Notes under the pieces: model-generated
The model's database searches: none
Told to the model about the DNA's origin: nothing
Seen by the model: only the letters and a program-made list of their open reading frames with translations
Origin: Dysidea avara
Taxonomy: Eukaryota > Porifera > Demospongiae > Dictyoceratida > Dysideidae
Reading direction: 5' to 3'
DNA length: 64,000 nt
Assembly (NCBI RefSeq): GCF_963678975.1
Contig: NC_089273.1
Coordinates: 27,967,073 to 28,031,072, forward strand
Part shown: positions 1 through 64,000 of the stretch, in pieces
How the letters are laid out: each line of letters begins with the position of its first letter
Numbering within the stretch: position 1 is the first letter of the stretch
Made by a program: the position numbers and the translations under genes

Positions 1-695
1 TACTGACTCTCTATACACATGTACGTATGCGCACATAAGCTTTAGGCTCCTTAATATTGCTGTAATACATGATTGTATTGCAATTAGAACATAATTATAC
101 CATTAACATAAAATTATTGTGCCAAGGGGGAATATTTCACAGCTTATAATACAGCAAAAATAGGGTTCCAATACTGCATACTTACTGTATACAAACTCCA
201 TCTTTAGTCAGTATCGGAACAACTAATTCAAAAAAATCCCTATAGCGAGACAAAACGGGCCACAAACCTATAAATGATTCTGATGCTATTTTGAATCAGT
301 ATTGGGGCCTGTGGTCTGATGTTGTCAGAGCATACTAGATAAAATCATTAGTTCCAACACCAAAACTTAGATGGAATAAATACAGGAAGTATTTGCATAA
401 GGTGTAATCAGATTACACTAAGCATATGTGAAATATCAAACCTTCATGACTTATGGAATTTTCAGCCGTTATTGGATAGTTAATTAGCTTCACAATACAA
501 GTTATAAAATGTAAAATTGATATTCCATTTTAGTAGTGAAATAACACCTGTTGAATTTAGTTTGTACCCACGTGCTCTATTGTACCGACCCATGAGTTGG
601 TCACATAATATCTACTCTAAAATACATGCTAAGTTTTTGTTGAACTATTAAACATACTACATCATCCACAAAACCATGTACGTAATTTAAAATTT

Positions 696-926
696 GGTCA
701 CTGGATTTGTGAAAAGGAGTCTTCCACACCCATTCAATCTACACAATTCATAGCATCAGGTGAAGATAGGGTATTGACTTGAAATTTGGTCAGCGTATGG
801 TGGGCACCAACACAGTTTAATGAATGGAGAAATTTCTGGCTTAAATGTTACTTGGACACTAAGTTATGGTCTAGCAAGTTCATAGAATCAGATGTGTATG
901 AAAGATCCTTTTTTGTAAATCTGGTC
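696..926. mobile_element. Small inverted-repeat element, GGTCACTGGATTTG type
   Basis: The left end reads GGTCACTGGATTTGTGAAAA and the right end is its imperfect reverse complement (AAAGGATC...AAATCTGGTC). AAATT-like bases flank both sides. About 230 bp, non-coding. The same family is at 10122-10371, 13032-13264 and 17247-17488. It is a MITE by structure; the superfamily is not determined. Confidence 0.65.
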
Positions 927-1141
927 AAATTGTCATTTGATAATCAAAACAAATTGTTAATTATGGCACACCACCGATGCTGCCATTAACTAAGTATGTG
1001 CACAGTAGTTACAGGCTAGCTATTGACACCACTGTGCAAAACTAGTCTATATATAATTATATCAAGCAATCTGCATGGGCCGGGGAACTGCTAAATGAGT
1101 GTATCTCTGTTGTTGATCCACCATATATGTACATGATCTAA

Positions 1142-1378
1142 CACTGCTTGAAGGTTCTTAGTTTACTAATTTGTTAAGATGCCTTACTGTAGCTATACTG
1201 AGAGTAAAGTGTCAGTAAACTTAAGTATATGGAACATAATTGTTTTACTAAGTTTTAAACTCTCAGTAAAACATCAGTGAATGCGGGGTTACTGAAAAAC
1301 TACTAAAATAACAAACAATTAACTGTTCCATATACTGGGGATATACCACTGTAGTAAACTAAGATACTTCAAGCAGTG
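1142..1378. mobile_element. MITE with TAA target duplication (PIF/Harbinger-like)
   Basis: The 237-bp element starts CACTGCTTGAAG and ends with the reverse complement CTTCAAGCAGTG. The inverted similarity runs on for about 28 bp, through CTTAGTTTACTA. TAA flanks it at 1139-1141 and 1379-1381. Duplication copy 2 holds the empty site with a single TAA near 13480. A 3-bp TWA duplication is the PIF/Harbinger hallmark. No coding capacity is visible, so it is a non-autonomous element. Confidence 0.88.
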
Positions 1379-1711
1379 TAAAATGTAACAGAGTTCATAG
1401 TGATTGCAATTTAAAACCATAATCGAGTCCATCACTGACTCTATATTGCATACTATCTGTTACTCATGATTAGGTTTCACACATGTACATCCTCCACAAA
1501 ACAGCATACAAATGTAATAGCTATAATGGATCTGCTTAACGTAAGGCACTGTAGCTATCAGCTACATATTTCCCAAACTACATAACTATACATGCAGTGT
1601 AGTTACAACAGTCAATGTGGCAGCTGCTCACAAACTCAATTTTAAGATTTCTGCAGCTAATTATATGATTTATGGAGCCATTAAAGCAGCCCATGCCATG
1701 GCATAGTTATA

Positions 1712-1961
1712 TGTGACTGGGCCTGCGAAAATAGGGCATGTGGGCACATGATTTTTGCCTACTTTTTCAAACTTCCATCGCTTGTAACTCTTTGTACCAT
1801 TATGCTATGGCAATGTAATTTTCAGCTCGTAGTAAGTATTTAATTGGCTTTATGATATAAGTTACAGAATTCAACTATTCTGTTCAGTACTGAGATATGA
1901 TCTGTAGAATGACGGGGTGTAGTTTGTGCCCACGTGCTCTGTTTTTCCAGGTCCAGTCACA
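1712..1961. mobile_element. 250-bp TGTGAC-ended MITE, subtype with GCATGTGGGCAC
   Basis: The left end TGTGACTGGGCCTGCGAAAA followed by GGGCATGTGGGCAC is mirrored at the right by GTGCCCACGTGCTC...CAGTCACA. It is present in both duplication copies (13810-14054). A further member lies at 43435-43683, and a one-ended relic lies near 440-605. Flanking TA/AT bases make the exact target duplication ambiguous. Confidence 0.8.
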
Positions 1962-2033
1962 TAATATCAATTTTATAAAGCCACATTTACACATGGTCGC
2001 AATTACATATACATAGACAAAACACTATATGCT

Positions 2034-2077
2034 ATCAAGAGTATATAATGGGGAGGGCCCCATTATATACTCTTGAT
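2034..2077. repeat. 44-bp perfect hairpin inserted in copy 1 only
   Basis: Arms of 20 bp (ATCAAGAGTATATAATGGGG and its exact complement) surround a 4-base loop. GCT flanks both sides. Duplication copy 2 has a single GCT with no hairpin near 14113, so this is a clean insertion with a possible 3-bp duplication. Confidence 0.9.
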
Positions 2078-2815
2078 GCTACTACTCCACACTGATTGCT
2101 TCAGCACTAGATTGAGACAGTATGTACTAAACTGGCCCTGTAAAAGCTGAACATGAACGAGTATAATATGTCAAATGCCAATCCAAGGCTATCGATATTA
2201 TCACTAAAAATGCTATTGTTGAATGTTGCCAATTTGTTGTGACTAAATGTTTTAACACTATTGAGGATGCTCAACCTGGCATTGTTTGTAATGTTTGTTG
2301 TTCTTTAAAGTTGTTCTGAACGAATATTTGTCCCATTACTTGCAGCTAAATGTGATAAATTTATTCTTGGCTTGAAGGTTAGCACTGATTTCACCCTGCT
2401 AGCTATTATATATGCTTATTTTATTCAAATATCTAACCTATTCAAATAATGTTCTTTTTGCTTTATACCCATGCATGCTGTAGCTAGTCAGTCTAGTTGT
2501 CAAGCTGTTTATAATTTTACTTGCTTGACATTATACTTCTCCCTGTAATAGCTGTTTGTACAAATGCATTTGCCAAATCAATTATATATATTAAACATTA
2601 ATTTTAATGTTGATCAATCAATATAATAACACAACCAGTTCGCCATGTGACACAACTGGTTCTCTTATCAACCTCCGTGTAATGATGGTGGTTGCTTTGG
2701 TAAGTCGTGCAGGGTTCCACAGTTCTCCTATATTTTTAAAACAAGACTATTGATATGTATATCCACAGATTGTGGCTCCCCTGATTGCATGAGGCTTAGA
2801 GGACAGACACCTGGG

Positions 2816-3253
2816 TAGGGACCAGCCGATTATGCTCATTATTTTACCTATTATGCTATGCTGCACTGCTCAAAATTTTGCCTATTATTTAATGCCCAAT
2901 ATTTACCTATTATGCTCAAATTATACTAATATTTATACCTCAGTTCTTATGTTTTTCTAGTAAATTTGCACTTTATGGGAAAACAGTAAGTTGCTGAAGC
3001 ATAGACTCTAAATCCCTGCTTGTCAAAATCCATGTCACGGAAAAGATCGATATACTCTAATAGAACAGTCAGCTGTCTAATATTTTCTGACTGTTCTATT
3101 AGAGTATATCAATCTTATTCTGTTATATGTATTGTGATAAGCAAGAATTTATGGTAATGCACAAGTGTTCTACCTATTATGCTAGCATTATGCTCAATGC
3201 TTTCAGGTACCTATTATGCTCATTATTATGCCAGCATAATCGGCGGGTCCCTA
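2816..3253. mobile_element. Non-autonomous hAT-like element
   Basis: 438 bp with inverted ends TAGGGACC.GCCGATTATGCT. It is flanked by an exact 8-bp duplication CACCTGGG (2808-2815 and 3254-3261), and copy 2 has the uninterrupted site near 14862. The 8-bp duplication and TAGGGA ends fit hAT. Inside, 3045-3114 forms a hairpin whose two arms each carry the dispersed CTCTATTAGAG motif. A repeated CTATTATGCTCA phrase lies near both ends. Confidence 0.92.
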
Positions 3254-3529
3254 CACCTGGGGGTTCCCAACTTTGAAGCCACAGGGATTTCTAAGGTCAT
3301 CCTACCAATCCTACTGAAACTATCACACCTCAAGCTAAACTCAAGTTGGAAGCTACTCATAGAACGGGTAATATTGGAGTATAAGTCTACTTGCATGTGG
3401 GTACATATCCTCCCCCAATGTAACTGTATGCACCATTAAAAATAATATTATAATGATTCTGTTATTCTTTTATTTGTACTGCTTTTACGCAGGATCTATA
3501 TACACAAATTTGAATGTAGTCTCCTAAAT

Positions 3530-3740
3530 CTAGAGATGAGCTTTGGGCGGGGACAGACTTTTTTACACCATGTGGCTTTGATACATACCTTATCTGTGTG
3601 CTATTTCCGGCGCATGCGTTTGTGAGTCATCCTGATTATTGTTCACCTTTCTTTCACCTGTATTGCATTGTGGAACCTATTTACCATATTGCATCCACCT
3701 GGTCATCAACTATTAGTTATCAGTAAGTGATATTATTACA
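3530..3740 (+). promoter_or_regulatory. Candidate promoter and first splice donor (also at 15122-15332)
   Basis: Within 200 bp there is a GC box GGGCGGGGAC (3545-3554), an NRF-1-like GGCGCATGCGTT (3609-3620), an AP-1-like TGAGTCAT (3622-3629) and a consensus splice donor GTAAGT (3723-3728). The duplicate copy keeps all of these. This resembles a TATA-less animal promoter with a short non-coding first exon. No downstream coding exon is recognised, so it may be a relic. Confidence 0.3.
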
Positions 3741-4095
3741 TACACATGCAATTATCTCCCAAAATTAACCTTGTTTAACTAGTTCCATTTCTATTTGTAG
3801 ATTGCATTTAATTAACTGTAATTACATACATATTAACAAGAGTGAACTCTTGCCAGTGGCTATTTACTATAAACTAGCTGAACATTCCCACTAGTTCATG
3901 TTGTCCCTCATCTTGTGCAGTTGGCAACATATCATTTCTGCAGTATAGTAATTAAAATGAATAAGTTGTATTTGAACATTATGAAAAACCCAAGCAATAA
4001 TATTTATTGTTATGTAACAAAGTGTTCTACTGTAGTTACATCAGTAACATAATGAAATAGGCTATACGTATATTAAATAATAACACAGCAAAAAA

Positions 4096-4400
4096 TACCA
4101 CATTTCCGGCGGTTATATCGGTACAGGAAATGTCAAGGAAATTTTTTGCTTTACATTTCTGACACATTTCCTGTACTTCTACATATCACTCTTCCATCTA
4201 ATTTCCAGTTGTGCAGGAAATTCCACAACCAAATTTTGTCAAGGAGTTCTTTGTTCACATTTCCGGAACATTTCCTGTACTAGTACATACCACCTGTCCA
4301 GGTGATTTCCAGTTATGCAGAAATTTCAAGGTAATTTGTTTACATTTCTGGTGCATTTTCTGTATTAGTACATATCACCTGTTACGGTAGTTTGCAGTTA
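4096..4400. repeat. Subterminal tandem repeats, left end of the 3.0-kb element
   Basis: Three degenerate units of roughly 100-115 bp repeat the phrase ACATTTC.G..CATTTCCTGTA followed by TACATA.CACCTGT and ATTTCCAGTT.TGCAGGAAA. Similar AGGAAATGT words recur in inverted order at 7005-7100 near the right end. Such subterminal arrays are typical transposase-binding regions; that role is inferred. Confidence 0.75.
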
Positions 4401-5661
4401 GGCATGTAATATAAGTTTGACACATGCCACTTTTACTGTCATTGATTTGAAGTTACTATGGAATTTTAAATTGATTTGGTTACACTTCAGCTCAAATTAC
4501 TGTAGAATTTTGCAATAATTTTATTTTCAGTTTGTACTATGCAGTTTAACTGGTATAGCTAAAGGTAGAATTATTACATGAATATATCTGCATCCACTGA
4601 AAATTCTATCGTACACTTCACAGTTTTTGTTGTCTTGCAGAATATAGAAATTAACCCATGCACCAAACTTTAATCCCATGATCAATATACCTATATATGT
4701 AATAACAAATTATTACAGCTTGCAAAATGCTACATGCTGTTTGATATAATAGGTTTGCCACAATTTGTAATTGCTAGTAATGGTTAAACAGACAAATGGG
4801 TGGCTTTCCAGACACTCTCTATTGAGCCCCATTGGTAACCATGGCACAAAACAAAAAAACAAGCAACCTTTGCATAATTGCGTCACTTTGTATTATGAAT
4901 TACACAGGATCACCATAAAACTAAATAATATTATAGGCTGTTATGTGTCATCCCACAATAAGCAAAAAATCATTCTATCGATGGGCTGGAACAATTTTCT
5001 ATACACAGCGAACTGGGAAACTCATCTCCCATACATTTTCTACAGTACCTGTTGGAGCTTTAGCACACACCTTTCTACTCTTACCAGAGGAGTACCACTA
5101 TAACCAGGTCAACACATACTTATGCATACGAAACCAATGAAGCTACCATCCAGTAGCCACTACTGCTACTGGATCATAGCAGTAGTGGCTAGGATCCGTT
5201 GTGCCACTACAAATGCAATAAAATTTCTGGAATAAATTTATAGAATTCTCACCAGCATACGTATATGTAGCTAACTCAACTCAGATATTTTACTATCAGC
5301 AGCCACAAACTATAGGGTGGTCCATTGAGAGACTATTGACAATGAGTCAATGAAGGGGACTGAACGCCATTAGGAGCTATTATTGGCTACAAGAAGTACA
5401 AGTCTATTTAAGGTATAGTATTCCCACACAAATTATTGTAGTAAAACGACTCTACATAATGTATGAGTTTGACACTACATCAAATGGGGTGGACATTGTG
5501 ATGTGTGCTTTTGCTTTACATCTGATGCATAATTATACTTACATAGAATGCACTTAAAAGATTTTGGTGTAGCTATTTGTCAATTTCCAGTTTGGCTCAG
5601 TGGGAATTGCACATGCTGTCTAGCCAAAGCTGATCATACATGCCAAATTCTGTATCTAATT

Positions 5662-5808
5662 CTGGGGCGGATCCAGGGGGGTTCCAAAGGGCAGCTATTG
5701 TCAGCAGGTAATGACCTTTTCTCTTTTATTTTGGTCTTCAACTTACAGCTAGACTGAAGTTACAATTCAAAGTGGAACTCCCCTTTTAAAAGTCTGGATC
5801 CTCCCCTG
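5662..5808. mobile_element. 147-bp MITE nested in the 3.0-kb element
   Basis: Ends CTGGGGCGGATCCAG and (reverse) CAGGGGAGGATCCAG, flanked by TAATT at 5657-5661 and 5809-5813. Its right part is closely similar to the element at 31094-31340. A 5-bp duplication with CAGGGGCGGATC ends suggests a hAT-like family with a short target site. Confidence 0.8.
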
Positions 5809-6699
5809 TAATTATATAATCAACTCCTTCATTTATTACAGTAGCTACTACGTGTTTCAGCATGTCTCGGGCACTGAACCAGACTGCCAGTTGCTCACAG
5901 CACTAATCACCCGTGGGCACTGAAACCATCTCTGCCTCTGGATCCAGATTGCACTACTTGTCCTGAACAATTAAATTGATCAAACCTGATAAGTGTGAAC
6001 CAAAGTGTAACCAAACAAGACTACCAAGCAGGGCCAGCTCTGGCATAATAGAGTCAGGTGGGCCACCACAGTTGAGGGTATAGCAATTGTAGCATATTTT
6101 CAAGGGGTCTGGGGGCAGGCCCCCCCTTCCACCAGGAAAAATTTTTAAAAGATCATCACTCAAGAGATGCGGCAATCTGAAAGCATTTTAAGCGTAATTT
6201 AGTTGGGTGCTGACAGTTGCATGCTGCTCAATAGAATCTTTGAAGTAAGCTGAGTATACTGAAGGCCGGGTTGAAATGATATTAAGTAGCACACTCTTAC
6301 AGCTATAGCTAAGCTACTAAGTCTAAGTCCTTGCAATTAGGTTAAGGCTGCAGCACATGTTGCTGTCAGACCTTCAGTGCTGGTCACTGTAATGTGCTAA
6401 TAACAATAACGTGCAATTGTATGGCTTCTCGTACGTTAGTCTGTGCACTAGAGTTTAAATTGTATAGTTAACCATAGATTATAGCCCTCTATATAATCTA
6501 TGGTATAGCTACGTATAATATTTAGCTAGCTGTACATAATATGAGAGAAGATACTCTCTTTCTCTAGAGCAAAAGGTTGGGTGGGTCGCAAAGAGCAAGA
6601 ATTTTAACCGATCGATTTTGACCTAATAAGCGCACAACTTAATAGTTTCTTTTCTGACAAAAGTTGAGGCGTTTGTTATGCTGCGCAGGAACATTAAAA

Positions 6700-6989
6700 A
6701 TGGCGACGTTGGCAGGTGCTGGCAGAAAGTTGGAGAGAATCGAAGCGTTCTTCTGTGACATAGAGAAAGAGAAGACTCCGCAAGCAAGTATTGAAATAAA
6801 AAAAATGCCAGTGAAGCGGCCGTCTCGACTCGAGGGGTTCTGGACTCAACACTACTCGCACATCACCCGCCTACCTTAACAGCTATAATTCCATATGCAT
6901 ATGTGAAAAGGAATGGTATTATTGCCACTGCTTCTAATGTGAGGAAACAAACAAGCTCTTCTTACTACAACTCGGTGCAGGAAAACAAG
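6700..6989 (+). pseudogene. Exon-like segment captured in a transposon; gene not recognised
   Basis: A strong start context (AAAAATGGCGACG) opens a frame beginning MATLAGAGRKLERIEAFF that closes at a TAA at 6877. A second frame, open from 6795, continues past that point with VKRNGIIATASNVRKQTSSS and ends at a good splice donor (GTAGGC at 6990). A one-base slip in the A-run at 6797-6805 would join the two, so this may be one frameshifted exon. Base composition and CpG content are higher than in the flanks. It lies wholly inside the 3.0-kb element, which fits capture of a host 5' exon. No family is recognised. Alternatively it is part of the element's own decayed coding region. Confidence 0.35.
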
Positions 6990-7161
6990 GTAGGCATCAT
7001 TAGCAAATTTCCTGTACATTTCCATCTCCCGAATATGTACTGGAAATGTCACCTGTCCTGTATAGATTTCCTGCACATATCCTGCAACAGGAAATGCCAC
7101 TTTTTTTTTCCTGTGTAAGTTATCATGGTTACAGAAAACCCTGAAGAATGCAAGCACTTGT

Positions 7162-10121
7162 ACATCTGACCACACGTATTTCTACAGCCTTGTTACAATT
7201 TCAACAGAATACATACTGCACATATCTGTGTTGTATATGATTTGCAGGAGCTGATAGTTTTGTTCTGCTTCATTATAATTATTTGAACTATCATCAATCG
7301 TCTCCCACTTGCCAAGTATATGCAGTGCACAGGAAGACACATGCAGTATGCAAATCAATGAGTTTTGAATTGAGCCCACTCTTTAAAACTTTTAGAGAGA
7401 TGGATGAAAAGTAATTTTAGCTATTAGCTATTAACTACAGCCGGATATATTTTTGTTATCAAGTTGTGCATATGTGTTTCAAAATACTGAAATTGAAATA
7501 CTCTACATCGTGTAATTGTAATAGAGCTTTAATATCAAAGTTTTCTAAACTACTACCTAGAACTTCAGAGACTAAAGGAGAGGTTAGTTGTGACTAGTTG
7601 TAAATGATAGTTGACTAGTTGTGCATGGTGTTTGGACTAGGCATAAAAGTCAGGCTAAAACAGCAACAGGAAATAAAAGTGTAAGTCAGAATCACATAAT
7701 ATATGCACTATTAATCTTAATTCTCTTTTACAGTCTACTGCAGTGATTTGACTAAAGGTATACCTATACCTTGAGACAGCCGCTATTTTGACTAAAATTG
7801 CCTTATGATCCCACTTGTAGTTGTGGTTTTAATTTTAGTTTCTTTTTTTTACTATTGAAATAAAATCTATAACAACGATATACAGAAACACAGCTTGTAC
7901 TGTATGTAGCTAACTACAGTGTGGACTATATATTTTTAAGTTTGATCCTTCAAAACGTGATTACAAGCAAACATGCTGATTCAGAAGTACCAATGCATGG
8001 ATGGAAGATATAAATGTCTACAGTACCAAATCATACACATGATAATATAAATTTTTAAGTTGCAGTGCTTATGAAGACAATGAAGAGCTGAACCTAGATC
8101 TGTGCAAAGGAGTGTAATAGCCTTTCCAATTGCTGTACCTGGCAACCCATAACTTGGTAAAGTACTAGCTTGAATTTTGGTCATGCCGCATGTACTCTTA
8201 ACCTACTGTTATTTTGGTATAATTTGAAGGTGATACGTAGGTTAAACACTAATGATTAGTCAAACTTGGAAATTTGGAAAGGCTATAAGACCCCTTTTCG
8301 CAGATCCAGTCACATTATTTTATAATTACATGCTGTGCATGAATGCAGTTGTTTCTGAGATTTGTTCACCAAGGATATGAGCGAGGATCTACATGGCTAT
8401 ACCTGAAAATGGTGAGTAGCTAACTTGTTGTAATGCACTATATACTTGTATGGCCAGATTTTGTGATTTTTTCAGTCTACAAAATTACTTTATCCCAAAC
8501 TGCACCTTAATCTGACATGTTTATGGCTATCTGTGAACAAATGCAAAACCCATAATTATATACACTATGGTGAAGTGTCTCAGAGTACCAGCAGAATAAG
8601 CTCTGTTAAACTGGCAAGTTACTATTGTTGATACAATTGACATTTTTCAAGCTTTAAATACACTAACTTGTCACAACTCTGGCTATTTCACTGGCAAACG
8701 GCACTAGTTGAAAGCATGTCCCAGCTAGCCACACAGTCTCCTGTGTGGCTCAATAGCTTCAAAATTAAGCACCACAGACCATCAAAATTTGGTAGAGTTA
8801 TTAAGCATTTCCAAGAGTAAACAATGAACTATTGAGATTACTCTATAATGTAATCTTCTTTAAACTTCAGAGTTAGATAGGCTTGAAATGAAAGTGCATA
8901 AAACTTTGCATGTTGAACTACACCATCACAGGCTATCACAAAAGCTTATTGACATAGATCAAGTTGTACATTTTGGGCTACCCTAAAATAGCCCATTAAG
9001 TGTATAATATGGACTTTAACAAACTTTTTTGTGCATCTCGGACCTTTCTCGGTTCAGCATCACCTTAAAGGTATTGTTGCTATGAGCCTAGATACATGCA
9101 TTTTGTACTAAATCCTACAAACTATGCACCCTAGTACAATTAAGTTGTTAGCAATTTGTAATTGCATGTATAATCACCATACGTACAGTTGTCAAGCAAT
9201 TCTAGTTGTAATCACCATACGCACACCCAGGCTGTGGGAAAATTGCCCACAGACTGTCAATGCAGACTTGTTGCATTAAATATTTAGCCTATAAATAAAA
9301 ATAATATATTAATGAATGTAAGACCACGAAAAGTTATTTATATGTTTCTAGTTTCCTTACTGGTCATTTTTTGCTAATTTTAAATCTGTTTGAAAGTTTT
9401 ATGCCTTGTAAACACTCTTTTCTTATAAAGATGCAATAATATTATTAAGTTTGTTCTCCCTATAATTCCATGTACTACTAGGTAGTAGTAAAAAAAATCC
9501 TGGTCACCTGGTCAATTTTGAGGAATTGGTAGGATCAGACACATTCTAATTAACTTTAAATTTGCACAGCTTAAAATTGGCCTATATAGAAGATTTGGCC
9601 GTTAAGCCATACAGCAACAGCCACAACATACAGTGAAAAACAAAGTACACAGTGTGTCTAAAAGTATTTCTGGCAGACTTGATGGTAATACTTTATCATT
9701 TCACTGCTTAAACTTGTCATGAGATAATAAGCTAAGTATTTAATTTAATCCAAAGATATCATGATCATATTACATAGTACTACAGACTATAGTACAGATA
9801 TTAATACGATAAAACAAAACGTAGATAAACTTGACAGCACGCACTAGTATGCAATCAACCCATACACAGGAAAGCAGTGACAACAAAATGATGAACTCCA
9901 GCCTCCAGGTACAATTCCTAGTAGTAAAGTCCCAATGACATGAGGATGACGATGTACCTGAAGTGGAACCATTCTTTATGACATGTTGTTATCTGTCAGC
10001 ACAGTTCATCAAGTGTAAACAGTGGAATAGCAATAACTAACAAACTTTCAATATACTCATATCAATTTTCTTTCATTGATATAACACACACATACATAGT
10101 AAAACTTTTTCATTGCATAAA
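7162..10121. other. Gene-free AT-rich stretch
   Basis: No credible coding frame or complete transposon is visible. The bases at 8291-8325 match one end of the TGTGAC MITE family (CCCCTTTTCGCAGATCCAGT) without a left partner. A phrase TAATCACCATACG is duplicated at 9172 and 9211. Confidence 0.6.
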
Positions 10122-10371
10122 TGTGACCGGATTTGTGAAAAGGTACCTTTTCCACACATTTGACATACCAGCAAACAAAACGATGTAACACCTGACTCCT
10201 TATACTGATTTACTTGCTCTTAGTATCACAATGTAGCCAGATACTGTAGCTACATTCATCGAAACTTTCAAGCAATTATACGCCATGATCAAAAAGTTAT
10301 GAAGCTTTAAAGTTCAACAAATGGGTCAAATTTTGTGTGTGAAAAGGTACCTTTTTGCAAATCCGGTCACA
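10122..10371. mobile_element. 250-bp TGTGAC-ended MITE, GGATTTG subtype
   Basis: Inverted ends TGTGACCGGATTTGTGAAAA and (reverse) TGTGACCGGATTTGCAAAAA both continue with GGTACCTTTT. AAAT flanks both sides. Complete, non-coding; the clearest member of its subtype in the window. Confidence 0.85.
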
Positions 10372-11535
10372 AATTATGTTTTTTCACTTTGTTCTCATGG
10401 TGGAATGTCATGTTTATACCATAGCATTTCATAGCTTAATAGAACAGTTATGTTTCCATGACCTTTCATGTACATGTACTATTATTTTCATAAATTTCAC
10501 AACATTTTCATTTGAATTTTCATCACTGTGTTATGTGTACACTGTAATGGGCTTTTCATAGTACATGAAACTTGCAAATTTTATGGATTGCAACCTATAA
10601 ACTATATGCATTATTATCATGGGTATTTCAAGTTTTTAAACATTATGCATATAAAAATAGTGCAGACTTAAGAGAGTCCAGTTTTGATCTCATCCTCCAA
10701 ATTCATCATGTTTATTAAGTAGGGTGGAGGTTTAGCCATGGCAGTTAAACTGACAACATAGCAATCCTAAGTAGCTGATGGTCTGCCTTTAGTAGTCAGA
10801 TCTCAATTTTTCTGTTTCATACAGTTTGTGTTGAGCTGATTGAAAGCATAGATGATATACCCTCTATACTGTATATTTGTGTGTAGAACACTACATGAAA
10901 GTTATAGTGCTTATTACACAATGTACAGATTATTTAAAATTAATAGATCCAGGAGAAGAGATTAATAAAAATAATTGAGTGGTTTTACTAACTGTGGGTG
11001 CTGATGTTTGATTGGGAGAAGTTTGTAGCAAACTATATCCTTTTATTTCAGCAAGATGCCAGGTACATAATTCACAGCAAAAATGCCTCCATTTCCTTTG
11101 TAACTGCAAAATTACTATATCTAAAGAAAGGTGCCACTTATTAGGCCAGTTATATACATAAAACTGTTTCAATTGGAAAAGGAGAGGTTGCACCACTTCA
11201 GTAATTATGCCTTCATTCTGTAACAACTTTATCCTACATAGTACAGTATGTATGTATCTGTGCAGACCGCAATCTCATAACCACATGCACAAGCTCTATC
11301 ATTTTGTTTAACATCTGTAGTAATATTTTTGAAGCTTGTGTAAGTGAGTTGTAAAATGATACCGATCAAAAGGCTGAAAGATGCATCACTTACTCCTACA
11401 GTATAATACTGTATGTATTGTTCATGTGGCTTTGCAGTTTGCAAATGTAGCTACCTCTATCCGTTGACAATAAGGTATACAGCATTAATAATGAGCAAGC
11501 AGGTACAAAACTAAAGATAGCACGCCAAGAGTATA
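10372..11535. other. Gene-free AT-rich stretch
   Basis: Only short chance frames on both strands. No inverted-repeat element or coding relic was recognised. Confidence 0.5.
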
Positions 11536-11705
11536 GGGGGTAGTAGTAGTTCAGGTGATAGGGTACACATCTGCCTGGTGATCGAGAGGTCCCAAGTTTG
11601 ATGACTTACCACAACTGTTAGTACCTTGAGCAAGAAACCTTATCACCATTGCTCCAGCCACCTAGCTGTTAAACCAGGAACATGTTGTATATGTGCAATT
11701 CAGGG
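11536..11705 (+). mobile_element. tRNA-derived SINE, degenerate
   Basis: The head resembles a tRNA gene: an A-box-like TAGTTCAGGTGATAGGG near 11548-11564, then CTGCCTGGTGATCGAGAGGT and a weak B-box (CAAGTTTGATGA near 11593). After the head, TACCTTGAGCAAGAAACCTT...ATTGCTCCAGCCACCTAGCTG resembles the conserved central domain shared by many invertebrate tRNA-SINEs. It is too decayed to be a tRNA gene. The tail end is not sharply defined. Confidence 0.7.
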
Positions 11706-12330
11706 CTCTAAAACACACACAAATTTAGGCCTTGATCTATATTAATATTTTACTACTTTCCTCTGACAGAGGCAGCATGTATAGTTTCAGGATCTGGTTG
11801 GACCACAATCTTTGTCTTTATAATGAAGGTTTTCAAAACATTTTTGCTGTATGGTGTCCTGAATTTAGGCATTAAGGGAGGAATCACTGCATCTCTAGTA
11901 GTGTTTCCATTGCAGTTATCACCTTATAACTGTGATCAAACATGTGTCCGTTGGTTACTGCATACATACATGCATTTCTATGTATAACTAAAAGGAACAA
12001 AATTGATGTACACGTAGCATAATATTCCCCAGTATAACCATGATTTGGGACAGCTATATCATCACACTTGGTGTGAGATCTTCTCTACATCCATTAAAGG
12101 TTTAGTGTTTGAAGTGTTTATTCACTGAACTTACACGCTTTCTTGCAGGTCCCTATAGTGGGATATAAATAATTTCAAAAAATCCTTAGAAGTGTTTTAG
12201 TGTAGGTTGAATGAAAAGGAAGTTTTGAATCAGATGGCTAGCTCCTTTACCACATGTCTAGACTAGAGATTGCTAGAGGATTAAGTTTCCACTGGTGTGG
12301 GAAAGGGATCTTTCTGCATTCACTTAAGAT
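11706..12330. other. Gene-free stretch before the second duplication copy
   Basis: No coding frame, inverted repeat or microsatellite of note. The junction with the duplication is at about 12330, just after TCTGCATTCACTTAAG. Confidence 0.5.
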
Positions 12331-13031
12331 ACTGACTCTCTATACACATGTACGTATGCACACATATAAGCTTTAGGCTCCTTAATATTGCTGTAATACA
12401 TGATTGTATTGCAATTAGAACATAATTATACCATTAACATAAAATTATTGTGCCAAGGGGGAATATTTCACAGCTTATAATACAGCAAAAATAGGGTTCC
12501 AATACTGCATACTTACTGTATGCAAACTCCATCTTTAGTCAGTATTGGAACAACTAATTCAAAAAAATCCCTATAGCGAGACAAAACGGGCCACAAACCT
12601 ATAAATGATTCTGATGCTATTTTGAATCAGTATTGGGGCCTGTGGTCTGATGTTGTCAGAGCATAGATAAAATTATTAGTTCCAAACTTCCAACACCAAA
12701 ACTTAGATGGAATAAATACAGGAAGTATTTGCATAAGGTGTAATCAGATTACACTAAGCATATGTGAAATATCAAACCTTCATGACTTATGGCATTTTCA
12801 GCCGTTATTGGATAGTTAATTAGCTTCATAATACAAGTTATAAAATGTAAAATTGATATTCCGTTTTAGTAGTGAAATAACACCTGTTGAATGTAGTTTG
12901 TACCCACATGCTCTATTGTACCGACCCATGAAGTGGTCACATAATATCTACTCTAAAATACATGCTAAGTTTTTGTTGAACTATTAAACATACTACATCA
13001 TCCACAAAACCATGTATGTAATTTAAAATTT

Positions 13032-13264
13032 GGTCACTGGATTTGTGAAAAGGAGTCTTCCACACCCATTCAATCTACACAATTCATAGCATCAGGTGAA
13101 GATAGGGTATTGACTTGAAATTTGGTCAGCATATGGTGGGAACCAACACAGTTTAATGAATGGAGAAATTTCTGACTTAAATGTTACTTGAACACTAAGT
13201 TATGGTCTAGCAAGTTCATAGAATCAGATGTGTGTGAAAGATCCTTTTTTTTGTAAATCTGGTC
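13032..13264. mobile_element. Small inverted-repeat element (copy 2 of 696-926)
   Basis: Same ends and position within the duplication as 696-926, with a few substitutions; present before the duplication. Confidence 0.65.
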
Positions 13265-13809
13265 AAATTGTCATTTGATAATCAAAACAAATTGTTAATT
13301 ATGGCACACCACCGATGCTGCCATTAACTAAGTATGTGCACAGTAGTTACAGGCTAGCTAATGACACCACTGTGCAAAACTAGTCTATATATAATTATAT
13401 CAAGCAATCTGCATGGACCGGGGAACTGCTAAATGAGTATGTCTCTGTTGTTGATCCACCATATATGTACATGGTCTAAAATGTAACAGAGTTCATAGTG
13501 ATTGCAATTTAAAACCATAATCGAGTCCATCACTGACTCTATATTGCATACTATCTGTTACTCATGATTAGGTTTCACACATGTACATCCTCCACAAAAT
13601 AGCATACAAATGTAATAGCTATAATGGATCTGCTTAACGTAAGGCACTGTAGCTATCAGCTACATATTTCCCAAACTACATAACTATACATGCAGTGTAG
13701 TTACAACAGTCAGTGTGGCAGCTGCTCACAAACTCAATTTTAAGATTTCTGCAACTAATTATATGATTTATGGAGCCATTAAAGCAGCCCATGCCATGGC
13801 AAAGTTATA

Positions 13810-14054
13810 TGTGACTGGACCTGCGAAAATAGGACATGTAGGCACATGATTTTTTCAAACTTCCATCGCTTGTACGTAACTCTTTGTACCATTATGCTAT
13901 GGCAATGTAATTTTCAGCTCGTAGTAAGTATTTAATTGGCTTTATGATATAAATTACAGAATTCAACTATTCTGTTTCAGTACTGAAATATGATCTGTAG
14001 AATGACAGGGTGTAGTTTGTGCCCACGTGCTCTGTTTTTCCAGACCCAGTCACA
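13810..14054. mobile_element. TGTGAC-ended MITE (copy 2 of 1712-1961)
   Basis: Inverted ends TGTGACTGGACCTGCGAAAA and CCCACGTGCTC...CAGTCACA; same location within the duplication as 1712-1961. Confidence 0.8.
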
Positions 14055-16081
14055 TAATATCAATTTTAAATAGCCACATTTACACATTGTCGCAATTACA
14101 TATGCATAGACAAAACATTATACGCTACTACTCCCCACACCGATTGCTTCAGCACTAGATTGAGATAGTATGTACTAAACTGGCCCTGTAAAAGCTGAAT
14201 ATGAACAAGTATAATATGTCAAATACCAATCCAAGGCTATCGATATTATCACTAAAAATGCTATTGTTGAATGTTGCCAATTTGCTGTGACTAAATGTTT
14301 TAACACTATTGAGGATGCTCAACCTGGCATTGTTTGTAATGTTTGTTGTTCTTTAAAGTTGTTCTGAACGAATATTTGTCCCATTACTTGCAGCTAAATG
14401 TGATAAAGTTATTCTTGGCTTGAAGGTTAGCACTGATTTCACCCTGCTAGCTATTATATATGCTTATTTTATTCAAATATCTAACCTATTCCAATAATGT
14501 TCTTTTTGCTTTATACCCATGCATGTTGTGGCTAGTCAGTCTAGTTGTCAAGCTGTTTATAATTTTACTTGCTTGACATTATACTTCTCCTTGTAATAGC
14601 TGTTTGTACAAATGCATTGGCCAAATCAATTATATATAAACATTAATAATTTTAATGTTGATCAATCAATATAATAACACAATCAGTTCGCCATGTGACA
14701 CAACCGGTTCTCTTGTCAACTTCCGTGTAATGATGGTGGTTGTTTTGGTAAGTTGTGCAGGGTTCCACAGTTCTCCTATATTTTTAAAACAAGACTATTG
14801 ATATGTATAGCCACAGATTGTGGCTCCCCTGATTGCATGAGGCTTAGAGGACAAACACCTGGGGGTTCCCAACTTTGAAGCCACAGGGGTTTCTAAGGCC
14901 ATCCTACCAATCCTACTGAAACCCTGCACTATCACACCTCAAGCTAACCTCAAGTTGGAAGCTACTCATAGAATGGGTAATATTGGAGTATAAGTCATGT
15001 GGGTACATATCCTCCCCCAATGTAACTATATACACCATTTAAAATAATATTATAATGATTCTGTTATTCTTTTATTTGTACTGCTTTTACACAGGATGTA
15101 TATACACAAATTTGAATGTAGTCTCCTAAATCTAGGGATGAGCTTTGGGCGGGGACAGATTTTTTTACACCATGTGACTTTGATACATACCTTATCTGTG
15201 TGCTATTTCTGGCGCATGCGTTTGTGAGTCATCCTGATTAATGCTCACCTTTCTTTCACCTGCATTGCATTGTGGAACCTATTTACCATATTGCATCCAC
15301 CTGGTCATCAACTATTAGTTATCAGTAAGTGATATTATTACATACACATGCAATTATCTCCCAAAATTAACCTTGTTTAACTAGTTCCATTTCTATTTGT
15401 AGATTGCATTTAATTAACTGTAATTACATGCATATTAACAAGAGTGAACTCTTGCCAGTGGCTATTTACTATAAACTAGCTGAACATTCCCACTAGTTCA
15501 TGTTGTCCCTCATCTTGTGCAGTTGGCAACATATCATTTCTGCAGTATAGTAATTAAAATGAACAAGTTGTATTTGAACATTATGAAAAACCCAAGCAAT
15601 AATATTTATTGTTATGTAACAAAGTGTTCTACATCAGTAACACAATGAAATAGGCTATACGTATATTAAATAATAAGTTATCATGGTTACAGAAAACCCT
15701 GAAGAATGCAAGCAGTTATTATCATCATAATATCTTTGTGTTCAGGGCCATAAACACGGGGATTCAAGGGGTTTGGGCCAACCACCTCCCTCTGGTTTTG
15801 TCAATTTCAAAAGCGTTTGGCAGGAGGGCAGATGAGCACATGCATACTCATTTGCAGAAAATAGAAGGGCTATATAGGGCACTGTAAGTTGTATACCCTT
15901 AGTTAGCTTACTGGTGTATAGAGCCAAGCCCTGCCCCTATATGTATTAAAATCTGGGCAGAACTAAAAAGCCGCATAAAAGATCAAGATACTGTATAACA
16001 GAACAGTCACATGTATTTGCTATATGCATGGTCTCATGCAGCTTTAAGAGAAAATCTATTAGCTGAGATTGGATCATTACA

Positions 16082-16304
16082 TGTGAGTGAATTTTGGAAA
16101 GTCACCATATGGGTGTATATGACACCTAAAATATTTAATGATCAAATCATGAGCTTTATAGTGCTAATCTATTTGTCAATGTTTTAATTAGAAGAAAATT
16201 CCTGAAATATTTTTAAAACTGTGTCCTGCTTTTAGTAGCAACCCACTAAACATGAAAATTCTAATTATTTCATGCACACCCATATGGGTAATTTTCCAGT
16301 CACA
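16082..16304. mobile_element. TGTGAC-type MITE, GAATTTTGGAAA subtype
   Basis: Ends TGTGAGTGAATTTTGGAAAG and (reverse) TGTGACTGGAAAATTACCCA, both leading into CCATATGGGTGT. Same subtype as 22021-22270. Confidence 0.75.
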
Positions 16305-16405
16305 AATGATTATCTGTACACTGCATGTACTTGATTACAGAGTCCACTTACCGATGTATATTGTGTGCAGCTGGCATATATCTACAAAACTTCTTTGTCC
16401 CTGAT

Positions 16406-16787
16406 TAGGCCTGTGTAGAATATGCCGGCAGAATAAAAAGCATAATAGGCTGGGGTGCTATGCCAGTATAATGTTAGAATATTAGGTGGATGTTTCAAAC
16501 TATGGAGCTTAATTCCATGAAACTAGATTGATACTCCTAATAGAGTGGTCAGTGGAAACTGCAAACTACAATAGAGCACTCAAACATGCATTGTACATAG
16601 CTCCTATAATCTATACTCTCTAATATAACAGTCACTTTGTAGTGAAATACTCTAATTGAGCATTCGCTGATTGGGAGCATATGCAAGCATAATGGGAACA
16701 CTGAAGAACATGATAGGTGAAATTGTTGGAAAATTCTTGAAAGCATTTCGGGAAAAATTTTGAGTGGCATATTTGACCCAGGTCTAT
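16406..16787. mobile_element. Non-autonomous hAT-like element, TAGGCCTG ends
   Basis: Ends TAGGCCTGTGTAGAATATGCC-like and (reverse) TAGACCTGGGTCAAATATGCC-like. Flanks TCCCTGAT/TCCCTGGC match at 6 of 8 bases. The uninterrupted site is visible in the paralogous unit near 20188. Inside are three versions of the dispersed CTCTAATAGAG motif. A second copy of this element, in opposite orientation and holding a nested transposon, lies at 41299-42325. Confidence 0.8.
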
Positions 16788-17149
16788 CCCTGGCCCAAAA
16801 AACACTAGTTAACATAAGATTGCGACAACAACTTTGCATATCAGTTCAGCAAATTTAGCCAAAAGTCACAAATGACTTACAATAGAAAATAATTCTTGCA
16901 CAGTTTAATTATATACCAATGAAGTATGACAAAATATTATACCCTGTAATAGTTTTTTTTATTGAGCAGATGAGTGCTAAGTATACAGCTACATATATAT
17001 ATAATGCTAATAATCGTTGAATGTGCTGATTATTTTAGTACAAACGTGTCTTGACACTCCTTATACGTAAGTATAAATTAAACTTTTATATTAATAATTA
17101 TTCCTAGTTATAATGCAAATTTTAAGTGGTAACTTTGGAGAGTCAGAGC

Positions 17150-17224
<75 letters not shown>
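17150..17224. repeat. (CA)n microsatellite, about 37 repeats
   Basis: Uninterrupted AC dinucleotide run. It directly abuts the left end of the MITE at 17247. Confidence 0.97.
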
Positions 17225-17225
<1 letters not shown>

Positions 17226-17246
17226 AAACACACGCTCACACTAGCT

Positions 17247-17488
17247 CACTGGATACCGGATTTACGAAAGGGGTCTGCCACACACATCCAATTTACAAAC
17301 TTTGACAACTCATAACTTCAGATTGGAAATGGCTATTGATTTGAAATGTGATCAGTATTGCAAACCAACATAACTTAGTGGATAGAGAAAGTTTCAGATT
17401 AATATGCTTCTTGAATAGTGAGCTATGGTCTTCTGAGTTCATAGAATTGGATGTGTGAGGAAGACCCCTTTTTTCAAATCCAGTCACA
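17247..17488. mobile_element. TGTGAC-type MITE with eroded left end
   Basis: The left end begins TCACTGGATACCGGATTTAC; the right end is CCCCTTTTTTCAAATCCAGT then CACA. The internal phrase ACATCCAATTTACAAACTTT matches the equivalent part of 696-926. Confidence 0.7.
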
Positions 17489-17879
17489 TATATGGGGCTT
17501 GTTAGGAGGAATAAAATATTAAGGTGTGTTGTCAGCATTTGGGGGACGCCCGCTGCTGTGATCACCTACTGTCTCAAAGTAGACCAACCTCCCATGAGGA
17601 ATCCTTGGTATTTTATGAAAATAATTAGACCCTTTTTGTGGTGGATTTGGTGGATTTTGGAAGTGTCTAAGTCACTTAGACCCTTTACATGTTTATCACA
17701 TGCACCTGCACTGGTAGCGTTGGTAATGCATTACCACCTGAAAATCAATTTTAAACCTGTAACAGTTACAGGTGGAATAATGGCTTGTTTCTACTAACAA
17801 CCGCTACATTTCTGTTACAAACAGCTGTCAACAGTGTTAAGGTACTACAACTACACAAAGGGTTTAAATAACTTACAAT

Positions 17880-18009
17880 TTCAGACCACAGGGGTCTAAG
17901 TAATTTAGTAACCCTCAGGCCCTGTAGTAGCGCCTTCGCTTCGCTTCGCTCAGGTGCCACGACACAGGGCCATCAGGTTACTACATTACTTAGACCCCTG
18001 TGGTCTGAA
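17880..18009. mobile_element. 130-bp foldback element
   Basis: Arms of about 55 bp beginning TTCAGACCACAGGGGTCTAA are nearly complementary. The centre is CpG-rich, with a TTCGC triplet run (17935-17950). Probably a very short MITE; no target duplication identified. Confidence 0.75.
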
Positions 18010-18424
18010 GTCTAACTATTACTTAATCAAGTACCTAATGGACAAGAGGATACCATAATTATACTTCTTTATGGTGATCAGTAATGAAATATTTTGTTAC
18101 CACATTTTGATGTGATGAGCAGATTACACTGTAACTGTCATGCAATCCTAATCTTTTGCATGTGTAAGCTAGTATCTAGATGATTGTTATAACTTACCTT
18201 TAGTAGGTAGATCAAGTCATTAGACTGCATAGTGTATGATATCTGATTGGTAAGTGGTATCGGCTAAAAATCTTAGGTACAGAATTATGGGTTATTTTTT
18301 ATTAAGACTTTACAGCACAAGTGCTGAAGGACTGTAGGACACCTGGTCCTACAGCCTGTTTAAAGTTGTTATGTTTGAAAAGTTGGAGAAACGAGAAAAA
18401 TTTGTGACTGGACCTGGCAGCCTC

Positions 18425-20284
18425 AAACCTGCATGAAGGTGTCATAGCAAGCTACATAATACAATATTCACTACCTTGCACATGGCAGTCATTTCACAAT
18501 CTGTATGGCACAATTTTGATTTTATCCCAGAACACAAACCGATCAAAGGAATCACGATGAGTGTTACCATGTTAACACAAATATCACCTGCCATAACAGT
18601 GGGTGATTTCAGCTGCTCTTATAAGGCAATTGCAAAGGATTTGTGTTGGGCCATATCATAATAATATCATAATATCCCTTTAAAGGGAATTCTTGCTAGC
18701 GGTTGCATGTTGGCATAGAAACCAATTGCTTTGTGTATATACTCCCTTCATAGTACTTAGCACTAATGAATCACCAAACAATAGCTTGTGAAATAGTGAA
18801 TGTGTGTGATTAATTGTCAAAGAACCTTAAAGGAAATTGTAATGTTAATTCCAAACCACATTCAACAAGCCACAGAAGCCATCTTAACCACTTACATCAC
18901 CAAAGTGGTAAGGTGATACAATTGTGTTTTTACAAGAATAATTGTTGTGGAAAATTTATCTAAACTGGAATTTACTAATTAACAATTGTTTCAACATTTA
19001 TTCATAGCAACAAATAGTGCTTTCTCACAATAAAGATACTTGTCAATAACAACCTGTTACCTAGCCTCAATAATAAGCTAACTTTATTAGTGAGGTCAAG
19101 TATACCTTAGTTTATTGGTTAGAGGATATAATCACTGTATTGAGGCATTCTCTTAAAAACATGGCCGCTATGTGAGGCTACACTGTAACACTTTTTACAC
19201 ACACACACACACGCGCACGCAAGAAAACTCATTAGTTGCAACTTAAAAAAATTAGTATGGCTTCCAGAACAAGTTACAGTCAGTGCTATAGTTGAGTATA
19301 TACCTCTCTAATAGACACTACTAATACCACACAATTTCTTCAACCTGTAGTACTGAAACACTCTTGATCAGTCAAAAATATAATGGAGTCATACATATTG
19401 GGACCAAAATGGTAGTAACTTTTCTGTGATACAAAATGTGGAGAATTTATTTATTTATTTGCTGGTTGTACAACTGTACACAGTATATTGTGTGACTGTC
19501 TTGCTATGTACTAATATGAATGTGGTACACTGTTCAGTATGTTAGCTCTATGGGCTTGATTAGTAGCATTCTTAGTATTGGAAATTGTAAGGTTTCCTGT
19601 ATTATTATGATATTAAAATAATTCATGCAATATGGTATGGCTTCTCACTCAGCTGTTAAAGTTACATACAGTTTATCATATTACCACCAGATGCACACAG
19701 TTTTGTCACAAATGAGCCTGTTAAAAGCCATTCAAGTCTGGCTCCACATCATGTATTTATGTACATTTCTACTGGTATGAGGTACGTATCAGTGTCTCCT
19801 GCAGCTGGCTGGGAGTCATTGTAAGTGGACACATGCCAAACAGCTGCACTGAAAGCTACTCTTGGTTGGCTTACTTGGATATTGCCAAGCCACCCCAGCC
19901 TGTATGCCTTAAAATCTGAAAAGCTGCTTAAAAGATTGATTATACTACTGAGTAAAGATTGATTGTACTACTGATTCATGAAAGTACTCTAATAGATCAA
20001 TCACTCGTATTTTGCTTAAAGCATGGTCTCAGCTTTAAGATAAGACCATAGGAATTGTATGCCAGCAGAGATAGAATTTTTAGTTTATGAGGTGTTTATT
20101 GGCTGTAAACTGCATGTACTTGTTTACTGAGTCCACTTCCACTGACCTACATAGTATATTATGTGCAGTGTACCGTGTATCTACAAAACCTTCTTTGTCC
20201 TGAGCCAGGAAATGCTAGCTACCAAAGCTAACATCACAGCAACTTTGCATAACAGTTCATCAAATTTAATTTAGTCAAGTCACA
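18425..20284 (+). repeat. 1.9-kb local duplication, unit 2
   Basis: Shares with the next block the ordered landmarks GAAGGTGTCATAG, GTGTTACCATG.TAACAC, CTTAACCACTTACATCACCA, ACTCTTGATC.GTCAAAAATA, TTATTTATTTAT and CATGCAATATGGTATGGCTT. No coding frame is conserved between the units, so the duplicated sequence looks non-coding. Confidence 0.85.
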
Positions 20285-21787
20285 TGGATTATGAAGGTGT
20301 CATAGTAAGTTATTGTATAGATCTGTGTGGCACAATTTTAATTTTATCCCAGAGCACAATCAGATCAAAGGAACCACAATGAGTGTTACCATGTAAACAC
20401 AAATATCACCCGCCATAAAAGTGATGATTTCAGCAGCCACTGTAACACAAAGGAGTTATCATAACCCATTATGCTTTAACAGAATTCTAGCGGTTGCTGG
20501 CATAGAAACCAACTGCTTTGTATAGTATAGCTACTTAGCACAAATGGATCACCAAACAATAGCTTGTGATATGTGTCAAAGGAAATTGTAGGGTTAATTC
20601 CAAACCACATTCAACAAAACCACAGAAGCCATCTTAACCACTTACATCACCAAAGTGGCAAGGTGTACAATTGTGGTTTTACAAGAATAATTGTTGTGGA
20701 GAATTTATCTAAACTGGAATTTACCAATTAGATATTGTTTTACTTTGTTCATAGCAACAAAAGTTCCTTTTCACAATAAAGATACTTGTTTCTTAATGGA
20801 AATGATCTCCCATATTATACCAAGACTGTTAATGTAAACTACAGATCTGCATTTACAATAATGAAATAATTATTTTGATAAGTTAAGTCCAAGTATTGCT
20901 TACCTCAAGTCTATGATGCCATCAAGTATATATGTCTTAGCTTTGTGTGGCGTTTAATAGAGGGTAATCACTATAATGAGGCTAAGAAATTTCTTCTAAG
21001 TGATACTACACTCTGTAACACACCACCCTATAATTATCTTTTATAAACATGTACATAATTATATGCTTTTATTCACACCAGACCAATCACACTAAATAGT
21101 AAATCAAAACAGGTCATTACTTGGGAAGTAGTCATTAAAAAAATAATAATCTCTCAATTTTATTAGTTATAGTCTTTAGCCACTTAAAAATTAATAACAG
21201 TAATGGATGAGTATGGCTTCCATAACATGTTACAAATGATTTGAATAAAGCAAATGGTATACACTACCTAAGCATATACCTCTCTAATAGACACTACAAA
21301 TACCACACATCTTTAACCTGTATACTGCAGCACTCTTGATCGGTCAAAAATATAATGGAATGATACATCATGGATTATCTCGATAATCTATGCATACATG
21401 ATGGGACCAAAATGGTAGTAACATTTCTGTGATACAAAATGTGGAGAATTTATTTATTTATATTCTGATCATACAACTGTACACAGTACATTGTGTGACT
21501 GTCTTGCTATGTACTAATATGGATGTGGTACACTGTTCAGTATGTTATCTCTATGGGCTTGAATAATGGGATTCTTAGTGTTGGAAATCATAAGGTTTCC
21601 TGCATTATTATGATATTAAAATAATCCATGCAATATGGTATGGCTTCTCAATCAGCTGTTAAAGTTACATACAGTTTATCATATTACCACCAAATACACT
21701 CAGTTTTGTAACTAACGAGCCTGTTTAAAGTTATACAAGTCCTATTGGCTCAGGTACTGAGTACATCATATCAAAGAGTTCATAATG

Positions 21788-22014
21788 TTTGTATGGGGGA
21801 GAGTGTCTAACTGGAGAATATTCAGCAAACACACTGCTGCAAGTAAAACAACTTAGGCTTCTCTTAGAAGAAAGGCTGGACCTTATCAACGCCAATCAAC
21901 ATTTCTTATAATCAGTAGAATCAGGCTAGAGGTGTACATGTGATCAAAAGTGAACTTGCAGCAGTGTGTTTGTACAGGCCATACCTGTAGTTAGACACTA
22001 TCTCCCCATACAAA
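21788..22014. mobile_element. 227-bp MITE with about 60-bp inverted repeats
   Basis: Left TTTGTATGGGGGAGAGTGTC and right GACACTATCTCCCCATACAA then A are complementary. The similarity continues through the inner CAAACACACTGCTGCAAGT and its complement. TAATG/TAATA flank the ends. Confidence 0.85.
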
Positions 22015-22020
22015 TAATAT

Positions 22021-22270
22021 GTGACCGAATTTTGGAAAATCACCCTTATGGGTACATTTGACACATTAAATATTTAGCTCTGAAACACAACATTATAAGT
22101 TAAATTCCTACCCAATTAAAGGTAGATCACAGCATAGATACCCTGAATTACAAGAAAATTTCTAGAAATATTTGAAAAGTGCTTTCTGCTAGTAACAGCA
22201 CCATGCTAGTTTCAAAAATTCTAATTGTTTCAGGTGCGACCATAAGGGTGATTTTCCAAAATTCAGTCAC
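22021..22270. mobile_element. 250-bp MITE, GAATTTTGGAAA subtype
   Basis: Starts GTGACCGAATTTTGGAAAAT and ends with the complement ATTTTCCAAAATTCAGTCAC. ATAT lies on both sides. It sits 6 bp from the previous element. Confidence 0.85.
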
Positions 22271-22737
22271 ATATTATGAACTCTTGATTATATGTACCGA
22301 AATATCTACCGGGAAACTAGTAACATAGCTAAACTCTCTACTGAAAGACTTGAAATATAGCTGAACTCTCTACTGGGTGACTTTTTTATGGTACCGACGT
22401 CTCCTGTTTCACTCCTGGCTGGAAGTCACTGGTGAGTAGATACATACCAAACAGCTGTCAGTTCAGGTGACCAGTGAGCTTGTGCTAATCTACATGTAAT
22501 GAAATACCACTACAACATTTATACTCTCTGCTATACACTTGCATATGAAACCACAAAATAATTGGCCTACAAATCTATGCATGGATAACTTTAAACACTT
22601 TTAACAGTATAACAATAAGATAATGTGTAGCAGTAATTTATTGCATTATCAAAAGTTCTGTTCACTGCAATTGTTAAATATGTGACCACTACAGTCATAT
22701 ATATGATAACTAACTTCCTGTTTTAATAGTATGTGCA

Positions 22738-22820
22738 AGCTGCATGCATGCTGCTGCATGCATGCATGCATCAGTTGCAGTGGATATAAAAATGAACAAT
22801 TGGTGATTTACTTTCAGGAT
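22738..22820 (+). promoter_or_regulatory. Decarboxylase promoter: GCATGC run, TATA box, initiator
   Basis: A run of GCATGCATGC-type palindromes (22738-22771) precedes TATAAAAA at 22785-22792. About 30 bp downstream, TTTCAGGATTC (22812-22822) fits an initiator with transcription starting near 22816. The same bases could instead be a splice acceptor (TTTACTTTCAG ending at 22817) for a 5'-UTR intron. Stop codons lie in all nearby frames before the ATG, so the start codon is secure either way. Confidence 0.5.
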
Positions 22821-22857
22821 TCGGCAGAGTGACAGTAGTCTCAGTGGCTGAGTAGCA

Positions 22858-24687
22858 ATGAGTGGAGAAGATATTCCTTATGGTCCTGAGCAAAAGCCAT
22901 GGAAAGAGACAGTAGCTCAAGTGGCCATGTTTGAAGGCAAACCAGTGGTCAGCCCTCCTTCTAGAGATCCCAAAGAAGTATACAACTACCCTGGCCAAGA
23001 GAAGGGAGTTACTCCTAGGAAGTACGAGGTACCTTCTGTTGGACTAAATGCTGACCAAGCTCGACAGGCACAAGATGAAACCTTTGATACAGCTACTGTG
23101 CAAACACATAACTTCCTTGGTTACCAGGTATGCTTAAAGAACGACTACAGCACTGTCGCAAAATACCTTCATACCATGCCGAACAACATTGGTGACCCCT
23201 TTTACCCTGGAGCCTTTGTCTTAAACACAAAATGGATGGAGCGCAATGTTCTAGACTACTATGCATCATTGTGGAATGCCAAGTGGCCTCATGATCCTAA
23301 TGATCCTGAAACCTACTGGGGTTATGTAACAACAATGGGCTCAAGTGAATGCAATCTGTATGCCATGTGGAATGCACGTGACTACCTAAAGGGAAAGATG
23401 ATGATGACAGACACTACAAAGAAAAGCCCCACCGTTACTTATGTTCAAGCAAGAGCACCAGCTGACAACCCTAACATGTTCACACCAATATCTTTCTATT
23501 CAGAAGATACTCACTACTCGATTATAAAGGCCATGAGTGTGTTGGAGATCAAAAACTTCTTTGAGGTTGGAAATGAGTTGTATCCTAATGATAACCCATT
23601 GAACCCTGGGAAAGAGTGGCCAGTTGAAGTGCCTTCACTCGATGGAGATAGTGGACCAGGATGCATTGACATTGATAAACTCTGCAAGCTTGTTGAATTC
23701 TTTGCTTCAAAGGGATATCCTTGTGTGGTTGCTTTCAACTATGGGACTACATTCAAGGGGGCTTACGATGATGTGAAAACAGGAGGTGAAAGGCTAATGA
23801 AGATATTTGAAACCTATGGCTTGTTGGAGAGGCAGATTGTTATCAAAGATCCAGACAACCCAGATAAGCCCATAGTAGTCACACGAAAGGGTTACTGGAT
23901 TCATGTTGATGGAGCTTTAGGTGCATCATATATGCCATTTCTACAAATGGCTTTCAACCTTAAGAAGACAAATATAAAGCCTGCTCCGATATTTGATTTT
24001 CGGCTACCATTTGTTTGCTCCATTAACACAAGTGGTCACAAATGGCCTGGTGCCCCTTGGCCTCTTGGAATTTACATGACCAAGACAGGTCTTCAGCTTT
24101 TGCCACCCTCAGATCCAGCCTATATCGGTTCTCCTGACACCACATTTGCGGGTTCTCGAAATGGTCTTTCTGCACTGGTCTGGTGGACATACATCAGTGA
24201 GCACAACTACGATTCACAAGTGAAGGCGGTCGTTGGGTGTCTAGTGATGGCTGAATATGCTCGTAAGAAGCTAGAAGATCTTCAGAAGACACTCAATGAA
24301 GATATATGGCTTTCCTATACTCCACTGACCCTGTCGCTCAGATTCAAGAAGCCCAACGATGAAATTGTTTACAAGTACACACTGGCTGTAGAGGTGTTAA
24401 ACTACAACGGCAAACCTCGTACTTACATACATGCTTACATAATGCGCCATGTCACAAAAGAGCTCATTGATAATTTGGTTGCAGATCTTCATGCACCAGG
24501 TGCTTTTGCTGGGGATAACGAGGCTAAGGCCCAAAGGAGATGGCTTCGTGCACTCAACAAAAGTGCGGCTAATGATGCAACAACAAACTTCCGTGAAGGG
24601 CTGATACTTGGGAAAGGTAACAAGGGTGTGGAGAAAGGAACAAAGAAGTTGCTTCATTATCCAGTTGAAGGAAGAGGATTTCTGTAG
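22858..24687 (+). CDS. PLP-dependent group II decarboxylase, histidine-decarboxylase-like
   Basis: A 609-residue protein in one uninterrupted exon. It has the group II pyridoxal-phosphate decarboxylase fold signature. NNIGDPF (109-115) and YWGYVTTMGSSECNLY (153-168) form the substrate/phosphate region. His219 (EDTHYS) should stack on the cofactor. GTTFKGAYDD (296-305) follows. Asp351 (HVDGAL) pairs with the pyridine nitrogen, Lys395 in SGHKWPG is the Schiff-base lysine, and GSRNGL (432-437) follows. These motifs resemble bacterial PLP histidine decarboxylases, not animal HDC/DOPA decarboxylase (NPSKW/NPHKW type). It is longer than the roughly 380-residue bacterial enzymes, with extra N- and C-terminal regions. 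No signal peptide is evident, so it is probably cytosolic. The expected reaction is amino-acid decarboxylation to an amine; histidine to histamine is the leading guess, but the substrate is unproven. Decayed copies follow at 26925-35345. ATG at 22858 has a purine at -3 and an upstream stop. Confidence 0.95.
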   Translation: MSGEDIPYGPEQKPWKETVAQVAMFEGKPVVSPPSRDPKEVYNYPGQEKGVTPRKYEVPSVGLNADQARQAQDETFDTATVQTHNFLGYQVCLKNDYSTVAKYLHTMPNNIGDPFYPGAFVLNTKWMERNVLDYYASLWNAKWPHDPNDPETYWGYVTTMGSSECNLYAMWNARDYLKGKMMMTDTTKKSPTVTYVQARAPADNPNMFTPISFYSEDTHYSIIKAMSVLEIKNFFEVGNELYPNDNPLNPGKEWPVEVPSLDGDSGPGCIDIDKLCKLVEFFASKGYPCVVAFNYGTTFKGAYDDVKTGGERLMKIFETYGLLERQIVIKDPDNPDKPIVVTRKGYWIHVDGALGASYMPFLQMAFNLKKTNIKPAPIFDFRLPFVCSINTSGHKWPGAPWPLGIYMTKTGLQLLPPSDPAYIGSPDTTFAGSRNGLSALVWWTYISEHNYDSQVKAVVGCLVMAEYARKKLEDLQKTLNEDIWLSYTPLTLSLRFKKPNDEIVYKYTLAVEVLNYNGKPRTYIHAYIMRHVTKELIDNLVADLHAPGAFAGDNEAKAQRRWLRALNKSAANDATTNFREGLILGKGNKGVEKGTKKLLHYPVEGRGFL

Positions 24688-24759
24688 TATGACAGTTTTC
24701 AGACACTTGTAGCTATAGTTTGGACATTTGAATTTTAATAGATTAGTTGTAGTTGAGTT

Positions 24760-24765
24760 ATTAAA
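24760..24765 (+). terminator. Poly(A) signal ATTAAA of the decarboxylase gene
   Basis: ATTAAA lies 73 bp after the stop codon, with cleavage expected near 24780. The 3'-UTR is short, as in compact invertebrate genes. Confidence 0.6.
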
Positions 24766-24789
24766 CTTATGATGCATCAACATATTGTT

Positions 24790-26640
<1,851 letters not shown>

Positions 26641-26924
26641 AAATGCATCACACACTATGTGGATAATTATAATGTCAGTATTCACAACTTATAATTAACC
26701 ATTCAGTAATTGCTGTGCTGTTGCCAGGCAAAGACATAAATGAAGCCATGTTATAGCGGATGTGTCATAAGGTGATTTAAGTGGTCACTGGGATAAAAAC
26801 AAATTACTTTGTGCAAAAAAATAAACATCATGCTATATTCCTACTGGGTAATTATGACCATGCTGTGTAGTCATGGCAGTTTGTGTACACAGCATGTGTG
26901 TGATCTATTGATTTCAAAGCACAT

Positions 26925-27590
26925 TTGGTGTTAAGACCAAACCACATTCGAACCACTGCTGGAAAATACTTTGGCAGCATGTTGATTATCGGTGATCCCA
27001 TTTACCCTGGAGCCTTTGTCTTAAACACAAAATGGATGGACCGCAATGTTCTAGATTTCTGTATAATATATGCATCGTTGTGGATACCAAGTGGCTTCAA
27101 GATCCCAATGATCCTGAAACCTACAGTATTGTGTGGGTTACGTAACAAAAATGGACCCAAGTGAATCCAGATGCCCACGACTACCTTGAGACACAGCAAA
27201 AATCATGCTCCAATACTGCCTGTACTAACTCTGTCTCAGTTCTAGTCAACAATGAAACTACTAGTACAAAATATTTTCTAGACTGTAATGAAAATGGATC
27301 TTGGGACTATGGTTAGTTTTATCTCATATTCACAACTAGAAGTTTCAATAGTAATATAAAGACAGAATAAACACAAGCAGCATTGATACATGATTTTTGC
27401 TGTGAGCAAAAGATGATGATCAACACTATGACAAAAAATCCCACCACTATGTATGTTCAAGCCAGCTAATAATCTTAACATGTTCATGTCAATGTCTTTC
27501 GGAAGATACTCACTACTCGATTATAAAGGCCATGAGTCTATTGGAGATCAAAACCTTCTATGAGGTTGGTACTGAATGATAACCATTTGA
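26925..27590 (+). pseudogene. Decarboxylase pseudogene fragment, unit A
   Basis: Two stretches match the intact gene: 26980-27190 (gene 23185-23400, coding NNIGDPFYPG through the ARDYL region) and 27405-27590 (gene 23395-23600, ending near KNFFEVGNELYPN). Between them is a small transposon (27191-27405). The frame is broken by a 12-bp insertion after the NVLD codons, a 1-bp loss in the ASLWNAKW region and an insertion before GYVTTM. The 5' part, the cofactor lysine region and the 3' part are all missing. Units B and C share the same lesions. Confidence 0.92.
27191..27405. mobile_element. MITE inside the decarboxylase pseudogene
   Basis: Inverted ends ACACAGCAAAAATCATG and CATGATTTTTGCTGTG. 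The same insertion occupies the same place in units B (about 30790-31008) and C (about 35047-35280), and its end survives in the inverted copy near 34145-34225. The CACAGCAAAAA end resembles that of the 3.0-kb TAA element at 4084, so a related family is likely. Confidence 0.8.
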
Positions 27591-27634
27591 ATTCAATGGG
27601 ATTAGTGTGGTGGCAAGGAATACGGTCAGGGTTA

Positions 27635-27785
27635 GCCTTGTTTGGCTTATGCCATTAGCTGTCACAACAAGTTATCAAGAGCCTATGAGAAAGCTCTATT
27701 GTCCTTATTGATGACATGTAGATTGTACAAAGGAATGAATACAATAGCTTGTGATGTGGTGAAGTATCATAGGTGGTGTCTACAC
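27635..27785 (+). pseudogene. Second coding relic of the array, unit A copy
   Basis: The frame reads KLSRAYEKALLSLLMTCRLY and continues KGMNTIACDVVKY before stopping. The same frame is recognisable in unit 0 (25255-25330, QQYEKGILSLLMMCRLYK), in B, in C and in the inverted segment. No protein family is recognised. Confidence 0.4.
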
Positions 27786-28464
27786 AACAATTATTTCATC
27801 AGTTAACATTTATGGATATGGTGGTTTGTATGGTTTGTAGAATATGATTAATCAAAAGGAACCACAACATTCTTTAACATACAACATGCATGTCTTGAAC
27901 CTACTGTATACATGAGTCTACTTATTGACTGACATTACACAGGGCTGGCCCTGAGGGTAGGCTGCCTAGCACCCAGATGCTGCTAGGGGGCCCAAAGGTA
28001 TTGTCCCAGTTCTCAAAATGTAAATATACAACTACAGTAGATAGTGCATACTTTTAAGAAGAAATCATAAAATACGAATTGTTGCTCGAGATACATATTA
28101 CCAATATACATATAGGAATAACTTGATATTCTAGTAATAAGTTATAATGGATTACATTTGGTGGTCACACATGATATTCATTGCATTGCATACTAGGATG
28201 CAGCCATACACAGTAGGAATTCATCAAATGTCATTACCTTTCTACCTCTCTTTGTACTACAATGGAAGACTAGGTAACAAATCCCATGACTGTATTGATA
28301 TTAAAAAGAAATCACATAATGGAGGTCAGGTCCCCAGTGGCGTTGGTTTGCTTTCAGTTTCTTAACTGTGATGATGGATAATTAAGTAGTCACTGTGAAC
28401 AGATGTAAGTTGAATGCACGCACCAATTTCAGAGGCACACTGAAATAATTTTATTAACTGACTT

Positions 28465-28885
28465 TAGTAGTAGAGTTTGGCTACTTTCCTTCGAGCCAGG
28501 GACATTAAGTTGGGAATGGATTCTATTCATATCTATGATGCTGTAAGTAGTGGCAGCTGGACAGAACAATCACAAGATCAAACATCACCGGATGGGCTAC
28601 TCCGTGTCACAGTGTCGGCAGGCTGTGGTTTGCTGACAGCTTCGAGACTCTGTAAAGATTGAAGATGAACATAATAATACAATAGCATAATAATATTATT
28701 ATAAGTTATTTATGATTTTACACAACTACATTTAGCATAGTTACTGTAGCTGGAGGTAGAATACACTGCGGAGACAGTGCTCAGTATGCATATACGTAGC
28801 TGGCAGCTAACATTACAAATATAGCTACGTATGCAGCCCATGCTTAGTGTAGGATACCATTGCACAACAAGTATACAAATGTATG
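28465..28885 (+). other. Insertion unique to unit A, with a short coding-like frame
   Basis: Units B and C run directly from TTTTATTAA.TG.CTTTA to the TG site; unit A holds about 410 extra bases. Its first third is richer in G+C and encodes a 61-codon frame (MATFLRARDIKLGMDSIHIY and on). That frame contains a GTAAGT donor-like site at 28543 and may be chance. No terminal repeats or target duplication identified. Confidence 0.35.
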
Positions 28886-28911
28886 CTAGCTCTACATGGG
28901 TTAAATGTTAG

Positions 28912-28921
28912 TTTGTGTGTG
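28912..28921. repeat. Unexpanded TG site of unit A
   Basis: Only four to five TG repeats between AAATGTTAGTT and GAGCATGGAA. The exactly paralogous sites in units B and C carry over 100 and over 150 repeats. Confidence 0.9.
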
Positions 28922-30514
28922 AGCATGGAAGGTATGCTTGAATTACAGTAGCACATAGCAAGCAGCATTTTTGCAATTGACAAAGCTATGGTGGTTTTTA
29001 TATAATCATATCAAATAGGCCAAAAATATATCACATCACTGAAGTGATAATTGTAGAAACAGGTGTTGGGTTGCCATGTGAACTAAACCACTAATTGGTC
29101 CATTACATAGTGTGTAGTAGTAGACTCTCTATATGATGTGAAGCTAGTATTTGTAGTGATCCATAACGACAGCCTTACTTTGATGTTTGTGCTTGCTATA
29201 ACCACTCCAAGCAAACATCCTAGTAACATAGTGTCAAAACTACAGGCACTCATGCAATGCCTACGTATACAACATACGCAGTAGTGGCTTTAGTCTATAA
29301 CAGGAAAAGTAGGGAGGGAAGGTTCTTTTGAGGTTCTAAAATAGCTCTTGGTGTGGGAGGATTTAACAATCCAAAAGGAGTGACTAACTACAGGTCTACA
29401 GCCTATATATTATACAGTCTAGCTAGCTATGATATGTACCTACGTGACAGCAGTAAGTGAAAACCACTCCTCAACATTAATGACTTAAAAAAAAAACCTG
29501 CAGTGATTGATGTTGCCAGACAATCACTTTAAGTGAAGCCATAATGTAGTCAATATGCCTCAAGGGGATTCGAGTAGTCTCTGGGATGAAAATAATTTTC
29601 TTTCCGTAATAAAAGACTGTATGACTAATTGTAAATGTATAAATTTCGAGATATAAAGCAAAGATCACTTAAGGATACCTGTTATATGAAGCATAGAGCA
29701 AACCATCACTGCATGAAGAGGTTTTCACAAACAGCCAAGCAACCGCAAAATCCATGAATTTTATATAACCTCGAAAATTTGTTTGTTAATAGCTCCAACA
29801 AGGCTATACAGTGGAACCTGTGTATACCGGTCATGGGGGTAACTGTGAGTTTATTGAAATGGTAACAGATTATTGGTGATTTGTTGGTTTTGTATTGTAA
29901 CTCAGGACATTCACGTCCCATCCAAAATATTTTCAAGTAATGCCTAAAACACTGAAACTAGAGATTATACCAACATATGGAGAGACCTTCTTTGCAGTAC
30001 ATTTTAGTAGTGTTGTAACTGCTTCATGCTTGTTTATTGGTCATGACAATCAGTTGCCAAATTGTTCAGATGAATTGTGTTGATTATTTCTGTATGTAAC
30101 GTTAAGCATTCCACTGATCAAAGGTGTAAAGTTTTGCATTTTAGTGGCATAGCATGGATCATTGTATTATCACAGAATTTTAGGACTAGAGATTGTAAAC
30201 ACACACACGCGCACGCACGCACACATGTATACTGTGTGTATCAAAAAAATTTAAATTCACCAGTTATGATTTACCATTCAGTGATCACAGAGCTGTAGTC
30301 AGACAAAGACATATGATGAAGCCATATTATAGTCAGTATGTCACAAAGGAGATAAGTGGTCACAGGGATAAAAACAAATTGCTTTATGTAAAAAACAGAC
30401 ATCATGATATACTCCTATTGGGTTATGACACTAACAGATCATGCTGTGTAGTGGTGGTAATTTGTGTACACAGCATGTGCGATCTATATACCTATTGATT
30501 TCAAGAACATTTTG

Positions 30515-31078
30515 GTGTTAAGACCAAACCACATTCAAATCACTGCTGGAAAATACTTTAGCACCATGGTGATTTGTTGGTGATCCCATTTATCCAGTCT
30601 TTGTCTTAAACACAAAATGGATGGATCACAATGATATAGATTTCTGTATACTATATACATCATTGTGGATACCAAGTGGCTTCAAGGTCCCAATGATCCT
30701 CAAACCTACATTATTGTGTGGGTTACATAACAAAAATGGGCCCGAGTGAATTCAACATGGGTTATGGGATGCCCACGACTACCTTGAGACATAGCAAATC
30801 ATGTTCCAATACTGTCTATACTAACTCTGTCTTTAGTCAGCAATGAAACTAGCTACTGGTATAACATATGTACTACATAGATTGTAACAAAAAATATAAT
30901 GGACCTATGGCTTGTTTTTGTCTCATATTCACAACTAGAAGTTACAATACTAATATAAAGACACAATAAATACAAGCAGTATTGGTATATGATTTTTGCT
31001 GTGTGTGAAAGGTGATGATAACCAACACTACGAAATTAAAAAAACAAAAAAAAAACACCATTACATATATTCAAGCTA
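30515..31078 (+). pseudogene. Decarboxylase pseudogene fragment, unit B
   Basis: 30575-30790 matches the codons for GDPFYPGAFVLNTKWMERNV through the ARDYL region with the same indels as unit A, plus loss of the CTGGAG codons. The MITE follows, then a short remnant of the KKSPTVTYVQA codons (31020-31078) interrupted by A-runs. Everything after is lost. Non-functional. Confidence 0.88.
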
Positions 31079-31093
31079 CATAGGTGAAAATTT

Positions 31094-31340
31094 CAGGGTC
31101 GGATACAGACTTTTAAAAAGGGGGGTTCCACTTTGGAATTGCAACTTCAGCTGCCCCTCACCATACTCACCATAGATGCCCTCACCAACTACATTTCCTT
31201 GTTTATACTGTATACATAACTTGCTACACTACTCCTCAAAAGACTACTGTGACTGCTCTATTAGAGTATCTTGAGTAAGAGAGGCTCTTTCAAAAGGGGG
31301 GTTCCATGGAACCCTTTGACCCCCCCTGGATCTGCCCCTG
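31094..31340. mobile_element. 247-bp hAT-like MITE, 5-bp target duplication
   Basis: Ends CAGGGTCGGATACAGAC and (reverse) CAGGGGCAGATCCAG, flanked by AATTT (31089-31093, 31341-31345). Unit C lacks the insertion near 35341. It carries a dispersed-motif copy (31250-31275) and a GGGGGGTTCCA phrase near both ends. Confidence 0.88.
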
Positions 31341-31377
31341 AATTTGGTAAACCCTTTGAATTCAAGAGACTTAGTTT

Positions 31378-31623
31378 GTGATTACTAAGAACACAGCTAG
31401 TCGGTTTGGCCATGCCATTAACTGTCAACAACAAGCCTATGAGAAAGGTCTATTGTCCTTATTGATGACATGTAGATTGTACAAAGGAATGAATACAACA
31501 GCTTGCGATGTGGTGAAGTATCTCTACACAACAAATATATCATCTGTAACATTTTTGGATTTGATGGTTAAGATGCATGGCTTGGAGAATATGACCAATC
31601 AAAGGCACTGCAACATTCTTTAA
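31378..31623 (+). pseudogene. Second coding relic of the array, unit B copy
   Basis: An open frame of 81 codons contains AYEKGLLSLLMTCRLYKGMN, followed by TTACDVVKYLYTTNI, and ends NQRHCNIL. It is nearly identical to the unit C frame, which is expected from recent duplication and so is weak evidence of function. The core frame also survives in the older copies. Family unknown; it may be one exon of a gene that once neighboured the decarboxylase. Confidence 0.4.
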
Positions 31624-32251
31624 CATACAACATGCTTGTCTTGCACCTGCTGTATACATGGGTCTACACATTGGCTGACATTACACAGGACCGGCCCTGA
31701 GGGTAGGCAGAGTAGACAGCTGCCTAGCACCCCAAAGCTAGGGGGCCCTAAAGGTTATAAAGAAAGGTATTATCCCAGTTCTCAAAATTTAAATATACAA
31801 CTACAATAGATAGTGCATACTTTTAAGAAGAAATCATAACATATAAATTGTTGCTTGAGATACATATTGCCAATATGCATAATATGAATCAATTCATATT
31901 CAAGTAATGAGCAATAAGTTATACTGGAATATATTTGGTTGTTGAATATAATATTCATTGCACTGTGCACTTGAATGCAGCCATACACATTAGGAATTCA
32001 TCTTAATGTCATTAGCTTACCACCTCTCTTCCCACTACACAATGGGAGGCTAGGTAACAAATCCCATGACTATATCGATTTTTTTAAAATCACATAATGG
32101 AGGTCAGGTCCCCAGTGGCGTTGGTTTGCTTTCAGTTTCTTAACTGTGATGATGGATAATTAAGTAGTCACTTTGTATGCATGTAAGTTAAAATCATGCA
32201 CTAATTTCAGAGGTACACTAATCTTTAGTACTATGCTCTACTTGGGTTAAA

Positions 32252-32472
<221 letters not shown>

Positions 32473-33198
32473 ATGGAAGATACACTTGTAAAGCATCAAA
32501 TAGTACACAGCTGCACTTTTTGTAACTTACAAAGGTATTGTGGTTTGTATACAGAAGAGGCTAAAACAATATCACATTGCTGAAGTGATAACAAAAGTGG
32601 TGTGATAATGTTTGTAGAAACAGGTGTAACAACTAAACCACTAACTGGTCCATTACATAGTGTATAGTAGTAAACTCTCTATATGATGTGAAGCTAATAT
32701 TTGTAGTGATCCATAGTGACAGCATTACTATGATGTTTGTAAGTTATGCCCACCACTCCAAGCAAACATCCTAACATAGTGTCTAAAGGTACTCATGTGT
32801 TGCTTGATATATACGTACATATATACAGATAGTGACTTGAGTCTATACCAGGGAAAGTAGGGAGGGAGGGCTCTCTTGAAGTTCTAAAATACCTCCAGAT
32901 GTGGGAGGATTCAACAATCCAAAACTACAGGTCTACAGCCTATATATTATACAGTCTAGCTAGCTATGATATGTATATGACAGTAGTAAGCGAAAACCAC
33001 TCCTCAACATTGTTTGACAATGACTTTTGAAACAATTTAAAAAAAAACAACAACAAAAAAACATGCAGTGATTGATGTTGCCAGACAGAGACTTTAAGCG
33101 AAGCCATAATGTAGTCAATATGCCTCAAGGGGATTCAAATAGTCTCTGGCATGAAAATAATTTTCTTTCTGTAATAAAATACTGTATTTGATTGTAAA

Positions 33199-33503
33199 CA
33201 GTGGCGGATTTAGGGGGGTTTCAAGGTTTCCACGGAAACCCCCTTTGAAATATGATTGCGTAACAATTAAATGTTTTGATTATTGCGGTGTGCGCCTCGA
33301 TCGAGATACTCTAATAGAGCAGTCACAGTAGCCATTAAAGCAGTGCGTAGCAAGTTATTTAATAGGCTGTGACCCTTTTTTTTTTTGGTCTCACCTTACC
33401 AAACCAAACAATGTAGTGCAAACTTTTGCATATCTCATGTCAGTGTATATCTCCACCTTCTTAAACTGGAAACCCCCTTTGTAAATTCCTAGATCCGCCA
33501 CTG
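33199..33503. mobile_element. 305-bp hAT-like MITE, 5-bp target duplication
   Basis: Ends CAGTGGCGGATTTAGGGGGG and (reverse) CAGTGGCGGATCTAGGAATT, flanked by GTAAA (33194-33198, 33504-33508). Unit A has the uninterrupted site ATTGTAAATGTATAAATTTC near 29628. A dispersed-motif copy lies at 33300-33325. The GGAAACCCCCTTTG phrase is inverted near the two ends. Confidence 0.9.
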
Positions 33504-33559
33504 GTAAATGTATAAATTTCAAGGAGATCACTTGATGTCTTCTTAAAAGTATGTACTAA

Positions 33560-34226
33560 CTAGTGTACGTAGATATATATTTATATTTTGAGAACTTAGG
33601 TCAACCTTTAGAGCCTTTAAGACCCCCATAGCCTCAGGGTAGTTATGCAACCAATGTAGCAGGTGCTGCAGGACATGCATGTTGTATGCTAAAGAATGTT
33701 GTGGTGCCTTTGATTGGTCATATTCTGCAAGCCATACAAACCACCACATCCATAGCTACTGACTATATAATTGTTGTGTAGACAACACCTATGATACTTC
33801 ACCACATCACAAGCTATTGTATTTATTCCTTTGTACAATCTACATGTCATCAATAAGGACAATAGAGCTTTCTCATAGGCTGTTGATACTGTAGCTTGCT
33901 GTTGACAGCTAATAGCATAGCCAAACCAAGACTAACTCTGGCTGTATTCCTGGAATTCAAAGGGTTATCATTCAGTACCAACCTCATAGAAGGTTTTGAT
34001 CTCCAACACACTCATGGCCTTTATAATCAAGTAGTGAGTATCTTCTGAAAGATATTAGCATGAATATGTTAAGATTGTTAGCTGGCTTGAATATACATAA
34101 TGGTGGGATTATTTCATAGTGTTGGTTATCATCATCTTTCGTTCACAGCAAAAATCATTTACCAATATTGCTTGTATTTATTCTGTCTTGTATTAGTATT
34201 GGAACTTCAATATGAGACAAGAAACA
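33560..34226 (-). repeat. Inverted A-type segment inside unit B
   Basis: The reverse complement matches unit A 27190-27900 in order: end of the MITE, decarboxylase fragment, second coding relic, CTACACAACAATTAT and CAAAGGCACCACAACATTCTTT. It resembles unit A more than B or C (AYEKALLSLL and CACC/GGTGTTGTC variants), so it was copied or inverted from an A-like unit. Confidence 0.85.
33961..34145 (-). pseudogene. Decarboxylase pseudogene fragment in the inverted segment
   Basis: On the minus strand it reads through the same stretch as 27405-27590: TATTCAAGCCAGCTAACAAT, AGAAGATACTCACTACTTGA, AAGGCCATGAGTGTGTTGGA and TCAAAACCTTCTATGAGGTT. It ends in the MITE at 34145. No long open frame. Confidence 0.88.
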
Positions 34227-34766
34227 GGCCATAGTGTTGTAACTGCTTCATGCTTGTTTATTGGTCATGACAATCAGTTGCCAAATTGTTCAGATGAATT
34301 GTGTTGATTTATTTCTGTATGTAACGTTAAAAATTCCACTGATCAAAGGTATAAAGTTTTGCATTGATCATTGTATTATCGCAGAATTTTAAGACTAGAG
34401 ATTGTAAACACACACACACGCACGCACGCGCACACACACAGCTATGTGGATAAGAATATAACATCAGTGTATACTGTGTGTATCAAAAATTAAAATTCAC
34501 TAATTATGATTTATCATTCAGTGACCACAGAGCTGTTGTCACACAAAGACATATGATGAAGCCATATTATAGTCAGTATGTCACTAAGGAGATAAGTGGT
34601 CACCAGGATAAAAACAAAATTAATTGCATTATGTAAAAAAAAAATTAACATCATGATATCATCATACTCCTACTGGGTTATGACACTAACAGATCATGCT
34701 GTGTAGTCATAGTAATTTGTGTACACAGCATGTGTGTGATCTATATACCTATTGATTTCAAAAGCA

Positions 34767-35345
34767 AATTTTGATGTTAAGACCAAACCACATTCACACC
34801 ACTGCTGGAAGATACTTTAGCACCATGGTGATTGTTGGTGATCCCCTTTATCCAGCTTTTGCCTTAAACACAAAATGGATGGACCACAATGTTCTAGATT
34901 TCTGTACATGCGTCATTGTGGATATACTAAGTGGCTTCAAGATCCCAAAGATCCCAAAACCTACAGTATTGTGTGGGTTACATAACAAAAGTGGACCTGA
35001 GTGAATCCAACATGGGTCATGGAATTCCCACAACTAACTACCTTGAGACACAGCAAAATCAATACTGCCAGTACTAACTCTGTCTTTAGTCAGCAGTGAA
35101 ACTACTGACTAAAGACAGAGTTAGTTACTGGTATAAAATACGTACTGCATAGACTGCAACAAAAATGGACCTCGGGACCTATGGCTTGTTCTAGTCTCAT
35201 ATTCACAACTAGAAGTTACAATAATAATATAAAGACACAATAAATAGAAGCAGTATTGGTATATGATTTTTACTGTGAGTGAAAGGTGATGATCACCAAC
35301 ACTACGAAAAAAACACACCATTACATATATTCAAGCTACCTTTTA
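34767..35345 (+). pseudogene. Decarboxylase pseudogene fragment, unit C
   Basis: 34830-35040 matches the GDPFYPGAFVLNTKWMERNV region through ARDYL. It has the array-wide indels plus a further deletion after TTTCTGTACATG. The shared MITE follows to about 35280, then a short remnant to 35341. Both cofactor-binding motifs are absent. Non-functional. Confidence 0.88.
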
Positions 35346-35387
35346 TGAATTTGGTAAACCCTTTGAATTCAAGAGACTTATTAGTTT

Positions 35388-35651
35388 GTGATTACTAAGA
35401 ACACCGCCAGGGTTAGCCTCGGTTTGAACATGCCAATAACTGTCAACAACAAGCTATCAACAGCCTATGAGAAAGGTCTATTGTCCTTATTGATGACATG
35501 TAGATTGTACAAAGGAATGAATACAACAGCTTGCGATGTGGTGAAGTATCTCTACACAACAAATATATCAACTGTAACATTTTTGGATTTGATGGTTAAG
35601 ATGCATGGCTTGGAGAATATGACCAATCAAAGGCACCGCAACATTCTTTAA
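35388..35651 (+). pseudogene. Second coding relic of the array, unit C copy
   Basis: An 87-codon frame with KLSTAYEKGLLSLLMTCRLY then KGMNTTACDVVKYLYTTNIS, ending NQRHRNIL. Same unrecognised relic as 31378-31623, with a slightly longer matching N-terminal part (MPITVNNKLS). Confidence 0.4.
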
Positions 35652-36301
35652 CATACAACATGCATGTCCTGCACCTACTGTATACATGGGTCTACACATT
35701 GGCTGACATTACACAGGACTGGCCCTGAGGGTAGGCAGAGTAGACAGCTGCCTAGCACCCCAAGGCTAGGGGGCCCTAAAGGCTATAAAGAAAGGTATTA
35801 CCCCAGTGCTCAAAATTTAAACATACAATTACAGTAGATAGTGCATACTTTTAAGAAGAAATCATACAATATAAATTGTTGCTTGAGATACATATTGCCA
35901 ATATGCATAATATGAATCAATTGATATTCAAGTAATGAGCAATAAGTTATACTGGAATATATTTGGTTGTTGAATATGATATTCATTGCACTGTGCACTT
36001 GAATGCAGCCATACACATTAGGAATTCATCTTAATGGCATTAGCTTACCACCTCTCTTCCCACTACACAATGGGAGGCTAGGTAACAAATCCCATGACTG
36101 TAATGATTTTTTTAAAGTCACACAATGGAGGCCAGGTCCCCAGTGGCGTTGATTTGCCTTCAGTTTCTTAATTGTGATGACGGATAATTAAGTAGTCACT
36201 TTGTATACATGTAAGTTGAATGCATTCACTAATTTCAGAGGCACACTGAAATAATTTTATTAATTGTCTTTACTATGCTCTACATGGGCTAAATGTTAGT
36301 T

Positions 36302-36638
<337 letters not shown>

Positions 36639-36723
36639 ATGGAAGATACACCTGTAAAGCATCAAATAGTACACAGCTGCACTTTTTACAACTTACAAAG
36701 GTATTGTGGTTTGCATACAGAAG

Positions 36724-37603
36724 CAGTGGCGTAGCCAAACCCGGGCAAGCCAGGGCATTGCCCGGGCATCAGACTTCTTTGCCCCACCATCAGCTCCTAG
36801 AGTAATTATAAAGGCGTGGGCTGGATAGCTTGAGATTTTGTTAAAGGTTAAAGTTACTTAACTAGTCACTGCACAACTTATACAACACTCACCGTGCCAT
36901 TTTCGCCGATGGTTTCCTTCTTTTTGGCTAAACAGAGATGGGTTATCCGAGGGATTTTCCCTACGAGTAACTTGATTGTGCACAAATAGAGGAGGCAATA
37001 AATAGAAGCAAGATCACGTGATTACAAAAAACTGCGCAGCATTGTGGGAAGGAGTGAAGGAGAAAGAATTAGTTTCACTATAGTGGGCTGGACGGTTTAC
37101 ATTTGGATTAAGTGATCACGGTAGCTATTGGTGTGGTCAAAACTCGGGAGGCAAAGCAGTCTAGAGGTATTTGTGAAATTAGCACCCATCTATCCGTGTG
37201 GATACTGCTCAGTTCAAACGGTATGGATTACTTGTTCAGTCAGCGATTCTTTTCTTTTTGTTTCCACTTTTCTAGGCTAACAACTGTAGTGGCAGAGCAT
37301 AGTCATCACGTGATAGAGCGCCTCGTGCTTTAATTCAAGAATCTTTGTAGTCTGGTATTAAGACACGTGTAGCTAGATGTATGTAATATGTTAGAAGGCC
37401 AATAGCTAGCTAGCTAGGCATTCGCTTCTATTAGGTTGATATTAGTCATCTTGCATACAGTAGTGTAGGATGATACATAATGCATTTTTAAAATGTTATA
37501 TTGATGTCCATATGAAGATGGGCATGTGTACGTGTGTTGCGGCATGGGAAATGGCTTGCCCACCCATTGCCCAGGCATGGCAAAAAGTCTGGCTACGCCA
37601 CTG
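36724..37603. mobile_element. 880-bp hAT-like element, 8-bp target duplication
   Basis: Ends CAGTGGCGTAGCCA and TGGCTACGCCACTG are exact complements. TACAGAAG is duplicated at 36716-36723 and 37604-37611, and unit B shows the empty site near 32555. The subterminal GGGCATTGCCCGGGCAT is mirrored by CATTGCCCAGGCATGG. No transposase frame. The interior contains two ATCACGTGAT palindromes (37013-37022, 37305-37314) and TGCGCAGCATTGTGGGAA (37033-37050), like a captured promoter. Confidence 0.95.
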
Positions 37604-39020
37604 TACAGAAGAGGCTAAAACAATATCACACTGCTGAAGTGATAACAAAAGTGGTGTGATAATGTTTGTAGAAACAGGTGTACGTTTCCATAACAACTAA
37701 ACCACTAACTGGTCCATTACATAGTGTATAGTAGTAAACTCTCTATATGATGTGACACTAATATTTGTAGTGATACATAGTGACAGCATTACTATGATGT
37801 TTGTAAATTATGCCCACCACTCCAAGCAAACATCCTAACATAGTGTCTAAAGGTACTCATGTGTTGCTTGATATACACGTACATATATACAGATAGTGAC
37901 TTGAGTCTATACCAGGGAAAGTAGGGAGGGAGGGCTCTCTTGAGGTTCTGAAAATACCTCCAGATGTGGGAGGATCCACCAATCAAAAGGGGTTTCCACT
38001 GTGAGGGCTGGATAACTGCTGTCTAGCTAGCTGATAAGTATGTGATAATAGTAAGCGAAAAACCACTCCTCAACATAGCTTGATAATTTTAAGACTTTAG
38101 AAACTGATTTCAAAAAAAATGCTGCCAGACAAAGATCTTAAGTGAAGCCAGAATGTAGTCACTATGCCTCAAGGGGATTCAAGTGGTCTCTGGGATGAAA
38201 ATAATTTTCTTTCTGTAATAAAAGACTGTATTTGAGGCATTTTGAGCAATTGCAAATGTATTAATTTCAAGGTATAAAGCAAAGATCACTTAAGGATACC
38301 TGTTACAAACCATCATTGCATAAAGAGATTTTCACAAACAACCAAGCAACTGCAAAATCCATATATCCATTTAAAATTTGTATGTTAACAGTTTGGCTAC
38401 ACAGTGGAACCTGTGTATACGGACTATACCATCACCTTGGGGCCAGATATTTCTGGCCTTTATTATACAGGTGGCTGTTATAGAGAATAATTTTGCACAG
38501 GGCAGTCAGAAACATTTTAATGGCTATGACCATTACAATTAAGAGGCTTGCACCACCATAAATGGCAAGGCGTTATAGATGTTACTGATAGAGATTGACT
38601 ACTTAACAGTTAAAGGCAAGAAGTGTGATAATCGGTGAGTTTATTGAAATTGTGCCAGATTGTTGGCTGAACAAGCTGATTCGTTGGTTTTGTATTGTGA
38701 CTGTGGAGTTTCACGTCGCACTCCAAAATATTTTAAATGTATTTTCAAGTAATGCTGCCTTCCTCTGAAACCAGAGATTATATCAACATTATGTAGAGGC
38801 CTTCTTTGCAGTACGTTTCAGCAGTATTGTAACTACTTCATGCTTGTCTATTGGTCATGACAATCAGCTGTCAAATTGTTCACAAGTAATGTACTGATTA
38901 ACTTGAAATTTTGTACGTAATGTTAAAAATTTACAGAGATTCCACCGATCAAAAGTGACAGGTTTTGCATTTTAGTGGCATAGCATGGATTATTGTATAA
39001 CCACATAATTATAGGACTAG

Positions 39021-40188
39021 AGCCGGATTGAACGAAATTGAAAGCTATATTGTAAAGTACCACTTGCAATTCCTAGTCATTTCTCTCATTTGTTTGTGCA
39101 CTGAACCTCGCTTTAAAAATCTCTGAATGCCTATAAAAGCATTAATAGAAGTGCCGAAGGTGCCGTTTGGGTGCTTACAACTTCCTCCTCCTGTAGCAAA
39201 AGCCATCATGGGTGAGAAGGAAGTTACTATTTCCTTTGCTGGTGTCAAGATATGCACATGGTATACGAGGCCATTGTAGAGATTTTATAATAATGTAACA
39301 ACTAAATAATTCTTTTGACTCACTTTTGGTGGTATGATAGTTTTCGTGGTGATTTGGCGGCAACAATACAATTTTTTGTAAACAAAAGATCACACATATA
39401 CTGTACCAGGAGCCCATAAGTGCCGTAAGGCACAAAGGAGCGTTTGACATCTGCTAAGTCTCTGCACCACTGTTGGTAATATTTTCTGTATTCATAAATT
39501 CAACTCAATTCCTTTTAAGGATAGTCATAAATTGTGTTAACATGTTTGCATGGTTTAGTGGGTAACTACAGGGTATTATGTGCTATGCCACAGACTGCCA
39601 ATGCAATTGGTGGCTTTCTGTAAAAGGAAGCATTCAATGCTATAATTTACTGGTGTAAATTAATGCTAAAAACATGGAATAATACCATAACTAGCAATAC
39701 CAATTAGTCTACAGTAGCATACAGCAACTTTTCCCCCAAGATTCTTCAAAACTTAATTATCAACAGGGGGCCAGTGCCCCCCGACAGAGGCCAGTTCCCT
39801 CAAAAGTGCCTCCTTTAAAATTTCCTAATTTATTTACAGTATGTAGATTGTACTTTATGAGGAGTAAGTTGTGTTCTTTATATTGTAAAAATATGTAGTT
39901 AGCAGGTATGGTGGCCTTGAGGATCAGCTGCAGGTGAAGGCTGCATGTTCTTATGATGACCTGGACAACCACTGATGACAAGTGAACATGTAAAACATGA
40001 TGTATTGGCTGATGGCTTCTAGCCAACTGCTACAAGTACTTTGTATTTTTTTCTATACAAAGGTGTTATTTTGCTTGTAACAATTCTAGCACTAACCAGA
40101 CACTTAGATATTCTATACTTATGCTTCATCCCAAAAAGCAAGGGTCTTCCAAAATCTAATCATACAGTACTATCGTACTGTATAGCAG
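39021..40188. other. Gene-free stretch after the array
   Basis: No confident gene. 39210-39281 encodes a short frame (MGEKEVTISFAGVKICTWYT) with a Kozak-like start, too short to judge. GGGGGCCAGTGCCCCCC at 39765-39781 forms a small dyad that could be one transposon end. Confidence 0.4.
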
Positions 40189-40328
40189 GGGCCACAAAGG
40201 TGTGGGAGTGGCCCATGGAACAACATCGCCCAAAACCAGTCTTACTTTTCCCTGACGATGATGAAGGTAAAACTAAGCCCAAACAAGCCTTCAGGTTGAC
40301 CAGAAATACTTTCAAAAAGTTGCTATGA
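40189..40328 (+). CDS. Candidate terminal exon, conserved KPKQAFRLTRN tail
   Basis: A plausible acceptor (CGTACTGTATAGCAG) precedes an open frame GATKVWEWPMEQHRPKPVLL, then FPDDDEGKTKPKQAFRLTRN, then TFKKLL and TGA at 40326. The last 18 or so codons are shared with 44310-44369, and most differences are synonymous. The shared part starts exactly where the repeat at 40268-41000 begins. Function unknown. Upstream exons were not found, so this may be a relic. Confidence 0.35.
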
Positions 40329-41000
40329 ATTATTATTTTTAATTATTAAAACAAATTTTCTACTGACTGACTGACTGATTGAGCAACTGAGTAACTAACT
40401 GATTCCTTCAGACAAGCGCAACTCGATAATGGCTAAAGCTACAGGGTTGGATTTTTCACAAGCGCAACTCAATGTCGCTTTGGCCCAAGAGGTGCCTTTT
40501 GGCATACCACAGTATGTACAATGCATTCTTCATGGACTTATCAGTGTCCTCCTTTGTGTCCCATTCATCTTTAACTGACAGGAAAAAGTGTCGATATGGC
40601 TGTAGCATGTGATGGTTTCCCTTCGCAACGGAAATCATCCGCACTACTCATAGTGGTTACTTTGATTGCAGAGGCACTTTTGAACAGTTTTTGATTTGTA
40701 ACGGGTTGAACATAGCTGACAACGAAGCATAATGGATACTTCACTTTTCAGATAATTGATAGCTGGGGGGTGTGGCACCATTTTTTTAGATGCTGTAAGC
40801 ATGGGTTTACCAGTAATAATTATTTTATAAAATAAAATAAGTTAACAAGCAAGTACATAAAAATTTTGGAATTTTCAACTGGAGTAGGGACCATAGCACA
40901 TCGAAATAAGCTGGAGTAGCACATGATACTAAATCACAGTAAAGCAATAAAAAGTGTTATTTCTCTACTGTCACTGTAATTGATGAAGTAGCCTTACTAT
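40268..41000 (+). repeat. Interspersed repeat, copy 1
   Basis: Matches 44306-44960 in the same orientation: CCCAAACAAGC.TTCAG.TTGACC, GCGCAACTCGATAATGGCTA, TTTTTCAC, GATGTCGCTTTG, CAGTATGTACAATGCATTCT, TTTGTGTCCCATTCATCTTT, TGATGGTTTCCCTT and CATCGA.AA. This copy includes an extra CTGACTGACTGACTGA-like run near 40360. Boundaries beyond these landmarks are not sharp. Confidence 0.8.
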
Positions 41001-41298
41001 TGCAATGAACAATTTTAGCATTTCGGTATTATAATATACAATTTTCAAGTTTACAATCATCCATCATCTATACCACATCGATACATGTATACATACAACA
41101 TGCACTTATGGAAAATACTTTATATGCATATCCCAATATTATCAATAGCACAATATTATGATTTGTTGCTGATAGTATGAAATTAGGCACAACACAATAC
41201 AGTCAATATAGTGTTGCTTATAGAGCAGAAGTTGTGTTGGATATGTACTAGTATGTAGTAATGCAATACCTTATACCGGCTAGGTGTATATACATTAG

Positions 41299-42325
41299 TA
41301 GGCCTGAGTCAAAACATGTTCAAAATTTTGTCCAAAAATTATGCTCATCAGTGGTCCTCCTAGATTAGCAACATTCCTTACAATTATCTTTTAATCAGTG
41401 AATGCTCTCTTAGAGTATTTCATTACAAAGTGACTGTTCTATTAGAGAGTATCGATCTAAGCAGCTACCATATGGAGGGAAACTGGTGGACGGAAACTTT
41501 GGTGGACCGAAATATTGGCGAATAAAACAAAAACATCAAATTGTAGCAAAGCACATGCCATTGTTTTATTAATTACCAATCGTTATACCTGGCATGGTGC
41601 CACATTTGGCGTCTAATCGAACGTCTAATATTCAACACCATAATATCATGCAACAATCACAGAAGGTCAGACTATAGTAGATATTCATGGTAGAACTCAT
41701 GTTGTGTCTGGACTCCGGATACCCCATGTACTAGCTCAATTAGTCCATGGCACTGGTAGATCGATGATTCGGTAGCCCTTGGCTGAGAGTTATTTGAGGG
41801 ACATTTAATAAGACAATATGGCACCTTATTGTGAATACACAATGGCCCACAAACACCCCCATAGCGTTTAATCAAAATTTCTCAACACTAGTTCATTTTG
41901 TGGCTACTATACATCAAAACTTGAAGTGATTGGCCATACACATGGAATTGAGTTGGGCCAGTTTGGCTCAGAGTATGAAACCAAAACCTTGGACTGCTTA
42001 ATTGCATCAGCAGCAGATACACATACATAAAATTACATATAGTAAGCAAGCCGGGTGTTTTCCACAAGAGTAAAATATTTGGATGCAGAAAATTTCGCTA
42101 ATTCATGGTCATCGTCTAATTTGCCAAATTTTGCCAGCACCAGAGTTTCCCTTCATATGGTATGTGCACATTTGAGTGCTTTACTGCAGTTCACATTTTC
42201 AACTGACTGCTCTATTAGGGAATAACGATAGGAATTAAGCTCTATAGTTTGAAATATCCACCAGCACTACGCTGGTAAGTACTCTATATGGTATTTATGA
42301 TACTAGCATATTTGACGCAGGCCTA
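41299..42325 (-). mobile_element. hAT-like element, TAGGCCTG ends, carrying a nested transposon
   Basis: Ends TAGGCCTGAGTCAAAA and (reverse) TAGGCCTGCGTCAAATATGC. Flanks TACATTAG/CACATTAG match at 7 of 8 bases. It is the reverse-oriented relative of 16406-16787 and contains a 0.7-kb insertion at 41468-42160. Dispersed-motif copies lie at 41430-41457 and 42204-42225. Confidence 0.85.
41468..42160. mobile_element. TA-flanked element with CCATATGGAGGGAAACT ends, nested in a hAT
   Basis: Left CCATATGGAGGGAAACTGGT and (reverse right) CCATATGAAGGGAAACTCTG. TA flanks both sides. In the related element at 16406-16787 the matching spot (GCATTGTACATAGC, about 16590-16605) is uninterrupted, which supports insertion at TA. 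No coding frame. Confidence 0.88.
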
Positions 42326-43434
42326 CACATTAGCCATGCTGTGGCAGTTTAACATGCTAACAGTATTAATAATACTTAAAGATGCAGCAGAATTGTCTGA
42401 CTTTATGATTAATGATAGTAAACTAGACTAGTTTATGTACCTATACTTTTGTAGAATGTCTTCTCAAACAATTTCTCTGGCCAACACTGAGATTACACTT
42501 TTTCGGGAGTTGCTGCATTCACTTACTGGTCAACACTGCAATCTCTGATTCAGCTCCTAAAACAAACAGGTTTATAGTGTTACAACATACACTTCTATAT
42601 TGGAATGTACCATACATTCACACAGTAGGGCAAAAATATTATGCACTAGCATGTGACTGTTTCAAGCAGTCACACCTTAACAACATACCATATCACACCA
42701 GTCCCTTGACCTTTAACTGTCAGTCACATAATTAGAAAGTAGAGTGGCTAATTAATCGGTTTTTGATTAAATCAAAGCTGATGTTAATCTCCACTGCACT
42801 GTGTAGTATGATGTTGGGGAGGCTAGACATAAGTTATTTGGCATTTTAATTAAGATATGTGTTGATGGTTTAGTGGTAACTACAAGCCATGCCCATAATA
42901 AACTGTCAGGTTTAGGCCATGCCCAACAGTAAACTGAGGTTTTAGGTTTCTATGTAATACCAGCCACTTGTCTCAACTGTATAGCAGTAGTAAAATGTAC
43001 TTAAAACCTGTTTACCATGAGTAACTTTTACTTGTGGTATATATCAAACTGGACATTCTAGCCTAGAATGAGCTGTATATCAATGGTTATGTCACTAATA
43101 TGAGTCATTTAATAATGATGAGGATGAGTGTTAGTGCCATTAGTGTATATCAGATTGGTTATCGGTATTGGCTAATTCTGTTGCTTAATATCGGTTATCG
43201 GAATAACCGGCTAATTTGGATATCGGTGTAACACTAATTAACAGTTTCTTTTGTGATCCAGTATGTAATTACTAATTCCAATATACGGTTTAATTGTATT
43301 ACTTAGAGAAGCAAGTAAACTGTACACCATCTTATTGTCTGTTTGTGGAGAGTTCGATGTCACATGTGTTTATTTAAAATGTCAAGATTGTCATATTAAA
43401 AATGCCATCAAGTATGCACAAGTGAACAACTATA
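42326..43434. other. Gene-free AT-rich stretch
   Basis: A phrase GTTTAGTGGTAACTACAAG / AAGCCATGCCCA occurs with near repeats at 42880-42930. TATCGGT..TCGGTTATCGG runs at 43155-43225 look like low-complexity drift. No gene. Confidence 0.5.
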
Positions 43435-43683
43435 TGTGACTGAGCCTGCAAAAACAGGGCATGTGGGCACAAACTACACTGTGTCACTCTACAGGTCATA
43501 TCTCAGTGCTGGAACAGAATATTTGAATTGTGTTACTTGCATCATAAACCCAATTAAATTCTTACCAGCTGCGCAAAATTGCACTGCCATAGCATAATGG
43601 TACAAAGTTATGAGTGATGAAAGTTTGAAAAAGTAGGCAAAAATCACGTGCCCACATACCCTATTTTTGCAGGCCCGGTCACA
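43435..43683. mobile_element. 249-bp TGTGAC-ended MITE, GCATGTGGGCAC subtype
   Basis: Ends TGTGACTGAGCCTGCAAAAA and (reverse) TGTGACCGGGCCTGCAAAAA, both leading to GGGCATGTGGGCAC-like sequence. ATAT flanks both sides. Confidence 0.88.
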
Positions 43684-43968
43684 TATCTTGGGTACATTTG
43701 CCGTTTATGGCAAACATTTAACGTAAATCCCAACTCTGTAGAGAAGTGCAAGTAAAACTTATGGCTGTGAATTGAAAGTATCTGTATTTCAGTGCAGTCA
43801 TTGTACAAATTGATTTCTTTGCTCTTCCTACTCTCTACTACTAAACTATACTCACCATAATAGGCTGAAACTTTATTGGAGCGAGCCTGACCCCACTCTA
43901 GTGAGTCTACGGTATGTACCTCTCGTTCATGGACAATTACAAGGAACACAAATTACTTTAAAATGCTA

Positions 43969-44040
43969 CCATATAAGGATGGTACATACGTTTATAATAC
44001 AAACAATAACCGGCATGATTTACTAACACTCCATATAAGG
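43969..44040. promoter_or_regulatory. Two CArG-box (SRF-type) sequences
   Basis: CCATATAAGG occurs at 43969-43978 and 44031-44040, each followed by A/CTGGTACATAC. Both fit CC(A/T)6GG. They precede the exon-like frame at 44078, but the surrounding phrase is itself a short duplication, so function is uncertain. Confidence 0.25.
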
Positions 44041-44077
44041 CTGGTACATACATATTCCTTATTTTTCATGCACTGAC

Positions 44078-44369
44078 AGTGGACAACACAGATGATAGAG
44101 TTGAATTGCTCCTTAAGTATTGCAGAGAACTTTCTACAATGCAAATGGAAAGAGAAACACCAGAAGGAGCAGATTTGAGGAGAGCATGCAAGAAGAAGGG
44201 AATGCGTCAACGTGACAGAAAAGACAAATATAAATTCCGGAATTATAGAAGAGCTATGAGACAACACCACGACAGGCACAGGAGAGATCACTTATCTACA
44301 AAACTATAAAAACCCAAACAAGCTTTCAGATTGACCCGAAATGCTTTCAACAAATTATCACGGATGTAA
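44078..44369 (+). pseudogene. Paralogue of the 40189 exon, disabled by an in-frame stop
   Basis: After an acceptor-like TTTTTCATGCACTGACAG, a charged frame (DNTDDRVELLLKYCRELSTM to HHDRHRRDHLSTKL) ends in TAA at 44307. The same frame then continues KPKQAFRLTRNAFNKLSRM to a second TAA at 44367. The tail equals that of 40189-40328, whereas the N-terminal parts differ. Either the stop is a disabling mutation or the tail is fused from the repeat that starts at 44306. The K/R/D-rich stretch resembles no family I recognise. Confidence 0.4.
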
Positions 44370-44960
44370 AAAAATTATTTAACAGAATTTTCTACTCAGT
44401 CCTGATGTGCGTAACTCGATAACGGCTAAGGCTACAGGCTTGATTTTTTCACTGTTCGATGTCGCTTTGACCCTGTAAGTGTCTTTTGTCATACCGCAGT
44501 ATGTACAATGCATTCTTCATGGACTTACCAGTGTATTCCTTTGTGTCCCATTCATCTTTGCTGACAGCGAAGTGTCAATTTTGGTGGTAGCACGTGATGG
44601 TTTCCCTTTATAATGGAAATTGTCCGTATTTACGTATTATAGTAGCTACTTTGATTGCAGAGGTGCTTTTTGAACAGTTTTGATTCGAAATGCTGTATAA
44701 CAGGTTGAACATAGCTGGCAATGAAGCATAATAGATATATACTTCACTTTTCAGATGATAATTGGTGAGCGGTGTCATTTCTTTCTTTTGATGCAGTATG
44801 AGTGGGTTCACCAGTCATAATCATTATATTTTCCAAAAAAAGTTAATAAACAAGTACACAAAAGAATTAGGAAGTTTCAACTAGATTAGGGACCATAACA
44901 CATCGATAAAAAGTACTAAACAAGCTGGAGTAGTGCATGATATTACATCACAGTAAAATA
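44306..44960 (+). repeat. Interspersed repeat, copy 2
   Basis: Same landmarks and orientation as 40268-41000, including GCGTAACTCGATAACGGCTA, TGTCGCTTTGACCC and TGTACAATGCATTCTTCATG. Confidence 0.8.
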
Positions 44961-45366
44961 AATAAGAAGTAATATGAACTACAGGTACAGTATGCAGTTT
45001 TTGCTGAGACGGTCACACTATGACATCGATGCATGAGTACCGGCCAAGTAGCCTTGCTAACACAATGCAGAGGTGCAAAACTATTCAGTTAAAAGCACCG
45101 TTCTTCAGAATACAGTAACGTGGATTATACCTTGTCAATCACTTGCACTGATTTGCACAGGTGTGATCATGTGATTGTTAGTGGCTAAGGAGTACATGTT
45201 TCCTCCGTATTACTTTTTATTCCATTGGGTCAATATGTTAAGGGGAAAAGCAGTCTCACAAAATATCTGTATCACCACACTACATGTCACACCCCTTGGG
45301 ACAATTAGCAGGTTGGGTAGATTCGGGTACTTTTATCACATTGTACATGGTGTTGCCAATGGATAA

Positions 45367-45951
45367 GTATAAACAGTGGACCTGGGGACCAGGGATACAA
45401 GGACCTGCAGAGATCCTTTTTCATGGAATTTTACATACTTTGCAATGTTTATACATTCTGTGCTTTTACCAGACACTGTGTTTAATTCAATTGGAAATAA
45501 AAAGCACCTCTGAAAATTGCCTGCAGTAGCCTACTTGTGCTGCACAAACAGCATGTTAGCCTATTATGTCACCAGTTAATAAAGTTCAGTGCACACGAAT
45601 TTACCTTCAGTGAAGCGATTACTTCAATGTACACCAGCAGCTCGATAAACAGAGTTTGTGCCAGCATATGGAGGCAACAACCTGTTAGGAACAAGCCCTT
45701 GATCAATACTACAATTGCTGAAAGCGTGAAGGAGTGTATACAAGACACTTATAATTTCTTGGCACTGTGCAATTAAGGAACCATCATGATGAAAGGACAG
45801 AGAAAGAGTATATGAGACTATAGCCACTGTGAATTGCAAGGGTATCTAGTACAAGGATAGAATGTATAACCCAAAAATTCCACAAAACGTAGGGTCCCCT
45901 TGGGTGCGGGTCCTTGGATCCCCGGTCTCCGGCTGGGTCCAGTGTTTATAC
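45367..45951. mobile_element. 585-bp inverted-repeat element, GTATAAACA.TGGACC ends
   Basis: Left GTATAAACAGTGGACCTGGG and (reverse right) GTATAAACACTGGACCCAGC. The similarity continues through GGGAT.CAAGGACC.GC. Only short frames inside. Superfamily and target duplication not resolved. Confidence 0.7.
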
Positions 45952-46059
45952 CTACCCGTCACTGATCACTTAGGTAAGCCTTACAAAGATTTGATAAAGA
46001 TCGCTTGACGTAGCTCACAATCAGAATCACCTACCCCACCACTTTTATTGCTACTTTTG

Positions 46060-46360
46060 TACCTCGTTTTGTACGGCCACTTTATTCGCGTTACGTCTAC
46101 TGTATAAACAGACATGATTGCGTACTTACGTACTTGCTTCGTGTTTCAATTGCCCACTCCAGTTCCAGTCAGGGATTGTCACCAGTAGCTTGCACACGCT
46201 GTAGGTCGCGGTCAAAGTTTTGACCGGATTTCAACTTGACCTGTGGCCGCCTATCAGTGCTCGACCTGCAACTTAAACGTCTCGAAGTCCCTGTCTTGCG
46301 AGCTGTCTTGAAGTCGTGGCCGCTTCTCCTATGCGCGATTGCGCTTGTAACTTAGTATAG
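46060..46360. promoter_or_regulatory. CpG-dense island-like stretch
   Basis: CpG steps are much denser than in the flanks (GCGTTACG, GGTCGCGG, GGCCGCC, TGCGCGATTGCGC). A dyad GGTCAAAGTTTTGACC lies at 46208-46223. It could be a promoter or the unmethylated core of a transposon. No coding frame or splice site identifies a gene. Confidence 0.3.
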
Positions 46361-46403
46361 ATATAATAATTTCTTGGTGCGTCAGGTGCATGCTACCAGC
46401 CTG

Positions 46404-46672
46404 CACCTAAGATCAAGTTCTAAGAGTCAGCTAAGATCAGGAAGTATTCTTCTCTTCATCTTTTTACTTCTCAACTCGATGTGTTAAGACCCTGGATGCT
46501 TGGGGACCAATAGCACGTAGCTATTTGGTATTTAGCCATCTACCTAAGATCGTACTAAGAGTCAGCTAAGACCAGGAAGTAGCTATTCTTCTCTAACTTC
46601 ATCTTTTTACTTCTCCCCTCTAAATGTTGAGACCCTGGGTGCTTGGGGATCATTTGCACGTAGCTATTTAGT
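46404..46672 (+). repeat. Two-copy tandem repeat of about 140 bp
   Basis: CTAAGATC..GT.CTAAGAGTCA, GCTAAGA.CAGGAAGTA, TTCATCTTTTTACTTCTC, GAGACCCTGG.TGCTTGGGGA and GCACGTAGCTATTT.GTATTT each occur twice, first at 46406-46535 and again at 46552-46672. Confidence 0.9.
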
Positions 46673-47032
46673 ATTTATGTGATTTGTGAAAAGACAGGGT
46701 GGCACCAAAAGGCAAACATATGAATCTGTTAACAAACCATCTTTGTAGCAGCATAGATACTACACTGTGTAGTATCCATGGTAGCAGTTCAAGAATAATC
46801 ATAAGCACACCGCACTTTTGTAACTTTGCACACACCACATGCACCTCATATTTGTGTTGTGCCTATACTCCCCCTGAGGTTTTGCACACTAATGAATAAT
46901 AATAATAAACAGTGTGATGATAGCTAATAGGAACATTCAGTATTTTGATTCAGAAGGTTCCTATTGATGTTCAAAGTGGCAATTCTGCATCTGTACTGAA
47001 TGCTGCACATTACCAAGTTTGGATGGACATAA
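46673..47032. other. Gene-free stretch
   Basis: 46699-46899 is an open frame without recognisable features. Nothing else is supported. Confidence 0.4.
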
Positions 47033-47460
47033 GGTTATGATTAAAAAAGGGAAAAATAATGTATTGCAAACATATGGAAATGCAAATTTAAGGCAACATG
47101 GTGCAGCAGTGAAAAGACTGCTGTTGTTAAATAGCATCAAAAGTTGCCAGCCATCTATTAATTTATGATTTAGTATCAGAAAATCAGGAAAATATTAGTG
47201 TTGTCATCTGGCAATTTCAGTATTTATATAATATTGCATTTCTAGTACATTTGTATTAGAAATGCAATATTATAAAATATTGAAATTTCCAGATGACAAC
47301 ACCAAAAATTTCTGATGCTAAATCATAAATTAAGAGATGGCTGACAACTTTCGATGCTGTTTAACATCAGCAGTCTTTTCACTGCTGCACCATGTTGCCT
47401 TAAATTTGCATTCCCATATCAGTGTTTGCAGTACATCATTTTTCCTTTTTAAATCATAAC
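47033..47460. mobile_element. Foldback element with arms of about 214 bp
   Basis: The two halves are near-perfect complements (GGTTATGATT...AAGGCAACATGGTGCAGCAG...GTTGTCATCTGG...AATATTGCATTTCTA) around a loop of about 6-10 bases near 47247-47253. Only scattered mismatches and small indels occur. Non-coding. A transcript would fold into one long hairpin. No target duplication established. Confidence 0.9.
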
Positions 47461-48121
47461 GTCATAATTTATCCCTTCTTCTATGGAAAAGTTGGTAATG
47501 AACAATTCCATCGACACAGGACTGGGCAGAGTTCACTTCTCTGCCCACAGTTGAGCTTTAAGACTTTCTTTTTCTTTTATTTATCTGAAATGCTGTAGCT
47601 ATTAAAAAAGCAAATTTAAACGAAAACAAATGCTACCAGCATATGATCACACTAAAATTAATGTCTGCTGAAGCTTTGTGACATCTTGTTGGAGATTCTT
47701 GCATGTAGTAAGTTGCATACATATATATAATATAATTCTGTAAACTTGAATTTAAATATGTGTAGTTTTGGATTTTGATCTCTTATTCTTGTCTTGACCT
47801 ACTGTAGAGCGGTTTGTGGCCTTGACTTTTGACTTTGAGCTTGACTGTGGCCACAGATCTAGAGAGCAAGCCTGCAAGAGCATGTGTGACTTGAAATTTT
47901 AATTTTAAGACAAGGTCACTCAGTATATCTATACCAGTACAACAAAGAAAGGAAAGAAAAGAAGAACTCACAAAACATGTAGTCTACGATATAGCTAGTG
48001 ACTTAGTCATTATTAAACTGAGGCATGCTTCAAAGTATGCATGACAGAAACTACAAAAAGTTTACAATAAAATGAACGGGTGTTTAAAAATGATTAAATG
48101 GAATGGCTAATAATATAAACC
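47461..48121. other. Gene-free AT-rich stretch
   Basis: Nothing beyond short chance frames and a TTTTGACTTTGAGCTTGACT-like quasi-repeat near 47825. Confidence 0.4.
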
Positions 48122-48499
48122 ATGTTGGCCTCTTCTCTATGGGTTACTTGTGACAAACCATGCAGGATGTTGGATCATTTCAAGTTGCTTGATTGCATTA
48201 TATGTGATGGTAAGGATCCCATATGGAGGAGCACTAATTTAGCTCAGTTGTTTATAGGTACACATTCACAAATGTGTCTTAGAAGGTGGTTGATCTCCGA
48301 TAGGAATTCTCTACTCTCTCATGATCTAGTCTCACCCCCAGTCTGGGGCAAGACTACTCCCGATCTACATGAGATTTACATTGAGACATTTAAGTCATAC
48401 TTAATTACAGTGGAACCTCAGTTATCTGGACCCTACCTACCTAGATCCTCGGTTAACCGAACTACAGGAATATCTGGCTTAACTGCTCTATTAGAGTAG
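48122..48499 (+). other. Longest unassigned open frame, ending in a pogo-like terminus
   Basis: 125 codons with no recognisable domain; in AT-rich sequence of this length one such frame can arise by chance. From 48416 the DNA reads TACAGTGGAACCTCAGTTAT, typical of pogo/Tigger-type transposon ends, with an inner CGGTTAACCGA dyad. So the last third at least is transposon-derived. Two dispersed-motif copies follow at 48481-48518. Confidence 0.3.
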
Positions 48500-50934
48500 T
48501 GACTGTTCTATTAGGGTGGTTTAATAGCGTTGATAGCTATTTTAAGGTACAGTTTCTGAGATACGTATGGACTTTTTAGACTTATGGGAGCACCCCTGGT
48601 TCCAAGAGCTTCAGACAATTGTATGCATTAGCATAACACCCCTACAATGAATGGAGAGAGAATGGGACCTTGTGCATGCAGAAATGAAGGAGAAATAATC
48701 ACTATATTATTTCAGAGCAATAGGTCTAGAGATATGTGCTGTCAGTGGACACTGAGACAGTTCAACTGTCCACCAACAGCACATATGTCCAGCTGTTTAG
48801 GTGACTATGGCAATCAAGTGATGGTTTGGACCATATAAAGCTAGTTGGGTAAAATGACTGCCAGCCACTTAATGAGCAGCACTGTTTCTAATTTCATAAC
48901 ATTTTGCTGAGTGGATGAGTTCCACACGTTAACTTGCAATGCGTAATTATTGTTCTAGTATTGGGCACATAAAACTCTATTCTTTGCAGCGGAAAAACAA
49001 ACGATGTTCTCATAATAAATGCACTAAAGAGTTATGGAGATCCATCAAAATTATGCGAAAAGATCAAGTCTCTATTAATACCATACAAGTGAATGCAGAA
49101 TCCTACTGTGACAGTTTTTCTAAACCTAACATCCTCAACAACTGCTACTCTTCAGGTTTTTAAATATGACCACTTCTCATCCTAACATAGACATAGCTAC
49201 AGTGAGCCATTTCCAGTTATTATTCTAGCGTTTCTCCTTTGGGAAGGAATCAGGAATTTGGGGGTGACGAGATGAACTAGCTATAGCTATAGGTACACTT
49301 GTTCTATGTAAATAAATTGAAACAGTTTCCAAATCCACAACAACCATTAGTTTGGCATTTGTTGCACACCATTTGGTTGAGAAATAACTGGTAATCAACA
49401 AGGCGAGATCTGAGAAATAGAAAATAACTGAGAAGGCAACTGAGAAACTGTAACTAAGAAATAACTAGAAAACAACTGAGAATTATGATATAATTGATAA
49501 ATTATCAAGAAAATAAGTGAGAAATGATAATTAAGTAGGAAATATGTAAGAAACTCCTGGAACTAGCCTCCATATGATGCTGCCAAAACTCTGTAGTATC
49601 AAATCTCGCAGTAACTTAGAATCAAAGAAATCTGGTAACTAATTCTTCACTCCATAATAATTATTGCTACAATTGTTTGGTGCAGGAGTCTCAGAGAGCA
49701 GGATGTACGTTTGGAAAACTATTAGGGTATAGTATCTACTGTCAAAGTCACATGTACACTTAAATATGATTTCTCCCTTCAATGATCCCTTTATTCCAGT
49801 TTGAATCAACCTTATTCTGTATATAGTCTGAATGACATTAGCTATGTAGCTATTCATAGTGCTTTAAAAGTAACTCAACGTCCATTATATGGCCTCAAAC
49901 AGTACAATATTTTGATTTGCTGTATACCATAACTAAACGTAATGGCACCAATGAGTTGAGTTTCACATGATCATTGTGCACAAAATGCATCTTTTGTGGC
50001 TTTCTATATGTGAAAGAGGAGTATATTACATGTTCTAGAGTCTTGCAGCAGACAAAATATAGTCACTAAATAATATCAGGGATAATTACTGTCCGTACTG
50101 TGTAGTTGCCAGTCATAGAATGTCATACACAATAATCACCTCTTAATTTGATATTAGTCTGGTGGCTCTATTAGAGTATTTTGTGACCAGTTTGTGAAAA
50201 TCAATAATATTATGGTATGCTGGGTGGACAGGAGTAAGTAGTCACTACTGAAAACTTGTAGTTATATAACTTGTAGTTATTCCCCATGCCATGCCATGGA
50301 CTGCAAGTTGTAAGATGGTATTGAGTCAGGAAGATTAGAATGTATGGAATATTGATTAAAAACATGGCTTCTACATGTTTGCATAAGCTATGCATGCCAG
50401 TTTTGCTGAAAAAAGGTGCTCATTGCTTGCTCTTGGTTCTATGGGTGTGCAGCAATACTACTACTCTCAGGCTATAATGTAGTAGTGTTGCTCCAATGTC
50501 CTGTTGCTCCTTGAGCTGAGAGAGTTCACTGACTGGCATGGCGAGGAATACAGAAAATTAATTGTTTGTCATAATCATAGTTTTTCTTATGTGTACTGGA
50601 AATGGAAAAAAAATTATCGATCTAGAAAATGAGGCATGGTGGAGCTGTGTAAATGTTTGCTAGTTGGTGGATAGAGTTTTCAGGCTACATTTCATATGTA
50701 ACTAACATAAGACAGTTTAGTGAATACCTATTAAGTGTAAGAAGTATATATGGAGTTTTGTGAAGGTTAATTTTATACCCACATTCTATATATACGTATA
50801 ATACATAATTGCGTGTGTTTTTTTTCTGCAAAAGATTCATAATGTTTGTTTTGCAAAACCAAGCTACCAATAAAAAGTTTCTTTGTTGGTTGTAGAGAAA
50901 TTATCTGTGGATCCACAAGCCTTGATCAAATTTG
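48500..50934. other. Gene-free AT-rich stretch
   Basis: 49390-49560 is built of degenerate AACTGAGAAATAACTGAGAA-like words, and a similar patch lies at 51240-51370. A dispersed-motif copy is at 50161-50180. No gene recognised. Confidence 0.45.
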
Positions 50935-51123
50935 ACATGGGACCCCACCGTTGGTGCCTACATTCATGGGTACTATTGTGAAAGATTGGCTGCCATTTAA
51001 GAGGTGTTTGACAAGGTCATTTCTATTGCTGTGAACAAAGGGTGGCACAAGATTGGGTTTCTTTTACCTCCCAAGTTTACGCCTCTATTTACAGAAAAGA
51101 TTAAGGACTTTTTAGGTAAATAG
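50935..51123 (+). pseudogene. Degenerate coding relic with one internal stop
   Basis: One frame reads TWDPTVGAYIHGYYCERLAA-I, then a TAA at 50998, then EVFDKVISIAVNKGWHKIGF and LLPPKFTPLFTEKIKDFLGK to TAG at 51121. The amino-acid texture (mixed helix-like hydrophobic and charged residues, no low complexity) and continuity across the stop suggest a lost exon. Family not recognised. Confidence 0.35.
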
Positions 51124-52470
51124 TTTCACTGTCAGCCATAAGCAGCCAGTCGGCAGTCGGTTCTAAATTTGTATAATACTTTAACACCAATTGCTACTCA
51201 TTAGGTAGCCATGCCATTTTTTATAAGTATACTGTAACTGTGAAATGGGAAGGTAAGTGAGAAATGGAAGTGTAATCGAGAAAGCAACAATTGTGAAAAT
51301 TAATATTCAAGGAAATAGTGAGTGAGAAATGAGAGTGGAAATAGCTAAGTGATTGAAAATAACTGAGACAAGCTTTTGGCACAGGCAACCATAGTAAATT
51401 TCCTATATTATTATTCATGAGGGAGCCTGTGTAGAATAATTCACACCTGGGCCAGATAGCACAAAGGTTCTGCAGTAGATTAACATTAAATTTATGATTT
51501 GTGCTATGTATGTATGTATATGTAGGTTAGGTGGCTATTATAGAACTTATTCCCCAGCACCTTTTGTGTGAGCATAAATTCAATTATAATATGTAGGATC
51601 AATGTATTACATCGTGCCCTCCAGACTCCTGGTGATATACATGCATTGTAGCTCAGGCCATGCAATGTGTTCTTGTTGTATTAACACTACTGTAATACAA
51701 TAAGACAAAGACACTATAAAAATGAATATGATTACATAGCAATTACAAGAGTATATGAATACAATTTACAAAAATTAAGCTACTGTAAATAGCTACATGA
51801 TAATTGCATGATGAGTTAAGGTATTTGTGCAGCTACATAGTGGCCTCTGTGTGTGCTGGTACAGTGCACTGTAGAGCTACAGATTTATTTTTTATTTATT
51901 TATTTTGTTATAAAAAAAAGCTACTGATGTGTATAAACTGACAGTATTTATTGCAAGCAAGTAGAATAAACAGTCAGAATAGATTACTGCATGTAGGCTT
52001 GCCCCTAAACTCAAAGATGTGATATATAAATGTATAGTTGTCATGTCTAAAATAGTGGGTGCGATCTGTTTATTGGTGGTAAATTACAAGTCCCTTAATG
52101 CCAACCCAGCTGAATCCTAGTTTCTCTACCAATAAGGTACTCCAGACAACTGATAGGTGAACTCCGCATAGCTACCTATAGCCACCATTTTCAAAGGCTA
52201 ATTTCCTTTTGTGATGTTGGCTCAAGCAGATGTTGGCTCATGCAGATGTTGGCAGCACCATTATTGGCAATAATGACTGAATGACTACTATAGTATATTT
52301 ACGGTCACCAACGACTCTGTTATTCGTTAATAACTTCTTGAAGCTGATGATAGAATAAGATGCACTTTAATCCCATGCACTAGCTGTCAAGAAGTTTAGC
52401 ACTTTGAACTCCTGTACCACTGGTGTCAGTAGGGCTTCAACCACAAAATTAAATCTGCCTGCATGGTTGC
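51124..52470. other. Gene-free AT-rich stretch
   Basis: Contains a TTATTTTTTATTTATTTATT-like low-complexity patch near 51885 and a duplicated GCAGATGTTGGCTCA phrase at 52227-52250. No gene. Confidence 0.45.
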
Positions 52471-52965
52471 AGTTCCTTCTATGGCTTCCCGTGCATGTAT
52501 GGTAGTTATACATTTACTGATAATACTTGTCAGTCTTCAAGTTTCTATAAACCCTATGGAGAAGGTTGTGTTGGTGTTCTAGAAGGCGTTCTACAATTAA
52601 TGTCATTGCATGTCACCAAGTTCTTTGACAAAGAGTCAGTATTGAAGCTGGCAAAATTGTTGGCTGCGTATAGCTACTAGTACATGAACTCATTATGCAA
52701 CAGTTAATTAATTTTTATATGGTTCCCTTGAGCTATTGTGTGGCTTCTTAAACGGCTTCCCAAGTTGTGGAACTGTCTTACTGCACCTCGCCGGTGTAGC
52801 TAGCTATCATCTGTGAGAATAGTCTCAGTACTTCCCGTTCGCTGCTTGTCCGATCAGTTTCATCTGACTGCAAACACCTTCCGAGGCTGTGCCCTTGTTC
52901 TGAGTGTGCCTTGCTAGCCGCTACCTGTCAGTGCTGCGTGGACAACGGCTACTTGATTGGTGAGT
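52471..52965 (+). other. Open frame followed by a CpG-richer, first-exon-like segment
   Basis: 52495-52680 is a 61-codon frame with a coding-like texture (GEGCVGVLEGVLQLMSLHVT) but no known domain. 52780-52965 is richer in CpG and G+C (CTCGCCGG, CCCGTTCGC, CTTCCGAGG) and ends in a good donor, GGTGAGTT at 52959-52966. It could be the promoter and first exon of a gene outside recognition; weak. Confidence 0.25.
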
Positions 52966-53488
52966 TCAGTTAAAAGGTTAAATTAATTTCTTAGCCGCCA
53001 GTGAACATAGACCTAAAGGTCGCTCTTCTCTGACCGTAATCCAGGTAGCTAGCTCGGTAACGTAGGGAGGGAGTCTAGGTTAAGGTTGTACTTTTGGGGC
53101 TTGACCACCCGGGGTTATTAAATTCTCCAGTCCGATAGTTGTATCCTAGAATCAAGTGTACTTTAATAGCCAGACCCCGTAGTCTGGCGTAGCCATGGTA
53201 TCAATACTAGCACTTGTGCAGCTGGAATGTAGTTAACAGCGCTAGCTGTAGCTACACAGCCCTTGTGCTTCTATGACTGAATTATTGTTATTAGATTCAT
53301 GGTTATTATTGTTATTACCAGTTAGGCACTGGAGGGTGTACACAGAAGGCAGAGCCTGTTCGAGGTGTTTACCCATAGCCTAGGAGCCTAAGCGAAAATC
53401 TTTGAGCTAAATATCCTGAAGTGAAACGGGACAAATACCTAGAAGTCCCACAAGACCTCACTTATGAATATGATTAAAACTATAACTG
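52966..53488. other. Gene-free stretch
   Basis: A short dyad CCAGACCCCGTAGTCTGG lies at 53171-53188. Nothing else supported. Confidence 0.4.
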
Positions 53489-53896
53489 TTAGGCCATCAT
53501 TATTAGCTATATTGCTTGTTTCCCATCACCCATTAGAGCAAAACTTGAACTTATGCGCCGGGGCGGGGTGGGAGATGATTATTCGTATTCACTCGACTCT
53601 TGTTAGTATATTTTAGTTTCTGACTGCTCTATTAGAGTAGCTATCTCAATCTTGAAGGCCGCCAGGATCCACGCTGTTGAACAAGAGTGGAGGGACTTCC
53701 ACCCTTCTGCTATGTGTATGGGCACAGCTAATCAGTGGCTAATGCATTTACCTTAATACTAGTTACTCTGTGCCTCCTTCTAGCATGAAATAGTGCATTC
53801 ACATGATTTATAATCAAATAATTAAAAGTCGGTGAGTGTACCTAAAATTGATGCGGGTGGTGACGGGAAACAAGGAATTTAATAATGATGGCCTTA
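53489..53896. mobile_element. About 405-bp inverted-repeat element, TTAGGCCATCATTATTA ends
   Basis: Left TTAGGCCATCATTATTA then TGCTTGTTTCCCATCACC; reverse right TAAGGCCATCATTATTAAAT then TTGTTTCCCGTCACC. A dispersed-motif copy is inside at 53620-53651. Target duplication not clear. Confidence 0.8.
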
Positions 53897-55103
53897 CCAA
53901 GAATGGTAAAGAAGCTACTGTCATTGTGATAATAACACAGGATATATGAGCTCCAATTCGCACAATGTATATGTACTCCTCATAGTTTCATGAGGATTGC
54001 CTTTTGGTTGGTGAGGCTTTTAAAGTCTGGTTATTTGCTGCTACTTCGAGGGTTGTAAGTATTATTATGGCAGCTAACACTAGTAACTATCTTGTCATGA
54101 ATTTGCCATGAACGTATACCTAGCGGTATGAATAAATGTTAGGTAATGTTTCATAGCAGATCTGTTGAAGAAATGGCAATGAAATTGAATTCATTGCCAT
54201 CATTTGCCTTATGAAGTATAATTATGTTACCCCCATGAATTTGATTTGTTGGACTCCATGAAATTCCCAAGCCATCCCTAAGGTATGCAATCAGACTAGT
54301 TTCTGATGATGTAAGTGGCAGAGTACATTCTTCAAGTGCTCCAAGCCTCAATAGGCTCTACACATTGGCATTAATCTGTCAAGGCACAATCACAGAAAAG
54401 CGACATAGCTTGCTACACTGCTTTAGCGCTCCAAGGCGTAAAATTACAACAATATTCAACTTGTCTACCCTCAAATATTTTCTAAATGTAACTAGATATA
54501 TTGTACAAGGGTTATTATACTTTCATATTATGCCATATCATTGTTGTACTACTTATTAATAATAGTGTTTTTAGTTGTCTATGGTGTTGTAACATACTTA
54601 CAGTGACATATGCTGAAGCCATAAATTGACTTTACAGCATCATAAAACAAAAACTAAATGTAACATAAAAGTCTGTAACCACAAGTCTTAGTCTTCTTTA
54701 AGAAAACAATGAAGTCAAATTAAAATTTGTAACAAATAACAGTTTTTCAAAATTCCATGAAAATAGGAAAAAATACAGTGTATAGATATAACTTTGAAAT
54801 TCCATTAAAAGCAAATTTTCAAAATCAGTCGTCGAGAGCATTCATCAACTACAATTTATTGTTTGGCAAAACTCAAAAGTGTCTATAATAGCTTCAAAAT
54901 AAGTATGTCAGATTAATGTACATATCATGGCATAATTGCAGTGGTTACCATAGAAACATGTGGACAAACTAGTGAAAATTTGTGGATATAAATTATATGC
55001 AAAAAAAAACAGAATGAAGATATTATGATCAAAAATGTGAAACTTTTAGAAGTTACGTAATGTCTTGGTGCACTTTTCTCTACTAGTGTAACAAAAATAA
55101 TAA
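53897..55103. other. Gene-free AT-rich stretch
   Basis: Only short frames on both strands (for example 54151-54351, minus strand); none with recognisable domains or splice context. Confidence 0.45.
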
Positions 55104-56213
55104 GTCAGCATGTTAAACACACAGAGATCTCTATTCGGACTCCATGGATATGGTAGGGACTAATCACAACCTTCAATGAACACGGTGGTTTTTTGCAGAG
55201 ACAGTCACCAATAATGCCTTTACATCCAGTACCGATTCCGGAATTCCGTAAATTTTGCATAAAATTTTCTCCGTGAATCTGGCACAATCATTTTGCTGCC
55301 ATACGAGTGATTGATCAAACAATTGGATTGTTACTAGGGTTTCTGGGGGCAAGGAATACGATGGTGCAGTTAGTTTCCTGTGTTTGTGTGGAGTTTTATG
55401 CCAATTATAAGATTATTTTGCAATGTAGCCACCACAATGTTATGTTCTTTTTGTAAGAAACGACCCAGCACATGTTAGTTACACCAAGGTGAGCATTTTT
55501 GTCCATGTAGTTTTCAACATTACTATGCTAAAAGTCAGCAAATTTGCACCACAAATAGCTCATCTCTTTGATACACCATTTTGGTAGCTGTCAAGGAGCT
55601 GTACATTAAGAGACAAAATAATCATATAAGCAGCTATATATCAACAGTACAACTCCTTGCTTTGCATGCACATTGTATTTTGAGTGTAGATGACTGGAAC
55701 AGGGTGGTTGCACTTCACCATGTTTATGCTGTTTTGCCATCAGCAAGATGCTAAATGCATGCAACTATTTAGTAGCTTTCTATGGAGGTGACTTTTATTC
55801 AGAGAGTCTTACAAGTAAGGTGATACTGACAGTCTGTGGTCCATGTATCAAGGTATTTATAACAAAAAAACAGAAGTTCAAAGTGTTATTGCAAAGCTCA
55901 GTTATAAGCATTGTTCAATTGTTCCATTTTTGGGACTTTTTTCAATGGAAAGATATGGAGAAAATTTAGCTTATTTTAAAGGACAAAATCACTTATAACT
56001 CCACCATCTTATAATGGATTTTTAAAAACTAAGTGTTTATGAGATCCTGCAGGGAGTACTATATACACAAGGTTATGCTAAATAAAAATTATTTCCATTA
56101 ATTTTAAAATTCTCCCGGAATCACTATGGCATTGAGTCTGAATAGAGATCCCGTTTACCATGCTGGCTAGTTCAACTCTTGTTTCTTTGTTTTTTCAGCA
56201 ATCTCTATTCCCA
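55104..56213. mobile_element. About 1.1-kb relative of the 58843 element
   Basis: Left GTCAGCATGTTAAACACACA then GAGATCTCTATTCGGACTC; right GAGTCTGAATAGAGATC, ACCATGCTGGCTAG and AATCTCTATTCCCA. These match the inverted ends of 58843-59100, but the outermost left segment is eroded. The interior encodes nothing recognisable, so this is a longer non-autonomous form. Confidence 0.75.
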
Positions 56214-56303
56214 TATTTTATACTGGTTTGTTTACTTTTATGAATTCATTTTATTTATAGCTAACGAAATTATTGTTGATTACAGTATGCTCTATACATG
56301 CAC

Positions 56304-57006
56304 CAGCGTTGAAACCGGGTCACTACTGCTGACCCGGATGACCCACTGACCCGGGCGCGGATTAATTAAAGCCGAGGTGTGCGATAAGAGCTATGCTTCG
56401 AGTATAGTCTCGAGCAAGCGAGACTACGTTTTGAGTGTTCGATTCATGTTGACCGAGTCAACGAGTAGTTATGTGATAACTTAGCGGGTAAGTTTGTGAT
56501 TTAAAATCAGTCAGTGCATGTGTTTTGGTTCTAGGTAGCTACTGTGAATTTACAGACAGCAATTGGGTGTGGCTTTGTGCATACCTAGTATTACAATTTC
56601 CCAATATATATATATATTTTATTTCCTGATATATTTAGGTGGGTGTGGCTCACAAAAGTACTTATCCTGCTGCAAGACTGCACTATATACTACTCGTACA
56701 ATAAGCGATTGGTGGGAGTGGCTCCACGTAGGCTTGTAGACAGCAACAGACACAGTTTCATGCTACAGACTACACTTACTACTATTAAATGGAAGTGGCT
56801 GAGCGTATGTTTGTGATGCAATAAGTGGGCGTGGCTGTAGAAAGAGTTACTCGAGCAGCGTTTATAAGTTTACACGTCGTCAAACGAGCAATTTCGTTTC
56901 TCATGCAATCCAATCCAGGTCAGACCCGGATAATTTGTAAACCGGGTCGGACCTGGATGACCCGAAGAAAATGTGACCCGGTTGACCCTTCCCGGTTTCA
57001 ACGTTG
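56304..57006. mobile_element. 703-bp hAT-like element, CAGCGTTGAAACCGGGT ends
   Basis: Left CAGCGTTGAAACCGGGTCAC and (reverse) CAACGTTGAAACCGGGAAGG, with repeated GACCCGG/CCGGGTC words within 120 bp of both ends. CTATACA occurs on both sides, suggesting an imperfect 8-bp duplication (CTATACAC on the right). The interior is CpG-rich with GGGCGTGGCT-type words; no transposase frame. Confidence 0.8.
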
Positions 57007-57060
57007 CTATACACCATAGTTGGATAGATCAAAGCTGTATAGTAGAAAGTACAGTCCATG

Positions 57061-57526
57061 CAGGGGCGAATCCAGAACCTGGCAATGGGAGGGGCACAAA
57101 CAGGCTAAGTTGTAGGTGGTTGGGGAGACTCATATTCTCTTGTTAGTTGCTGCATTTTTGAAGCAGCAAACAATCACCTCTTAGTAGTGTCTCACTGTTG
57201 ATTTTTGCCATTTTGGCCTTTGCAGATGGTTATGAAGTCTTAAAAGCTGTTAAAAGGCTCTGAATATCTTACACAACAGCAACACGATAATTATCATTAG
57301 AAGTGCTTAGTATGCATGAAGGTGCTGGGTGACAATTTTACAGCTAGTTTCAGTGACTGGTATGATTTGGTTTCAAGCGAATTTATAATAAATGCAAGTA
57401 AAATGCATGTGAGCATACTATGAGTTTGATAAACTTATCTTGGCCTGACATAAAGTAGCTACTGTATTTTATTCAGAACTCCTCCACAAGTGGGGCCCAA
57501 ATGCCCCATCCTGGATCCACCATTGC
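57061..57526. mobile_element. hAT-like MITE, CAGGGGCGAATCCAG end
   Basis: Left CAGGGGCGAATCCAG and (reverse right) CAATGGTGGATCCAG. CAGTCCATG and CAGTCAATT flank the ends as an imperfect duplication. Decayed. Confidence 0.55.
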
Positions 57527-57829
57527 AGTCAATTGCAGGGGAAAAACAAATCCAATTAACATGTTAATAAGAGGTGCAAGTGGTGCAATAATAATCACAG
57601 TGCTAAATATGTATATCAAGTCGGTCATCATGTACATACAATAGCTGCTATATATACAGTAAGTAATTAAGTATTCAGCTATCATATCATGCAGAGTTAA
57701 CAATAACTAGTGTAATGTTTCCCTGCAATTGAGTGTACTTTGTACTGCTATAAGCAGTGTGTTATGGTCACCAATGTGCATTTGTATAATTATGGCTTCT
57801 GATACATATGCACACATGTGCAGCTCTAA

Positions 57830-58462
57830 CACCCTTTTCATGTGGTCACTTTAAATTAGGTTGAACCCACTTTCAACCCCATATGATCAGCTTAACCAGA
57901 TTGTACCTCGAACAACATTTTCACAATCCAGCACATTCAACCTTTTCATAATTATTATGATCACCTTAACTGCTGGGGTCAACCTGGGTTGAACCTCGAA
58001 GTCATAACCAAGTTCAACCTACAAAGCAGCACAAAGCAGTACAGTTGAACTTGGTTGAACTGAGGTTATGGCTTCAAAAGTGAATTGCAGTTTTTGGTGA
58101 TACATAAAAATGGTGAAAAGTGAGTTCAACCCAGGTTGAGTAAAACCACCAGTTTCTGTTCACAAGCAATCATCAGATGATGGTATTCATTGAGTGATAA
58201 TTTGTCTTCTAAGCACTTTATGTATTCACCAAAAACCACAACTCACTTTTAGAAGTCATAACCCTACAAGCAGTAGGATTGAACTCAGTTTATGGTTTCA
58301 AAAGTGAGTTGGGTCTTTATTGAATTCATGAAATGCTTAGAAGGCAATTATCACTCAATGAATACCATCATGTGATGATTGCTTGAGAACAGAAACTGGT
58401 GGGTTGAATGTGGTATTCACCCTGGGTTGAACCCACATTTGGGTGCCCATGTGAAAATGGTG
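57830..58462. mobile_element. 633-bp TAA-duplicating element with an internal hairpin
   Basis: Ends CACCCTTTTCATG and (reverse) CACCATTTTCACATG, flanked by TAA (57827-57829, 58463-58465). Many GGTTGAAC/GTTCAACC words are scattered throughout in both orientations. 58150-58390 forms a large internal dyad (CAATCATC.GATGATGGTATT and its complement). A PIF/Harbinger-like non-autonomous element. Confidence 0.82.
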
Positions 58463-58842
58463 TAACTCAAGTATGTGGTAGTAGCAATAACATTGGTATG
58501 AACTTAATACACTGTGGTTGCGCATGCAACATAGGCAATGATATAGGGTTTCCAAATGAACACGTTAATGTTAACAGATTGGATAACATATTTACACATA
58601 GATAGATACTAAGTCAGAAGATAAATGGCAGAGTGAACTTACAAGAAGCAAATTTGCTTCAAAGAAGATGTTAACATTGCAATATGCATATAAATTATTA
58701 CATGGTCATGGACATGACAAACCTAGACTTAGTATGAAAGGATATGCAGTTTTTATCCCCAAGAGTGAACATATTTCCTGTAGATCAGTGAAAAAATAAT
58801 AAGACTAAGAATAGTGTAATATTATTATTAAAAATTAAAACA

Positions 58843-59100
58843 TGGGAATAGAGATAGCTGAAAAAATAAAGAAACAAGAGTCAAACTAGCCAGCATGTTA
58901 AACACAGAGATCTCTATTTGGAGTCAATGGATATGGTGGAAACTAAGGAAAAAACAGTAGTTCTCCATGAATAAGGGGCAGATAAGTACTGAGAATGTTT
59001 CTGTATAAATGTTTATTTGAGTCCAAATAGAGATCTCTGGGTATTTAACATGCTGGCCAGTGACTTTTGTTCTTTACATTTTCAGCAAACTCTATTCCCA
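58843..59100. mobile_element. 258-bp MITE with about 85-bp inverted repeats
   Basis: Left TGGGAATAGAGATAGCTGAA through GCCAGCATGTTAAACA and AGAGATCTCTATTTGGA is mirrored at the right end in TCCAAATAGAGATCTCT, TTTAACATGCTGGCC and CTCTATTCCCA. Short form of the 55104-56213 family. Confidence 0.9.
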
Positions 59101-59650
59101 TTTTAGATTTTTAAAATTATTTTTTTGTACTATAGCTTGTTTACTTTTATAAATCCATTTATGGAGCTAACAAATAAGGGATGCTTGATATGTCACAGTA
59201 CTAAACATGTATATCAAGTTAGTCATCATGCCGTTAAGTAGTCAGCTAATATTGTCAGAGTTATCAAACACTAGTCTGATTAATCATGAACCATGGTAGT
59301 GTTATGTGATCACAATAAGTCAGGTACACAGCAACATTGTTGCTCTGGTGTGGACTTAATATACTGTGGTTAAATGTATAGGATTTTCAATTGAAATGTT
59401 AACATTAATAGATTGGATACTTATTAACACATAATAACATGTTGGTTACCCTTGCAGAGACTTAGTCAGAAGATCATTGGCAAAGTGAACCTACAAGAAG
59501 CAGATTTGCTTGCAAGTGTTGCAATATGCATTTAAAAATAGATCATGGGACGTATAGAAGGAAATTAAAGTTATGTAGTTTTTATCTCCAAAATGTACCC
59601 AAATTTTTCTCTAGCCCAGTGGAAAAAATAATAATAAGATGATGATGAAC

Positions 59651-62359
59651 AAAATGGTATATTTCAGTTTTTTAAAAAGTATTTTAGTGGGTCCTTTTTA
59701 GTTCATATTTTCCAGTTCTTAACTTCTAAGGCTTCATTTGTGGTTCCTATAAGGTGGTGTTTAGGTGTGTGTATTCTATTAGGATTTTGGCAAAAAAAAC
59801 ACAGGCCATCTCTGTTATGAACCACTACTGTGGTTCATGATACTGTGACTGGTTTATTAAAGTTAGTGACTGCTCTATTAGAGTATCTCAATCTGAATGT
59901 CTTGTGTCTCTGCAAATCAATGCAAAAATGTTTTTAACTGCTTGAATACACTTGACTGATTTCTGGAAACCTCAGAAACTCCCTGGAGCCACCTCTGATA
60001 AAGGATAAAATTTTTGCAAACTATAGTTACTGTAGTTGCCGGTATTAATATTCATTTCTTGGCCTCAACAAATATTAGCTCCTTTAGTCATCAGTTACTT
60101 TTAGTTTCATGGACACATCTTTTTTGTACAGCAATCTGTTTTTTGTTTTGCATGGGGACATTGTTGTATCATAAATATAGACGTGTGACACATAATCTAT
60201 TGGGATGCACTCTAAAACAACAAGATAGCCAAAATTTAGACATTAAAGTTAAATGGTCTTTATAAAGATGAGGCCTTTGTTAGAAAGTGGTCTTTACAAA
60301 GAGGTGAATACCAGGTGATTTATCTAAGTATTGTTCTATTATTCATATTTCACAGATACATATGTTCATGGCAAATTCATGATAAGATATAGCATGTAAG
60401 TTACTAGTATATGAAATATAAGTGAATATTTTATATCATATTCAACCCCAGATTCCTAGCAGTATAACGTTACTCAAGGAAACCATATAGTCATAAATAG
60501 CTGATACACATTATCTATGCTGTAGTGTACACCTTGCCATGTCTTTGAAGACAAAACAGTAAAACATGGTATTGAATATGAGACAAATTTAATGGTTTAC
60601 GTCACGCATTGATACTATTCAACATCTTCTACAGAGCTTTCCAGTGATAGCTAACCAGGTGCGCATGCAGTCATTTAGTTTGTATTGCTACCGGCTTTAG
60701 GTATTTGTAAGAGTCCTCCTGACATCTGTGATAATTATGTTGAAGCTATGTGATTCTAGAGTAGCTCAGTGTGGCAATTACAGATCTTGGCATCATGTTG
60801 ATGAACGTACAGCTTCTGGAATATATGCCAATGATCATGTTGTCCAAACCTGCATTATTAGTATAGTATAGTATCTATGGTTGTTATGTCTTAAATATTA
60901 GTTAATCCTCGCATTGAGTGTAATATGGAAAATGTAGCACAAGAGAGACAAGCACAGTACAAGGCAAAGCCAAGTATTGTACATTGTATTTGACACACCT
61001 GAGTGCTATATTTACCATAGTGCACAAGTGTAAACGCTGCTTTAACTGGTTTAATGTATGAATCCAAAGTTGCAAACAAAAAGAAGTTATAACTGTTAAT
61101 ACAGTTTATCACAACCCAGAATGCCATGATGGAAGTTAGAAAACTAGTGCCTATACTTGTGATTAGCAGAAGCTTAATTTGTAGCCATTAATGCTGACCA
61201 CGATTTGTGATCCACAAGATCCAGAATTCGCTTAGTAGCAGGATAGGAGGATGAGGAGAACAACAGAGGAAGGCTAGCTACGGTGTACGTAAATAATGGA
61301 CAGTTTGTACAGCTATCCAATCATTGTTCACAAGTGTCGCCATCAATGTGACAAAGTTGAAGGAGTCAATATGAAGAGGCAACTAGTCTAACCAAGAATT
61401 ACAATAATAGACAGTTTAGTGAACAATTTAAGATTGAATGGTATAATTATTGTAGTGGAATTACAAACATTTGTGTGGGTAGCCATTAATTTGTGGTTAA
61501 TTGCTATAATGGTAATTTTGTTGGCAGCTTTGTTAATGTGGATGATCGTGGATGTTCCGGTGTTTCCGTGGGTTGTGTATTTGGTTGCGTCACATTCACA
61601 CAAAGTGTGCTTTATTGACAAAGAGAAAAGCATTTGCCCCTGGGCATAATCAGTAAACACTGCCTGCCCAGTAATAATAATAAATAAATAAATAAATAGA
61701 GCAGACTTTGATGGAAAATATGGCACACTTTAACACAGTATGGAATGTACTGTAAGTACACTTCCGCTTTTAACTTAGATGGTATACAATAAACAATGTC
61801 AATGTTACAACAACAGTGCGGGAAGCATTTTATAGAACAATTCATTGATATCAAGACACACGATAGCGTGCCGTGCGGCCCAAGAAGCCGGCGAGCCACA
61901 CCATGAGTATATTGACAGGAAGAAAGTAAACGTAATTTTCACACCTTTGTATCTCGGTTATACCTTATCCGATTAGAGCCAAATTTGCTGCAGAGTTGCC
62001 CGCCAGCTAGGGGAGTCCACATTGGTGGGGTCTATTCTACGGAACGGAATCATGAACTACACTATGGAACGGAACGCTTTCTCAAAATGAAGCCTGCGGC
62101 TTACCATTGCTGAAACTTCCCTTACAAGTTATCGACAAACCTCCAGCAGGTGATTAAACAAAGCCCCAAGAAAGATAGAAACAATTAAAGGACTGATTGT
62201 GGGTTTTAGTCGGTTGTCATTAGTAATGAAGTACTTATTGTGGGATTAGCTGTCTCAGTGATGTTTATCTAAGAGGGCAGTTAATGGATTGCTTATTTTC
62301 TCTAAAGCTTACAGTATGTACCCTGTTTACGCTTAGTGTGACTATAGACTACAGTCTAG
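59651..62359. other. Mostly gene-free stretch
   Basis: A dispersed-motif copy is at 59866-59894. 59975-60000 (CCCTGGAGCCACCTCTG) looks like one hAT-type end without a partner. 61419-61649 and its antisense are both open but hydrophobic or repetitive and not supported as genes. 61930-62170 carries a repeat phrase that recurs at the window's right edge. Confidence 0.45.
62080..62170 (+). repeat. Direct repeat with 63905-64000
   Basis: CATTGCTGAAACT, TTACAAGTTATC, ACCTCCAGC and AAACA.A.CCCC occur in the same order in both places, about 1.8 kb apart. The second copy runs off the window. Confidence 0.75.
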
Positions 62360-62623
62360 GGCCAGCATTTCAATCATAAATCAGTACACTACATTAATGT
62401 TGTATGCTACAAAGGAAACAAGCAGGAAGGCAATGGTGACAAGAAAGAGCCAGCTGAAGGAACTCAGTCAAAATGTAAGGAATTTTGTGCAGTGTGTGAA
62501 GCACAAAATTCTGGCAGGACTGGGCTGTGCCACAAGGAGGCTATATTCTGTGAACATCACTATAAGTGCATGGACCCATTAACTAAACAGGTGGGACCTA
62601 TGGTACAGAACAGAATGGAATGA
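62360..62623 (+). CDS. Exon-like frame with a Cys/His-rich, zinc-finger-like segment
   Basis: Open for 87 codons from after a TAG at 62357 to TGA at 62621, without an ATG before the interesting part, as expected of an internal or last exon. The segment CKEFCAVCEAQNSGRTGLCH continues KEAIFCEHHYKC, giving a Cys-x3-Cys-x2-Cys ... Cys-His ... Cys-x-His-His-x3-Cys arrangement that could bind zinc. The preceding stretch is charged (GDKKEPAEGTQSK). C-terminal Cys-rich domains of this general kind occur in piggyBac-type transposases and in many host proteins; the family is not decided. The real exon start may be near 62414. Confidence 0.45.
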   Translation, partial: GQHFNHKSVHYINVVCYKGNKQEGNGDKKEPAEGTQSKCKEFCAVCEAQNSGRTGLCHKEAIFCEHHYKCMDPLTKQVGPMVQNRME

Positions 62624-62742
62624 AGGACTAAACTATGGAATGGAGTCAGGCCTTAATTCAATTTTTAAGGTGCTGAGGAGAAATGTCCTTACATATTCAC
62701 AAATGTACAGACATAGAGTCAAATTGTACAGACATGTGCTAG

Positions 62743-63016
62743 AGGAGCACTTTATATACACTGCTGGAATTGGAACAGGGAGTTTCCATTGAAAGTTTTG
62801 AAGTTAAATACAACCACATAGCTGCAACATATCACCAGGCTGTGGTCATTACAGCTGTTGGTGATAGCAGTACGCAAAGGGGAGGTGGCATTGGTAAATC
62901 CTTGGGTTGGGAAAATGTAGTATCTCCTAGCAACCAAGTGACAGTTATTGTTAGCACTACAAACAAACATGTACACATCAGCTTTTATGGTATCACTATT
63001 GGTTTTGCAAGGGGCA
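62743..63016 (+). CDS. Exon-like open frame, function unknown
   Basis: Open from after TAG at 62740. A possible acceptor (GGAATTGGAACAG, ending 62778) would start the exon at VSIESFEVKYNHIAATYHQA. It continues VVITAVGDSSTQRGGGIGKS and VTVIVSTTNKHVHISFYGIT with a beta-strand-like alternation, and runs to a donor-like GTAAAC at 63020. It lies 120 bp after the Cys-rich frame on the same strand, so the two may belong to one gene. Its end overlaps the left arm of a large inverted repeat. Confidence 0.35.
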
Positions 63017-63833
63017 ATTGTAAACAGTGGAAATGGAAACCGGAAACGGAAAACAGAAATGGTCAAATCGTCATATAAATGTACCCTACCATTTCATAGT
63101 CTGTTCAAAGACCACCTCTCACATTGTAATAATACTGTAGCTAAGATTCCATGCATGTATTCTATATATGACTTTATCAAAACAGCTAGGCTCTTACGGT
63201 CCTAGGGTAAAACCTCACTTAGTGTCACTTTTAAATACCACCTCTGTACAAAGACCATTTCTATACAAAGAATATGTTGTAATTAGGTTCTAAAGATATA
63301 GGTAAGGCCACTTTGTGGTCACCTTTTATAAAGACCACCTCTTTACATGGGTAATATTTGATAAGCTTCAAACATGTATTTCATGACTCAAAGAAAGAGG
63401 TCAATGCCATCTTCCATGTTTTGGTACACGCTTCACTCAGTGGCCTATATTACAACCTACTGTATCAACAAAAAAAGAGGTCTCAAAGAGATAATTACCT
63501 TAAGAGTATAGTATTTTTTAGCTGACCTAGCTGTTTTGATAAGATGTTTGGAACGATTATTAAAATGTGGAGAGGTGGTCTTTGTAAAGAGAGTTGTCTT
63601 TATAAAGGTGATCATGAAGTGGTCTTATAAGTCATTGAGATCTAATTACAAAGTGCTCTTTGTATGGAGGTGGTCTTTATAAGGAGGTGGTCTTTAAGAG
63701 GTGCATGGTGGCCACTATACAAGGGTTTTACTCTAGGGTACATTTATATGACGATTTGACCATTTCCGTTTTCCATTTCCACTTTCCGTTTCCGGTTTCC
63801 ATTTCCACTGTTTCCAATTGCCCTTTTGCAAGG
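63007..63833. mobile_element. Two nested inverted-repeat elements
   Basis: Outer arms: 63007-63088 and 63734-63833 are complementary (GCAAGGGGCAATTG, GTGGAAATGGAAACCGGAAA, GTCAAATCGTCATATAAATG). The inner element 63205-63733 is flanked by TA, with ends GGGTAAAACCTCACTTAGTG and (reverse) GAGTAAAACCCTTGTATAGT. It is filled with GACCACCTCT/AGAGGTGGTC and TTTATAAAG words in both orientations, a texture common to pogo/Tc1-like MITEs. Confidence 0.8.
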
Positions 63834-64000
63834 ACATGTGTGTCTGCCCAAAACTAATTATGTACAGACATTGTGCTATTTGCACGGTTCATTTAAGGCC
63901 TGGGAGTGCATTCTCAAACTGTGGCAACTCATTGCTGAAACTATCCTCATTACAAGTTATCAGCAGACCTCCAGCGGCAGCGTGTGATCAAACATACCCC

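Follow-up and report, generated by a model that had tools for sequence, protein, structure and literature searches.

Transposons carrying a repeated unit in the window

The window, a 64,000 bp stretch of the Dysidea avara genome (NCBI RefSeq accession number NC_089273.1; coordinates 27967073 to 28031072), contains many versions of a directional unit of ~28 bp, TGACTGCTCTATTAGAGTATCTCGATCT. The units form eleven clusters, and the following features carry or consist of them.

2816–3253: hAT-type MITE with ends TAGGGACC../..GGGTCCCTA and 8-bp duplication CACCTGGG; units at 3053–3071 (-) and 3088–3106 (+), head-to-head
16406–16786: high-copy repeat, ends undefined; units near 16535, 16566, 16618 and 16650 (-)
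19985–20003 (-): lone unit
31094–31340: hAT-type MITE with ends CAGGGTCGGATACA../..TGGATCTGCCCCTG (11/14 complementary) and 5-bp duplication AATTT; unit at 31250–31268 (+)
33199–33503: hAT-type MITE with ends CAGTGGCGGAT and 5-bp duplication GTAAA, relatives 82–91%; unit at 33307–33325 (-)
41299–42325: hAT-type element with ends TAGGCCTGAGTCAA and duplication TACATTAG/CACATTAG (7/8); units at 41399, 41431 and 42204 (+)
48408–48621: pogo-like MITE beginning with CAGTGGAACCTC directly after a TA on the left, and with its right end placed from relatives only; units at 48480–48498 and 48500–48518 (+)
50160–50178 (+): lone unit
53492–53893: PIF/Harbinger-like MITE with ends GGCCATCATTAT and 3-bp duplication TTA; unit at 53621–53639 (+)
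59840–59997: hAT-like MITE remnant with right end CCACCTCTG (relatives CCACCCCTG); units at 59846 and 59867 (+)

The repeat at 16406–16786 was covered (query 157–537) in most of 40 scored genome matches at 75–87% identity, the element at 41299–42325 includes ~0.7 kb absent from its relatives, and the remnant at 59840–59997 abuts a hairpin-ending repeat (59519–59843). The initial annotation placed copies of the motif outside elements as well, but this was mostly not borne out, as 9 of the 11 clusters in the window lie in repeats; the exceptions are 50160 and 19985, with the genome search covering the clusters other than 19985. For the region around the former (50098–50389), the matches listed (up to 40) include a single 72% relative at a distance of 0.19 Mb.

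Sequence, edges and abundance of the unit

A version of the motif is present in all 14 ranges (15 copies) that had been annotated initially, with those at 16523–16552 and 16609–16634 being degenerate. A weight-matrix scan of the window, with overlaps removed, returned 19 units, including four additional ones at 15993 (weak), 16566, 41399 and 59846. Matches to TGACTGCTCTATTAGAGTA on either strand numbered 14 at up to 3 mismatches and 18 at up to 4, a few of the 18 being the same dyad read from the opposite strand, whereas 20 dinucleotide shuffles of the window gave 0–1 matches at up to 4 mismatches (mean 0.15). In the 550.8-Mb genome the exact 19-mer was found 30,260 times (15,220 and 15,040 by strand) and its reversed control not at all, and the degenerate 17-mer TGANTGYTNTATTARRG 95,187 times (47,742 and 47,445) against 17 (12 and 5) for the reversed control. 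The motif is far more frequent than in the controls, in agreement with the initial annotation.

The edges of the unit are also sharp. In 69 flank-dereplicated copies with unrelated flanks, similarity sets in abruptly at TGACTG and fades after ~27 bp, ending near position 26. Often at least two units in the same orientation occur per site, 17–33 bp apart. Neighbouring units were direct (head-to-tail) in 69 cases, head-to-head in 3 and tail-to-tail in none, and genome-wide there were 3,337 direct pairs versus 8 head-to-head places.

The 19-mer had no match in viral contigs and a single match in the genomes of bacteria and archaea (257 Gb), approximately the chance level for a sequence of this length. 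No description of the repeat was found among the papers listed, largely outside subscription, that matched sub-words of the motif or dealt with MITEs, the genomes of sponges or short motifs held in common.

Types of transposon carrying the unit

Both ends were read for 27 motif-bearing elements, which are flanked by exact 8-bp (10), 7/8 (2), exact 5-bp (8) or exact 4-bp (1) duplications, by TA (1), or by no duplication (5). Ends of the hAT types CAGGG/TAGGG were found on 26 motif-bearing elements (10 with exact 8-bp, 2 with 7/8, 8 with 5-bp, 1 with 4-bp and 5 with no duplication), and those with 8-bp or 5-bp duplications thus have the features of hAT MITEs. A 5-bp target duplication occurs in some hAT lineages. 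In the family of the element at 53492–53893, inverted ends are bounded by identical 3-bp flanks in 7 of 8 readable copies (TTA, TAA and one ATA), as in PIF/Harbinger MITEs, and the pogo-like MITE has CAGT-type inverted ends and TA on both sides in the one copy in which both ends were read (L020:6241–6475). The superfamily names are those that we take the ends and duplications to indicate.

The same unit therefore lies inside MITEs of different superfamilies, with duplications of 8, 5, 3 and 2 bp, and the initial statement that the carriers have different ends is correct. The consensus units are nearly identical across carrier types, and the ends are unlike. The unit lies at variable distances from the left end (e.g. 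56 to 531 bases), and within the PIF/Harbinger-like family the unit is at the same place in all 9 aligned copies, which were picked from full-length matches. MITEs that lack the unit also exist, with 4 versus 27 carriers in the duplication survey and 3 more in another sample; in stretches not selected for the motif, 2 elements were without it and 5 with it.

No autonomous element containing the motif was found. A hAT-like transposase open reading frame of 605 aa, with Pfam matches below the curated cut-offs, is located near a motif cluster in L029, but the two are separated by a TAGGCCTG-type end, as judged by eye. A nuclear copy of COX1, decayed and with TGA reading as Trp, was also observed. 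In the search with the PIF/Harbinger-like family, 5 of 39 other matches listed begin at query 355–382, beside the motif (372–390), and these might be chimeric elements.

Relationships between the carriers

A single ancestral element from which all carriers descend, the circumstance named at the outset as refuting, is not supported, as the ends and duplications are unlike. However, a longer interior surrounding the motif is common to several hAT-type families. Such families, with unlike ends and either 8-bp or 5-bp duplications, have in common a longer interior before the motif, and their right arms differ, so that the motif could there simply have been inherited with that interior. Carriers of other types have only the 28 bp in common. 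When clusters were paired by shared flank, 24 pairs shared the left flank only, 10 the right only (some of which differ merely in unit number) and 23 both.

The unit diverges less than the remainder of the element in 7 of 7 families (48/1,326 vs 1,036/12,179), five of them built from motif matches, which favours intact units, and the other two comprising copies picked from best matches. The two families collected through their flanks gave 9/289 vs 279/3,455 (p = 0.0012 if sites are independent). An AT-rich block of the PIF/Harbinger-like family equals the unit in conservation, and divergence is equally low or lower in 21 of 274 windows. The low divergence of the unit could also reflect conversion or subfamily structure.

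Possible origins and roles of the unit

The ~28-bp motif is a directional module located in the interior of non-autonomous DNA transposons (MITEs) from many families of several types. The initial annotation offered three readings, of which a binding site for a protein, recruited by numerous elements, is the best supported, if indirectly, by the different duplication classes, the sharp edges, the lower divergence and the absence of RNA covariation. We tentatively infer that the unit is a putative site for a DNA-binding protein, that it spread as elements exchanged internal modules, and that it was kept because it aids amplification, a reading that we consider quite possible. A sequence-specific host protein, perhaps of transposase origin, would bind the site, and binding would help the element to amplify, for example by opening chromatin or by recruitment to replication or repair. 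Gap repair or template switching would build chimeric elements through which the module passes between families, and the copies that retain the unit would be those that expand.

The main rival is neutral shuffling of modules, in which an old MITE interior without function is copied behind new ends via gap repair and nested insertion, the identity of units across families being due to recent exchange or conversion. This is an appreciable if somewhat unlikely alternative. The longer interior common to hAT-type families with unlike ends and duplications is consistent with it, as are cluster pairs sharing one flank about as often as both, but beyond those families sharing is limited to the 28 bp and the unit is less diverged than the remainder in every family compared. 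The second reading initially offered was a self-inserting mobile module of very small size, comparable with REP/REPIN elements in bacteria, which are very short, highly repeated and partly palindromic, REPINs being inverted pairs mobilised as a unit. The tens of thousands of copies and sharp edges against unrelated flanks fit this reading. However, permutation analysis of 61 dereplicated clusters revealed no consistent target duplication of 2, 3, 4, 5, 6 or 8 bp at the edges, only scattered 2-bp excesses (e.g. 9 vs 3.5 at one offset), and all-against-all BLAST of a small sample detected no pair of paralogues in which one copy has a whole unit and the other lacks it. Eight of nine gapped pairs were inspected, and 7 differ in unit number, the remaining one having the core without the tail and adjacent bases. 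As the unit also has the same location in the 9 chosen copies of the PIF/Harbinger-like family, self-insertion is improbable. The unit shares shortness, high repetition and partial palindromy with REP sequences, but its neighbours are nearly all direct (69 versus 3 head-to-head), not inverted pairs, and it is located inside larger transposons.

A site that transposition as such requires, with the transposase or an architectural protein of the complex as its binder, has a parallel in mPing, where internal regions enhance or repress transposition according to a review (PMC12595863). However, duplications of 8, 5, 3 and 2 bp indicate that the carriers use different transposases, and the distance between unit and end varies, making such a role quite improbable. 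The strong head-to-tail orientation could point to an RNA-level feature such as a hairpin or a processing or targeting signal, but the dyad shows no covariation in 79 dereplicated copies, folding was no better than in shuffles (z -0.85, 0.67 and 0.07) and no Rfam family was found in the window at gathering scores. A hairpin was therefore rejected and an RNA role is very improbable. The hAT-type families had suggested a TATA-like core promoter at a constant distance, but this was likewise discarded, as TATA-like words are not positionally enriched upstream of 66 dereplicated clusters. Least probable of all is the third initial reading, a preferred landmark for transposon insertion. Units were interrupted in two cases, by a pogo-type element in L022 and by a PIF/Harbinger-like MITE in L041, but the unit is interior to its carriers and not at their junctions, and CTCTAWTAGGCCATCATTAT, in which the end of the PIF/Harbinger-like MITE lies at the dyad centre, occurs only 3 times (2 + 1) in the genome though MITE and motif are both common, which largely refutes the reading for that family.

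Comparison with known systems and significance

The closest precedent is the amplification of E2F sites by MITEs and Helitrons in Brassicaceae, where, according to a review citing Henaff et al. 2014 (PMC12595863), the site is found in MITEs of hAT, PIF/Harbinger and another superfamily as well as in Helitrons, and most of its genomic copies are within transposons. In both cases one site is carried by MITEs of several superfamilies in a single lineage. However, the E2F site is 10 bp with a known binder, whereas the sponge unit is ~28 bp, directional and often doubled head-to-tail, with a putative binder; for the sponge unit no MULE carrier was seen and no Helitron carrier established. In Caenorhabditis, the MITEs CERP2 and CELE2 carry m1m2 motif pairs that are bound by HIM-17, which has THAP domains, and used as germ-line promoters (PMC9757741). 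These too are MITE-borne motif pairs of set orientation, but they lie in the inverted repeats of two related families, whereas the sponge unit is interior and found in many families with unlike ends. The CENP-B box, a ~17-bp site bound by a transposase-derived protein, also occurs within repeats that are otherwise unrelated. It differs in sequence and in being carried by satellites, whereas the sponge unit is found in dispersed MITEs.

The success of MITEs is usually credited to transposase and ends. That a long internal site is nearly identical in elements of four target-duplication classes suggests that the host supplies something else that all of them require, and the double unit could serve directly as bait for the putative binder. 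If the site is neutral, the data show that unrelated transposons exchange their interiors with unusual freedom. It is conceivable, though rather doubtful, that unrelated superfamilies with their own transposases depend on one 28-bp host-factor site for amplification, such that a single nuclear protein would control a large part of the expansion of MITEs in this lineage. If so, the ~95,000 near copies would constitute a genome-wide reservoir of sites for that host protein.

Abundance and anatomy of the motif

A version of the motif was present in all 14 ranges (15 copies) listed in the initial annotation, and the window contained 18 matches with up to four mismatches to TGACTGCTCTATTAGAGTA, whereas 20 dinucleotide shuffles averaged 0.15, bearing out the claim that this density is beyond chance. 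Six other contigs, sampled at preset coordinates (59.4 kb in total), gave 23 more matches (none at one of the six loci, L031), hence the window is not special. In the whole assembly (550.8 Mb, 108 contigs), the exact 19-mer occurred 30,260 times (reversed control 0), and TGANTGYTNTATTARRG was matched at 95,187 places (control 17). In other collections, exact matches were about as few as chance predicts: one in 257 Gb of bacterial and archaeal sequence and none in 2.9 million viral contigs.

Copies from the window and the loci fetched elsewhere in the genome were thinned to one per flank family (n=69). As the initial annotation had proposed to check, similarity has clear edges: it starts abruptly at TGACTG, preceded by no clear signal other than a weak G at -1, is strong at positions 0 to 17, weakens in the tail TATCTCGATC and is gone near position 26. 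The 11 bp dyad described earlier lies inside this longer asymmetric unit. No compensatory change in the dyad was found in 79 dereplicated copies, and the unit did not fold better than its own shuffles. The unit is therefore read as a double-stranded DNA word, and an RNA stem was rejected.

A weight-matrix scan of 330.7 kb gave 188 hits, 183 without overlaps, and one in the reversed sequence. Neighbours less than 80 bp apart were direct in 69 cases, head-to-head in three and tail-to-tail in none, the commonest direct spacings being 17 (16 cases), 21 (12), 27 (8), 25 (7), 28 (6) and 32 (6), and the 111 clusters held one unit in 52 cases, two in 48, three in nine and four in two; as the sequence scanned was mostly picked near exact copies on one contig and families were counted repeatedly, these proportions are not unbiased. 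Genome-wide, there were 1,640 + 1,697 perfect direct pairs and head-to-head pairs at 8 places, the latter with a somewhat stricter pattern. The 100 direct pairs listed are separated by 37 distinct spacers, which fall into 20 sets of nearly the same sequence, indicating that they come from many families and not one. None of the 100 had a spacing of 17, and in pairs at that spacing the upstream unit is a variant.

Elements carrying the motif

A script determined terminal sequences and target duplications, and both ends could be matched for 27 elements that carry the motif; L010:4092-5736 and window 29809-31133 were left out as chance pairings.

Motif-bearing elements by target duplication (n=27)
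Exact 8 bp (10): L005, L017:3697-4026, L019, L025, L014, L002, L018, L022:4201-4636, L009, window 2816-3253
7 of 8 bp (2): L023, L026:1381-1679
Exact 5 bp (8): L020:504-821, L024:2892-3186, L034:7421-8332, L034:3298-3827, L017:5529-6294, L024:3646-4414, window 31094-31340, window 33199-33503
Exact 4 bp (1): L024:6195-6510
TA (1): L020:6241-6475
None (5): L012, L022:9436-9768, L026:4114-4411, L020:4314-5115, L011 (right end doubtful)

Several kinds of ends (CAGGGCCGCCC, CAGGGGCGGTGGAG, TAGGCACCGGCC, TAGGGACCCGCC) occur within the 8-bp class, and window 41299-42325 has ends TAGGCCTGAGTCAA and a duplication of 7 of 8. Superfamily names are presumptive, resting on ends and duplications. The same end types were found without the motif in four elements (L014:2041-2506, L015:7650-7940, window 5662-5808, window 57061-57525), and three more elements lack it (window 36724-37603, L026:208-605, L026:6911-7324). 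Stretches not chosen for the motif held five elements with it and two without. No autonomous partner carrying the motif was found. A hAT-like transposase frame of ~605 aa is present at L029:6690-8775 (- strand), with a TAGGCCTG-type end downstream and no motif inside as far as read.

A search with 751 bp around the motif identified a PIF/Harbinger-like MITE at window 53492-53893, and eight copies among the best hits spanning the motif were aligned with it. The right end was readable in 8 copies, and 7 of these had identical 3-bp flanks (TTA, TAA or ATA). The unit was at the same place in all nine aligned copies, which, as only spanning hits were taken, does not prove that every copy has it; the search also gave hits beginning beside the motif. 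In L041, a copy of this MITE is inserted at ATA in the dyad centre of another unit.

An intact pogo-like MITE lies in L020; the family of the copy at window 48408-48621 has relatives at 73-78% identity among the matches listed. At ~1934-8390 in L022, inspection of the alignment by eye places a transposon of pogo type (HTH_psq and DDE_1 pieces) at a TA directly adjoining a unit of a hAT-type MITE, which it splits. F5, a long repeat family with two or more units, was found in L016, L018, L020, L021, L029, L030 and L033; in the first four, a diverged tandem array whose units resemble CTACAGGGTGATTTGTTTGTAGCTGAACTCT lies upstream of and next to the motif. Two repeat families, at window 59519-59843 and F5 in L016, L021 and L033, end in a hairpin then TGAT (..TGAACCACTACTGTGGTTCATGAT and ..ACACACTACCGTGTGTCTTGAT) and are perhaps Helitron-like.

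Nine of the 11 window clusters lie inside such elements or high-copy repeats.

Clusters of the window
In elements or repeats: 3053/3088, 16535-16666 (repeat 16406-16786), 31250, 33307, 41399/41431, 42204, 48480/48500, 53621, 59846/59867
Other: 50160 (one 72% relative among the matches listed), 19985

The window-repeat searches scored 40 of 1,415 to 2,815 first-look candidates, so the relatives counted there are lower bounds on copy number.

Other features of the sequence

Window 22852-24687, + strand: long intronless open frame (611 codons) with similarity to a structurally characterised L-methionine decarboxylase (7cif, phmmer E 5.7e-138; Pfam Pyridoxal_deC); it might be a bacterial-type gene in the sponge genome
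Window 32251-32583 and 36250-36805: long CA/GT simple repeats
Chromosome-sized contigs: 21 COX1 matches, e.g. G000:C8:25954946-25956247, the best one interrupted by stop codons; mitochondrial DNA transferred to the nucleus is the probable source

Origin and conservation of the unit

The duplications of 8, 5, 3 and 2 bp and the unlike ends bear out the initial claim of carriers with different ends, and indicate that the carriers are not copies of one element; descent of all from a single ancestor, the outcome named as contrary to the initial reading, was not found. Consensus units of nine groups (1 to 9 copies each) were identical over the first 19 bases in eight, the ninth being off by one base. 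Most groups have TATCTCGATCT or TATATCGATCT as the tail and the PIF/Harbinger-like type has TATCTTGATCT; the pogo-like group lacks a tail, its second unit starting immediately after the first. A word this long does not recur by point mutation, so the unit was presumably passed on between elements. The route of transfer is visible in part among the hAT-type families: several of these, differing in their ends and duplicating 8 or 5 bp, have a longer piece of interior sequence in common immediately ahead of the unit, which includes GACC(A)nGGTC, T/A-rich sequence and CTTGCTACACTG; the other carrier types have the unit alone in common.

Across seven families, divergence from the family consensus was 48/1,326 in motif columns and 1,036/12,179 in other non-CpG columns, motif columns being less diverged in all seven, with a bias to intact units in the five assembled from motif hits. 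The two assembled by flank search, whose copies were likewise among the best hits, gave 9/289 against 279/3,455 (p = 0.0012 if sites are independent). In 47 pairwise comparisons, which are not independent, the core was better conserved than non-CpG windows on average in 41 (0.966 vs 0.886), with on average 0.316 of windows still equal to or exceeding it. Of the 274 overlapping windows scored in the PIF/Harbinger-like family, 21 were as low in divergence as the unit or lower, some of them overlapping it, and an AT-rich block equals it in conservation. These alignments provide moderate evidence that something keeps the unit intact.

Possible role of the motif

The initial annotation offered three readings. 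A preferred insertion landmark fails a direct genome-wide count of junctions of the PIF/Harbinger-like MITE end. A very small mobile module is not supported by the samples examined: neither whole-unit empty sites nor consistent target duplications at unit edges were found, and neighbouring units are nearly all direct, not inverted. One of the gapped paralogue pairs differs otherwise than by unit number. A single transposase common to all carriers is unlikely because their duplications differ. The protein-binding site fits best, as a tentative reading with a putative protein: a sequence-specific nuclear protein would bind the unit, binding would give the element an advantage in amplification, and the unit would be handed on together with internal modules. 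Its main rival, neutral shuffling of modules, is a more doubtful explanation.

No description of the motif was found in the literature searched, most subscription papers being outside its reach. In Caenorhabditis, two related MITE families reportedly carry m1m2 pairs, bound by HIM-17 (THAP domains), in their inverted repeats (PMC9757741). In Brassicaceae, a review places ~85% of E2F motifs in transposons, chiefly Helitrons and MITEs of the hAT, PIF/Harbinger and MULE types (PMC12595863). The Dysidea motif, with its putative binder, differs from both in site length (10 bp for E2F), direct doubling and the many families with unlike ends, and appears to be the same kind of phenomenon as the E2F sites.
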